Under the pieces are notes generated by a model, which saw only the letters and a program-made list of their open reading frames with translations, did not search any database and was not told the origin of the DNA. Shown piece by piece: positions 1-46,955 of a stretch of DNA of 46,955 nucleotides (its first letter is position 1; each line of letters begins with the position of its first letter). A program made the position numbers and the translations under genes. This stretch comes from Novosphingobium sp. (GTDB taxonomy: Bacteria; Pseudomonadota; Alphaproteobacteria; Sphingomonadales; Sphingomonadaceae). The stretch is from contig JAGREN010000006.1 in the NCBI GenBank assembly GCA_020446505.1, forward strand, positions 20,137-67,091. Reading direction: 5' to 3'.

Positions 1-21
1 CGAATCCCTCCCGCTCCGCCA
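1..21 (+). tRNA. 3' end of a tRNA gene, probably tRNA-Ser (partial)
   Basis: The first 21 bases fit the end of a tRNA: the last part of a TTCGAAT T-loop, the 3' strand of the T-stem, a 7-base acceptor strand CCGCTCC, discriminator G and an encoded CCA. Discriminator G and an implied acceptor 5' strand GGAGCGG are typical of serine tRNAs. The rest of the gene lies outside the window, so the anticodon cannot be read. A recombinase module begins about 240 bases away, which makes this tRNA end a candidate integration boundary. Confidence 0.6.
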
Positions 22-50
22 CGCAGTCTAAGTAATTGTCTTAATTTGAT

Positions 51-72
51 AAATGGCCCAGAAATGGCCCAG
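51..72 (+). repeat. Two tandem copies of an 11-bp repeat just after the tRNA
   Basis: AAATGGCCCAG occurs at 51-61 and again directly at 62-72, between the tRNA end and the recombinase gene. It could be part of an attachment region or simply a small duplication. Nothing else in the window allows a choice. Confidence 0.5.
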
Positions 73-222
73 TTCCGCGCCGTTTTGCGCCTCTAGAGCG
101 AGCGCGGAGAGCGGCCTCAATAGGCCTTTGGCACCATTTGGGGCAATTTTCTCTGTCCGCCTTTTGCGGGGTCGCTCTTTGCATTTGGGGCGACTTACGG
201 CCGTGGATCGGACGAACCCCAA

Positions 223-240
223 GCGGCGCCAAAGCGCCGC
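223..240 (-). terminator. Hairpin downstream of the recombinase gene
   Basis: GCGGCGC (223-229) and GCGCCGC (234-240) form a perfect 7-bp stem with a 4-base loop, 23 bases past the recombinase stop on the minus strand. There is no strong T-run, so a terminator role is likely but not certain. It could also be an attachment-site structure. Confidence 0.4.
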
Positions 241-263
241 GTGACTGTCTACGTTCGCTGACA

Positions 264-2030
264 TCAGATTCGGAGTGCTGATTCCTGTTCGGACCAATCG
301 AGTGGAAGATCACGCAGGCCAAGCAGACGCTTGCCATCGAGCGCGGCTGGCTGGTTACCGGCAAGAATCGATTCGGCGATTGAGGGAGCTAGAAAGTTGA
401 GGCGGACCACCCTGCCTATATAGGTTCCGGTCACGCCATGCCTGGCTCCAAGCTGCTTTGCGTTCATGCCGCTCTCCTGCATTTCGCGCCACCAAGTCTT
501 TGCCTTGGCCAGCAGGCGGATCAGATGCTCCTGCGGATCCTGGACGGCTGCTCTGCCGGTGTTGTGGACGAGCTTCACAGCCAGCCCTGTGCGGCGAATG
601 CGCGCATCGATGGTGATGGAGATGCTGTCGGGAGCCGCGGCTGAAGGTTCCGCGCCGAGCATCTCGGTTATTGCCGCAGCGTCAAATTCCACTTCGATCC
701 GCTCGCGCTCCACAGTCACCCTGCCGATTAGCGCTCGCATGCTGCTGCGATCGCGCTTGCGCAGCTTCACCGCCACGCGCTGGGCTGATGTTTGTAGCTT
801 CGCCATCCTGTCAGGGCGCAGTTCGATCCCGGCGCGGCAGGCCAGATCGAGCGGATCGTCGAACAGGGCTGCGACGCCTTCAGCCACTGCTTTCTCCAGC
901 TCGAGAGCTGGCACGCGAAGGCGCGGTTCGTTGCTGCCGGACGTGCCAGCGCCTGCTTCGTGCTGAAGCGCCCTGCTCACATAGTAGCGGTAGCGGACCT
1001 TGTTCTTGGTTGCATGGGCCGCGACCAGCGGCTCACCAGTCTCGTCGAATATCCGGCCGGCAAGCAGGCTTGGCGACTTTGCCGTAGGGCTGCGCTGCTG
1101 GCCTTGCGTGTTGTCCGCCAGCTTAGCCTGTACCTGGTCCCACAGCCCACGATCGATGATCGCCTCGTGCTTGCCGTCATAGACCCTGCCCTTGTGATGG
1201 ATCTCGCCAAGATAGATCGGGTTCGAGAGGATCTTGTAGATCTGTCCTCGAGTGAAGGCCCCTCCCCCCATCTGCCTGCCAGTCAGTGATCTGCGAAGCG
1301 GCACTTGGATGCGGTCGGCGGCAAGCTGCTCCGCGAGCAGCCGAACATTGCCGATTGCGAGGTAGCGCTGGAACAGCTCGCGGATCAGCTCGGCATGGTC
1401 CGGCACGATCTCCAAGCTTCTGCCTTCTGGCCGATAACCAAGCGGCGGGTTGCCGCCCATCCACATACCACGTGCCTTGGATGCTGCGATCTTGTCGCGG
1501 ATGCGCTCTGCGGTTACCTCGCGCTCGAATTGCGCGAAGCTGAGCAGCATGTTGAGCGTGAGCCGTCCCATGCTGGTGGTGGTATTGAACGACTGGGTGA
1601 CCGAGACGAAGCTGGTGCCTTCCGCATCAAATGCTTCGACCAGCCTGGCAAAGTCGAGCAGCGAGCGAGTCAGACGGTCCACCTTGTAGACGACGACGAT
1701 GTCGATCCTGCCCGCCGCAATGTCGGCAAGCAACCTCTGCAGAGCAGGCCGTTCAAGCGTTCCGCCGGACAGCCCGCCATCGTCGTACTCCTGTGGTAGG
1801 AGCGACCAGCCTTCCGAGGCCTGGCTCAACACATAGGCGGCACAGGCCTCGCGCTGCGCATGGAGGGAGTTGAAGTCCTGCTCGAGCCCCTCCTCACTCG
1901 ACTTCCGAGTGTAGATCGCGCAGCGCACCTTGCCCGTAGGGGTGCCAAAGCTTGATCCAGCATCGCTATTCGTCCCACTGCCTGTTGGCCGGAGCGCTGC
2001 CCTGGTCCTGCGACGAGCGACCTGGGTCAC
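264..2030 (-). CDS. Large serine recombinase (resolvase/invertase family integrase)
   Basis: Site-specific recombinase that would cut and rejoin DNA through a phosphoserine link, about 588 residues. The N-terminal resolvase domain has the YTRKSS motif at residues 40-45 (probable nucleophile Ser44) and the KVDRLTRS arginine motif near 116-123. The Recombinase domain follows (about 195-310), then a C-terminal region starting SLLAGRIF. That region matches the position of the zinc-ribbon domain in this family but shows no paired cysteines. The start chosen is the GTG at 2028-2030, which overlaps the stop of the DUF2924 gene as GTGA. An upstream ATG would overlap that gene by much more. The gene points toward the tRNA end, as expected for a mobile-element integrase. 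The target site is not known. Confidence 0.9.
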   Translation of the reverse strand: MTQVARRRTRAALRPTGSGTNSDAGSSFGTPTGKVRCAIYTRKSSEEGLEQDFNSLHAQREACAAYVLSQASEGWSLLPQEYDDGGLSGGTLERPALQRLLADIAAGRIDIVVVYKVDRLTRSLLDFARLVEAFDAEGTSFVSVTQSFNTTTSMGRLTLNMLLSFAQFEREVTAERIRDKIAASKARGMWMGGNPPLGYRPEGRSLEIVPDHAELIRELFQRYLAIGNVRLLAEQLAADRIQVPLRRSLTGRQMGGGAFTRGQIYKILSNPIYLGEIHHKGRVYDGKHEAIIDRGLWDQVQAKLADNTQGQQRSPTAKSPSLLAGRIFDETGEPLVAAHATKNKVRYRYYVSRALQHEAGAGTSGSNEPRLRVPALELEKAVAEGVAALFDDPLDLACRAGIELRPDRMAKLQTSAQRVAVKLRKRDRSSMRALIGRVTVERERIEVEFDAAAITEMLGAEPSAAAPDSISITIDARIRRTGLAVKLVHNTGRAAVQDPQEHLIRLLAKAKTWWREMQESGMNAKQLGARHGVTGTYIGRVVRLNFLAPSIAESILAGNQPAALDGKRLLGLRDLPLDWSEQESALRI

Positions 2031-2455
2031 GCCGCCCTCTGCGCATCGCGAAGGCCGAAGAAGGCAGGTCCAGACCAGCGCGTGCCGGTGATCGCTCGTG
2101 CCACTTCGCTCAAGGAGCGCCACTGCTTGCCGTTCCAGCAGACCTCGCCCTGCTCGCCGATCGTAACGACATGCACCACGCCGCCATGCTCACGGGCCAG
2201 CCGCATCCCGGGTCGCACGTCCTGACCCGCTGCTTTCTTGCTGCCGGCACCCTCGAGGCGCTGGCGCGCCTGCTTCGACAGGCCGCCCAGCGCCTTGGCC
2301 TGCAGCTCGTAAGCTACCGCCAAGCGCAACATGGCGAGGCTGACCCGGGGCGCTGGCATGCCGGTGAGCTGCACCCAGCGCTGCTGCAGGTCAGGCTTAT
2401 CCATGTCAGCAATCTCGGCAAGCTGGGCTTCGAGCTTACCCTTGCTCACCTTCAC
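2027..2455 (-). CDS. DUF2924 family protein
   Basis: Protein of 142 residues resembling DUF2924, a small family of unknown function often found beside serine recombinases in alphaproteobacteria. It has a helical N-terminal half and a C-terminal beta-rich segment that includes VCWNGKQWRSLSEVARAITG, which looks DNA-related. GTG start at 2453-2455 preceded by GAGGTAGG. This start overlaps the DUF3489 stop, and its own stop overlaps the recombinase start, both as GTGA, so the three genes are translationally coupled. A role as recombinase accessory factor is inferred only from the context. Confidence 0.8.
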   Translation of the reverse strand: MKVSKGKLEAQLAEIADMDKPDLQQRWVQLTGMPAPRVSLAMLRLAVAYELQAKALGGLSKQARQRLEGAGSKKAAGQDVRPGMRLAREHGGVVHVVTIGEQGEVCWNGKQWRSLSEVARAITGTRWSGPAFFGLRDAQRAA

Positions 2456-3096
2456 CGGCCTACCTCCGCGTCAGTTCGGTAGCAGGTCACATCGCCGCGC
2501 TTGGTCCTGACGATGGTGCGGCCCTTCTTGCGAAGGCCGGTCAGAGCCGCGCGCGTGGTGTGCGGCAGCCAGCCGGTCGCTTCGACCATCTCGTCGAGCG
2601 TCGCGCCCTGCTGTCGTTCGAGCAGGGCGACGACCGTGGTGATCTTGCTGCCTGTGCGAGCGGCGCTCGAGGTGGGCGAGGCCGCCTGCTCGGCAACGAT
2701 CGGCTGACTGACCGCGTCCGTCGTGATGGCAGTATGAGTTGAGGCATCTACGACAGTCTGGCCCTCGACTGATCCGCTTTCATCGCCGTAGGCATTCGCT
2801 TCAAAGATATCATCTGACGCGCAAGCATCCGGTCCGCTGCCGATTGCCGCGCGGCCCGCCCCGGTTATGAACAGGCCGATGAGATCCCGTTCCTGCTCGC
2901 GCCAGGTCAGGCTGCGGTCGGTGACTGGCAGCTCTTCGATCAAGCCATGGCGTAGCAGCCCAGCGACCGCCTTGCCGATGCGAGCGCGATCCTGCGTGCA
3001 CGTTTCGGGTAGCGGGATGAGGCTGCCGTTGTCGCGTGCGGCGGCGCTCGAAAGCAGCACTAGCTGCAGGTCGTTGAGTCGCATAGTCTTGGTCAT
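2452..3096 (-). CDS. DUF3489 family protein
   Basis: Protein of 214 residues. The C-terminal 75 residues, from about SKITTVVALLERQQGATLDE to the end, match the DUF3489 pattern: a winged-helix-like unit with LPHTTRAALTGLRKKG, suited to DNA binding. The N-terminal part (MTKTMRLNDLQLVLLSSAA...) is also helical and resembles a second winged helix. The middle is low-complexity, rich in Ser, Ala and Asp. The start at 3094-3096 begins the recognisable MTKTMRLND segment. The longer open frame upstream has no family signal. First of three coupled genes with DUF2924 and the recombinase. A DNA-binding or control role is inferred. Confidence 0.8.
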   Translation of the reverse strand: MTKTMRLNDLQLVLLSSAAARDNGSLIPLPETCTQDRARIGKAVAGLLRHGLIEELPVTDRSLTWREQERDLIGLFITGAGRAAIGSGPDACASDDIFEANAYGDESGSVEGQTVVDASTHTAITTDAVSQPIVAEQAASPTSSAARTGSKITTVVALLERQQGATLDEMVEATGWLPHTTRAALTGLRKKGRTIVRTKRGDVTCYRTDAEVGR

Positions 3097-3275
3097 GGGG
3101 TGGTACTCCGGTCGCGAAGCAGCACCATGCTGCTCCCACCACCTACAGCCCCGACCGAGCGCTTCGTGGGGCAGCAGCCGGACCTGCCGGCTGCGATTCA
3201 GTGACTCGACAAATGCTTGCCGCGCCCACGAAGTCGAATGGATTCTGGAGGGCTGTCGAAATACCGTTAATCGCG

Positions 3276-3482
3276 TCAATCAGCGCGGATCAAGACCAGC
3301 GCAGCCGCAGCGAATGCCTGAAGGTGACCAGCAACCCGCGCAAGCAGTTCGGCGCGAGCAATGATCGCAGCAGAGTCCGGCAAGACCAAAGCGAACTCAG
3401 GGCTGGAGTCTTCCATCAACCTGCCGGCTTCCAGCAGCAGCGCCACAGCCAGCGCAAACTGTTCATTCGTCGCTTCGTCCAC
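3276..3482 (-). CDS. Small hypothetical protein upstream of the recombinase module
   Basis: Sixty-eight residues, acidic and strongly helical (MDEATNEQFALAVALLLEAG and onward), with no family I recognise. It reads with the DUF3489, DUF2924 and recombinase genes. The proposed GTG start at 3480-3482 has no clear ribosome-binding site, so the start is uncertain. Its amino-acid composition looks like real coding sequence, and the next three genes on the same strand make a shared transcript plausible. No function can be assigned. Confidence 0.5.
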   Translation of the reverse strand: MDEATNEQFALAVALLLEAGRLMEDSSPEFALVLPDSAAIIARAELLARVAGHLQAFAAAALVLIRAD

Positions 3483-4133
3483 CTGTGCGTGGGCGCAGCG
3501 CTTGCGCGGATGGAAGCGCGAATAGTGCTGAGCGCGCTGCTGAAGTGTCGATCGTTCCCCGTGCTTTCAGGCGAAGCGCCGGAGTGGGAATACAGCCTAC
3601 AAGTCCGGCGACATGCGAGGCTACCTATGGTGTGGCAGGCGACAATCGCCCGATGACTGGCGAAGCCGTAAGCATGCGAGTAAGGTGCCACCGGCCTTTG
3701 GGCGAGGACCGTCGATCGGTCGTCTCGCTCTTCGGGCCACGCGAAGATATCCTAGCATAGGCGCTGTCAGTAGTCCCCGCCCCGCGCTAATGGTCAACCA
3801 TGGAAAACGCACTGATGCTCCATCGTCGTTCTGCCACCGAAAATGAGGTGGCGAAAGTGCTGAAGGATTCCAGGTGAGCTTGCCACTCACCACGCCTATA
3901 AGGCGCTGGAGTTTTCCAATTGCCTTTTGCAGGTGATTTCCGGGCAACGCGACGCGGACGAAACAGCAGATCTCGAGCGCATTCCCTCCGGATTTGGAAG
4001 CACCTCTTAGCTTCGCTTAATCTGAATGCCTTCATATCACCTAGATTTCTTGACCCTTTGGCTGCCGAGATCGGCCATGATCACGATATCGCGAGGCAAA
4101 AGGATGTCGGTTAATTGCTAAACAGGCGAGCGA
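3483..4133. other. Gene-poor stretch between the recombinase module and the catabolic genes
   Basis: No convincing coding region on either strand over 651 bases. The short open frames lack ribosome-binding sites and recognisable families. The segment at about 3800-3900, read on the minus strand, alternates CACTTTCGCCACC-like and GGTGGCAGAACGAC-like phrases, vaguely like the degenerate end of an IS21-type element. This is a weak visual impression only. The base composition from about 3900 to 4110 is less GC-rich than the flanking genes. Confidence 0.4.
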
Positions 4134-4829
4134 TCAAACCGCCGTCCTGCCAACGTTTTCGCGGTTCTTGAGCACTACAACCGGTCCTTCGAACGCGGCC
4201 GGAGCGTCGAGGATGGCGCAGGCGTGCTCGCCGCATTCAAGATCAGTCAGCCAGCTATCCTGCGCAATCGCGCGTTTGCTCTTGCCGTTGACCATCGAGA
4301 CGATCTGCATCTGCCGGATAGACCGATCCGGAAATTCCTTCGCCAACCCGCGATAGAAATTCCGCAAGCCCGCCTGCACGATCGACTGATGAGTTCCATT
4401 TTTCGGAACCCAATCGGCCATGCCGCCGCCGATCCCAAGAAGAACGCCGTCTGGCCGCATCACATCAAGCGCGGCCTTGGCGGCATGGAAGTGCGAGACC
4501 ACGTTGCTCCGAAATAGATCGACCAGACTATCCTCGTCATTGTCGAACAGCGGCTGCATCCGGGCGGGCGCGTTGACCGACACTACCACGCCATCGAGAC
4601 CGCCGAGCTGCGTCTCGCCGCGCTGCATTAGCGCGGTGGCAGCCGATGGCGAGCCGACATCGCCAGCGATCGGAAGGATGTCCGGAAACTCAACTACCAA
4701 CTCGTCCAGTTTCGCCGGCGACCGGGCAGCGGCGGCGACGCGCCAACCCCGAGACGTTGCGGCTGCGACAATGCCCCGCCCCACGTCGCCTGTCGCACCA
4801 ATGATCAGCAGAGTTTTTCGCTTGGCCAT
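4134..4829 (-). CDS. Atypical short-chain dehydrogenase/reductase (SDR)
   Basis: A 231-residue Rossmann-fold protein. The nucleotide-binding motif GATGDVG is at residues 11-17, with a conserved Asp in AGDVGS and a SVNAPAR segment in place of NNAG. The usual Ser-Tyr-Lys catalytic set is not visible: the region that should hold YxxxK reads THQSIVQAG. The protein may bind NAD(P) without classical SDR chemistry, or be a divergent reductase. Start ATG at 4827-4829 follows GGGAGGAAG at good spacing; an upstream in-frame extension lacks family signal. Divergent from the crotonase at 4986, with a candidate operator between them, so it is likely co-regulated with the catabolic genes. Confidence 0.75.
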   Translation of the reverse strand: MAKRKTLLIIGATGDVGRGIVAAATSRGWRVAAAARSPAKLDELVVEFPDILPIAGDVGSPSAATALMQRGETQLGGLDGVVVSVNAPARMQPLFDNDEDSLVDLFRSNVVSHFHAAKAALDVMRPDGVLLGIGGGMADWVPKNGTHQSIVQAGLRNFYRGLAKEFPDRSIRQMQIVSMVNGKSKRAIAQDSWLTDLECGEHACAILDAPAAFEGPVVVLKNRENVGRTAV

Positions 4830-4888
4830 GTTTGTCTTCCTCCCATCCCAGCTATCGGATCCGGCGCAAAACACAAAGCATGGCGGAG

Positions 4889-4900
4889 AGCACATATGTG
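4889..4900. promoter_or_regulatory. Candidate regulon operator (SDR / crotonase divergent promoter)
   Basis: AGCACATATGTG. The core CACA-TA-TGTG is a perfect inverted repeat with a 2-base spacer. It lies 61 bases before the SDR start and 85 bases before the crotonase start, so it could control both. It matches the window-wide consensus A(T/G)CA(C/T)(A/G)NNTGTG in full. Confidence 0.6.
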
Positions 4901-4985
4901 TTAGTCGACAAATTGACAGCAATCCGCTTCCTTCGTTCCACGATACCGGCTTACGAAGAAGCCGAATGATGAGAGATTTGCCTCA

Positions 4986-5771
4986 ATGACTGATCTTGTT
5001 CTGAGTGAACTGCGCGACCAAATCGGTATCGTAACGCTCAACAATCCGGCTCAGCGCAATGCGCTGAGCGTCGACATGCGCATACAGCTCGCTGGTGTCG
5101 TGCGCGCGCTATGCGAGAACGATGACTGCCGCGCGATCATCCTCACCGGGGCCGGCGGAAATTTCTGCTCGGGCGGCGATCTTAAGTCCCGCCTTTCGAA
5201 CGTGGAGGAACCTCCACAAATCCGCACGCCGCGCTTGCTTTCCATGCTGCATGAAATCATTCGTCTCATCGTCGATGGCGACAAGCCAGTGATCGCCGCG
5301 GTGGACGGACATGCGACCGGGGCGGGGCTGTCGATCGCTGCCGCTTGCGATTTCATAGTGGCTGGTCCGACCGTGAAGTTCTGCGCCTCCTACGGCCGGG
5401 TCGGCCTCATCCCGGATGCCGGCCTGCTTTGGTCGCTTCCGCGCAGGATCGGCGCAGTCCGCGCCCGCCATCTTATTTTGACCGCTGCGCCCGTCGATGT
5501 GGAGACGGCAATGCGAATCGGGCTTGCGGACATGGCGGCCCCGCCAGATAACACGGTATCCGCAGCGGTCGAGATCGCCCAAAGCTACCTGCGAGTCGCC
5601 CCACTCGCTGCGACCCGCGTGAACGAAGTGCTTTCCAACGAAGGCCTGACACTTGAAGAAGCGTTCCACGCAGAGCTGCGCATCCAGCCAGAACTGACCG
5701 GAAGCCTTGACTACATGGAGGCGCGCGCCGCCTTCGCAGAAAAACGGCATCCCCGTTTCATGGGTAAATGA
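4986..5771 (+). CDS. Crotonase-fold enoyl-CoA hydratase/isomerase, PaaG-like
   Basis: Protein of 261 residues with the crotonase oxyanion-hole segments (NFCSGGDLKSR near 59-69 and DGHATGAGLS near 107-115). The two glutamates of classical enoyl-CoA hydratase are absent: their positions hold Ser (GAGLSIAAACD) and Tyr (CASYGRVG). Instead there is Asp144 in GLIPDAG, the position used by PaaG-type ring-epoxide isomerases and delta3,delta2-enoyl-CoA isomerases. An isomerase acting on a cyclic or unsaturated acyl-CoA is therefore more likely than a hydratase. ATG start follows a GATGAGAGA stretch. It stands alone on the plus strand and converges with the thioesterase gene 16 bases later. Confidence 0.85.
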   Translation: MTDLVLSELRDQIGIVTLNNPAQRNALSVDMRIQLAGVVRALCENDDCRAIILTGAGGNFCSGGDLKSRLSNVEEPPQIRTPRLLSMLHEIIRLIVDGDKPVIAAVDGHATGAGLSIAAACDFIVAGPTVKFCASYGRVGLIPDAGLLWSLPRRIGAVRARHLILTAAPVDVETAMRIGLADMAAPPDNTVSAAVEIAQSYLRVAPLAATRVNEVLSNEGLTLEEAFHAELRIQPELTGSLDYMEARAAFAEKRHPRFMGK

Positions 5772-5787
5772 GAACTCACGGCTGCGA

Positions 5788-6216
5788 TCACGCTAGGCTG
5801 GCGAAGTGGCTTCGCGCCTCTGATGTCAGTTCGACTGACGCCTTGAGGGCTGCGCTCGCGTGGACCAGCGTGCTGGCCGACAGGACACGGCAGACACCGT
5901 GCTGATAGATCGCCTGATCGAAAGCCAGCGAAGTCCGGCCGATCCTGGCAACGCGCGACGCGATGACGACTTCGCCAGGCCAGACGATCTCATCATGATA
6001 ATCGACTTCGACGCGCACCAGCACGAAGCGGCACCCGGCTGCTTCAGCCACGAAATCGCCGTATCGCAGCAATTCGGAACGTCCCGATTCAAGAAAAGTG
6101 TTGATGACCGCATTGTTGACATGTCCGAAGGCGTCGGTGTCGCCGAACCGCGTCTTCTCGGTGGTCAGGACCGGGAAATCACCGATCTGCGGCAAGGCGC
6201 GTCGTGCTTCGACCAT
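5788..6216 (-). CDS. Acyl-CoA thioesterase, 4HBT/FadM-like hotdog protein
   Basis: A 142-residue single hotdog domain with the motif GDTDAFGHVNN at about residues 25-35. This matches the helix-start motif with catalytic Asp of the YbgC/FadM/4-hydroxybenzoyl-CoA thioesterase group. It would hydrolyse an acyl- or aroyl-CoA in the cytoplasm. The ATG is only 3 bases after the stop of the DUF35 gene, so the two form a tight operon. It may recycle CoA from stalled pathway intermediates; the exact substrate cannot be read from the sequence. Confidence 0.85.
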   Translation of the reverse strand: MVEARRALPQIGDFPVLTTEKTRFGDTDAFGHVNNAVINTFLESGRSELLRYGDFVAEAAGCRFVLVRVEVDYHDEIVWPGEVVIASRVARIGRTSLAFDQAIYQHGVCRVLSASTLVHASAALKASVELTSEARSHFASLA

Positions 6217-6219
6217 CGT

Positions 6220-6621
6220 TCAGACAAGCCTGAACACGGGGATGAACACGTCGTCGTTCTTCTCGAACGCGACTTCAACCGCCGCGCCGATCGCTACGCA
6301 CTCGACGGTTTCGGCAAGGATGCGCGCCGTGATCCGGACACCTGGCTGATCGTCCAGTTCGACGATTCCGATGGCATAGGGGACTGCGAGGCCCGGAACC
6401 CACGCCTGGCGATTGATGGTGAAAGTGGCGACTGTGCCTTTGCCCGATGCAGGCCGGGCCTCGACGTCGCGGGACAGGCATCTCGGGCAGATAAGCTGCG
6501 GCGGATGGATGCGATGATCGCAGGCGTTGCAAGCGGTAATGCGCAATCGCCCGTCTGCACCGCCGGTCCAGAACGTTTCGGTTTCGGGTGCCACGGCGGG
6601 CAAGGGAAAAGGGACAGTCAT
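6220..6621 (-). CDS. Zn-ribbon/OB-fold protein (DUF35), partner of a lipid-transfer thiolase
   Basis: A 133-residue protein with the classic DUF35 layout: an N-terminal helix ending in TFWTGGADGRL, then a complete zinc ribbon (CNACDHRIHPPQLICPRC, four cysteines), then an OB fold (ATFTINRQAW...). Relatives such as ChsH2 bind thiolase-like lipid-transfer proteins; together they form hydratase or aldolase complexes in steroid side-chain breakdown. The thiolase-like gene at 6702 is divergently transcribed 80 bases away, the expected partner. First gene of a two-gene operon with the thioesterase. ATG preceded by GGAGAG. Confidence 0.85.
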   Translation of the reverse strand: MTVPFPLPAVAPETETFWTGGADGRLRITACNACDHRIHPPQLICPRCLSRDVEARPASGKGTVATFTINRQAWVPGLAVPYAIGIVELDDQPGVRITARILAETVECVAIGAAVEVAFEKNDDVFIPVFRLV

Positions 6622-6701
6622 GCTCTTGCTCTCCGATCAGCGGTTCGACGCCCCGGCGTTCGAACCTGCACGGCCTAAAGCGAAAGAAGGGACAAGGCGA
6701 T

Positions 6702-7871
6702 ATGTTGAGTGCATCCATCACAGGTGTAGGAATGTCGCAGGTTTCGCGCAGCGTCATACGCCCCTGCATGGATCACCTCGCCGACGCCGCGCTTGAGGCG
6801 ATGGCCGATGCCGGCCTCACCCGCGACGATATCGACGGGATTACGACCTATCCCGGCAAGACCGATGCGAGCACCGGCATGTCGCCGCTGGGCTGCACCG
6901 AAGTGCGCGATGCGCTCGGCCTCAAGACCCGCTGGCACAGCGGCTCGTCCGAAGGGGCCGCCCAAATGTCGCCGATCATGATCGCGGCGATGGCGGTCAG
7001 CACCGGACAGGCGCGCCATGTCCTGTGCTTTCGCGCACTCAGCGAATACGCGGCGCAAGGCGGCGGGGGCCGCAGGGGAAGCGTCACTGTCAGTCCCGAA
7101 GGGTTGAGCAACTGGACCCAGTGGCTCGTACCGGTAGGGGCGCTCTCCGCGGCTAACTGGGCTGCACAGTACGCGATGCGGCGGGTGCATGAATTCGGCG
7201 TGACACGCGAAATGCTGGGTGCACAGTGCGTGCTGCAACGCGCCAACGCGCAGCACAATCCGCGCGCCATCTTCCACGGCAAGCCGCTGAGCATGGCAGA
7301 CTATCTGGGCACGCGGATGATTTCCGATCCGCTTTGCATGATGGACTGCGATGTCCCGGTGGACGGAGCCTGCGTGATCATAGTCTCGGCTTCCGACGCG
7401 GCTCGCGATTGCGCCAGAAAGCCGATCAGGATCGCCGCCTTCAGCGCCGCTTTGCAGGGGCGCGACAGCTGGGATCAACGCCCCGACTTGACGCAGATGG
7501 CATCCGAGGACTGCGGGCGCGACATCTGGAACAACACGGATTTCGGTCCCGGCGATGTTGATGTGGCCGGGCTGTATGACGGGTTCAGCTGCTTCGTGCC
7601 GATGTGGCTTGAATCGCTTGGGTTCTGCGCTCGCGGTGAGGGCGAACGCTTTATTGCCGACGGCCAGACGCGGCTTGGCGGTTCGCTACCAGTCAATACC
7701 GGCGGCGGGCAACTCTCGGCCGGGCGGCTGCACGGTTTCGGGCACCTGCACGAGGCATGCGTGCAATTGCGCGGCGATGGCGGCGGCCGCCAGGTTCCCG
7801 GTGCAAAGACGGCGATCGTCGGCATGGGAGGCGGCGCGCTCGCAGGCGCGATGCTTCTGCATTGCGAATAG
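6702..7871 (+). CDS. Thiolase-like lipid-transfer protein (SCP-x/Ltp type)
   Basis: A 389-residue thiolase-fold protein of the non-condensing type. The position of the thiolase nucleophile cysteine appears to hold Ser in WHSGSSEGAAQ. Family landmarks include DYLGTRMISDPLC, VAGLYDGFSCFVP (the YDGF tyrosine region) and NTGGGQLSAGRLHG (active-site His region). Ltp2-type enzymes with this pattern make a retro-aldol cut of beta-hydroxyacyl-CoA side chains in complex with a DUF35 protein. Start ATG at 6702 follows AGAAGGGA; the longer open frame upstream would cross the promoter region. Its likely partner is the divergent DUF35 gene. Followed by the CaiB transferase and an ACAD pair on the same strand. 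Confidence 0.85.
   Translation: MLSASITGVGMSQVSRSVIRPCMDHLADAALEAMADAGLTRDDIDGITTYPGKTDASTGMSPLGCTEVRDALGLKTRWHSGSSEGAAQMSPIMIAAMAVSTGQARHVLCFRALSEYAAQGGGGRRGSVTVSPEGLSNWTQWLVPVGALSAANWAAQYAMRRVHEFGVTREMLGAQCVLQRANAQHNPRAIFHGKPLSMADYLGTRMISDPLCMMDCDVPVDGACVIIVSASDAARDCARKPIRIAAFSAALQGRDSWDQRPDLTQMASEDCGRDIWNNTDFGPGDVDVAGLYDGFSCFVPMWLESLGFCARGEGERFIADGQTRLGGSLPVNTGGGQLSAGRLHGFGHLHEACVQLRGDGGGRQVPGAKTAIVGMGGGALAGAMLLHCE
6717..6728. promoter_or_regulatory. Operator-like element inside the thiolase-like gene start
   Basis: ATCACAGGTGTA matches the window consensus at 11 of 12 positions. The 14 bases at 6715-6728 match those at 25656-25669 at 13 positions. It sits at codons 6-9, which encode an ITGVG stretch common in this family, so the match may be coding constraint. 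Confidence 0.25.
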
Positions 7872-7890
7872 GAAGACTCCTGCGCGAATG

Positions 7891-7922
7891 CCAGCCCTGG
7901 ATCCGGCTGTTGGCGGGGCTGG
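7891..7922 (+). terminator. Weak hairpin after the thiolase-like gene
   Basis: CCAGCCC (7891-7897) can pair with GGGCTGG (7916-7922). The loop is long and no T-run follows. It may slow or end transcription before the CaiB gene. Confidence 0.2.
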
Positions 7923-8064
7923 CCTGGTGGCTGAGGGAGCGGGCGCAGCAGATCATGGCGACGGGACGCGTCTAACCTCGTGTTTGATCACAGGCGGGAT
8001 GGTTTCGCCGGGCGGCGGTCGGAAACATGATCGGTAGTGTAGGAACCCGCGCAGGAGGAGCGCC

Positions 8065-9279
8065 ATGCCGGGACCGCTACAAGGTATCAAGATCGTAGAA
8101 GTTTCCATGTGGGCCTTTGTGCCTTCGGCGGGCGCCATGCTCGCTGATATGGGCGCCGACGTCATCAAGATCGAACCGGCCTCGGGCGATCCCATGCGAG
8201 CGCTGAACATGGCTGGCATTGCGCCCGGAACGGGCGGCTTCACCTTCATGTATGAGATATGGAACCGCGGAAAGCGCAGCCTCGCCCTGGATCTGGGGGC
8301 GCCAGACGCCAATGACGTACTGCATCGCTTGCTGGAAGACGCCGATGTCTTCCTCACAAGCCTTCTGCCTGCGGCGCGGCGCAAGCTTGGTATCGATGTA
8401 GAGGACCTGCGCTCCAGACATCCGAATCTGATTTACGCCGTCGGCAGCGGACAGGGCGCGCATGGCCCCGACGCGGAAAAAGGGGGGTACGATTCCATCT
8501 CGTTCTGGTCGCGCAGCGGGGTGGCGTCGGCGGTGACGCCCGATGACCTGCCCTACCCGCTAGCCATGCCCGGCGGCGCGTTTGGCGACAGCCTGAGCGG
8601 ATCCATGCTGGCGGGCGGTGTCGCCGCCGCGGTCGCACAACGCGCCCTGACCGGAAAAGCTTCAGTCGTCGATGTGGCGCTGCTCAATGCCGGAATGTGG
8701 GCCATGCAGCCCGGGATCGTCGCCTGCAATCTCGTCGGCATGGATGAGATGCCCAAGGCCGGGCGGCTCGGCCTGCCCAACCCGCTGGTCAACAACTACC
8801 GCACCGCCGACGGACGATTCATCGCCCTGTGCATGCTTCAGGGGCAGCGCTACTGGCCTGGCCTGTGCAAGGCTCTGGGGCGGCCTGACCTGATCGACGA
8901 TCCACGTTTCGACAGCGATGCCAGCCGCGCGAAGAACATCGAGGAATGCGTTACAGTGCTCGATGGCATCTTCGCCACCAGGACACTGGCGCAATGGCAG
9001 CCGATCCTGCTGCAACAGGACGGCCAGTGGGACGTGGTGAAGAAAGTGCGCGAACTAGCCGAAGACGAAGACGTGCTGGCCAATCGGTTCATCCAGGATG
9101 TCGACTATGGGGATCGGCGCTCGATCAAGATGGTCAGCACGCCTGTCCAGTTCGACAGGCAGGCACTTGCCGCAAGGCCCGCCCCTTCTTTTGGCGCGCA
9201 CAACTACGAGATCTTGACCCAACTTGGATACGATGAGGACGCGATCATTGCGCTGCAAGTGTCGGGCGCCATCATCTAG
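8065..9279 (+). CDS. CaiB/BaiF family (class III) CoA-transferase
   Basis: A 404-residue protein that would move CoA between carboxylic acids in the cytoplasm. It has the N-terminal LADMGADVIKIEP motif, the NRGKRSLALDL segment and the catalytic Asp143 in GGYDSISFWSRSG, aligned with the Asp that carries the acyl anhydride in formyl-CoA transferase. The length fits the family. ATG preceded by GCAGGAGGAGC. It sits between the thiolase-like gene and the ACAD pair, with gaps of 193 and 181 bases, so it may be a separate transcript. It could activate the substrate or recycle CoA from an end product. Racemase-type relatives share this fold, so the reaction is not certain. Confidence 0.88.
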   Translation: MPGPLQGIKIVEVSMWAFVPSAGAMLADMGADVIKIEPASGDPMRALNMAGIAPGTGGFTFMYEIWNRGKRSLALDLGAPDANDVLHRLLEDADVFLTSLLPAARRKLGIDVEDLRSRHPNLIYAVGSGQGAHGPDAEKGGYDSISFWSRSGVASAVTPDDLPYPLAMPGGAFGDSLSGSMLAGGVAAAVAQRALTGKASVVDVALLNAGMWAMQPGIVACNLVGMDEMPKAGRLGLPNPLVNNYRTADGRFIALCMLQGQRYWPGLCKALGRPDLIDDPRFDSDASRAKNIEECVTVLDGIFATRTLAQWQPILLQQDGQWDVVKKVRELAEDEDVLANRFIQDVDYGDRRSIKMVSTPVQFDRQALAARPAPSFGAHNYEILTQLGYDEDAIIALQVSGAII

Positions 9280-9284
9280 GCCAT

Positions 9285-9301
9285 CCACCGAGATCCGGTG
9301 G
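9285..9301 (+). terminator. Hairpin after the CaiB gene
   Basis: CCACCG (9285-9290) and CGGTGG (9296-9301) form a perfect 6-bp stem starting 5 bases after the CaiB stop. No T-run follows, so termination would be weak or factor-dependent. Confidence 0.35.
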
Positions 9302-9460
9302 CGCAAGTGGAACTGCATCAAACAACTACGATTCGTGGCTCGCGACCACCAAGTGGCCGCGATGAACAGTCATCCTATACCTGTTGATCTGATCCATCCG
9401 GTTGCACGCGTCGTCGATGCGCAGCAAGGATCGGACGTTGCATTCTTTGACAGGTGATCG

Positions 9461-10555
9461 ATGTCGCTACTCTATGATGACGCCCAGCTGGCGATTGCGG
9501 CCGAATCCCGGCGCGTACTCGAGGCGCGGATCGCGGCTGAGGGCCTGCTTCCCCTGCTGGAGCGGCAGGACAGGTTCCATGAACCCTTCTGGGAAACCGC
9601 CAAGCAACAAGGATGGACCGCGCTTGCCTTGCCTGAAGCTTGGGACGGTCTCAATCTGTCTCTGGTTGAGCTGGGTCTGATCGCGTTCCAAGCGGGACGC
9701 ACCATTTCCGGAGCGCCATTCCTTACAAGTTCCTATGGCGCAGCGCAGGCGCTGCTCAACTATGCGGCCGACGACCTGAAAAACGAATGGTTGCCGAAGT
9801 TCGCGAGCGGGGATGCGATTGGCGCGGTCGCTTTCGCCGAGCAGCAGGATGTCATCCCCACCAGATCTTCGGTAACATTCGCAAACGGCAAGCTCGACGG
9901 ATCGAAGCCGTCGGTTTCGGGGGGGGCAAGAGCAGACATCGCGATCGTGCTTGCGAGCGAGGCAGGGAAGCCGGTACTCGTCGCCGCGCCTCTCGAAGGA
10001 GTGGTATGCCATGTCCTGCAGACCTTCGACAACAGCCGCTGCACCGCCGACTTGCATTTTGCCCGTTCGCCTGCGGTCGTGCTCGTCCGAGGTGGAGGCG
10101 CGCTAGATGCCGCTCTGCACATCCTTGCGCATCAGGCGGTGGTGACTGCGCATGAGCAAGCCGGAGGCGCCGAGGCGCTGATGGAACGCGCCCGCGATTA
10201 CGCGCTCGAACGCAAGGCATTCGGGCAGCCCATCGGTGCGTTCCAGTCAGTAAAGCACCGCATTGCCGAATTATACGGACTAGTGGAACTGGCAAGGGCG
10301 GGCGCGCTCCACGCTGCCTCGCGCGAGGGTAAGGACGACTTCCTCAAGGCAGCCGCCGCCGCCCGCATTCAGGCATGCGAGGCATATGACACTGCAGCGC
10401 GAGACTGCGTTCAGGTTCACGGCGGGATCGGTGTCACCTGGGAAGCCGGGCTTCACCTCCATATGCGCCGTGCCCGCACCTTGGCAGTAGAGCAGGGGAA
10501 CGCGCTGTTCTGGGAAGACGTCCTGGTGGATCAGCTTGCAGGAGCCGCAGCATGA
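9461..10555 (+). CDS. Acyl-CoA dehydrogenase, probably non-catalytic subunit of a two-gene ACAD
   Basis: A 364-residue ACAD-fold protein. It has the N-terminal helical domain, a shortened middle beta domain, and the C-terminal domain with ERKAFGQPIGAFQSVKHR and QVHGGIGVTWE. The helix that carries the catalytic glutamate in isovaleryl-CoA-type enzymes reads LDAALHILAHQA, with no Glu. The alternative Glu near the C-terminus (YEGT motif) is absent too. The next gene overlaps by ATGA and has the Glu. This matches heterotetrameric ACADs of steroid catabolism, in which one subunit lacks the base. The ATG follows GACAGGTGATCG, a modest ribosome-binding site. Confidence 0.82.
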   Translation: MSLLYDDAQLAIAAESRRVLEARIAAEGLLPLLERQDRFHEPFWETAKQQGWTALALPEAWDGLNLSLVELGLIAFQAGRTISGAPFLTSSYGAAQALLNYAADDLKNEWLPKFASGDAIGAVAFAEQQDVIPTRSSVTFANGKLDGSKPSVSGGARADIAIVLASEAGKPVLVAAPLEGVVCHVLQTFDNSRCTADLHFARSPAVVLVRGGGALDAALHILAHQAVVTAHEQAGGAEALMERARDYALERKAFGQPIGAFQSVKHRIAELYGLVELARAGALHAASREGKDDFLKAAAAARIQACEAYDTAARDCVQVHGGIGVTWEAGLHLHMRRARTLAVEQGNALFWEDVLVDQLAGAAA

Positions 10556-11757
10556 GCGACATCGCACAATACAGCGATCGGGCCAACGCCTGGCTGCAAT
10601 CGGTCGCTGGTGAATTCGGCAGCGTGTCACGCAAGGGGCTGAACGAGAGCGAGGATCTCGCGCTGGGTCGACGCTATCTCAAGGCCCGGTTCGACGCTGG
10701 CTATGCAGGCATAAACTGGCCGGTCGAATTCGGAGGCCAGGGCATGACGCATATCGAGAAGGTCGCATTCGAGACGGAGGAAATGAAGTACGGCATGCCG
10801 ACATCATATTTCGGCATCAGCCTCGGCATGCCGGTCCCGATCATGATGAAGTTTTGCCAGGACAAGGCATTCGTGCGCGAACGCGTGCTCAAGGCAATGC
10901 AGGGCGAGGAAATCTGGTGCCAGCTATTTTCCGAACCCGCCGCAGGGTCGGACTTGGCCGGGCTTCGGTTGCGCGCGGAGCAGGATGGCAACGGCTGGAA
11001 GCTCAACGGACAGAAGCTCTGGACGAGCTACGCACAATATGCCGACTATGGCGTGATCGTGGCGCGGACCGATCCGAGCGCACAGAAGCACAAGGGGCTG
11101 ACCTATTTTTGGGTGGATATGAAAGCACCTGGCGTAACCGTCCGGCCGATCAAGCTTGCAGGCGGTGACAGCCACGTCAACGAAGTCTTTTTCGACGATG
11201 TGCGCATCGATGACAGCCACCGACTGTCGCCAGTTGGCGGCGGCTTTGCAGTGGCGATGGCAACGCTCATGATCGAGCGCTACGTCGCTACCGACAGCGC
11301 CGGGTTTGGACCGCACCTCGATCTGTTCGTCAGCCTTGCCAAGGATCTTCGCCTTGGCGGAAAACCGGCGATACAGGACGGCCGCATCCGTTCCGCCCTC
11401 GCGCGGAATTACGCGATGCGCAACAGCCTCGACGCGATCACCGCCCGGGCAATGATGATGATGAGGGCTGGCATGGATCCGGGACCGGAAGGCTCGCTAA
11501 ACAAGCTGGTTTCGGTCCGATCGCGCCAGAAGCTGTCCGAACTGGCGATTGATCTGCAAGGGACCGACGCATTACTGTTCGATGAGCACGCGCCCACGCA
11601 GGACAACTGGCAGACCAGCTGGATCAACGCGCCCACCGGGCGCATTGCCGGCGGCGCGGACGAGATGCTGCTCAACACCATCGCCGAAAAAATCCTCGGC
11701 TTGCCGCAGGATTATCGGCCAGACAAGGGCGTGCCGTTCAACCAGATCCCGTCATAA
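10552..11757 (+). CDS. Acyl-CoA dehydrogenase, probable catalytic subunit of the pair
   Basis: A 401-residue ACAD that would remove two hydrogens alpha,beta to a CoA thioester, passing electrons to ETF. Visible landmarks are SEPAAGSDLAGL (FAD/substrate loop), KLWTSYAQYAD, and Glu242 in MIERYVATDSAG, at the isovaleryl-CoA-dehydrogenase-type catalytic position. The C-terminal GRIAGGADEM segment replaces the YEGT motif. The start overlaps the previous stop as ATGA, which implies coupled translation and a stable 1:1 complex. It is followed by a strong hairpin. Confidence 0.87.
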   Translation: MSDIAQYSDRANAWLQSVAGEFGSVSRKGLNESEDLALGRRYLKARFDAGYAGINWPVEFGGQGMTHIEKVAFETEEMKYGMPTSYFGISLGMPVPIMMKFCQDKAFVRERVLKAMQGEEIWCQLFSEPAAGSDLAGLRLRAEQDGNGWKLNGQKLWTSYAQYADYGVIVARTDPSAQKHKGLTYFWVDMKAPGVTVRPIKLAGGDSHVNEVFFDDVRIDDSHRLSPVGGGFAVAMATLMIERYVATDSAGFGPHLDLFVSLAKDLRLGGKPAIQDGRIRSALARNYAMRNSLDAITARAMMMMRAGMDPGPEGSLNKLVSVRSRQKLSELAIDLQGTDALLFDEHAPTQDNWQTSWINAPTGRIAGGADEMLLNTIAEKILGLPQDYRPDKGVPFNQIPS

Positions 11758-11771
11758 CGTCGCCGATTGAC

Positions 11772-11812
11772 GGGAGGGCGAAGGCAGCGCTTTTGCCGCC
11801 TTCACCCCTCCC
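11772..11812. terminator. Bidirectional hairpin between convergent genes
   Basis: GGGAGGG then GAAGGC (from 11772) pairs with GCC, CCTTC and CCCTCCC (to 11812), with small bulges and a loop holding TTTT. It lies between the end of the ACAD operon and the convergent amidohydrolase stop, so it could end transcripts from both sides. Confidence 0.6.
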
Positions 11813-11858
11813 CCGCAATAAGCTGCGCGGTTATCGCGCAATGGCGGACGAAACTCCG

Positions 11859-13187
11859 CTAGGCGACCTCGTCCAGACGTCCGTCATATTGCGCCACATC
11901 CGTCATCATCCTGACGATATCGCCCGAGGTGACGCGGCGCTCGACTTCGCCATCGGCAAGCGGCGCTGGACCGCCGAACGACTTGGGCACCGTGTCGACA
12001 TGAACGGCCTGGGCGCGCAGCGCGGCCACTGTGCAGTTCTCACGCCCGCCCATCATCCCGAACGCATCGAAGTTGGCGCGCTTGAGAGCGTTGCGATGAG
12101 TAATCTTGTCGATCTGTTCGTCGCTTAGATGCCTGACTGTTTCAAACAGTCGGTCGGCGCTCTCGGGCCAGACGGTGTCGGAATGCGGGTAGTCGCATTC
12201 ATAGGCGATATTGTCTTCACCGATCATGTCGATGTTCTTCAGACCGAACGCATCGTCAATGAAGCAGGTAAGGAAATGTTCTCGGAACACCTCGCTGGGC
12301 TTCTTCCCGCCGAAGTCGGCATGTGTCCAGGCCTTGTGATGCTCGTTCACGAAATCGGCTCTCTCTAGGAAGTAGGGTATCCAACCAATTCCGCCCTCCG
12401 AAAGCGAAATCTTGAGCGGATAGCGCTTCAGCGCATCGAGGTGGAGCCAGTCGGCCGCCGAATTGACAATCGAGATCGGCATGGTGGTGATCCACGCGTC
12501 GATCGGCGAATCCATCGAGGCGTGCGGCGCTTGCGCACCCGAGCCGATGTGGATGTTGATGAGCACGTCATTATCGACGCACGCTTTCCAGAACGGATCC
12601 CAGTGCTCGCTATGGATGCTGGGATGTCCCTTGGTCGCAGGGTTGTCGCTGAACGTGATCGAATGGCAGCCCTTCCGGGCGACCCGTTCAATCTCGGCGA
12701 CTGTCTCCTGGACGTTCCAGAATGGCATGACCGCAGTCGGGATGTGCCGTCCCTTGTAGGTTCCGCACCATTCGTCGATGTGCCAATCGTTGTAGGCCTG
12801 AAGGATGATCCGGGCGAGATTGAGATCCTCGAACTTGTGGAACAGGCCGCCATCGAACTGGATCACGCTCGGGAAGTTGATCGACGCAAGGATGCCGTTG
12901 GCATTCATGTCGTCGATCCGCGAATGGATGTCCCAGCTACCCTTTCGCATTTGGCTGTAGGATACCGGCTCGCAGCCGTATTCTTCCTTGACGCGCCCAA
13001 CCACGGCATTGAGCCCAATGTTTCCTGCACGGCGGCCTTCGTATAGCCAGTACTCCACGCCGTTCGCATCCCTGCGCAGTTCGGGCATAAGATGCTTGTG
13101 CTGGGCCGACGCGTTGTTGCGGTACATGTCCGGCGGTTCGACGATGTGATCGTCCACGCTGACAATGATCATGTCTTCGAGTTTCAT
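11859..13187 (-). CDS. Amidohydrolase-2 family metal-dependent hydrolase
   Basis: A 442-residue protein of the amidohydrolase family that includes ACMSD-like and resorcylate decarboxylases. The N-terminal motif VSVDDHIVEPPDM gives metal-binding His. Later landmarks are NIHIGSG, SLSEGGIGWIPYFLER and ECDYPHSDTVWPES, with the conserved Asp and His. It may hydrolyse a C-C or C-N bond or decarboxylate; families like this occur in sphingomonad and actinobacterial catabolic clusters. Start ATG at 13185-13187 follows GAGAGGAA; an ATG 24 bases upstream lacks it. It follows the amidase gene on the same strand after 195 bases that contain a candidate operator, so it may have its own promoter. Confidence 0.82.
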   Translation of the reverse strand: MKLEDMIIVSVDDHIVEPPDMYRNNASAQHKHLMPELRRDANGVEYWLYEGRRAGNIGLNAVVGRVKEEYGCEPVSYSQMRKGSWDIHSRIDDMNANGILASINFPSVIQFDGGLFHKFEDLNLARIILQAYNDWHIDEWCGTYKGRHIPTAVMPFWNVQETVAEIERVARKGCHSITFSDNPATKGHPSIHSEHWDPFWKACVDNDVLINIHIGSGAQAPHASMDSPIDAWITTMPISIVNSAADWLHLDALKRYPLKISLSEGGIGWIPYFLERADFVNEHHKAWTHADFGGKKPSEVFREHFLTCFIDDAFGLKNIDMIGEDNIAYECDYPHSDTVWPESADRLFETVRHLSDEQIDKITHRNALKRANFDAFGMMGGRENCTVAALRAQAVHVDTVPKSFGGPAPLADGEVERRVTSGDIVRMMTDVAQYDGRLDEVA

Positions 13188-13304
13188 CTCGCGGTTCCTC
13201 TCATGAGTCACGGTCGCAATCCAAAGGCTAAGGAGGGCAGCATACGCTCTCGACGATGTTCAAAAAAGCGTGCAGGGGTCCGCTCGGCCCGGCATTACCG
13301 CAAC

Positions 13305-13316
13305 ATCATATATGTG
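13305..13316. promoter_or_regulatory. Candidate regulon operator upstream of the amidohydrolase
   Basis: ATCATATATGTG fits the shared consensus fully (core CATA-TA-TGTG). It is 119 bases before the amidohydrolase start. The site before the TonB receptor has the same distance, and both contain ATCATATATG. Confidence 0.5.
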
Positions 13317-13382
13317 TGGCGATTGGCCTTGAGCGCACGTGAAGATGGAGCCGCGCCACGCACAGCGCACGATGCGAATGGA

Positions 13383-14876
13383 TCAGCTGACCCTGGGCCT
13401 AGCGGGCTGCGGGAAGCGCTCCATGAAGGCGCGGGCCAGTTGCAGCATTCGCGGCTCGCTGTCCGGTTTTCCCACGATCTGAAGTCCGACCGGCATGCCA
13501 TGGTGAAATCCGATCGGGACACTGATTGCCGGCAGCATGAGCCAGTTAAACATGAACGTCGTTGCCGTGTACCTCGGCGCGAAGGACAGGCTCTTCCAGC
13601 TCTGGTTCCACTGCTCGACCGTCAGCGCGGTAAAGGCGGCTGTCGGGCTGAGCAGAAAATCGTACTTCTCCAGCTCGGCATCGAACAAGGCCCAGTTACG
13701 CTGGCGCACCTTCAGAGCGGCGCGAACCGCATCGGCAGGCTGGTCCTGCAGATCGTAGAACGCCAACGTCGTCGTCACGTGCGGCCAGAAGCTCTCCGCC
13801 CTGATGTCCGAGCTCTCAACCCGCGCGCCAACCTCGCTCATCCGCAGGGCCGCCTGATGGGCCAACGCGATGATCGCGGGCGTCTCGTCGCTGAAGAACT
13901 GCCCGGCGAAGCCGAAGTCGGGCGTCCAGCCCAGCCGCATGTCGACGACCGGCCTCTCGATCGCGGTAAGGTACTCGGGCGGCGGACCGTGGTGCGTGGA
14001 CAACATGTCGCGGCCGTCCGGCCCTGCGATAGCTTTCATGGTGATCGCGACATCGTGAATGTCGCGCGCGATTGGGCCGAACGATCCGGTCAGGAGCCGG
14101 AAGTACTGCTTGTTGTAATCGACGTCGGGAACCCGGCCGGCCGTCGGGTGGATGCCGATTACGCCGCACAGCGCTGAAGGAAGCCGGGTCGAGCCGCCGC
14201 CATCGCTTCCCAGCGCAAGCGGGACCATCGCGGACGCGACCGCTGCGGCCGAACCCGCGCTCGACGAGCCGGGCACGCGAGCGGGGTTCCAGGGATTGCG
14301 GGGATGGTTCGTCAGATCCGGCATGCCAACACCGATGCCCATGCCCGGCATCACCGTGGTGCCGACGATCACCGCTCCGGCGGCGCGCAAACGCTCCACG
14401 CAGATGGCGTCTTCTTCGCCGATAACGGTCGCTCCGGTTTGCTGAAGGCCGTGTCCGTCCGCGAAAACGCCTTTGAGACCCTTGACCTTGATGTGCTCCT
14501 TTATGGCGACGGGAACGCCAAACAGGGGGCCGGGCGCCGTCCCATCAGCGCGGGCCGCATCAAGCGCACGCGCCTGGGCACGCGCTCCGTCCGCATCAAC
14601 ATCGCGGAAAGCATGCAGTTGCGGATCGAGCCTTGCGATCCGCCTCAGAAAGTGATCGGTGATTTCAGCCGCCGAGACTTTCCCGCCAACAATCGAGTCG
14701 CGGATCTGGCCTGCAGACATCCAGGTGTAGTCGGCCATCCGCTGCGGGCTGCCGTCCAGCGCAATCGCGGAACCTGCCAGTAAGGCCCCTGTCGTGGCAA
14801 CGCCGACCACCGCCATGGCCGATCGCCGGTCGAACCCGTTGGTCGTGCCCGCAGGTTCATCCGGTGATCCGGTCAT
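13383..14876 (-). CDS. Tat-exported amidase-signature family hydrolase
   Basis: A 497-residue amidase. The catalytic triad of the family is complete: Lys126 in VPVAIKEH, cis-Ser205 in VPGSSSAGSA and nucleophile Ser229 in GSDGGGSTRLP. The 79- and 24-residue spacing equals that of well-known amidases. The N-terminus has a twin-arginine motif (FDRRSAMAVVG) and a hydrophobic stretch to about residue 40, so it is probably folded in the cytoplasm and exported to the periplasm. It would hydrolyse an amide bond, and sometimes esters. It lies 19 bases after the TonB receptor gene on the same strand, so import and hydrolysis of an amide substrate are probably linked. Substrate unknown. Confidence 0.9.
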   Translation of the reverse strand: MTGSPDEPAGTTNGFDRRSAMAVVGVATTGALLAGSAIALDGSPQRMADYTWMSAGQIRDSIVGGKVSAAEITDHFLRRIARLDPQLHAFRDVDADGARAQARALDAARADGTAPGPLFGVPVAIKEHIKVKGLKGVFADGHGLQQTGATVIGEEDAICVERLRAAGAVIVGTTVMPGMGIGVGMPDLTNHPRNPWNPARVPGSSSAGSAAAVASAMVPLALGSDGGGSTRLPSALCGVIGIHPTAGRVPDVDYNKQYFRLLTGSFGPIARDIHDVAITMKAIAGPDGRDMLSTHHGPPPEYLTAIERPVVDMRLGWTPDFGFAGQFFSDETPAIIALAHQAALRMSEVGARVESSDIRAESFWPHVTTTLAFYDLQDQPADAVRAALKVRQRNWALFDAELEKYDFLLSPTAAFTALTVEQWNQSWKSLSFAPRYTATTFMFNWLMLPAISVPIGFHHGMPVGLQIVGKPDSEPRMLQLARAFMERFPQPARPRVS

Positions 14877-14895
14877 GACATCATCCTTTCATCGC

Positions 14896-17511
14896 TCAAA
14901 AGCGCAGGCGCAGTTCGCCCGAAATCATGCGCGGCTCGTTGTAGACCGCGCCAATCACGCCAAGCGCTTCCCAAAGGCTGGCAACGCCGACCTTGTAGAC
15001 TTCCTTGGTCACGTTGGTGGCGTTGAGCGCCAGGTCGAAGCTCTCGCCCATCACGTCGTTCCACTCGAGCCGCAGGTTTAGCGAGCCGTAACCCTCCTGT
15101 ATGCCGATCCGGTTGGGATCGATGATCAGGCTGTCGTCCAGCACCACCTTCGACTGGCGATAGTAGTTGCCAGAAACGGCGACCTCTCCAACGTCGGGGC
15201 TGTCGATCACCGCATAGCGCGCATTGATGCTGAACTGATGCTTCGGCGAACCGGAATAAGGCGAATTGATGTTCGCAATTCGGTCATAATACGGGAAGCC
15301 GTTGGCGTCGAACTTGGGAGTCTCGGTTATGAGCGTCGAAAAACCTGGATAATCGGTATAACGGGCGTCGGTATAACTATACGTCACGCCGACCCTGAGG
15401 CGATCGATGTTAGCCTGCGCTTCCACCTCCACACCATCGATCTTAGCTGCGGCGATGTTGTTGATTTGCGTGAACACGGTGGTCGCACCGGGTGACGCAA
15501 GCGCCTCATTGCGCTGAACGTTCGAATATTCACTGTGATAATACGTGAGGTTGACGAAGCCGCGGACGCCGCCTGTCTCATAATTGTATTTCAGGCCCAC
15601 CTCATAATCCTTGACCGTCTCGGGCTCGAACGTCGCCACAAAGCCCGGCGGCGGAACCGCAGCAGGAAGGTTGGCGCCGCCAGGCTTGAAGCCTTTGCGG
15701 TGGGCAGCATAGATCAGCAGGTTGTCAGTCGGCTTGAAGTCGATCGAGAAATTGTAGCTTGATGCCGACTGATCCACGGGCACGGCATTGGTGATCGCGT
15801 TGGGTGCGATCCCCGTGGCCGTCAGCCTACCGGTCGCGGTCTGTGCCGTCCGGCTGTACTTAGACTTGCGGTAGCCGGCAGTGATGCCAAGCTCCGGGAT
15901 CGGCCGCACCGTGACTTGTCCGAACAGGCCCTTGTCGATGGCGCGCTCATTGAACGTGAAGGTGCCCTGTATAGCGCCGATGCCGATCGGTGTGGAAACA
16001 TCGAGCGCATCGTTAAACGTCGCGAAAAGGGCGCCGAAATTGGCCGGGACCTTGTTCTTGTTGTAGTAATATCCAACCAGCCAGTCAGCGATGCGCGAGC
16101 TGCCGCTGATCTGGAATTCGTTGCTGAAATTGTCGAAGAACTTGCGCTTGGTGTAAACGTTGCTTGGCACCACCGCACCATTGATCACATCGCCGCCGTT
16201 GAACGTATCGGCGTGGGCAAGCGGCGCACCGAGGACGGCGCGGTTGGAATAGGACCGACCGACGCGGGTCGTCGCGAAGATATTCTTGACCGTGATGTCG
16301 CCCAGCGGGCCAAGCTCGCCCGGCGACACCGTCGTGATGTTGGTGAGTTGCTGCGAAATGCTGCGCAGGAACATCTCCTGCCCGATCGCGGTTCTGCGGA
16401 TGCTGCCGCCGCCATCGACCCGCGCCTGTTCCGCAGTCAACGCACTCGCCAGAGAAGCGATCAATCCACCGCGCTGGGAGATGCAGGCGGGAATGTTGAC
16501 GGCGAGAGGGCCGGGGTTGATCGCCTGGCACAGCCCGCCGACCACTTGATTGTAACCGAGCGTCAGAGGGAACGGAGCGCCCGGCAGGCCGCTGGGCCGG
16601 TAGAGCGCGCGTCCGCCGTTCGCTCCGGTGATCGGCCCGAAACTCGCCCGCAGGGGGTTGCTGAGCACGTCAGGCGAACCACTGAGGAAATTCGGGTTGA
16701 AGGACGCCTGGACAAGGCCCGTCGTGTTCTCATCGATGTGCAGGCCGCTGAAGATCGTGAGGTTCTCGATCTCGTCGATCGGCCTGACCAGCAAGGTGGC
16801 GCGATAGGCCTCGCGGTTCTTGTCATCGAGGTTCTGTCCGGTCACAAGGCTTTTGGTGAAGCCGCGACGATGCACGACATTGCCGGCCAAGCGCAGCAGA
16901 ACCTTGTCTTCGACGATCGGAATGTTGAGCGCACCAGTCAGCTCGCCATACTTGTAGTTGCCAAATTTGAATTCCAGGAATCCGCCGATTTCATCGTCCG
17001 GACGCTTGGTGGTCAACAAGACCGCTCCGCCGGTGGTGCTGCGACCAAACAGCGTGCCTTGGGCACCCTTCAAAACCTGAATGTTCTCCAGATCAAAGAA
17101 TTGCGCGCTGTTGCCCGCATTGGGCACGTCGTACCCCGGAACTTCGTTGACATAAGTGACGACGCTCGGTTGGCCGGAAAAGGTCTGTCCCTGACCGCGA
17201 ATGAAGAATTGGGCCGCCGTGCGCTGGCCGCCGCCGGACCGGATCTGCAGGCTTGGCGTATGGACGACCAAATCTTCCTGGGTGATGATCGACTTCTGGC
17301 GAAGCGTTTCTGTCGTGAAAGCCGTCACCGCCACAGGCACATCCTGGAGCGATTCCTCGCGGCGGCGAGCTGTAACGATGATTTCCCCGGATTCAGTCCC
17401 TGCTTCTGCCGATGCTCCACCGGCGTCCGTCTGGGCGAACGCCGCCCCCGCATAAGTCAACGGGACAAGCGAGTAACCAACGGCAAGCGCGTGCAAAAAC
17501 TTCTTAGGCAT
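14896..17511 (-). CDS. TonB-dependent outer-membrane receptor
   Basis: An 871-residue receptor for active uptake across the outer membrane. The signal peptide starts MPKKFLHALAVGYSLVPLTY and ends with cleavage after AGAAFA. A plug domain follows (GEIIVTARRREESLQDVPVAV, then VLKGAQGTLFGRSTTGG), then a long beta-barrel ending in a terminal Phe (ELRLRF). The size and style fit sphingomonad receptors for hydrophobic or plant-derived compounds. Start ATG at 17509-17511 follows GGAGG; the frame extends upstream without a signal sequence. It is the first gene of a unit with the exported amidase. Ligand specificity cannot be read from the sequence. Confidence 0.93.
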   Translation of the reverse strand: MPKKFLHALAVGYSLVPLTYAGAAFAQTDAGGASAEAGTESGEIIVTARRREESLQDVPVAVTAFTTETLRQKSIITQEDLVVHTPSLQIRSGGGQRTAAQFFIRGQGQTFSGQPSVVTYVNEVPGYDVPNAGNSAQFFDLENIQVLKGAQGTLFGRSTTGGAVLLTTKRPDDEIGGFLEFKFGNYKYGELTGALNIPIVEDKVLLRLAGNVVHRRGFTKSLVTGQNLDDKNREAYRATLLVRPIDEIENLTIFSGLHIDENTTGLVQASFNPNFLSGSPDVLSNPLRASFGPITGANGGRALYRPSGLPGAPFPLTLGYNQVVGGLCQAINPGPLAVNIPACISQRGGLIASLASALTAEQARVDGGGSIRRTAIGQEMFLRSISQQLTNITTVSPGELGPLGDITVKNIFATTRVGRSYSNRAVLGAPLAHADTFNGGDVINGAVVPSNVYTKRKFFDNFSNEFQISGSSRIADWLVGYYYNKNKVPANFGALFATFNDALDVSTPIGIGAIQGTFTFNERAIDKGLFGQVTVRPIPELGITAGYRKSKYSRTAQTATGRLTATGIAPNAITNAVPVDQSASSYNFSIDFKPTDNLLIYAAHRKGFKPGGANLPAAVPPPGFVATFEPETVKDYEVGLKYNYETGGVRGFVNLTYYHSEYSNVQRNEALASPGATTVFTQINNIAAAKIDGVEVEAQANIDRLRVGVTYSYTDARYTDYPGFSTLITETPKFDANGFPYYDRIANINSPYSGSPKHQFSINARYAVIDSPDVGEVAVSGNYYRQSKVVLDDSLIIDPNRIGIQEGYGSLNLRLEWNDVMGESFDLALNATNVTKEVYKVGVASLWEALGVIGAVYNEPRMISGELRLRF

Positions 17512-17628
17512 CTCGACCTCCCAGGACGAACCGATCGCCGCTATCACGCGCGGCTTCTTGGCCCAATTTAACGATGCGGCGGGATAGGCGGCCTTTCCCC
17601 CGAAAGCATCACGCCCCCTTTCCAACAA

Positions 17629-17640
17629 CGCATATATGAT
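17629..17640 (-). promoter_or_regulatory. Candidate regulon operator upstream of the TonB receptor
   Basis: On the minus strand it reads ATCATATATGCG, one mismatch from the consensus, 119 bases before the receptor start. It lies in a 324-base gene-free region (17512-17835) between the receptor and the TauD-type gene. The rest of that region shows no further gene. Confidence 0.4.
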
Positions 17641-17755
17641 ATTGAACGCGCCAGCGGTGCGCCTTGGACTAGGATTTCTTGCTTGAGAACGGATTGCACT
17701 CTGCGCAAACTGTGAGAACTCTGCGCCCCGACGGCGGCGAGACAATATCCGCGAT

Positions 17756-17767
17756 ATCACATTTGCG
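17756..17767. promoter_or_regulatory. Second, weaker operator-like element before the TonB receptor
   Basis: ATCACATTTGCG has one mismatch from the consensus (TGCG for TGTG). It lies 244 bases before the receptor start, just past the end of the TauD-type gene. It could be an auxiliary site or chance. Confidence 0.3.
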
Positions 17768-17835
17768 ATTTTCACGGCGCCGGTTCAGCGAAGATCAGGC
17801 CGAAGTCAGATCCGCCTCCGGCCGATCTTGAACGG

Positions 17836-18711
17836 TCAGGCCGCGACCGCAGCCTCCGTATCCGCGACGCTGGTCCGGCGCATGTCGCGGCGATATCTAT
17901 CTTCCGGAAACGGCGTGGCGCGGTGCATGGTGCAGCGATTGTCCCAGATCACCATATCGCCGGCGGACCATTTGTGGGAATAGACAAACCTCGCCTGCGT
18001 CGCGTGGTCGGTCAGTTCCGCCAGCAGCGCCCGGCCTTCGCGCTCGTCCATGCCGACGACGTCGCGGGCGTGAGACGACAGGTATAGGCTCTTGCGACCG
18101 CTCGCAGGATGCCCCCGGACCAGCGGCTGGATCGTGTCCGGAAGATTGACGCGCTCTTCCGGCGAAAGCGGCGGTGCGCCGACCAGTTCGCGCGACCGGG
18201 CGAGCGAATGTATCACTTGCAAGCCGCAGAGCCGATCCCTCGTCGCCTCGTCCAGTTCATCATAGGCAGCGCGCATGTCGGCGAATTCGGTGTCGCCACC
18301 CTTCGGCGGAACCACGCGGGCGTGCAGGAACGTGAATAGGCCCGGCGGACTGCGGAAGCTGTTGTCCGAGTGCCAGAGACGGCCTGGAAGCTGGAGTTTG
18401 CGCTTGGTGTCGTCGCTCGCGATTCGCTGCCCCGCCCCATCGATGTTTGAAAGCTCGGTCAACTCGTCGCGCGTCATGCGGCGCGGCGCATCCTTGCGGT
18501 GCAACGTTATCGACGTCTGGAGAGTCCCGAAGTTCTGACAGAACGCGATCTGCGCGTCGTCATCGAGCCGCTCCTGATCGGGAATCACCACGACCCCATA
18601 ACCATCGAGCGCGCCGCGAAGTGCTTCAAGGGTTACTGCGTCGAGCGGAGCAGCGACGTCGATGCCGCTGATTTCAGCGCCGAACATTGGGTGAACCGGT
18701 GTGATCCGCAT
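17836..18711 (-). CDS. TauD/TfdA family 2-oxoglutarate-dependent dioxygenase
   Basis: A 291-residue Fe(II)/2-oxoglutarate oxygenase. The iron triad is visible as His114 and Asp116 in LWHSDNSF and His263 in NRCTMHRATPF. The 2-oxoglutarate-binding Arg lies in the C-terminal YRRDMRRTS cluster (274-279). It would hydroxylate a substrate with O2 and release succinate and CO2; members act on taurine, 2,4-D, sulfate esters and many carboxylates. Start ATG at 18709-18711 follows AAGGATAA; the upstream frame crosses the operator. Divergent from the bicupin gene, with a perfect candidate operator between them. Confidence 0.9.
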   Translation of the reverse strand: MRITPVHPMFGAEISGIDVAAPLDAVTLEALRGALDGYGVVVIPDQERLDDDAQIAFCQNFGTLQTSITLHRKDAPRRMTRDELTELSNIDGAGQRIASDDTKRKLQLPGRLWHSDNSFRSPPGLFTFLHARVVPPKGGDTEFADMRAAYDELDEATRDRLCGLQVIHSLARSRELVGAPPLSPEERVNLPDTIQPLVRGHPASGRKSLYLSSHARDVVGMDEREGRALLAELTDHATQARFVYSHKWSAGDMVIWDNRCTMHRATPFPEDRYRRDMRRTSVADTEAAVAA

Positions 18712-18810
18712 CGAATTTATCCTTATCCATCGTGCTGCCGAGGGTTCGCTTGCAACGATTAGAGTGCTCGTTCGGTCACAACAAACGCGCGGAACACCGA
18801 TCAGGAAACC

Positions 18811-18822
18811 AGCACAAGTGTG
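18811..18822. promoter_or_regulatory. Candidate regulon operator (TauD / bicupin divergent promoter)
   Basis: AGCACAAGTGTG contains CACA-AG-TGTG, a perfect inverted repeat. It is 101 bases before the TauD-type start and 80 bases before the bicupin start, so it can serve both. Confidence 0.6.
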
Positions 18823-18902
18823 ATGGTAACGCGCGCGCAACAGGCATACACTGACGCTCTCGAACCGACACCAACCGGGTCAAGCATCATGGGGCAGCAG
18901 GA

Positions 18903-19802
18903 ATGACCAGTATCACCCAATCCGGGACGGCGGCAGCACGAGCGACATGCTTCGTCCCGCAAAGGGCATTCGATCGGCCCGTCCCGCCTATCCTGCCCGT
19001 CGTGTTCCGCGAACAGCGAGGCCGGGCGTTCGATCCGTCAGCACAAACTGGCTTCGTCGTTCTCGACCAGTCGGCGCATCTCGGATGCCCCTGGCCGGCG
19101 ACGACGCCGACGATGCTGGCGCGATATATCGTGCTGAGAGCAGGCGAAACGCACGTCCACTCACTCGATGCCAGCGGCCTCGTCTATCACGTAATTCGGG
19201 GCGAAGGCTCGGCGTCGTGCGGAAGCGACGCCTTCGATTGGGCGGCGCATGATGCATTCTGCATGCCCGGAGGCGAGGCGGTTTCCCTGACCTCGCCCGA
19301 TGGCGCCATCCTTATGATCTTCAGCGACGAGCCGATTTTCAGCTATCTCGGGGCATCGGCGAGCACGCAAGCCGCCAGACGCGTCGCGCCGGCGCATTTC
19401 AGTTTCACCCGGATCAACGAACGCTTCCGGGAGGTTCACGCGCACGAAGGCGAACAGCTGAACGCAGGCAAGGCGGTACTGCTCGTCACCGACACCATGG
19501 TCGACCGCAAGCTGGCTACACCTGGATTGCTCGCATCTTACAACTCCCTCGAACCAGGCGGAGACCAGCGCGCCCACAAGCACAGTTCGGCCGCGCTGAC
19601 GCTTTCGATTGCAGGAGACCGGGTACACTCCACCGTTGATGGTCAGATCGTGCAGTGGCAGCCCGATACTCTCATCGTCACACCGCCCTATGCAGTGCAC
19701 GCGCACCACAATCGCGGCGACCAGATGATGCTCAGCTTCGTGGTGCAGGATACGGCCCTTTTCACTGAGATGCGCGCGCTCAGTTTTGAATGGACCGAGT
19801 GA
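18903..19802 (+). CDS. Bicupin protein, gentisate-dioxygenase-like
   Basis: A 299-residue protein with two cupin domains. The N-terminal cupin has His84, His86 and His96 (ETHVHSLDASGLVYHVIRG). The C-terminal cupin has His225 and His227 in AHKHSSAALTLSIAG and a cluster HAHHN near 266-270. This order resembles gentisate and 1-hydroxy-2-naphthoate dioxygenases, but it is shorter than they usually are. It could be a metal-dependent ring-cleaving dioxygenase, or a non-enzymatic or isomerase cupin. ATG preceded by GCAGGA. Followed by a crotonase gene with its own operator. Confidence 0.75.
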   Translation: MTSITQSGTAAARATCFVPQRAFDRPVPPILPVVFREQRGRAFDPSAQTGFVVLDQSAHLGCPWPATTPTMLARYIVLRAGETHVHSLDASGLVYHVIRGEGSASCGSDAFDWAAHDAFCMPGGEAVSLTSPDGAILMIFSDEPIFSYLGASASTQAARRVAPAHFSFTRINERFREVHAHEGEQLNAGKAVLLVTDTMVDRKLATPGLLASYNSLEPGGDQRAHKHSSAALTLSIAGDRVHSTVDGQIVQWQPDTLIVTPPYAVHAHHNRGDQMMLSFVVQDTALFTEMRALSFEWTE

Positions 19803-19849
19803 ACCGCAATCGGTCGCACGCGCGGCTGCTAAACGCTCGCACCTAGATC

Positions 19850-19861
19850 ATCATAAATGTG
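19850..19861. promoter_or_regulatory. Candidate regulon operator upstream of the 19945 crotonase
   Basis: ATCATAAATGTG (core CATA-AA-TGTG) matches the consensus fully. It is 83 bases before the crotonase start, in the gap after the bicupin gene. Confidence 0.5.
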
Positions 19862-19944
19862 TGAGCAGGGACATGGGCAACGATCGCCAATTGCCATTGG
19901 GAAGTCTCGCGGCCAAGCTTTCGGCAGCAATCCAGGAGAATGCA

Positions 19945-20778
19945 ATGAGTTTGATCGAATACCGAATCGACGAAGCCGTCGCTGTTGTCACCCTTAACCG
20001 TCCGGAAACCAACAACGCCCAGAACCCGCCACTTCTGGAGGAGCTCGACGCCGCCTTCGAACGTGCGGCGAGCGACAGGTCCGTCAGGGTCATCGTTCTC
20101 AACGCTAACGGCAAGCACTTCTCCGCCGGACACGACATTTCTCCCGAGGTGCGCACATATGAACCGTGGAAGTCGATGTTCGACGATGTCGACGAGGTCG
20201 GCCTGATGGGCATGTATCAATGGGAGACGAAACATTACCTGGGCTATTCGCGCAAGTGGCGCGACATACAGAAGCCGACCATCGCCGCGGTCCAGGGAGC
20301 CTGCATCGCCGGCGGTCTGATGCTTGCCTGGCCAATGGATCTGATTATCGCGGCGGACAACGCGCGCTTTTCCGACCCAGTCGCGGTGATGGCGATCGGC
20401 GGCGTCGAATACCATGGCCACACCTGGGAACTGGGCGCACGCAAGGCGAAGGAAATGTTGTTCACCGCCGAGTTCGTGAGCGCGCAGGAAGCCCATCGCC
20501 TCGGGATGGTCAATCGCGTGGTGCCGCTCGATGAACTTCAGGAGCAAACGCTCGCGCTCGCCAAAAAAATCTCGAAGATGCACCCGCACGGCCTGATGAT
20601 GGCGAAGCGCGCGGTCAATCAAACACAGGACATCCAGGGCATGTACACCGCGCTCCAGAGCGTGTTCGACATGCATTCGCTCGGTCATGCAAACGCCTGG
20701 GTTTCAAGACCTGGCAATGTGACGCTGGCGAACCTGGAAGAGATGACTGCGGCCAACAAGTCGCAACCCAAGACCTGA
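19945..20778 (+). CDS. Crotonase-fold protein lacking both hydratase glutamates
   Basis: A 277-residue enoyl-CoA hydratase/isomerase family protein. Oxyanion-hole segments are present (GKHFSAGHDIS near 57-65 and GACIAGGLM near 118-126). The catalytic Glu positions hold Met126 (GGLMLAWP) and Val146 (FSDPVAVM). A conserved GGVEYHGHTWELGARKAKEM segment marks a distinct sub-group of these proteins. It probably does not hydrate a double bond; isomerase, lyase or hydrolase chemistry is possible. Start ATG at 19945 follows CCAGGAGAA; the longer upstream frame would cross the operator. A hairpin follows, so it may be a one-gene transcript. Confidence 0.85.
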   Translation: MSLIEYRIDEAVAVVTLNRPETNNAQNPPLLEELDAAFERAASDRSVRVIVLNANGKHFSAGHDISPEVRTYEPWKSMFDDVDEVGLMGMYQWETKHYLGYSRKWRDIQKPTIAAVQGACIAGGLMLAWPMDLIIAADNARFSDPVAVMAIGGVEYHGHTWELGARKAKEMLFTAEFVSAQEAHRLGMVNRVVPLDELQEQTLALAKKISKMHPHGLMMAKRAVNQTQDIQGMYTALQSVFDMHSLGHANAWVSRPGNVTLANLEEMTAANKSQPKT

Positions 20779-20795
20779 CCGGGAGCGAGTGATGC

Positions 20796-20819
20796 GGGCG
20801 GTGGCACTGCGCACCGCCC
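20796..20819 (+). terminator. Hairpin after the 19945 crotonase
   Basis: GGGCGGTG (20796-20803) and CACCGCCC (20812-20819) form a perfect 8-bp stem with an 8-base loop, followed by CCCTT. A GC-rich terminator between the crotonase and the SDR operon is plausible. Confidence 0.5.
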
Positions 20820-20900
20820 CCCTTGCAGCAGGCTGATCGGGCCAGGACCAGGCGCACGCCGCATCGAGACTGCTGTCGCCAGCGTGCGCAGGTTCAATCC

Positions 20901-20912
20901 ATCATACATGTG
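20901..20912. promoter_or_regulatory. Candidate regulon operator upstream of the SDR operon
   Basis: ATCATACATGTG (core CATA-CA-TGTG) matches the consensus fully and lies 35 bases before the first SDR start, close enough to overlap its promoter. Confidence 0.5.
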
Positions 20913-20947
20913 CTACACATTGTTCGCCACCTTGCTAGGGTCGCTGC

Positions 20948-21664
20948 ATGAGACTTGATGGCAGAACGGCGATGGTGATCGGCGGCACCGGCGGGATTGG
21001 CAGCACCATCTGCGAGGTGATGCGTGAAGTCGGCGCGCGGGTGCTCGCCACCGCCTACGATAAGACCGAGCAGACCATCAGCCGTCAGCGCCTGGACGGA
21101 GTCGATATTCATCTTCTCGATATCGGTGATGATGCCGATGTACGGCGACTTGCGGCGCAGGTCGGCCCGGTCGATATCCTGGTCAATTGCGCCGGCATAA
21201 CCTGCAGGGGCGCTGCCTCGTTCGGGGAAGAGGAGTTCGTGCGTGTCGTTGACATCAACCTGCACGGCTCGATGAGAACCGCGCGCGCGTTCCGGCCCGG
21301 TCTGGCCGAACGCAAGGGCTGCATCGTCAACATTGCCTCGATGATGAGCTTCCACGGCAGCGGCACCGCGCCGGGCTATTCCGCATCCAAGGGCGCGGTC
21401 GTGCAACTTACCAAGAGTCTGGCAATCGCCTGGGCCGCGGACGGCATTCGGGTCAACGCGGTTGCGCCCGGATTCATCGTGACGCCAATGACTGATGCGC
21501 ACATCGACCCAGTATTCCGCGCCAATCGCGAGGCGCGCACGCCGATGGCGCGCTGGGGCCGTCCGCAGGACATCGCGGACGCTGTCCTGTTTCTCGCTTC
21601 CGACCGCGCAAGTTTCATAACTGGCGTGATCCTGCCGGTGGACGGCGGCTATCTTGCCGGATGA
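20948..21664 (+). CDS. Classical SDR family oxidoreductase
   Basis: A 238-residue NAD(P)-dependent dehydrogenase. Visible are GGTGGIG (nucleotide binding, residues 13-19), NCAG, the catalytic Ser in IASMMSFHGSG and the YSASK catalytic Tyr-Lys motif, then PGFIVTPMT. It would oxidise a hydroxyl or reduce a keto group, for example a 3-hydroxyacyl-CoA or an alicyclic alcohol. First of three SDR genes on one strand, with gaps of 101 and 53 bases, preceded by an operator. Which of the three acts at which step cannot be told from the sequence. Confidence 0.9.
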   Translation: MRLDGRTAMVIGGTGGIGSTICEVMREVGARVLATAYDKTEQTISRQRLDGVDIHLLDIGDDADVRRLAAQVGPVDILVNCAGITCRGAASFGEEEFVRVVDINLHGSMRTARAFRPGLAERKGCIVNIASMMSFHGSGTAPGYSASKGAVVQLTKSLAIAWAADGIRVNAVAPGFIVTPMTDAHIDPVFRANREARTPMARWGRPQDIADAVLFLASDRASFITGVILPVDGGYLAG

Positions 21665-21720
21665 TGTGTGAAACCAAGCAATTCCCGCAAGGAGAATAGT
21701 TCGGTCAGCGACAAGTTCAT

Positions 21721-21747
21721 GCATCCACGCCCCTCGACGGGGGATGC
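21721..21747 (+). repeat. Imperfect hairpin between the first and second SDR genes
   Basis: GCATCC (21721-21726) pairs with GGATGC (21742-21747) around an inner CCC/GGG pair, with a bulge. It sits just before the strong ribosome-binding site CGGAGG of the second SDR. It may be a processing or attenuation element. Confidence 0.25.
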
Positions 21748-21765
21748 ACACGGAGGAAAGTCTGA

Positions 21766-22551
21766 ATGGATCTAGGTATAAGCGGCAAGGTCGCGTTCGT
21801 TTCTGGCGGCAGCAAGGGAATGGTCCGCGAAGCAGCCCTGATGCTGGCGGCGGAGGGCGCGAAAATATGCATCGTCGCCCGCACGCAAGGGCCCATCGAC
21901 GAGACCGTCGCGCTGATCGAGGCGCGCGGCGGACATGCCATGGGGTATTCCGCTGACCTGACAACGCGCGAGGGCGTACGGGATGCAGTCGCCGCTTGCC
22001 GCACGCGCTTCGGCGATCCGGATATCGCCATCAGCAGCGTCATGGAAAACATCGCCGGCGATTTCGACGATGTGGAGGACAAGGACTTCGAACGGTTCTT
22101 CGTCGTCTATGCCATGACCGTGATCTATCTCGCCCGTGAAGTGATCCCGGCGATGAAGACGAAAGGCTGGGGCCGGTTTGTCGCGGTGGGATCAGGCACG
22201 GCGAAGGAGCCGGTTGGCAACATCCACCATGTCCTGGCGAACACGACGCGGCCCGCGGCAGTCGGCTTTATCAAGACTCTCTCGGATGAAGTCGCGCGGT
22301 ACGGGATCACCTGCAACACTGTCGCGCCCGGCTGGATCGGCACCGACAACATGTACAATTACCTCGAAAAGAAAATGGGCGTTTCGCACAATGAAGTGCC
22401 GGATTTCCTGTTCAAGGACATCCCCGCGCGCCGCGTCGGGAGGCCGGAGGAAATCGCCTCGACGATCGCCTATCTGTGTTCGCATCTTGCCGGATACATC
22501 ACCGGCAACTGGATTGTGGTTGATGGCGGCAATCACAAGTCCGCGTTCTGA
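21766..22551 (+). CDS. SDR-family protein with a non-canonical active site
   Basis: A 261-residue protein with the SDR fold. The nucleotide-binding motif is SGGSKGM rather than TGxxxGIG, and ISSVMEN stands at the NNAG position. The catalytic region lacks YxxxK: after GSGTAKEPVG the sequence reads LANTTRPAAVGF, with Arg where Lys should be and no Tyr. The C-terminal GRPEEIASTIAYLCS and NWIVVDGGN segments are typical. It belongs to a divergent FabG-like group and may use different catalytic residues or be a binding subunit. Strong ribosome-binding site CGGAGG. Middle gene of the SDR trio. Confidence 0.82.
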   Translation: MDLGISGKVAFVSGGSKGMVREAALMLAAEGAKICIVARTQGPIDETVALIEARGGHAMGYSADLTTREGVRDAVAACRTRFGDPDIAISSVMENIAGDFDDVEDKDFERFFVVYAMTVIYLAREVIPAMKTKGWGRFVAVGSGTAKEPVGNIHHVLANTTRPAAVGFIKTLSDEVARYGITCNTVAPGWIGTDNMYNYLEKKMGVSHNEVPDFLFKDIPARRVGRPEEIASTIAYLCSHLAGYITGNWIVVDGGNHKSAF

Positions 22552-22604
22552 TCCGTCTGCGTCATTGGTCGCCGCGCGATAACAACTGTTGAGGAGAGGA
22601 AGCC

Positions 22605-23414
22605 ATGGATCTTGATCTGGCTGGAAAACGCGCGCTGGTGACGGGCAGCTCGTCCGGAATAGGCGCAGCAATCGCGCGCATGCTGGCATCCGAAGGCGCT
22701 TCGGTTGTCGTCCATGGCCGCAATCGTGAGCGCACGGAAAAGGTCGCCGCGTCGATCGTTGCTATAGGCGGCAAGGCTGTCACGGTCTGCGGCGATCTCG
22801 CTGACGAGGCGCAGATCGCCGCCCTGGCGAACGGCGCGCTCGATGCCTTTGGCGGTATCGACATCCTCGTCAACAATGCCGGCGGCAGTGCGGCAACCGA
22901 CGACAAGAGCTGGTTCGGCGGAACCGCGGCGACAATGCTGGAAAGCTACCAATCCAATGTTATTGCGGCGTTCTGCCTCATCAAGGCGCTTTCGCCAGCC
23001 ATGAAGGAACGCGGCTGGGGCCGGATCATCAACATCTCCACGGCGGCAGCCATAACCCCTACATCGGGACAGCCAGATTACGGCCCCGCCAAGGCGGCGA
23101 TGATCAACATGTCGCTCGGATTCTCAAAGTCCATGTCCCAGACCGGCGTCACCAGCAACTGCATCTCGCCGGGCATGGTGCGGACCGAAGGCGTGCGCGA
23201 TTTCCTCGCTAGTTTCGCGCAGAAGCGCGGCTGGGGCGACGATATCGCGCAGGCTGAAGCTTATGTCGCGAAGGGGAGCGGCCAGACGGTCAAGCGGATT
23301 GGCGAAGTCGACGATCTGGCTTATGTCGTTTGCATGCTTTCCAGCCCGAGGGCGGATTACATCAACGGCGCCAATTTCCACATCGACGGCGGGATCTCAC
23401 CTGCGATTCACTAG
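22605..23414 (+). CDS. Classical SDR family oxidoreductase
   Basis: A 269-residue SDR with TGSSSGIG (nucleotide binding, residues 13-20), NNAGG, catalytic Ser in NISTAAAITP and the YGPAK motif. It ends with DYINGANFHIDGGIS, as usual for the family. ATG preceded by GAGGAGAGG. Last gene of the SDR trio; it ends 2 bases before the stop of the convergent tandem-hotdog gene. It would act on a hydroxy or keto intermediate of the same pathway. Confidence 0.9.
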   Translation: MDLDLAGKRALVTGSSSGIGAAIARMLASEGASVVVHGRNRERTEKVAASIVAIGGKAVTVCGDLADEAQIAALANGALDAFGGIDILVNNAGGSAATDDKSWFGGTAATMLESYQSNVIAAFCLIKALSPAMKERGWGRIINISTAAAITPTSGQPDYGPAKAAMINMSLGFSKSMSQTGVTSNCISPGMVRTEGVRDFLASFAQKRGWGDDIAQAEAYVAKGSGQTVKRIGEVDDLAYVVCMLSSPRADYINGANFHIDGGISPAIH

Positions 23415-23416
23415 AG

Positions 23417-24256
23417 CTACAGGTCAACCGACCGGAGCACGGCAGTAGCTGTAGCTACAAGACGATCGTCGCGCCCCTCATCGACTAAGGAAAGCACGAC
23501 GGCACCGTCGCCCGCCTGAACCATCCTTCGCGTCAGTTCCGCCCGGAACGGTCCGTGCGTTCCCGCAGACAAGAACATCACATTCCAGTCCGCAATGCGC
23601 ATGCGATGCTGCCGCGCGTTCGCGTCGGCGATCGCATCCAGGGCGATGTGGATCGGCCCCAGATGCAACGAGCCGCTGGTGGAACTGCTCCCTGCGCTCA
23701 GTTCGGGCAAGCAGCAGACATCACCATCGAGAACGCCGCCGAAGACCGTGAGCAATGAGGGAAGTTCGCCCGCATCCGCCATGTCGTCTGGCAAGGGGAA
23801 CGGTTCGCCGCCGCTCTCGGGTGCTTCGGCCAGCTTGATCCCGACGCCGCGACTTATCGCGATCACCTTCTCGGGCTGATCCGCATCGGTTACAAAGGTC
23901 CGGCTAAACCCCAGTGTCCGTCCCAGCTTGAGCACTTCGGCGCGCAGCTGAACCTCGCGTACGTCGCGCCCGGCATCGAGGATCGACAGCCCGGCCTCTA
24001 TCGGCGCGGGCACGGCATTGAAATCGCTAAAGCCCGTCTCCGCCGTAGCGATCGCGAGCACTGCCGCGCGAATGCCGCCATGCCAGTCGCGCATGTCCGA
24101 GCGGATCTTCATGCTCCCGACGGGGACGCCGTGCATATTCTGGGCCACCCGGCCGAGATAGCGATAGGTCAGCAGCCCGTCCTGGCCCATGGCGGAACGC
24201 AGCGAAGCCCAGAACGAACCGGTTTCGACTTTCCGAAGATCGATTGCGTTTGCCAT
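23417..24256 (-). CDS. Tandem-hotdog thioesterase-like protein
   Basis: A 279-residue protein that appears to hold two hotdog domains. The first has NMHGVPVGSMKIRSDM and DWHGGIRAAVLAIATAETG in the first half. The second has LHLGPIHIALDAIADANARQ in the second half, followed by a beta-rich end (GDGAVVLSLVDEG). Such fusions are acyl-CoA thioesterases or, less often, hydratases. It follows the amidohydrolase gene by 47 bases on the same strand, so the two likely form an operon under the operator at 25658. I cannot name the substrate. Confidence 0.7.
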   Translation of the reverse strand: MANAIDLRKVETGSFWASLRSAMGQDGLLTYRYLGRVAQNMHGVPVGSMKIRSDMRDWHGGIRAAVLAIATAETGFSDFNAVPAPIEAGLSILDAGRDVREVQLRAEVLKLGRTLGFSRTFVTDADQPEKVIAISRGVGIKLAEAPESGGEPFPLPDDMADAGELPSLLTVFGGVLDGDVCCLPELSAGSSSTSGSLHLGPIHIALDAIADANARQHRMRIADWNVMFLSAGTHGPFRAELTRRMVQAGDGAVVLSLVDEGRDDRLVATATAVLRSVDL

Positions 24257-24303
24257 GCCCTCCAGCCTTTCAAATGCCGTTGTGCACCTTGGTAGCCGGT
24301 GGC

Positions 24304-25527
24304 CTAGCGCTTGCCTTCAAGCAGGTCTTTGAGGTTCGAACTCATGAACATCTGCTGCTCCGCCGGAGTGAAGTCCTTGACTTCATTTATGTAATCGAGC
24401 GGCAATGCGAGACCCTCCGGATGCGGCCAATCACTGCCGAATAACATGCGTTCGGCAGGAACGTGCTCCTTCAGCTTGTTCAGATCTTCCTCGTAATAGG
24501 GGGCGACGTATACGCATTCCTTAAACGTATCGACCGGGTGACGCGTGAAGTCCTTCGGCATCTGGCCATAGGCGCGCTTGAGCATTTCCATGAGCCCGGG
24601 CACCCAGATCGAACCATTCTCGGCCGAGACCCAGCGGATGTTGGGGAACCGGTTCATCACGCCATGCGCGATCAGCGCGGAGATCATGTCTCCGATCGCA
24701 CGCCCGTTGCTGTCGATGCAGGCCTTGAGCGGGTCCGAGCGGTCGAAGGCGAGGAACTCGCTGCCGCTGCCCGCCCAGCGACGATAGATATCGTCATAAC
24801 CGCTGTCTGACACGTGAAGCACGACGAAGATGTTGGCCTCGTTGACCCTGGCCCAGAACTTGTCAAACTCGGGCAGGCCGGGCGAACGGGTGCCGAACCG
24901 GCCAGGCACGGGCGCCGGGCGGATCAGGATATGGCGCGCGCCATGTTCGAGCGCCCAGTCCAGTTCCGCGCAGGCTAGTTCAGCATCGGCAAGCGAGATG
25001 TAAGCGCAAGGGAACAAACGATCCTGATAATGGTAAGTCCACTCATCGACGACCCAGGCGTTGAGCGAATGGACGCAGGCCGCCATCAACTCGATATTGT
25101 TGCCCATATGCCCTTCGATCACCGAGGCCAGCGTGGGGAAAATGAGCTGAGCGTGCACGCCCTGCTCATCCAGAAGCTTCAGGCGGGTTTCCGGATTGGA
25201 GAACTCGGACTGGTAGGCTAGAACGTCACCAGTCAGTTCGCGGAGCGATTTTCCGTCCCAGTTCTCCGCCCGGTACCACAGCTCATGCGCGCCCGGCGCG
25301 GCGACCACATCGAAAGTGGGGTTCGGAATGTAATCGCTCAGATGGCCGTTGACCGCCAACTTGGTGCGGCCATCCACCTGCACATACAGGAAATCCTTGT
25401 GGAACTTCTTGGGCAGGTGCCGGCGGAACGCATCGGCAGTTTCGTAATAATGGCCATCGGCGTCATAGACCGGATAGCCAAGATCGCGAGTTTCCCTGAT
25501 CCTCTTCATTTCAGTCTGGACGGCCAT
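24304..25527 (-). CDS. Amidohydrolase-2 family metal-dependent hydrolase (second copy)
   Basis: A 407-residue amidohydrolase-family protein, clearly different from the one at 11859. Landmarks are YDADGHYYE at residues 21-29 (metal-binding Asp and His), FVVLHVSDSG, RWVSAENGSIWVPGLMEM and FGSDWPHPEG near the C-terminus. It would hydrolyse or decarboxylate an intermediate in the cytoplasm. ATG at 25525-25527 follows AGGAG. First gene of a two-gene operon with the tandem-hotdog protein, with an operator 130 bases upstream of its start. Confidence 0.84.
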   Translation of the reverse strand: MAVQTEMKRIRETRDLGYPVYDADGHYYETADAFRRHLPKKFHKDFLYVQVDGRTKLAVNGHLSDYIPNPTFDVVAAPGAHELWYRAENWDGKSLRELTGDVLAYQSEFSNPETRLKLLDEQGVHAQLIFPTLASVIEGHMGNNIELMAACVHSLNAWVVDEWTYHYQDRLFPCAYISLADAELACAELDWALEHGARHILIRPAPVPGRFGTRSPGLPEFDKFWARVNEANIFVVLHVSDSGYDDIYRRWAGSGSEFLAFDRSDPLKACIDSNGRAIGDMISALIAHGVMNRFPNIRWVSAENGSIWVPGLMEMLKRAYGQMPKDFTRHPVDTFKECVYVAPYYEEDLNKLKEHVPAERMLFGSDWPHPEGLALPLDYINEVKDFTPAEQQMFMSSNLKDLLEGKR

Positions 25528-25657
25528 GACGCACTCCTAACGCAACACAGGTCAAGAACGCAGGCTCAACGAACGACACATGTCGGAAGGCAAGTCTGCG
25601 ATTCTGTTGTCATCGATAGACCCCTGCCCGACAATTGCCGAACCTCGCTCAAAAACC

Positions 25658-25669
25658 ATCACAGGTGTG
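25658..25669. promoter_or_regulatory. Candidate regulon operator upstream of the second amidohydrolase
   Basis: ATCACAGGTGTG contains CACA-GG-TGTG, a perfect inverted repeat, 130 bases before the amidohydrolase start and just past the IclR-type gene end. A second imperfect GACA-CA-TGTC repeat lies closer, at 25575-25584. Confidence 0.55.
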
Positions 25670-25685
25670 CACGAATTTCGGGCTT

Positions 25686-26576
25686 TCAGGATGCCTGCAG
25701 CTTCTCCTTCCTGATTGCATCGAGGAAAGGGTCACGCACATCGCGGCCAGCGAACACGGAAAGGCGCGATTGTGTGCCAAACCGCTTGTCGATCTGCCCG
25801 ATCAGTGCGGCCGCCAGTTCGCTTTCCTTGTTACGCATCACCTCGCTGATCCCGCCGATCCCCACCACCATTTGCGGCTGCCGGTCAACCCTGGGAAGGG
25901 GTGCGGAAATCATGCCCCCGCCGCGCGTGACCAGATCCTGGGTGAAGGCGTATCCCTTGACTCGGATCTCGGCGAGCCTGGCGAGTATGTCAGCAATCTT
26001 CAGCAGTGGTTCGTCTGCTGCTGCTTCCGCGTTGATGCGCATGACTATCCGTCTGACCTCCTCATCCTTCAACGTGGAAAGCATGGCATACCCCGCACTG
26101 GACGCTGCGAGCGGGCGCGCCGTTCCCAAGGTGATGTGCAGACGCGCGGGATTGGTCGCCTGGATGACATGGATATATTGAACATAAAGACCATTGCGCG
26201 TTGCCAGCACCACAGTGTCACGCGTCTCCTCGTTCAATTCCTTCATCATCGATATGATGGCGCCTTCGCGGAAGAAATCGGAATTCATCCAGCTTCCCAG
26301 CAACGCGACGCGATTCGAGGTTATATAGGTGCGGCGGGTCGGGGCGTAGATAAGATAGCCCATATCTACGAGGCTGCGCAGGAGCGCCGACGTACTCGAC
26401 TGGGGATATCCAAGCGTTTCGGCGATCTCCATGACCGTCGATTCCCGCTGAACATCATCGAAAAATTCGAGAATTTCTAGAACCCTGCCGGCCGATTTGA
26501 CGCGCTTGGGATCAGCCTCCACCTTGGCCGTAATCCGTGCGCGCTCGGCCTTTGCTGTCTTGCGGCCCATCATCAT
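25686..26576 (-). CDS. IclR-family transcriptional regulator
   Basis: A 296-residue regulator. The winged helix-turn-helix is at about residues 25-90 (KSAGRVLEILEFF ... MEIAETLGYPQSSTSALLRS ... DMGYL). The IclR effector-binding domain follows, with ARPLAASSAGYAML and VVGIGGISEVM. Dimers of this family bind inverted repeats and respond to pathway compounds. Start ATG at 26574-26576 follows CCAGGAGAC; two more ATGs follow at once. It is the only recognisable regulator in the window. The best copy of the recurring operator lies 36 bases upstream, which suggests autoregulation and control of the surrounding catabolic genes; that link is inferred. Confidence 0.9.
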   Translation of the reverse strand: MMMGRKTAKAERARITAKVEADPKRVKSAGRVLEILEFFDDVQRESTVMEIAETLGYPQSSTSALLRSLVDMGYLIYAPTRRTYITSNRVALLGSWMNSDFFREGAIISMMKELNEETRDTVVLATRNGLYVQYIHVIQATNPARLHITLGTARPLAASSAGYAMLSTLKDEEVRRIVMRINAEAAADEPLLKIADILARLAEIRVKGYAFTQDLVTRGGGMISAPLPRVDRQPQMVVGIGGISEVMRNKESELAAALIGQIDKRFGTQSRLSVFAGRDVRDPFLDAIRKEKLQAS

Positions 26577-26612
26577 GTCTCCTGGATTGGCGGTACCTTG
26601 ACCACCGTATCC

Positions 26613-26632
26613 GACATCACATCTGTGATGTC
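26613..26632. promoter_or_regulatory. Strongest candidate operator, upstream of the IclR-type gene
   Basis: GACATCACA (26613-26621) and TGTGATGTC (26624-26632) are perfect 9-bp inverted arms around a 2-base spacer. The core matches the window consensus. It is 36 bases before the IclR-type start, in the 303-base region 26577-26879 that separates it from the divergent ACAD operon. Confidence 0.7.
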
Positions 26633-26737
26633 CAGAATCTCGTCGCAACGTCGCTCCTCGCGAGAAATTGTGCCGATCCCGTCGCAACGAACGCAAGGGC
26701 GCGCACCGTCCTGTGACATCGCGATCCGACTTCAGCA

Positions 26738-26758
26738 ATCATGCAACATAGGCATGAT
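26738..26758. promoter_or_regulatory. Second inverted repeat in the IclR/ACAD divergent region
   Basis: ATCATGC (26738-26744) and GCATGAT (26752-26758) are perfect 7-bp arms around a 7-base spacer, 121 bases before the ACAD start. It differs from the CACA/TGTG element and may be a site for another regulator. Confidence 0.35.
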
Positions 26759-26879
26759 GAATGGGGGAGCGCCATTGCGCGCCGAGCACCCATCGCACAG
26801 TGACCGGGCAGGAAAAGGCACCGAAGAAGGTAACGCCATTGATTGAAACTATTGGAGCCTCGGCACTAGGAGCCCGGCG

Positions 26880-28040
26880 GTGAGCGCGGCCAATCTCTAT
26901 CTTGAGCGCCCTGCCCTGACCCCCGCGGCCGAAGACCTGCGGGAAGAGGTCCGCACCTTCATTGCCGAACAGCGCGACAGCGGTGCCCTGCCGCCCCCGG
27001 AGCGGATCGGCCTGGGCTTCGACGTCGACATGACCCAGCGGATTGCTGATCGCGGATGGATCGGGCTTACCTGGCCCCGCCAATACGGCGGACAGGAGCG
27101 TTCCGCTCTGGAACGCTATGTGATGAACGAGGAGCTGCTCGCCGCGTCAGTTCCAGTCGGGGCGCATTGGGTCGCTGACCGGCAGTCTGGTCCGGTGCTC
27201 CTTAAATTCGGCACGGAGGAGCAGAAGCGCTTCTACCTTCCGCAAATCGCCTCGGGAAACTGCTACTTCTGCATCGGCATGAGCGAGCCGGAATCCGGTT
27301 CTGACCTCGCTTCGCTCAAGACGAGGGCCGATCGCGTCGCGGGCGGATGGAGGATCAACGGACGCAAGATTTGGACCACCAACGCTCACCGTGTACACTA
27401 CATGATCGCGCTTGCCCGCACATCGCCCGCCGAAGGGGCCCGGCACGCAGGCATCAGCCAGCTCATCATCGATCTGAAGGCACCGGGGGTCACGGTCACG
27501 CCTATCATCTCAATGGCTGGCGAGCATGACTTCAACGAGGTTCTCCTTGAAGATGTCCTGGTGCCCGACGAGGCGCTGATCGGAACCGAAGGCAACGGGT
27601 GGAACCAGGTATCGGCCGAGCTGGCGTACGAACGCTCGGGACCGGAACGCTGGCTCTCATCGTTCCGCCTGATCAGTGAATTGGTCGATGTGCTAGGCGC
27701 CGATACGCAGCCTTCCACGCAAGAAGAGCTGGGCCGGCTAATCTCGCACCTGCTGGCGCTGCGGCAGCTTTCGCTCGCGGTCGCGGGCATGATCGAGCAG
27801 GGCAAGTCCCCCAACATCGAGGCTTCGATAGTGAAGGATCTGGGCACCAAGTTTGAGCAAGAGGCGGTGCGCGTGGCACGCAACATCGCCTCGGCCGAAG
27901 ATCTTGTTGGCAACGGCAGGGCTCCGCGCCTGCGCGCGCTGCTCATGCACGCCCAGCAATACGCACCCGCGTTCACCATTCGCGGCGGAACCAACGAGAT
28001 CCTGCGCGGCATCATCGCGCGTGGGATCGGCTTGAGGTAG
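26880..28040 (+). CDS. Acyl-CoA dehydrogenase, probable catalytic subunit of the second pair
   Basis: A 386-residue ACAD with SEPESGSDLASL, KIWTTNAHRVHY and Glu251 in AYERSGPERW, at the isovaleryl-CoA-dehydrogenase-type catalytic position. The C-terminal TIRGGTNEILRGIIARG lacks the other Glu position. It would introduce a double bond into an acyl-CoA. The start is the GTG at 26880, preceded by CTAGGAG. The next ACAD gene follows 6 bases later and lacks the Glu, so the two probably form one enzyme. Divergent from the IclR-type gene across a region with its operator. Confidence 0.86.
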   Translation: MSAANLYLERPALTPAAEDLREEVRTFIAEQRDSGALPPPERIGLGFDVDMTQRIADRGWIGLTWPRQYGGQERSALERYVMNEELLAASVPVGAHWVADRQSGPVLLKFGTEEQKRFYLPQIASGNCYFCIGMSEPESGSDLASLKTRADRVAGGWRINGRKIWTTNAHRVHYMIALARTSPAEGARHAGISQLIIDLKAPGVTVTPIISMAGEHDFNEVLLEDVLVPDEALIGTEGNGWNQVSAELAYERSGPERWLSSFRLISELVDVLGADTQPSTQEELGRLISHLLALRQLSLAVAGMIEQGKSPNIEASIVKDLGTKFEQEAVRVARNIASAEDLVGNGRAPRLRALLMHAQQYAPAFTIRGGTNEILRGIIARGIGLR

Positions 28041-28046
28041 CGCCCG

Positions 28047-29084
28047 ATGAACGAGAACCAGACATTCTTTCGCGCCACGATCGAACGCATTCTGGCCGAT
28101 ACTGTCGGCAAGGCCGAGCTCGACCACGCCGAAGAACGCCAGCTTCCCGAAGCGTTCTTCTCAGTGCTGGTCGAGAACGGCATTACCAGTATGCTCCTGC
28201 CCGAGGACACAGGTGGGATCGGCGCCAGCCTCGGCGACGCCGCGATCATCCTGCGCGCCGCAGGCGCCGCGGCGGCGCCCGGCCCATTGCTCGAAACCAT
28301 GCTTGCGCAGAAATTGCTCGCCAGCAGCGGTCTTGGTCCGGCGCAGGGCCTGTTGAGCCTCGTCTTTATCAATGAAGCTCCCGGCCTGGTCGGTTCGCGC
28401 TGGTCCGATGCCGTGTTGCACGACGTGCCCTGGTCGCAGGCAGTCGAGAAAATCCTGATCGTCTCGCGCAGCGGGAACGAAGCACGGCTTCTCGTCAGCG
28501 ATCCGGCCGGCTGGACGACCGAGCCGGGCATGGATGCCGCGGGCGAGCCGCGAGATCTGTTGACCGCCGAGGCGATCGACGTCACCTCGGCCAACTGCGG
28601 AGATTACGATAGTTGGCTATGTGCCGCATCGATGCTGCGCGCGGCTCAGATTCTCGGCAGTGCCGAGTGGTCCCTCCGACGCAGCATCGAATATGCGTCG
28701 GAGCGCAAGCAGTTTGGCCGCGAGATCGGCAAGTTTCAAGCTGTCCAGCAAATGCTCGCCGAACTCGCCGGGCACATTCTCGCGGCAGCCACCATTGTCG
28801 AAGCTGCGGCGGACGATTGCCATCCCACGATGATCGCTGCGGCGCGATCGCGGCTTGGCGACGCAGCGGATGCGGCAATCGCGATCAGCCATCAGGTCCA
28901 CGGGGCACTCGGCTTCAGCCAGGAATACGCGCTGAATTCGCGGACACGCCGCCTGATGGCATGGCGCGACGACTTCGGCAGCGTTCTTTACTGGCGGCGG
29001 GTGCTTGCTCGCCAGTTCACCGGCTTGAGCCGCGAGGCATTCTGGCCGGCAATTGCCGATGCCGGCGCCACCGTACCGCGCTGA
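28047..29084 (+). CDS. Acyl-CoA dehydrogenase, probable non-catalytic subunit of the second pair
   Basis: A 345-residue ACAD-fold protein, short for the family. The C-terminal domain is clear: YASERKQFGREIGKFQAVQQM and QVHGALGFSQEYALN. The helix that should carry Glu reads WLCAASMLRAAQILG, and no C-terminal catalytic Glu is present. It starts 6 bases after the stop of the catalytic partner and probably supplies part of the FAD or acyl pocket. It ends 7 bases before the convergent thiolase-like gene. Confidence 0.82.
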   Translation: MNENQTFFRATIERILADTVGKAELDHAEERQLPEAFFSVLVENGITSMLLPEDTGGIGASLGDAAIILRAAGAAAAPGPLLETMLAQKLLASSGLGPAQGLLSLVFINEAPGLVGSRWSDAVLHDVPWSQAVEKILIVSRSGNEARLLVSDPAGWTTEPGMDAAGEPRDLLTAEAIDVTSANCGDYDSWLCAASMLRAAQILGSAEWSLRRSIEYASERKQFGREIGKFQAVQQMLAELAGHILAAATIVEAAADDCHPTMIAAARSRLGDAADAAIAISHQVHGALGFSQEYALNSRTRRLMAWRDDFGSVLYWRRVLARQFTGLSREAFWPAIADAGATVPR

Positions 29085-29091
29085 CCGGTCG

Positions 29092-30246
29092 CTACAGCGT
29101 TGCTGTCGTTCCCCAGATGGTGACCGCCTGACTGGACAGAACGCCGCCATTCCCGTGGGCAAGCGCCAAATTGGCACCTTCAATTTGCCGCTCGTTCGCG
29201 GTTCCGCGCAGCTGGACAGCCGCCTCGATCATCGTGAACAGGCCGTACATGCCCGGATGGGCGAACGACAGTCCGCCGCCGTTGGTGTTGACCGGCAGGC
29301 GCCCGCCCGGTGCAATCGCGCCCTGCTCGACGAAACGGCCGCCCTCCCCCTTTGGACAAAAGCCCAGATCCTCAAGGAACAGGATCGTGTTGATCGTGAA
29401 TGCATCATAGAGCTGGACCACGTCGATGTCCGAAGGCCCCACACCGGCTTGGGCATAGGCGCGCGGCGCCGCCTCGCTGGTCGCGGTAACCGTAAGGTCA
29501 GCGAGTTGGGAGATGTTGCGGTGCCAGGTCGCGGATGCGGCGCCGAGCAGGAATACGGGATCGCGCTTCAGATCGCGTGCCCGGTCGGCGCGGGTCATGA
29601 CCACCGCCGCAGCGCCGTCGGTGACGAGGCAGCAGTCGCGCACCGTCAGCGGATCGGAAACCATGCGCGCGCTTAAAACGTCCTCGATCGTCAGGTCATC
29701 GCGCAGGTTAGCGAGGGGGTTGAGCTGCGCCCACTTGCGCGCCGCGACCGCGACCTCGGCAAGGTGTGCGCGCGTGGTTCCGTACTCATGCATGTGGCGT
29801 TGAGCGGCGAGCGCATAGGCAGTCGTCGGATTGCGCGGTTTGTATGGGGCCTCATAGGGGAAAGGAAGCCCGCCGCTTCGCACCAGCCCGCCCGCACCGG
29901 AGCGCTGGTTGCTGCCATAACAGATCAGCACGGCATCGCAGAGCCCCGCATCCAGCGCCAGCGCGGCCCACATCGCGTGGATCTGGAATGCAGAGCCGCC
30001 CGTGCGAGTGCTTTCGACCAGCTTCGGACGAATACCGAGATATTCAGGCACGCTCATGGCGCTGAACGGGTCCTCCGGCAAGGTCGAGAAGACCGCATCG
30101 ATATCGCCAACCCGAAGCCCGGCGTCCGCTATCGCGCCTATTGATGCCTTGGCCAGCAGTTCGATCGCGGAAAGACCGCTTTGCGAATCGGTTCCGCAGA
30201 GATCGATGCCGACGATAGCGGTGCGTCCTCTTGGAAATCCGCTCAT
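29092..30246 (-). CDS. Thiolase-like lipid-transfer protein (second copy)
   Basis: A 384-residue thiolase-fold protein. Landmarks are STRTGGSAFQIHAM (the nucleophile-cysteine region, no Cys), VDVVQLYDAFTINT written as IDVVQLYDAFTINT (the YDAF tyrosine region) and NTNGGGLSFAHPGMYG (active-site His region). It is of the SCP-x/Ltp kind and may make a retro-aldol or thiolytic cut. Start ATG at 30244-30246 overlaps the DUF35 stop as ATGA, so the two are coupled and probably form a complex. Last gene of the seven-gene operon. Confidence 0.85.
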   Translation of the reverse strand: MSGFPRGRTAIVGIDLCGTDSQSGLSAIELLAKASIGAIADAGLRVGDIDAVFSTLPEDPFSAMSVPEYLGIRPKLVESTRTGGSAFQIHAMWAALALDAGLCDAVLICYGSNQRSGAGGLVRSGGLPFPYEAPYKPRNPTTAYALAAQRHMHEYGTTRAHLAEVAVAARKWAQLNPLANLRDDLTIEDVLSARMVSDPLTVRDCCLVTDGAAAVVMTRADRARDLKRDPVFLLGAASATWHRNISQLADLTVTATSEAAPRAYAQAGVGPSDIDVVQLYDAFTINTILFLEDLGFCPKGEGGRFVEQGAIAPGGRLPVNTNGGGLSFAHPGMYGLFTMIEAAVQLRGTANERQIEGANLALAHGNGGVLSSQAVTIWGTTATL

Positions 30247-30626
30247 GGCGCAATCTCGTCGGCAGGTGAAAACAGAACCGCCGGAGCGCCATCGACTTCG
30301 CCGACATGCGCAGCGACAACCATGCCGATACGGACCGCGTCGGGTTCGCAATCAACGATCCGGCTCATCATCCTTGCGCCTTCCGTCAGATCGACCAATG
30401 CGACGACATAAGACGGTTCGGGCGACTTGTTGCAAACGATGGTGAAGGAATAGATCGTTCCCGATCCGGAAGCTTCCACCCATTCCAGATCGGTCTGCCC
30501 GGTGCCCGGCTGCGCGATGCGCGGGAAGAATACGTGCTCTCCGGTCGAGATCACGCGCTGGATCATGAATCGGCCCTGAGCAAGAAAGCCTTGGAATTGG
30601 GCCTCGGGGCGAAGGGGTTCAGCCAT
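30243..30626 (-). CDS. DUF35-type OB-fold protein lacking the zinc-ribbon cysteines
   Basis: A 127-residue protein with the DUF35 plan: an N-terminal AQFQGFLAQGRFMIQR, the middle segment EHVFFPRIAQPGTGQT where the zinc ribbon should be, then the OB fold (GTIYSFTIVCNKSPEP). The four ribbon cysteines are replaced; the only cysteines lie in the OB part (IVCNK, DCEPD). It probably still binds its thiolase-like partner, to which it is coupled by an ATGA overlap. Start ATG at 30624-30626 overlaps the ligase stop by 8 bases. The longer upstream frame lies inside the ligase gene. Confidence 0.8.
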   Translation of the reverse strand: MAEPLRPEAQFQGFLAQGRFMIQRVISTGEHVFFPRIAQPGTGQTDLEWVEASGSGTIYSFTIVCNKSPEPSYVVALVDLTEGARMMSRIVDCEPDAVRIGMVVAAHVGEVDGAPAVLFSPADEIAP

Positions 30627-32733
30627 GATGCTGCGTTCTCGTATCGACACCGCAAGCAACCGCAAGCGCATCGACCGCGACCACGCCCTGCCCTTGGGGA
30701 TAGACGAAAACGGGATTGAGATCGATCTGCTCGATGCCGGTCTCCGTCCGTGCAAGCTCGGCAACGCGCGATACTAGGTCGGCAAGCGCATCCATGTCCG
30801 CCACCGCCTGGCCTCGCGTGCCGAGGAGGATGGGCGCAATCTTCAGCGAAAGGATCAACCGCCTGGCCTCCTGCCGTGAAATCGGCGGGGGCGCGAAGAC
30901 CACGTCCTTCAGAACCTCGAGGTAGATACCGCCCGCGCCGACCATGACGAGCGGCCCGAAATCGGGATCGCGGACCACGCCGATCACCAGTTCGTGCCCT
31001 TTCGGCATCATTTTCTGCACCAGCACGCCTTCGATCCGGGCCTCGGGTGCATGACGCCTTGCATTGGCCATGATCTCGTCAAATCCGGCTTCGGCCTGCC
31101 CGTCCGCGACACCGAGCCTGACGCCGCCAGCTTCGGTCTTGTGCGCGATATCCGGTGACTGGATCTTGAGCGCCACCGGAAATCCCATTTTAGCCGCCAC
31201 CTGAGCCGCCGCACCGCGATCGGTGACGAGCGCGGCTGGCGGCGCCGGGATGCCATACGCCGCGATCAGCCTGCTCGTCGCCTGTTCATCAAGGACGCCC
31301 GGAGAAAGGGAGGGTAGCTTCGTCATGCCTGGTGGCGCATGCGTTTCGCGCGCTCGCCACCGCTCCTGAAAAGCCGCATAGCGCTCGATCCCTTTAAGCG
31401 CTGCGGCACACTGGCTGAAGGTCGAGAAGCCGACGCTGCCCATCCCGGCAAGCGCGGTTAGGTTTTCATCGATCGGCAGGATGTGCGAGGTGAACACGAT
31501 CGGCTTGGTCGCGTTTGCCAGCACGGGAGCAAGCTGCGGCGAAAGCTTGTCGATGCGTCCGGGCAGTTGCAGGCCCAGATTGACGATCATCGCATCGACC
31601 TCGTCGGTATCCTGCAAGCGTTCAAACACCTGCATCAGGCTCTTGCCGCCATCGCCGATCACGGCCGCGGTCACATCGACCGGATTTTCGGTCGAGCCGT
31701 AAGACGGCACCCATTGATCAAGATCGCAGCGCAGACCGTCGCTCAGCAGGGGGACGTCAATACCGGCATTGCCGAGGATATCGGAGGCCCAAGCCCCTGC
31801 CCCGCCAGACGTTGAGATTACCGCAGCCTTGCGCACCCTGCGGCGCGGGAATCGCGCCAGACCCGCAGCGATGGCGAGGATCTCGTCCTGATCCCTCGCG
31901 CGTATGATGCCGTACCGATCAAACATCGCCTCGTATGCTGTGTCGGCGCCGGTGAGGTGGGCGGTGTGCGAAATCGCGGCGCGCTGACCGGCTTGCGAAC
32001 TGCCGATCTTCATCACGACCAGAGCCACGCCAGCGTCCGCCGCCTTTGCGGCAATCGGAGCGAGCCGGGAAGGAGTCTTGAGTCCTTCAATGAGCGCGAC
32101 GATGACGCCGCTCTGCCCCTCCTCGACGAGCTGCTCGATGAAATCGAGGCATTCCAGATCGCTCTCGTTTCCGGTCGTTATCACGGCGTGGAAATCGAGA
32201 TGCTGGGCGAGGCCGCGTCCGAACAGCGCCATACCCAGCCCGCCGGACTGCGAGACGATCGAGATCATGCGGCCCGGATGAACCGCCGGAAAGCCAGCCT
32301 CGAGCGCATCTTCCGCAGCGCCGCTGAACGTTGCCGCAAGCCCACGTGTCGCCAGCAGACCGATGGTGTTCTGGCCGGTATAGCGCAACCCGCTGTCGCC
32401 TACTGCTTGCGCGAGCGCGACCTCGTCTACATCGGCGGAAAGGATGACTGCGGCCCTCGCACCCGATTCCACTGCCTCGCGGACCACGTCCGGAACTGTC
32501 TTGCCCGGCGAAGCGACAAGCACCAGTTCGGCCCCGCCCGGTATTGCGCCAAGCGATCGATGAACCTCCAGGCCTTGCATGGTGCCACCACCGGGGTGCA
32601 CGGGGTAAATCGGGCCATCGTAGGCGCTAGCAATGGCGTTCTTGAGCAATTTGCCGCGCAGGATCGAGGTATCGTTCGACGCGCCGACGATCGCTACGCT
32701 CTTGGGATGAAAGAAGGCGTCGAGGAGTGTCAA
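30619..32733 (-). CDS. ADP-forming acyl-CoA ligase (acetate-CoA ligase family), fused subunits
   Basis: A 704-residue ligase joining CoA to a carboxylic acid with ATP to ADP. The CoA-binding domain (VAIVGAS near 13-19), ligase-CoA domain (SIVSQSGGLGMALFG, TTGNESD) and C-terminal ATP-grasp domain (FPVALKIQSPDIAHKTEAGG) are in order. The phospho-His is His256 in ISHTAHLTG. Sphingobium FerA, a feruloyl-CoA synthetase, belongs to this family. The start is a TTG at 32731-32733 overlapping the previous stop as TTGA, with GAAAGG 8 bases upstream; this start is less certain. Fifth gene of the seven-gene operon. Confidence 0.88.
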   Translation of the reverse strand: MTLLDAFFHPKSVAIVGASNDTSILRGKLLKNAIASAYDGPIYPVHPGGGTMQGLEVHRSLGAIPGGAELVLVASPGKTVPDVVREAVESGARAAVILSADVDEVALAQAVGDSGLRYTGQNTIGLLATRGLAATFSGAAEDALEAGFPAVHPGRMISIVSQSGGLGMALFGRGLAQHLDFHAVITTGNESDLECLDFIEQLVEEGQSGVIVALIEGLKTPSRLAPIAAKAADAGVALVVMKIGSSQAGQRAAISHTAHLTGADTAYEAMFDRYGIIRARDQDEILAIAAGLARFPRRRVRKAAVISTSGGAGAWASDILGNAGIDVPLLSDGLRCDLDQWVPSYGSTENPVDVTAAVIGDGGKSLMQVFERLQDTDEVDAMIVNLGLQLPGRIDKLSPQLAPVLANATKPIVFTSHILPIDENLTALAGMGSVGFSTFSQCAAALKGIERYAAFQERWRARETHAPPGMTKLPSLSPGVLDEQATSRLIAAYGIPAPPAALVTDRGAAAQVAAKMGFPVALKIQSPDIAHKTEAGGVRLGVADGQAEAGFDEIMANARRHAPEARIEGVLVQKMMPKGHELVIGVVRDPDFGPLVMVGAGGIYLEVLKDVVFAPPPISRQEARRLILSLKIAPILLGTRGQAVADMDALADLVSRVAELARTETGIEQIDLNPVFVYPQGQGVVAVDALAVACGVDTRTQHHG

Positions 32734-33557
32734 ATCCGGTGCCTTTCGAGAAAGCCTTCGAGCGCCTCGGCGACAAGATCATTCTCGTCGCCCACGATCA
32801 TGTGGCGCGCACCGGCTATGACCTCGACCTCTATCTGTGGAAGAACCGCGTGCAGGGCATCAACACCGTCCTGGGTTACGACTTCGCTGAGTTCGCACCA
32901 AGCGAGGAGGACAGGGCATTTGACGTTCCCGGCATAGCGTTCGAGCAGCTCGCTTCCCGCTCCAAGGCCGATGTTGTGGATCGGATCGCGATAGCTCGCG
33001 TCCCAGTGCCAGTGCCAGCGTCCATCCTCGGATTGGCGCATGTTGCGCCTCAGCTTCTCGCCCACGCAAGGCGTCGGCACCCCGCCCCTCGAAGCCGCCA
33101 GATGCGCGGCCGCTTCATCGGGCGATGCAAACCCGTCGGTGGCAACAGTCGTCTGAACGATCTGCGCGATCCCCGCCGGTGACGACCGGGGCACTGAATC
33201 GATCAGCACCAACCCGGCTACGACTTCGGGAAACGAACCAGCCGCAGCGAGGCAGATCTTGCCGCCCAGCGAATTGCCGCACAAGATCACCGGCCGCCCA
33301 ATATCGCGCACAATTGCCGCGATATCCTCTGCCTGTCGCGGATATGAATAATCGCTAGCGCGGTCGCTTTCGCCATGGCCGCGAACGTCCACTGTGATCG
33401 TCCGGCGTCCGTGCTCGGCAAGCCTGGTCGCAACGCGCTGCCAGCTATGGCGCGTCTGCCCCATTCCCCCGACCAGGATGAGCGGATTTCCGTCGTTCGG
33501 ACCAAATAAGTCCGCAGAGAGGCGAATTCCGCCTGCGCCCTCAAACCACGCCGTCAT
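32730..33557 (-). CDS. Alpha/beta-fold hydrolase
   Basis: A 275-residue hydrolase. The nucleophile elbow GNSLGG and the catalytic His in GARHMIVGD are clear, and the oxyanion motif is ILVGGMGQTRHSW. The acid position is probably near WCELSEVV. It may hydrolyse an ester, a lactone or a C-C bond in a ring-cleavage product. It overlaps the crotonase stop by ATGA and the ligase start, so it is tightly packed inside the operon. Substrate unknown. Confidence 0.85.
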   Translation of the reverse strand: MTAWFEGAGGIRLSADLFGPNDGNPLILVGGMGQTRHSWQRVATRLAEHGRRTITVDVRGHGESDRASDYSYPRQAEDIAAIVRDIGRPVILCGNSLGGKICLAAAGSFPEVVAGLVLIDSVPRSSPAGIAQIVQTTVATDGFASPDEAAAHLAASRGGVPTPCVGEKLRRNMRQSEDGRWHWHWDASYRDPIHNIGLGAGSELLERYAGNVKCPVLLAWCELSEVVTQDGVDALHAVLPQIEVEVIAGARHMIVGDENDLVAEALEGFLERHRI

Positions 33558-34357
33558 TCGCCAGTAAACGTCGGGCTGCGCTTGGCGAGAATGGCTTCGA
33601 TCGCTTCGCCATGATCCTTGCTGATGTTCGACAGCCCTTCAAAGGCCATACCAACATCCATCATTGCCTGGGCCAGTTGCCGCAGCGGCAGGTTGATCGC
33701 CGTTTTGGTGCCGTAGATCGCGTTGCTCGCCGCACCGGCAAGCTTGGCGGCCCACGCCTCGCCGATCGCATCCATCTGCTCGAAACTAGGAGCCGATTCC
33801 GCGATCAGGCCCAGTTCGGCGGCTTCCTTGCCCAGGATAGGCTCGCCTAGGAGCAGGAACTTGCGCGCCTTGGCAAAGCCCATCTGCTGCGGCCAGATCA
33901 GCGAACCGCCGTCGCCGGCGACCAGCCCGATGTTGACATGCGGGTCGGCGATCTTGGTATCGTCAACCGCAACGACGAGGTCGCAGAGCAGCGGCAGGGT
34001 GGCACCCAGCCCCATCGCCGCACCCTGCAGCTTCGCTATGGTGGGCTTGGGACAATCCAGCACGGTGTGGACCAGCCGGCGTGAACCCCAGAGTCCCTTG
34101 AAGTAGAGACCGGGGTCATCGACCTTGCGCTTCATCTGGGCGAAATCGCCGCCACCGCAAAACACCTTACCCTCTCCCGACAGCACGACGCAGCGCACCC
34201 GCTCATCGAACGTCGCCGCCTGAAAGGCGTCCGAAATCTGCTCATTGACCGGATCTGTGATGATGTTGCGCTTTTCCGGGTTGTTCAACGTGATGCGCAG
34301 GATCGCTCCGTCCAGAGTCACCCGGATCAGGTCAAGGCGCTCGTAATTTGTGTTCAT
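33554..34357 (-). CDS. Crotonase-fold enoyl-CoA hydratase/isomerase family protein
   Basis: A 267-residue crotonase with VFCGGGDFAQM and LQGAAMGLGATL oxyanion-hole segments. The two hydratase glutamates are replaced by Thr120 (GLGATLPLLCD) and His140 (ADPHVNIG). Asp149 in GLVAGDGG sits near the site used by PaaG-type isomerases. Isomerase or lyase activity is therefore more likely than classical hydration. Start ATG at 34355-34357 follows GGAGAT. Third gene of the operon, 25 bases after the ACAD before it and overlapping the hydrolase gene. Confidence 0.86.
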   Translation of the reverse strand: MNTNYERLDLIRVTLDGAILRITLNNPEKRNIITDPVNEQISDAFQAATFDERVRCVVLSGEGKVFCGGGDFAQMKRKVDDPGLYFKGLWGSRRLVHTVLDCPKPTIAKLQGAAMGLGATLPLLCDLVVAVDDTKIADPHVNIGLVAGDGGSLIWPQQMGFAKARKFLLLGEPILGKEAAELGLIAESAPSFEQMDAIGEAWAAKLAGAASNAIYGTKTAINLPLRQLAQAMMDVGMAFEGLSNISKDHGEAIEAILAKRSPTFTGE

Positions 34358-34382
34358 GATCTGGATCTCCGAAAGCGGCGGC

Positions 34383-35525
34383 TCAAGCCGGACGATGCTG
34401 CCACAGCGAGCCGAAGCGGGCGAGATGGAATGACGTGTCGCCGAACAGGCGATCAATGATGTTCAGCCGGATATAGTGGTGGCCGATGTCGAGCTCTTCC
34501 GACACGCCCATGCCGCCATGAATCTGCACCGCCTGGTAGCCGACGAACTTGCCAGAGCGGCCGACTTGCGACTTGGCAGCGGAAACCATCCGCGCCCGCT
34601 CGATCGGATCGCCATCGAGCGCCATGACCGCAACCAGCGCCATCGATTTGGCGGTCTGGGTCTGGATGTACATGTCCGCCATCTTGTGCTGAAGCACCTG
34701 AAAGCGGGAGAGCGGGGCCTCGTATTGCACCCGGTTGCGCGCGTATTCAGCAGTCGCCGGGATGAGGTATTCCATCGCGCCTACGGCTTCCGCGCAAGCT
34801 GCTGCTGTTGCATGATCAAAGGCGACGTCCAGTAGCAGGCACCCCTCGTCAGGGGTGCCGAGGACGTTTTCTCGCGCGACCGGCACGTTCTCGAGTGCGA
34901 CCTCCGCGGCACCGAAGCCGTCAATCATGCGGAAGTTGCGGCGCGAGACACCGGCCGCAGCCGATTTGATCAGGAACAGGCTCACGCCTTCACGTTCACC
35001 GGCGATCCCAGCGCACCGGGCGGCAACAATGAGACGGTCCGCCCGATCCGCGTTCACCACCACCGGCATTCGACCCGACAAGCGCCAGCCTGCTCCGTCC
35101 TTCAGTGCCGTGAAGGTCGTGTCTTGCGGGCTGTGCAGGACGTGCGTCCCGCATGCCGCAAGGGCCAAGTGGCTTTCCCCGGCAATGACCGCGCCGATTT
35201 CCTCCTCTCTGAGGCCCTCGGGCAGACCTTCGATCAGCAAGCGGCCACACAGGACCGCAGTATAGAGGTAAGGCTGGGTCACCAGATGCCGCCCGAAGCG
35301 GTCCATCACGACCGCCACGTCGGCCGGCGACGAGGAAAAGCCGCCGAGTGCTTCGGGAAATGCCGCGCCGATCAGGCCCAGCTCAGCCAGTTCGCGCCAG
35401 AAAGCCGTCTCGGCAGCAGGGTCGTGGAGCAGGTTCTTGCGCTGGCGCAGATCATGCGTGTCGGTCAGGAAACGATCGAGCGTGTCCCAAAGCATCCGCT
35501 GGTCATCGGAGTAGTTGAAATCCAT
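34383..35525 (-). CDS. Acyl-CoA dehydrogenase, probable non-catalytic subunit of the third pair
   Basis: A 380-residue ACAD-fold protein beginning MDFNYSDDQR. C-terminal landmarks are YARNRVQYEAPLSRFQVLQHK and QIHGGMGVSEELDIGHH. The middle domain lacks the usual SEPxAGSD loop, and the helix that should carry Glu reads LLDVAFDHATAAACAEAVG. No YEGT-type Glu is present. It probably pairs with the ACAD encoded 10 bases upstream, which has the Glu. Start ATG at 35523-35525. Confidence 0.83.
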   Translation of the reverse strand: MDFNYSDDQRMLWDTLDRFLTDTHDLRQRKNLLHDPAAETAFWRELAELGLIGAAFPEALGGFSSSPADVAVVMDRFGRHLVTQPYLYTAVLCGRLLIEGLPEGLREEEIGAVIAGESHLALAACGTHVLHSPQDTTFTALKDGAGWRLSGRMPVVVNADRADRLIVAARCAGIAGEREGVSLFLIKSAAAGVSRRNFRMIDGFGAAEVALENVPVARENVLGTPDEGCLLLDVAFDHATAAACAEAVGAMEYLIPATAEYARNRVQYEAPLSRFQVLQHKMADMYIQTQTAKSMALVAVMALDGDPIERARMVSAAKSQVGRSGKFVGYQAVQIHGGMGVSEELDIGHHYIRLNIIDRLFGDTSFHLARFGSLWQHRPA

Positions 35526-35535
35526 TGACGCCCCG

Positions 35536-36705
35536 TCAGACCTTGAGCAGCCGGCGCGCGATGATGTTGCGCTGCACTTCCGAGCTGCCTCCATAGATGG
35601 TGAGCTTGCGCCTATCGAAGTACTGCTGCGCCATGTGCTGCAGTTCGAACGGCACTATCGGCAATTCTCCCTCTGGCAAGGTGCCGGGATGCACCAGGCT
35701 TTCGATCTCGCCCAGCTCCAACAGCAGTTCGGTCAGCGCCTGCATGATCTCGCCCCCGCGCACCTTGATGACCGATACTTCCGGACCCGGTGCTTTGCCC
35801 GATGCTTCGTCGGCCAGCACGCGATAGGTCGTGTATCGCAGCGCCAGCAGATCGGTCTCCACCTCGGCGATGCGCCGCGCCATCACCGCATCGCGCACGG
35901 GGCGGGCCTCGAAACGCTCCCGAACCTGCCGGGCGAACGCCATGTTGACGCCGATCCAAGCTCCCATCAGCCGCTCGTTGCCGAGCAGGAACCTGGTGAT
36001 GTCCCACGCCCCCCCTTCTTCGCCGACGAGATTGCCGACCGGAACGCGGACCTCTTCGATCTGGACTTCGTTGACAGTCAACATGCCGCCGAGCGTATAG
36101 ATCGGGCTTACCGTCACGCCGGGCTGTTCCATGTCGATCAGCAGGAACGAGATGCCCGCCTGCTTGGGTCCGTCAGCAGATGTACGTACGAGGCAGAAAA
36201 TCTTGTTGGCGAGATGCGCATAGCTGGTCCACAGCTTGGTGCCGGTGACGATGTAGTCGTCACCTTCGCGCACCGCCCGCATCTGGAGATTGGCGAGATC
36301 CGATCCGGCCTGCGGTTCGGAGAACCCCTGACACCACCAGTCCTCACTGGAAAGGATACGCGGCAATAACTCGCGCTTCTGCGCTTCGCTACCAAACTCG
36401 ATTATGACCGGTCCGAGCAGGTCCTGCGATACGTGATTGAGGCGCGGGGCGCCCGCGATCCCGGATTCCTCTTCCCACAGAAACCGCTCCATCGGACCCC
36501 AGCCCGGCCCGCCATACTCCTTCGGCCAAAGCGGAACGTTCCAGCCGCGCTCGCGCAGCAGCGAGTGCCAGTGATTGTGCTCCTGCTTGGTGAGCTTACC
36601 GCCGGCAAGCGTTCTTGCGGCATAGTCAACTGGCAGGCTTTCAGCGAAGAAGGCGCGAAATTCGCTTCGCAGCGCTTCAACCGTTCCTCCCAGGGACATA
36701 TCCAC
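35536..36705 (-). CDS. Acyl-CoA dehydrogenase, probable catalytic subunit of the third pair
   Basis: A 389-residue ACAD, first gene of the seven-gene operon. It has SEPQAGSDLANL, KLWTSYAHLANK and Glu244 in LLGNERLMGAW, at the isovaleryl-CoA-dehydrogenase-type position. The C-terminus is TIYGGSSEVQRNIIARR. The GTG at 36703-36705 is chosen because AGGAG lies 9 bases before it. An ATG 6 bases later (36697-36699) and a GTG at 36730-36732 are alternatives. The operator at 36821 lies upstream, shared with the divergent ligase gene. Confidence 0.87.
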   Translation of the reverse strand: MDMSLGGTVEALRSEFRAFFAESLPVDYAARTLAGGKLTKQEHNHWHSLLRERGWNVPLWPKEYGGPGWGPMERFLWEEESGIAGAPRLNHVSQDLLGPVIIEFGSEAQKRELLPRILSSEDWWCQGFSEPQAGSDLANLQMRAVREGDDYIVTGTKLWTSYAHLANKIFCLVRTSADGPKQAGISFLLIDMEQPGVTVSPIYTLGGMLTVNEVQIEEVRVPVGNLVGEEGGAWDITRFLLGNERLMGAWIGVNMAFARQVRERFEARPVRDAVMARRIAEVETDLLALRYTTYRVLADEASGKAPGPEVSVIKVRGGEIMQALTELLLELGEIESLVHPGTLPEGELPIVPFELQHMAQQYFDRRKLTIYGGSSEVQRNIIARRLLKV

Positions 36706-36820
36706 TTCGATTTGCTCCTTTTCGACCTCCACTCTTCAGTCTTGGCGACATCGAACAGCGGACTGGACTATGATCTCCTATCGGGCGATGCAGTTGCCGG
36801 ATAGGTTTCCCGCGATGCAT

Positions 36821-36832
36821 AGCATGTATGTG
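36821..36832. promoter_or_regulatory. Candidate regulon operator (seven-gene operon / second ligase)
   Basis: AGCATGTATGTG fits the consensus with G at the variable fourth core position. It lies 115 bases before the ACAD start and 85 bases before the ligase start, so it could control both divergent operons. Confidence 0.45.
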
Positions 36833-36917
36833 CTCGTTCCATCGGGCTATTAGACAGACTCTATCTCAATCGTCAGTCAGCGCGCACACAGCTCTGGCAA
36901 CTGCGGGAAACCAGAAA

Positions 36918-39053
36918 ATGAATGGCATCGCCGGTAGTCCGGAAGAAGCTGCGCACATTGGTCTTGACCGGTTGTTCGCACCACGCTCCGTCGCAATCGT
37001 GGGGGCCTCGTCCGATCGGCGCCGGTTTGGCGGCCGCCCCATCCAATATCTGATCGAATCCGGCTTCGAAGGCGACATCTACCCAGTCAACCCGAACCGC
37101 GAGGAGATTCAGGGCATCAAGGCCTGGCCCTCGATCCTCGATGTTCCAGGTCCGGTCGATTGCGCGCTCCTGGCGATCGACGCCGACGCGACCCAGCAGG
37201 CAGTCGAGGATTGCATCACGCGCGGGGTCAAGGCGGCCATCTGCTACGGCGCGGGCTTCGCGGAGACCGGGGCAGAGGGCGAGGCGCGGCAAGCACGTCT
37301 GGTCGAAACCGCGCGCGCCGGAGGCCTGCGCCTGCTCGGACCGAACTGCATGGGCGCGCTCAACGCGCCCGCGAGGTTTTACGGCACCTTTGCTTCCGCG
37401 CTGGAAGACGGCGTGCCGCTCCCCGGCCGGATCGCCATCGCCAGCCAGTCCGGCGGCTATGGCGGCTATCTGCTGCGCCACCTGTTCCTGCGCGGACTTG
37501 GCGTCGCGCAGTGGGTTACCACCGGCAATGAGGCCGATATCGACGTTGGCGAAGCGCTGCACTGGATGGCGGGGCAGGACAACAACGATGTCCTTATCGC
37601 CTACATCGAAGGCCTGCATTCGAAAGACAGACTGATCGCTGCGCTCGATCTGGCGCGGCAGCGACGCAAGCCGGTCATCGTCATGAAAGTGGGGCGCACC
37701 GAGGCGGGCGCGGTAGCGGCGGCCTCGCACACTGCCTCGCTCACCGGGCAGGACAATGTCTATGACGCCGTGTTCGAGGAATATGGCGTCTATCGGGCGC
37801 GGACGACTGACGAGCTGCTCGATGTCGCCAGTGCTCTCGCCCAGGGCCGGTTCCCGCGCGGGCCGCGCATCGGCGTCATCAGCATTTCGGGCGGTGTCGG
37901 CGTGCAAATCACCGATTTCATCAGCGATGAAGGCCTGCAATTGGGCGAAGTGCCCGAACACACGCAGTTAGCGCTGCGCGAACTGGTGCCCAATTGCAGT
38001 CCGCGCAATCCGATCGACATGACAGGTCTTGTCACGACCGATCACGGCATCATGGAAAAGACACTCGATGCCGCGTTTCAGTCGGGTGCATTCGACGCGA
38101 CGCTGATCTTCCTCGGCATAACCGGCGCTGCGCCTTCGATGGCTCGGCCGTTGCAGGATGCCATCGAGCGGGCGCACGCGCGCCATCCTGATCAACTCGT
38201 GGTGGTTTCGGTGACCTGCCCGCCTGAAATGATGCAGGAATACGCGGCCAAAGGCATGCTGCCGTTCGAGGATCCGTCGCGCGCGGTCAAGGCGATCTCG
38301 GCGCTCTACCGGTTCGGCCAGCAATTCGAGGCGGACATACCTGCGCCGATCGGGCTTGCGCCTGCCTGCCCTTTAGGCCTTCCACCGCAAGGCAAACTCA
38401 ACGAGTTTGGCGCCAAGGCGCTGCTCGCAAGCCACGGCATCCGCTCGCCCAGAGAGAAACTGGCGACGGACGCTGCGCAGGCTGCGGAGTTCGCCGCCGA
38501 GATCGGCTTTCCCGTGGCGGTCAAGGTCGTGTCCGCAGACATCCTGCACAAGACGGAAGTGGGCGGCGTCGTACTGGGCCTGTCCGATGCGGAGCAGGTC
38601 CGCGAAAGCGTGACGCGCATGGCGCAGGCAATCCCGGGGCTCGCGCCCCACGCGCACCTCGAAGGCTATCTGGTGTCCGAAATGGTCACCGGCGGCGTGG
38701 AGTGCATCCTTGGCACCAGTCTCGATGAGGCGTTCGGCCCCGTCGTCACCTTCGGCCTGGGCGGAACCTTGGTCGAATTGTTCAAGGACACGGTATGCGC
38801 CCTCGCGCCAGTAAGCGAGGAGCGCGCGACAGCCCTGATCGCCAAGCTGCGCAGTGCTCCCCTGCTTACTGGCTATCGCGGTGCTCCCCGCCATGACATC
38901 GAAGCGCTCTCCCGCGCAATCTCCAGCATCTCGATCCTGGCTGCGCAATATGCCGGCGAGATCGAGACGATCGAGATCAACCCGCTCGTTGTCCTTCCCG
39001 GCAACGGCGGCGTCATCGCGCTCGACGCGGTCATCGAAACAAACACGAACTGA
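36918..39053 (+). CDS. ADP-forming acyl-CoA ligase (second copy)
   Basis: A 711-residue fused-subunit ligase, the second of its type here. CoA-binding domain with VAIVGAS near 25-31, ligase-CoA segments AIASQSGGYGGYLLR and TTGNEADIDVGE, His271 in ASHTASLTG as the likely phospho-His, and a C-terminal ATP-grasp domain (FPVAVKVVSADILHKTEVGG). It would activate a carboxylic acid to its CoA thioester. Start ATG at 36918 begins MNGIAGSP; a longer in-frame extension would run through the operator. It heads a two-gene plus-strand operon with an ACAD and is divergent from the long minus-strand operon. Confidence 0.88.
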   Translation: MNGIAGSPEEAAHIGLDRLFAPRSVAIVGASSDRRRFGGRPIQYLIESGFEGDIYPVNPNREEIQGIKAWPSILDVPGPVDCALLAIDADATQQAVEDCITRGVKAAICYGAGFAETGAEGEARQARLVETARAGGLRLLGPNCMGALNAPARFYGTFASALEDGVPLPGRIAIASQSGGYGGYLLRHLFLRGLGVAQWVTTGNEADIDVGEALHWMAGQDNNDVLIAYIEGLHSKDRLIAALDLARQRRKPVIVMKVGRTEAGAVAAASHTASLTGQDNVYDAVFEEYGVYRARTTDELLDVASALAQGRFPRGPRIGVISISGGVGVQITDFISDEGLQLGEVPEHTQLALRELVPNCSPRNPIDMTGLVTTDHGIMEKTLDAAFQSGAFDATLIFLGITGAAPSMARPLQDAIERAHARHPDQLVVVSVTCPPEMMQEYAAKGMLPFEDPSRAVKAISALYRFGQQFEADIPAPIGLAPACPLGLPPQGKLNEFGAKALLASHGIRSPREKLATDAAQAAEFAAEIGFPVAVKVVSADILHKTEVGGVVLGLSDAEQVRESVTRMAQAIPGLAPHAHLEGYLVSEMVTGGVECILGTSLDEAFGPVVTFGLGGTLVELFKDTVCALAPVSEERATALIAKLRSAPLLTGYRGAPRHDIEALSRAISSISILAAQYAGEIETIEINPLVVLPGNGGVIALDAVIETNTN

Positions 39054-39069
39054 CAGGACGGAAACGGCA

Positions 39070-40230
39070 ATGGATTTTCAACTTTCGGACGAACAGAGGC
39101 ACCTGCAGGAAGCCGCCCGCCGGTTCGCCCGAGCCGAATTGCCCGAGCTGGCCCGCGAGATGGAAGCCAAGGACATGCCGCTGCCTAGCGAAATGCTGCG
39201 CCGCTATGCGGAAATGGGCTTCCTCGGCGTCAACTTGCCCGCTGAATACGGCGGTTTAGGCCTTGGCCATCTCGAAGCGTTGCTGGTGCTCGAACAGTTT
39301 GCGATGATCTCCCCCGCGGTCGCGTGGCCGATCTTCGAAAGCGCGACCGGCCCGGTGCGCACCGTCGAGCGCTTTGCTTCAGACGAACTCAAGGCCGCGA
39401 TCCTTCCCGAGGTAATCCAGGGGCGCAAGATTGTGGCCGTGTCGATGTCCGAACCATCGGCGGGAACGGCGCTGACCGACTTGACGACCACCGCCCGCAT
39501 CGATGGCGGGGAAATCGTGTTGAACGGCCAGAAGCGCTGGTGTTCGGGCGGCGGACACTCGGATGTCTATATCGTTTACTGCCGCTTCGACGGTGAGTCG
39601 GGCGCCAAGGGGATTGGCGCGGTGCTGGTCGAGAAGGAACGCGCAGGGGTCAGCTTCGGAAGGCCTGAAGAATTGATGGGATTTCGCGGGATTCCGTCAG
39701 CCGACATCTTCCTTGACGACGTGCGCGTGCCGATAGGCAACATGATCGTGCCCAAGGGTGGCTTCAGCCAGCTAATGACCGCCTTTAGCCTTGAGCGTTG
39801 CGGGAACGCGACGATGGGTCTGGGGATCGCCGCCGCGGCGCTAGAGGATTCCGTCGCCTACGCACAGGAGCGCCAGCAATTCGGCAAGCCGATCGTCGAA
39901 TTTCAGGCGATCCAGATTAAGCTGGCGGAAATGGCGATGAAAGTCGAAGCCGCGCGGCTGCTGATCTACCGTGCCGCCGTAAATGCCAGTCAGGGTCTGC
40001 CGTCGATCTTCGAAAGCTCTGTCGCCAAGTGCTTCTCAAACGAAATGGTCCGCAAAGTTACAGCCGACGGGATGCAGGTGATGGGCGGCTACGGCTATTC
40101 CAAGGAATATCCGATGGAACAGCGCGTGCGCGACAGCTTCGCCTGGGGCATCGCGGGCGGAACGACCGACGTTCAGAAAACCAACATCGCCGCTACGCTG
40201 GTCGGTCGCCGGTTTAACCAGCGCCGCTGA
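39070..40230 (+). CDS. Acyl-CoA dehydrogenase (single, homomeric type)
   Basis: A 386-residue ACAD starting MDFQLSDEQR. It has SMSEPSAGTALTDL, NGQKRWCSGGGHSD and Glu242 in FSLERCGNATMG, the isovaleryl-CoA-type catalytic site. The C-terminus is GIAGGTTDVQKTNIA. Unlike the three paired ACADs it has no non-catalytic neighbour, so it likely forms a homotetramer. It follows the ligase gene by 16 bases and ends by overlapping the convergent PF10118 gene by 17 bases. Confidence 0.88.
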   Translation: MDFQLSDEQRHLQEAARRFARAELPELAREMEAKDMPLPSEMLRRYAEMGFLGVNLPAEYGGLGLGHLEALLVLEQFAMISPAVAWPIFESATGPVRTVERFASDELKAAILPEVIQGRKIVAVSMSEPSAGTALTDLTTTARIDGGEIVLNGQKRWCSGGGHSDVYIVYCRFDGESGAKGIGAVLVEKERAGVSFGRPEELMGFRGIPSADIFLDDVRVPIGNMIVPKGGFSQLMTAFSLERCGNATMGLGIAAAALEDSVAYAQERQQFGKPIVEFQAIQIKLAEMAMKVEAARLLIYRAAVNASQGLPSIFESSVAKCFSNEMVRKVTADGMQVMGGYGYSKEYPMEQRVRDSFAWGIAGGTTDVQKTNIAATLVGRRFNQRR

Positions 40231-41044
40231 CGCGAGAAGGCGTCATCGCTGCCAGGTACGCCGATTGTCCCTTGGGTTCGGCGCGCTTGGCAGGATCGTA
40301 GAACGGCGAGACGATCACGCGCATCATCTTCAGCACGCCGCGCAACTGAACCTTACCCAGCGCCTTTTCCCTGGCGAGCGACGCGGCAAGCTCCTCCTCG
40401 CTCATGCCCTCACGATCCTTGGCAAGCAGGTATGCGCCCGCCTTGCGCGAGAATTTCCCAATGTGCACCAGAGCAAAGAAATACCCATAGAGCCGGTAGA
40501 GATAGCCGGTGATAGGCCCCAGCCCGCTGACCGCATGGAACACGTCATAGGCGACGGATCGGTGTTCGAACTCCTCGGCCAAGTGCCAAGTCCAGAGCCG
40601 GTCGACCTCGGGATCCGCGCCTTCGCGGAAGGGGACGTAATCCTCAAACCACGCATGGCATCCTGCCGCGCTGATCGATTCGAACCCCTCCATGTATGCA
40701 AGGTTGAAACGCAGCGATTTCGTCTTGAGATAACGCTCAAGATCAGCGGCATATTTTGCTTCGATCGGCTTCAGGCCTTCATATCCTTGATCGTGCAGTC
40801 CGCGGTTGAAGGCGATGTGCTGCTTCATGTGCTGCATTTCCTGCTTGCAGAAAATGTCGGCCTCCCGGTGCAGGCTGGTGCCCGGGACAAGCTTTTCCTG
40901 CGCCAGTTTCATGACCTTGAGCAGGTACGGCTCGACATGTGCAGGCACCAGCGAGGCCGCATTGAACTTTTGGGCGAACTCCGCGTTCGGCGACCAATGC
41001 GCACGAACCTGCGAAAAGTTGAACTTCGGGAACCTGACAATCAT
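40214..41044 (-). CDS. PF10118-type protein with a diiron-like ligand pattern (copy 2)
   Basis: A 276-residue protein of the family usually called predicted metal-dependent hydrolase (PF10118). The residues line up as Glu38, Glu69-x-x-His72, Glu119 and Glu158-x-x-His161. This E...ExxH...E...ExxH order is the ligand pattern of ferritin-like diiron proteins such as oxygenases and desaturases. An oxidative role on a fatty or cyclic acid is therefore possible; hydrolase activity is not evident from the sequence. Start ATG at 41042-41044 follows AAGGG; a TTG 18 bases upstream is less likely. It lies 38 bases after its paralogue on the same strand. Confidence 0.78.
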   Translation of the reverse strand: MIVRFPKFNFSQVRAHWSPNAEFAQKFNAASLVPAHVEPYLLKVMKLAQEKLVPGTSLHREADIFCKQEMQHMKQHIAFNRGLHDQGYEGLKPIEAKYAADLERYLKTKSLRFNLAYMEGFESISAAGCHAWFEDYVPFREGADPEVDRLWTWHLAEEFEHRSVAYDVFHAVSGLGPITGYLYRLYGYFFALVHIGKFSRKAGAYLLAKDREGMSEEELAASLAREKALGKVQLRGVLKMMRVIVSPFYDPAKRAEPKGQSAYLAAMTPSRVSGAG

Positions 41045-41082
41045 CGCTTTGCCCTTAGTCAACGCCGGCGGTTAGCGGGCGC

Positions 41083-41931
41083 TCACGCACCGGCGGGGTC
41101 CGCAGACTTGGTAATGTAGTCTCTTTCGATCAGGTCACGCGTAGCCGCCCAGCCTTCGGGTTCGGCAATCTGACGCGGCGAATATCCGGGCGACAATATC
41201 CGCGGCGCGGCCCGCACCATCGGCGAGGCGAAGCCCATCACCGAACGCTTGGCATTTTGCCTTGAGCGCTCAATTTCCAGTTTAGTCATCTGCTGGCGAT
41301 CGACTTCGAGCAGATAGCGATAGACCCAGCCAGCCATCCGCGAGAACGATGCGGCCTGGTAGAACCAGCCGTAAGTGCGCAGGATGTGACCGCCATGAAT
41401 CGCCTTGAAGGCGTCATGACAGACAGTCCGGTGCTCGAATTCTTCCATCATATGCCAGCGCCACATTGCCAGGACAGTTGGATCCGCTCCTCTCATCATG
41501 CGATCCATTGAGCCGTTGAACCAGCCTTCGCCTGTCGGCGGTGTCAGCGATTCGAAGCCTTCGCAGTAAGCGACAAGGAACGGCAGTGATTTGGTGCGGA
41601 TCAGTCTCTCATAATGCGCCGCAATCCGCGCTTCGATCTCGGGAAGGCGGTCATAGCCGTCTCTGATCAGCATCTGATTAAACGAACCGTGGACCGCATA
41701 GTGGCAGGATTCCTGCTTGATGAAGGTCCGGATGTCGCTTCTTACCCGCTTGCTCTCGGCATCTTCGCCTGTGATCTGGGATGCGGCCTTGGCCATCACC
41801 TTATTGAGAAAACGTTCAAGATGCGGGATGACGACCGAGTTGGCATTGAGCAGTTGCGCGAACTCGCCCGCCTTGGGCAACCAATGTGCACTAGACCCGG
41901 AAAAATCGAAATGGGGCACCCTGACGCGCAT
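41083..41931 (-). CDS. PF10118-type protein with a diiron-like ligand pattern (copy 1)
   Basis: A 282-residue paralogue of the next gene. Both start with a short FP/VPxFxF segment, followed by AHW and EFAQ. The candidate metal ligands are Glu39, Glu74-x-x-His77, Glu124 and Glu164-x-x-His167, again the ferritin-like diiron order. Start ATG at 41929-41931 follows AGGAGAG. First gene of the two-gene operon. No family member that I recall has a proven reaction. Divergent from the bifunctional hydratase/dehydrogenase gene; the 291 bases between hold no full copy of the operator and no convincing gene. Confidence 0.78.
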   Translation of the reverse strand: MRVRVPHFDFSGSSAHWLPKAGEFAQLLNANSVVIPHLERFLNKVMAKAASQITGEDAESKRVRSDIRTFIKQESCHYAVHGSFNQMLIRDGYDRLPEIEARIAAHYERLIRTKSLPFLVAYCEGFESLTPPTGEGWFNGSMDRMMRGADPTVLAMWRWHMMEEFEHRTVCHDAFKAIHGGHILRTYGWFYQAASFSRMAGWVYRYLLEVDRQQMTKLEIERSRQNAKRSVMGFASPMVRAAPRILSPGYSPRQIAEPEGWAATRDLIERDYITKSADPAGA

Positions 41932-42222
41932 GGAACAACTCTCCTGACTGGTTTGCTACCACAGATTTGACCGAGATGTGCTTCGCGCCCTACAATCCAT
42001 CACGGATATAATCCTACTATGCCCGGATACCATCGCCGCAACCGGCATGTCCGCCCAGATGGCCGCTAGGGCAGCCGGCATGCCACATATCAACAGCGTG
42101 ATGATGTGCCTCGCGGCCATTGATTCCCTTCGACGGGCGTGCAGGGAACCGCCTTGGGCCGCGCCGGCGCGCTGCCGGACGTATCAGCCCGATGAAGTGG
42201 CCGGTGAAGTGGGAGTTGATCG

Positions 42223-44322
42223 ATGGTGTTAAGTCCGGACCAGGCGGTTCGATACGATGTGCGTAACGGGGTGGCCGTCCTCACGATCGACTTCCCTCCA
42301 GTGAACGCGCTGGGAGCGCCAATGAGGGAGGGTATGATGCTCCGGCTCGAACAAGCGCGCGAAGATGAGGGCGTCGACGCGATTGTCCTCGTCGGGGCCA
42401 ATGACCGGTTTATCGCAGGCGCGGACATCAGGGAATTCGGCAAGGAAAAAGTCGGCCCTTCGCTTGAATCGATCCAGGAAGCGCTGGAGACTTCTGTCAA
42501 GCCGGTCGTCGCCGCGATCGACGGCCACGCCTTGGGTGGCGGTCTGGAAACGGCACTAGCCGCACCGTTCCGCGTCGCGGCGAGCCGGGCGAAGCTCGGC
42601 TTGCCGGAGATCAACCTCGGCCTCCTGCCCGGCGGCGGCGGCACACAACGACTGACTCGCCTGATCGGCCCTGAAGGTGCGCTCGACCTGATCCTGTCCG
42701 GACGGCATATCGCCGCCGTCGAGGCTCTGCGGCTTGGGATCGTGGATGAAGTCACCGACGGAGACGTTACCGAAGCGGCTATTGCCTTTGCCCGTGCCAA
42801 GGCAGCCAAGGGCGGCCCGTGGCCGATCATCCTTGAGCGAACCGACAAGGTTACCGGGACCGACCCGAAGATCTTCGAGGACGTGCGAGCAAAGAACGCG
42901 GGCAAGTGGAAGGGCATGGTGGCCCCGTTTGAAATTGTGAATTGCATCGAAGCGGCTTGCCACTTGGGGCCGGTCGAAGGCCTCGAATTCGAGCGCGCGG
43001 CATTCTGGAGGTGCAGCGATGCACCAAGCAGGGAAGCGCAAGTCCATCTGTTCTTCTCCGAGCGCGCGGCCGCCAAGGTGGACGGCACGAAAGGGGTTGC
43101 GGCCAAGCCGATCCGCTCGGTCGGCATCGTAGGCGCAGGGACCATGGGTAGCGGCATAGCGATGGCGATCGCCAATTCAGGGATCGAGGTGACTTTGCTC
43201 GACAGCGCGAAAGGTGCGCTTGACGCCGGGATGGAGCGGATCGCAAAGAATTACGCGACTTCAGTGGCGCGAGGCTCGCGCACGCAGGATGCCGCAGACA
43301 AGGCGCTGGCGCTGATCGAAACCACGCCTGACTACGCGGCGCTGGCCAATGCCGATCTGGTTATCGAGGCCGTGTTCGAAGACATGGGTATCAAGCACGA
43401 GGTGTTTCGCAGGCTCGACGCGGTGTGCAAACCCGGTGCCGTGCTCGCGTCCAATACCTCGGCCCTTGATATCGACGAAATCGCCTCGGCCACCGGACGA
43501 CCGCAGGACGTGATCGGGCTCCACTTCTTTTCGCCCGCGAACGTCATGAAATTGCTGGAAGTTGTCCGGGGCGATCATGCCTCCCCCGAAACCGTCGTGA
43601 CCGCGATGGCATTTGCCAAGCGGATCGGCAAGCAGCCGGTGCTCGCCGGCAATTGCTTCGGCTTCATCGGGAACCGGATCCTGCACCGCTATGGCGAAGA
43701 GGCGGACCTGCTGCTGATGGAAGGCGCAACGCCCTGGCAGATTGACGGTGTACTCAAGGAATTCGGATTTCCGATGGGCATCTACCTGATGCGCGATATG
43801 GCCGGGCTCGACGTGAGTTACCGGGTGCGGCGCAACAAGGCCGCGACCGGCGCGCTCAATCTCTCAGCCGACACCTATAATCCCATCGCCGACCGGATTT
43901 GCGAGAACGGCGATCATGGCCAGAAAACCGGCGAAGGGTATTATGCCTACGTCGGTCGCAATGCTTCGCCCCGGCCGCAAGTCGAAGCCATGCTCGCCGA
44001 AATATCAAGGGAGAAAGGGATCGAGCGTAAGGCGATTTCCGACGAGGAAGTGCTGTGGCGCATTCTCGCTGCAATCGTCAACGAAGGCGCGAAAATAGTC
44101 GAGGAAGGCATTGCCCAGCGTGCATCGGATATCGACGTGGCCTATGCTCATGGCTACGGATTTCCGAAATATCGCGGCGGGCCAATGTTTTGGGCTGCGC
44201 AGCAGGGGCTCGACACCGTGCTGACCAAGATCATGGAATATCAGGCTCGCTATCCCGACCGCTGGCAGCCCTCCGACCTGCTGGCTGATCGGGCCGCAAC
44301 CGGCAAGGGATGGGAAGGCTGA
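42223..44322 (+). CDS. Bifunctional enoyl-CoA hydratase / 3-hydroxyacyl-CoA dehydrogenase
   Basis: A 699-residue FadJ/PaaC-like multifunctional beta-oxidation enzyme. The N-terminal crotonase domain keeps both catalytic glutamates, Glu109 (GGGLETALA) and Glu129 (GLPEINLG). The NAD domain begins VGIVGAGTMGSGIAMAIA, and the dehydrogenase His is in IGLHFFSPANVMKLLE. The C-terminal 3HCDH domain carries NCFGFIGNRIL. It hydrates trans-2-enoyl-CoA, then oxidises the 3-hydroxyacyl-CoA. ATG preceded by GGGAG. First of three plus-strand genes that complete beta-oxidation; the next gene overlaps it by 13 bases. Confidence 0.93.
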   Translation: MVLSPDQAVRYDVRNGVAVLTIDFPPVNALGAPMREGMMLRLEQAREDEGVDAIVLVGANDRFIAGADIREFGKEKVGPSLESIQEALETSVKPVVAAIDGHALGGGLETALAAPFRVAASRAKLGLPEINLGLLPGGGGTQRLTRLIGPEGALDLILSGRHIAAVEALRLGIVDEVTDGDVTEAAIAFARAKAAKGGPWPIILERTDKVTGTDPKIFEDVRAKNAGKWKGMVAPFEIVNCIEAACHLGPVEGLEFERAAFWRCSDAPSREAQVHLFFSERAAAKVDGTKGVAAKPIRSVGIVGAGTMGSGIAMAIANSGIEVTLLDSAKGALDAGMERIAKNYATSVARGSRTQDAADKALALIETTPDYAALANADLVIEAVFEDMGIKHEVFRRLDAVCKPGAVLASNTSALDIDEIASATGRPQDVIGLHFFSPANVMKLLEVVRGDHASPETVVTAMAFAKRIGKQPVLAGNCFGFIGNRILHRYGEEADLLLMEGATPWQIDGVLKEFGFPMGIYLMRDMAGLDVSYRVRRNKAATGALNLSADTYNPIADRICENGDHGQKTGEGYYAYVGRNASPRPQVEAMLAEISREKGIERKAISDEEVLWRILAAIVNEGAKIVEEGIAQRASDIDVAYAHGYGFPKYRGGPMFWAAQQGLDTVLTKIMEYQARYPDRWQPSDLLADRAATGKGWEG

Positions 44323-45581
44323 GCGGCGCGGCCAAACCGATTAACCAGCTTCTGAACCAGCTGCGGCCGGGCCAGACGGTCTACCTGCCCGGTGCCAGCG
44401 GCGAGGTGGTCGCGTTAGGCAAAGCCCTGCGGGACGATCCGGCCCGCGCCGTCGGGGTGCATTTCATCGGCTGTCTCGTGCCGGGCATGAACGAGGTGGC
44501 GGACTATGCTGGTCTGGCCGAGGGTGCCAGCGCCACGACCTACCTGCTGCCGCGCTGCATGCGGCAAAGCTTCGTCGAAGGAAACGTCTCGCTCTTGCCG
44601 CTGACCTATCACGGTGCGGCCATGCACATTGCAGGTGCCTCGGTCGACGTTGCTTTGGCGCATGTCGCGCCGCCTGACAGCGCGGGGAACTGTTCGCTGG
44701 GAATTGCCAGCGACTTTGCGACCTTGGTCTGGCCACGCGCGCGCCGCCGCATCATGGTCGTCAACCCGTCCATGCCTCGCTTGCCGCGCGCACTCTCGCT
44801 TCCGCTGAAAGATGCCGATCTGGCGATCACGCTGGAGGGGGCTATCGTCACCGCGCCAGAACCTGCATTCGATCCGGTTGCGGATGCCATTGCCCGGCGC
44901 GTCGCCGACCGAATTCCCGATGGCGCCCATGTCCAAACCGGCATCGGCGGCGCTCCGGGCGCGATTTGGCGGCACCTTGCCGGACACCGCAATCTGGCGC
45001 TGAGATCGGGCATGGCCAACGACGGTTTCCGGCTCCTCGCCGAGGCCGGCGCGCTCGACCCGAAAGCCGACCATGTCGCCGGGATCGCCTATGGCTCGGC
45101 AGACTTCTACGAGTGGTTGCGGCAGAGCGACGCGGTGCGCTTCGCCAGCACTCTCGAGACGCACTCCATTCCCGCCTTATCGCAAGTGCCAAAGCTGCAC
45201 AGCATCAACGGCGCGCTCGGCGTCGATTTGTTCGGCCAGGCCAACGTCGAATGGCAAGGCATGGCGCTGTCCAGCGGCGTGGGCGGCGGACCCGACTTCA
45301 TGCGTGGCGCGGCCTGCTCGCCGGGCGGACGGTCGATTCTCGCCATGCCTTCGACCGCCCGCGGCGGAGCAATCTCGCGCATCGTTGTGAGGCTGGACCA
45401 TCCGACCATCGGGATCGCTCGCTCCGACGTGGACACGGTCGTGACCGAGCACGGTGTGGCCGAACTGCGCGACAAGAGCCTCGATCAGCGCGCGGACGCC
45501 CTCATCGCGATTGCCGCGCCGCAGTTCCGCGACGGCCTCGCTGATGGCTGGCGCGCTTTGCGGAGTAGTTTTGCTGGCTGA
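44310..45581 (+). CDS. Acetyl-CoA hydrolase/transferase family protein, catalytic Glu apparently absent
   Basis: A 423-residue family I CoA-transferase/hydrolase-like protein (4-hydroxybutyrate CoA-transferase group). The N-terminal domain has VYLPGASGEVVAL. The C-terminal domain has HVQTGIGGAPGA, SGMANDGFRLLAEAGA and the GGGPDFMRGA loop. The conserved SALEVD motif, whose Glu forms the thioester with CoA, reads GALGVDLFGQ here, with Gly304 in place of Glu. It may be inactive, use another residue, or act as a hydrolase partner. Its ATG overlaps the previous gene by 13 bases and the ribosome-binding site is poorly placed, so the start is uncertain. Confidence 0.8.
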   Translation: MGRLSGAAKPINQLLNQLRPGQTVYLPGASGEVVALGKALRDDPARAVGVHFIGCLVPGMNEVADYAGLAEGASATTYLLPRCMRQSFVEGNVSLLPLTYHGAAMHIAGASVDVALAHVAPPDSAGNCSLGIASDFATLVWPRARRRIMVVNPSMPRLPRALSLPLKDADLAITLEGAIVTAPEPAFDPVADAIARRVADRIPDGAHVQTGIGGAPGAIWRHLAGHRNLALRSGMANDGFRLLAEAGALDPKADHVAGIAYGSADFYEWLRQSDAVRFASTLETHSIPALSQVPKLHSINGALGVDLFGQANVEWQGMALSSGVGGGPDFMRGAACSPGGRSILAMPSTARGGAISRIVVRLDHPTIGIARSDVDTVVTEHGVAELRDKSLDQRADALIAIAAPQFRDGLADGWRALRSSFAG

Positions 45582-45727
45582 CCCTCAAGGGTCGAGCCGC
45601 GCCGCGATAATTCGGGACGTCCGTGGTCTTCGATCATGTTCGTGCTCGAACACAGTCGATGGTAGCGGACCGGGACCGACCGGCCTACCCCCACCCGAAA
45701 CACGTTAAAGTAAAGCGAGAACCGGAA

Positions 45728-46924
45728 ATGCGCCGCGCCGCCATTGTCTCCCCGTTGCGAACCGCCGTCGGCACATTCGGAGGCGCGTTGCGCACGCTCA
45801 GGATGGAAGATCTGGGCACAATCGTCCTCAAGGCCCTGATCGACCGCAGCGGCATCGATCCCGAACGCATCGACGATGTTATCTTCGGGCATGCATACGG
45901 TAGCGGCGAAGCACCGGCTCTGGGCCGCTGGTGCGCGCTCGATGCCGGCCTGCCACTTACCGTAGCTGGCATGGAGATGGAGCGTCGCTGCGGCAGCGGC
46001 CTGATGGCTATTTCGACTGCGGCGATGATGGTCCAGACGGGTGCCGCCGACGTGGTGGTTGCCGGCGGCGCGGAATCGATGAGCAACTGCGAATACTATT
46101 CGAGCGACGTGCGCTGGGGATCGCGAGCGGGCAGCATTGCGCTCCACGACCGGCTGGAACGCGGGCGCGTTCGCTCGCAGCCGGAATGGCGCTTCGGCCT
46201 GATCCGTTCGATGATGGAAACCGCCGACAATCTTGCCACCGATTACGGCATCACCCGCGAAGAGGCAGATGCCTATGCCGTGCGCAGCCAGCAGCGCGCG
46301 GCCGCCGCGTGGGACAAAGGGTTGTTCGAGAGCGAACTCGTTCCCGTTCCCCTGCCCCAGCGCAAGGGCGAGCCGGACCTGTTTGCGCGCGACGAAGGCG
46401 TGCGCCCGGAAACGTCGCTCGAAACGCTCGCCAAACTTCGCGCGGTGCACGACGGCGGGGTGACGACGGCTGGCAACTCGAGCCAGCAGAACGATGCCGC
46501 ATCGGCTTGTCTGGTGGTGGCAGAAGACAAGCTGGACGAACTTGGTCTGGAACCGATGGCCTGGTTCGTCAACTGGGCGGTCGCCGGGTGCGAACCGTCG
46601 CGCATGGGTATCGGCCCTGTCCCTGCCTGCGAGAAGCTGTTCGCCAGGACCGGCCTGTCGCTCGACAACATGGACCTCGTCGAACTGAACGAAGCCTTCG
46701 CGGCACAGGTGCTGGCCGTGCTCAAAGCCTGGAACTGGCATGATCCCGACCGGCTGAACGTTAACGGATCAGGCATTTCGCTGGGGCACCCCATCGGGGC
46801 AACTGGCGGGCGCATCCTCGCCACCATGCTCAACGAGCTCAAACGCCGCGAAGGCCGCTATGCGCTCGAAACGATGTGCATTGGCGGCGGCCAGGGCATC
46901 GCCGCGATTTTCGAACGGGCCTGA
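45728..46924 (+). CDS. Thiolase, acetyl-CoA acetyltransferase type
   Basis: A 398-residue condensing thiolase that splits 3-ketoacyl-CoA into acetyl-CoA and a shorter acyl-CoA. The nucleophile Cys88 in RRCGSGLMAIS, the His in LGHPIGATG and the second Cys in MCIGGGQGIA are all present. The length is typical. Start ATG at 45728 begins MRRAAIVSPLRT; the longer upstream frame lacks family signal. The 146 bases before it contain no operator copy or gene. Last gene of the beta-oxidation group; the window ends 31 bases later. Confidence 0.93.
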   Translation: MRRAAIVSPLRTAVGTFGGALRTLRMEDLGTIVLKALIDRSGIDPERIDDVIFGHAYGSGEAPALGRWCALDAGLPLTVAGMEMERRCGSGLMAISTAAMMVQTGAADVVVAGGAESMSNCEYYSSDVRWGSRAGSIALHDRLERGRVRSQPEWRFGLIRSMMETADNLATDYGITREEADAYAVRSQQRAAAAWDKGLFESELVPVPLPQRKGEPDLFARDEGVRPETSLETLAKLRAVHDGGVTTAGNSSQQNDAASACLVVAEDKLDELGLEPMAWFVNWAVAGCEPSRMGIGPVPACEKLFARTGLSLDNMDLVELNEAFAAQVLAVLKAWNWHDPDRLNVNGSGISLGHPIGATGGRILATMLNELKRREGRYALETMCIGGGQGIAAIFERA

Positions 46925-46955
46925 ACCGTCTAGCCCATCATATTCACCGGGGCGG

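Follow-up and report, generated by a model that had tools for sequence, protein, structure and literature searches.

The DNA analysed here, a stretch of 46,955 bp referred to throughout as the window, raises the question of whether a short palindrome repeated in front of its catabolic genes marks a single regulon and, if so, which protein reads it. The original prediction described the repeat as A(T/G)CA(C/T)(A/G)NNTGTG, placed it before most catabolic operons, and proposed one dedicated regulon under an IclR-type protein.

A repeated palindrome between the genes

The pattern recurs as described, with ten strand matches at eight places (mean 0.60 and at most 4 in 100 shuffles), and both of the one-mismatch copies claimed, 17756 and, on the minus strand, 17629, were found as well. 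Its extent required revision: the repeated unit is a 14-bp palindrome, ATCAYA-NN-TRTGAT, in which pattern position 6 is almost always A, the form AKCAYA occurring at 7 places in the window and at 1 elsewhere in the genome. Ten copies of this palindrome lie in the window, all ten in intergenic DNA as judged by the called genes, spread over nine gaps and each with at least one gene downstream. Intergenic DNA makes up 4,877 of the 46,955 bp (about 10%), which gives a binomial P of about 1.5e-10 for such placement. The perfect CACA-NN-TGTG cores, of which the original prediction counted four, number four against 0.47 expected (at most 3 in 100 shuffles), and all of them are intergenic. The predicted sites, given without strand, are as follows.

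4889..4902, predicted operator AGCACATATGTGTT, between SDR1 (-) and ECH1 (+); matrix score 20.8
13305..13318, predicted operator ATCATATATGTGTG, upstream of amidohydrolase 1 (-); 18.2
17627..17640, predicted operator AACGCATATATGAT, upstream of the TonB-dependent receptor (-); 17.3
17756..17769, second predicted operator ATCACATTTGCGAT, upstream of the TonB-dependent receptor (-); 18.8
18811..18824, predicted operator AGCACAAGTGTGAT, between the TauD dioxygenase (-) and the bicupin (+)
19850..19863, predicted operator ATCATAAATGTGTG, upstream of crotonase ECH2 (+); 16.9
20901..20914, predicted operator ATCATACATGTGCT, upstream of SDR2-SDR3-SDR4 (+); 19.1
25658..25671, predicted operator ATCACAGGTGTGCA, upstream of amidohydrolase 2 (-); 14.7
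26616..26629, best predicted operator ATCACATCTGTGAT, between IclR (-) and ACAD3 (+)
36821..36834, weak predicted operator AGCATGTATGTGCT, between the seven-gene operon (-) and ADP-forming CoA ligase 2 (+); 13.8

The genes that they adjoin are these.

4134..4829, minus, SDR1
4986..5771, plus, enoyl-CoA hydratase family ECH1
11859..13187, minus, amidohydrolase 1 (Amidohydro_2)
14896..17511, minus, TonB-dependent outer-membrane receptor
17836..18711, minus, TauD-family dioxygenase
18903..19802, plus, bicupin, distantly like gentisate 1,2-dioxygenase
19945..20778, plus, enoyl-CoA hydratase family ECH2
20972..23414, plus, three SDR genes (SDR2-SDR3-SDR4)
24304..25527, minus, amidohydrolase 2 (Amidohydro_2)
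25686..26576, minus, IclR-family regulator (Pfam), 296 aa, recognition helix YPQSSTSALLRSL
26880..29084, plus, acyl-CoA dehydrogenase pair ACAD3-ACAD4
29092..36732, minus, seven-gene operon: two ACADs, enoyl-CoA hydratase, alpha/beta hydrolase, ADP-forming CoA ligase, OB-fold ChsH2-like protein, thiolase
36918..40230, plus, ADP-forming CoA ligase 2 and ACAD7

The best copy extends to an 18-bp perfect palindrome, ACATCACATCTGTGATGT, at 26614-26631, 46 bp upstream of the IclR start codon, and the weak site at 36821 has G at position 6. A matrix built from the window sites, with 17627-17640 and 36821-36834 left out of the building, finds 10 intergenic matches and 1 coding match (26245, within the IclR gene) at scores of at least 13. 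The sites precede about ten transcription units of one degradation gene cluster; several further units (thiolase 6768, CaiB 8065, ACAD 9461, HADH 42223) are not preceded by a strong one. With its paired acyl-CoA dehydrogenases and its two ChsH2-type pairs of thiolase and OB-fold protein, the cluster is reminiscent of steroid side-chain enzymes.

Across the genome, AKCAYRNNTGTG has 20 strand matches, 10 of them in the window; by place, these 47 kb hold 8 and the other 3.13 Mb hold 10, which puts 8 of 18 places in a stretch of 1.5% of the genome (P 5.5e-12 by a Poisson model). Equal density in coding DNA or elsewhere in the genome, which the original prediction had named as the observation that would speak against it, was looked for and did not occur. 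Outside the window, the match at C110:22167 sits between fabH-like and MerR-family genes, and near-matches on C43 and C67 are apparently in coding frames; considered as regulon members in trans, these three were treated as chance. When 36,864 palindromes were searched blindly in the window, ATCACA-N2-TGTGAT ranked second, behind the variant AGCACA-N2-TGTGCT.

The IclR-family protein and its relatives

The protein encoded at 25686-26576 carries the N-terminal HTH_IclR (6.5e-11) and C-terminal IclR_C (1.8e-17) domains by which the family is defined, both past the Pfam curated cut-off, and Pfam recognises no other regulator among the 39 called genes of the window. Members of the family bind palindromic operators as dimers or tetramers, and palindromes are what the window offers. 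In keeping with a further family trait, a site at the regulator's own promoter and at adjacent operons, the predicted site at 26616-26629 is joined by nine more before cluster genes.

IclR matches were found in 27 of 249 searched genomes, all 27 within the 397 genomes of the family. The exact motif is present in seven of the 27, lying within 25 kb of an IclR gene in five (G000, G422, G519, G526 and G529) but not in G427 and G203. The window-made matrix was applied around IclR relatives at the same threshold of at least 13, with intergenic and coding matches counted. It gave 7 intergenic and 0 coding matches in G188 (IclR 67% identical), and 7 and 3 in G526 (45%); the intergenic count was reached by 2 of 500 permuted matrices in the former and by 1 of 500 in the latter. 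A spacer of 2 gave 9 near-matches in G188, where other spacers gave 1 to 7; in G526 it gave 15, and the others 1 to 6. The blind search placed ATCACA-N2-TGTGAT first of 36,864 in G526; in G188 its rank was only 37, the level of shuffles.

The original prediction also asked whether orthologous clusters keep the sites, and in part they do. Besides G188 and G526, L005 (IclR 62%) has an intergenic 14-mer identical to the 18811 site upstream of OB-fold/amidohydrolase genes, and each of a pair of Variovorax plasmids (IclR 55-56%) shows two matches, all in gene gaps and none coding; at one Variovorax site a central base differs between the plasmids and the arms are kept. Neither G526 nor the Variovorax plasmids have a strong site in front of the IclR gene itself. 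Conservation fails in a Caulobacteraceae MAG, where the IclR protein is 57% identical with an identical helix and 54 kb hold only one intergenic and one coding match (reached by 85 of 500 permuted matrices), with ATCACA-N2 ranking 32,462nd in the blind search. L052/L062 (IclR 52%) show one intergenic match and three coding. Elsewhere, a single perfect palindrome stands 2.8 kb from an IclR gene in G519, which shows no enrichment; the result for G422 is marginal (reached by 15 of 500 permuted matrices), and the spacer control of L094 shows nothing special at spacer 2.

Among more distant relatives, ATCACACATGTGAT stands in front of the IclR gene at L093 (31% identical), whose recognition helix agrees at 8 of 13 positions in an alignment of the helices of 30 IclR loci, and L068 (38%) has GCATCACG-TC-CGTGATGC. 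A match of at least 15 lies just upstream at only 3 of the 30 IclR loci, the window's own included. Two plasmid clusters with IclR proteins of 43% identity were considered as support and not counted, that of Tistrella having one weak intergenic match (12.6) before the IclR gene and that of Sulfitobacter three matches (12.0 to 15.8) inside coding genes. A Sphingobium herbicidovorans plasmid region, chosen for its amidohydrolase, yielded no matrix score above 10.5.

Which protein reads the site

Since this sequence also occurs around relatives of the IclR regulator in several other bacteria, this protein is the likely reader of the site. The main competitor is a regulator encoded outside the window, either a second IclR paralogue or a member of a different family, with the IclR gene merely one of its targets. 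The genome encodes three further IclR homologues, and one of them (L092, 34%) has TTCATACTTGTGAA before its gene and may therefore read a similar site; the contigs of these paralogues hold no exact pattern match. With regard to other families, a TetR-family gene occurs in each of the G188 and G526 clusters, the one in G188 just behind a strong site (57294), a LuxR-type gene occurs in G526, and a LysR gene adjoins the Variovorax IclR gene. However, the 39 window genes include none recognised as TetR, LuxR or LysR, and IclR is the sole regulator type recurring in all compared clusters with sites. The case for a TetR-family owner is weakened further in that the two TetR proteins align over only 47 residues, those of the DNA-binding domain, and what comes closest to the G188 protein in the window's own genome is 27% identical and on another contig. 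We regard an outside owner as unlikely.

A global regulator such as CRP/FNR, whose site would serve the cluster by coincidence, is far less probable. TGTGA is the CRP half-site and is shared by the palindrome, but the arms stand in opposite order (TCACA-N2-TGTGA here, TGTGA-N6-TCACA for CRP), the latter arrangement is absent from the window and from G188, G526 and L094, and such concentration in 1.5% of the genome would be unexpected for a global site; a CRP-type site was accordingly rejected.

Enrichment of a short motif by chance, or through composition in AT-richer intergenic DNA, may be set aside with similar assurance: exact AKCACANNTGTGAT does occur somewhere in 44 of the 397 family genomes, a count too noisy to be assigned, and only 1 of 30 such loci fetched has an IclR match closer than about 1.5 kb, yet permuted matrices of the same composition average 0.31 intergenic matches in the window against 10 real ones, spacer 2 has 14 near-matches against 1 to 4 for ten other spacers, no shuffle reached the observed pattern count, and the 20 kb beside the window hold no intergenic matrix match. 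A reversed pattern is no clean null for a palindrome and was not relied on.

In all likelihood, the predicted site is where the IclR-family regulator encoded in the cluster binds. We put at roughly 0.8 the probability that the palindrome is the operator of this regulator, present at its own promoter and in about eight other gaps of one catabolic regulon; a single IclR-family regulon is most likely because, near relatives of the regulator, the matrix picks up the motif in the gaps between genes, though not in the Caulobacteraceae MAG. With the exceptions given above, the proposal of one dedicated regulon is supported by genome enrichment, intergenic placement, the spacer control and conservation around relatives.

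The sites, where they stand, how enriched they are and their occurrence near several relatives of the regulator are observed directly; binding, a dimer, a ligand and a sign of regulation we infer. An IclR dimer would read two ATCAYA half-sites through the recognition helix YPQSSTSALLRSL, and would control its own promoter together with about eight other promoter gaps, covering uptake (the TonB receptor), TauD and bicupin oxygenases, amidohydrolases, SDRs, hydratases, paired acyl-CoA dehydrogenases, ADP-forming CoA ligases, and thiolase with its OB-fold partner. A ligand would switch it, and the probable candidates are the substrate and acids or CoA intermediates formed early in the pathway. 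Release from repression is our default guess and activation the alternative; promoter hexamers near the sites are uninformative on this choice, with 3 sites resembling promoters where shuffles give 2.9. On the regulon reading, the site delimits the genes of one undescribed degradation pathway, tying uptake receptor, oxygenases and CoA enzymes together.

Comparison with known IclR operators

The original interpretation was largely right, but the type of system is known: this is a regulator-plus-operator system of known type, and the operator itself is a new variant. The best NCBIfam match of the window protein is the PcaR/PcaU/PobR model TIGR02431 (E 2.4e-21), yet at 76.2 bits it falls below the cut-off of 284.75, so the protein is not a member. 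PheR, the IclR-family repressor of phenanthrene genes in Sphingobium SHPJ-2 (PMC13273656), likewise belongs to the IclR family and controls a catabolic cluster in a sphingomonad, and the paper's title mentions uptake; its footprint and core, GCAACG, differ from the window site.

IclR group 2 operators, with the consensus TGRAACA-N1-2-TGTTYCA (Suvorova and Gelfand 2021, PMC8222616), resemble the window site in their inward palindrome, ACA-NN-TGT centre, regulator family, and control of the regulator's own and adjacent genes. Only that centre is shared, however, since the outer four arm positions are CATC at 26616 and TGRA in group 2. With at most 3 mismatches, the group 2 consensus at spacer 2 has 2 window matches (2.45 by chance) and the group 1 consensus GKTYCRYW3-4RYGRAMC at spacer 3 has 14 (11.85 by chance), none of either on a site. 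IclR regulons generally comprise the regulator's own gene and one or two adjacent operons (PMC8222616), a pattern that the predicted window regulon exceeds.

The original statement that no regulator with this site has been published stands in so far as none was found in the literature, supplementary motif tables lying outside its scope; it does not extend to the half-site, which is identical in TsdR. The operator of TsdR of Rhodococcus jostii RHA1 (gamma-resorcylate), GTGTGRYTSSMRTCAYAC in a table of PMC8222616, shares, by inspection of the operators, the half-site RTCAYA(C), with the half-sites facing outward in TsdR and inward in the window; the full TsdR site has no window match at up to 3 mismatches. 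There is an even chance, in our judgement, that the window site represents a separate IclR operator class, with TsdR-like half-sites turned inward, read by part of the (Y/F)PQSS-helix IclR proteins and carried with them through both the Alpha- and the Betaproteobacteria. The regulons so formed would span whole pathways for different CoA-thioester compounds and be unusually large (in the window, nine promoter gaps, the uptake receptor included). The operator sequence could be used for annotating IclR regulators of this branch. Furthermore, since the site has the arms of TsdR in reversed arrangement, it is relevant to the proposal that IclR proteins may dimerise on DNA in two ways (PMC8222616).

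A 14-bp inverted repeat concentrated in the window

The original prediction described a pattern, AKCAYRNNTGTG, with eight full matches, four perfect cores and two further copies near 17629 and at 17756, all of which were recovered here. The pattern gives 10 strand matches at eight places in the window, compared with a mean of 0.60 and a maximum of 4 in shuffles (n=100), while its perfect core, CACANNTGTG, gives 4 matches where 0.47 are expected. When aligned, the window sites form a single 14-bp inverted repeat, ATCAYA-NN-TRTGAT, which the copies at 17627 and 17756 also fit; at 26616 the palindrome is perfect across 18 bp. Using a symmetric matrix built from eight sites (excluding 17627 and 36821), leave-one-out scoring placed 9 of the ten sites above all non-site window positions, the exception, 25658, being beaten by one position, 26245, within the IclR gene. 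Varying the consensus spacer from 0 to 10 with up to 2 mismatches yielded 14 near-matches in the window when the spacer was 2, and between 1 and 4 for each of the ten other lengths.

Relative to window genes, called by a custom script from codon usage and start context, all ten copies are intergenic and spread over nine gaps, in a window that is 10% intergenic. At a score of at least 13 the matrix identifies 1 coding match and 10 intergenic ones, the latter a count that no permuted matrix attained in 500 trials (mean 0.31). Start codons lie 46 to 138 bp downstream of the site centres with two exceptions, ACAD3 (258 bp) and the far site (252 bp) of the two that precede the TonB receptor gene 129 bp apart. 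Four sites (4889, 18811, 26616 and 36821) occupy divergent gaps, where each could serve two transcription units. The 20 kb preceding the window, which include a paralogue of amidohydrolase 1 (L013:6478-7779, 53% identity), contain no intergenic matrix match.

Of the pattern's 20 strand matches in the draft genome (3.18 Mb), 10 fall within the window. These represent eight places in the window and 10 elsewhere, where the outside density predicts 0.15 in the window (P = 5.5e-12); equal density elsewhere, named beforehand as evidence against a dedicated regulon, was not observed. Position 6 is G at 9 of the 10 outside places. With A at this position, seven of eight genome places fall in the window, the eighth lying between a fabH-like gene and a MerR-family gene. 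Allowing up to one mismatch in the full palindrome gives eight places, five of them in the window and one of these five in coding DNA.

The motif around relatives of the putative cluster regulator

Pfam searches of the 39 called window genes recognised no transcription regulator besides one protein:

25686-26576, minus strand: IclR-family protein, 296 aa (the putative cluster regulator)

Close relatives are scarce. Counting the window's own genome each time, and with at most a few candidates scored per genome in the order and family searches, they occur in 2 of 396 genomes of the order (E 1e-60), 1 of 61 near-relative genomes and 3 of 397 genomes of the family (E 1e-50); further relatives were found in two MAGs and on plasmids. 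DNA around these relatives was scanned with the window matrix at a threshold of at least 13.

Several loci carry the motif. Genome G188 (IclR identity 67%), whose cluster shares the IclR protein and six other proteins with the window at 38% identity or more, has 7 intergenic and no coding matches in 80 kb, equalled by 2 of 500 permuted matrices; two of the intergenic matches precede its own IclR gene, and matches of 12.0 and 13.9 precede two TonB receptor genes. Genome G526 (45%) has 7 intergenic and 3 coding matches in 60 kb (equalled by 1/500), all seven intergenic ones preceding called genes, including a TonB receptor, and none preceding the IclR gene. At locus L005 (62%), an intergenic 14-mer identical to 18811 precedes OB-fold and amidohydrolase genes, alongside 2 coding matches; here the IclR promoter is truncated by the end of the contig. 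The Variovorax PBL-E5 and SRS16 plasmids carry relatives of 56% and 55%. Variovorax locus L094 has 2 matches in gene gaps and none coding (at least 2 intergenic matches arise in 6 of 1000 permutations), neither preceding the IclR gene, and L102 has matches in the same two gaps (10/500 permutations, whole stretch); one site has conserved arms in the two loci but differs in a central base. Spacer 2 is not preferred at L094 (2 near-matches versus 0 to 5 at other spacers). In one of its promoter gaps the L094 cluster also has a 16-bp palindrome with spacer 4, ATCACATGCATGTGAT (L094:21657-21672), which may represent an alternative spacing of this operator.

A motif-blind search of intergenic DNA covered 36,864 palindromes (4096 half-sites at 9 spacers). 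Top rank in G526 went to ATCACA-N2-TGTGAT, with z 8.7 compared with at most 4.8 in eight shuffles. In the window it came second at z 7.1, after its variant AGCACA-N2-TGTGCT, and in G188 it came 37th at z 4.3, no higher than the best shuffle value. These z values serve as ranks rather than probabilities because other palindromes also surpass the shuffles.

Results at other relatives weigh against the assignment to this IclR protein. The Caulobacteraceae MAG G648 has an IclR protein of 57% with an identical recognition helix, ACAD3-ACAD4 adjoining its gene and ECH3-ACAD5-ACAD6 close by; its cluster is nevertheless not enriched, with one match between genes and one in coding DNA over 54 kb, and the blind search ranks the palindrome only 32,462nd. 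A different contig of this MAG carries a perfect AGCACATATGTGCT (L057:8134) some 200 bp ahead of a TonB receptor gene, as measured from its estimated start; this copy may or may not be related. The second IclR of G647 (52%) has 1 intergenic versus 3 coding matches, G519 has a perfect palindrome 2.8 kb from an IclR gene but no enrichment, and enrichment in G422 is marginal. Upstream DNA was scored at 30 IclR loci from the family: three have a match of at least 15 there (L065, L093 and the window's own locus, L064), and 22 stay under 10.5. Related palindromes occur at some of them. Recognition helices agree with that of the window protein at 11 of 13 positions in L068 (upstream ATCACG-TC-CGTGAT), 10 in L092, a paralogue locus in the window's own genome (TTCATA-CT-TGTGAA), and 8 in L093. 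From these results, the motif belongs to a subset of this IclR branch rather than to the entire family. Strong upstream palindromes, related or different, were seen at L068, L069, L074, L076, L081 and L082 (ATCAYG-TC-CGTGAT, ATCGC..GCGATG, AAAGTGT-CG-ACACT), and such palindromes provide a starting point for a helix-to-operator code.

TetR-family genes are present in both the G188 and G526 clusters, their proteins aligning with each other only in the DNA-binding domain; the genome that contains the window has only weak relatives of the G188 protein, on other contigs. A strong site (L011:17294-17307, score 18.3) directly precedes the G188 TetR gene, which may therefore be under IclR control, or its product may itself read the site. 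Additional regulators in these clusters are unlikely, since Pfam tables listing 25 of 38 families for each cluster were supplemented by single scans of 9 and 10 more genes.

Proposed regulation and pathway

An IclR dimer would bind the two inward-facing ATCAYA half-sites. One site lies 46 bp ahead of the start codon of the IclR gene itself, which points to autoregulation. Both repressors and activators are known among IclR-family members, as the accessible text of PMC8222616 describes, and sequence around the sites does not distinguish repression from activation. The ligand is probably either the pathway substrate or one of its early acid or CoA-thioester intermediates.

The cluster encodes paired acyl-CoA dehydrogenases, ADP-forming CoA ligases, amidohydrolases, and TauD and bicupin oxygenases. 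Further features are:

6220-6621 with 6768-7871: thiolase and OB-fold (ChsH2-like) pair
30243-30626 with 29092-30246: second, separate pair of this kind
264-3279: serine recombinase (Resolvase/Recombinase) with DUF2924 and DUF3489 proteins, adjoining the cluster

The pairs presumably resemble steroid side-chain aldolase systems, and the enzyme set including them fits CoA-thioester degradation of a bulky acid. The recombinase and DUF proteins suggest a mobile island; no tRNA was found in the window.

Comparison with published operators

Suvorova and Gelfand distinguish two IclR operator types and propose two dimerisation modes in the accessible text of PMC8222616. Neither the group 1 consensus (spacer 3) nor the group 2 consensus (spacer 2), each searched with up to 3 mismatches, matches any window site; a one-mismatch relative of the group 1 consensus within the SDR1 gene, GTTCCATTTTTCGGAAC (4393-4409), is probably due to chance. 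As given in that text, group 2 operators share the ACA-NN-TGT core and inward arrangement but differ in their outer bases, whereas the TsdR operator (listed in Table 1 there) is built from an identical half-site, RTCAYA(C), placed in an outward arrangement. The core reported for PheR of Sphingobium in the accessible part of PMC13273656 differs from the present site, and a Novosphingobium DAP-seq notice (PMC12352068) lists IclR proteins, the word 'motif' being absent from its accessible text. Our literature search, which for most papers covered their listings, found no description of the site, and an earlier one may exist. Overall, the regulon is real and well supported; it is of a kind already known, and its operator is a novel variant.
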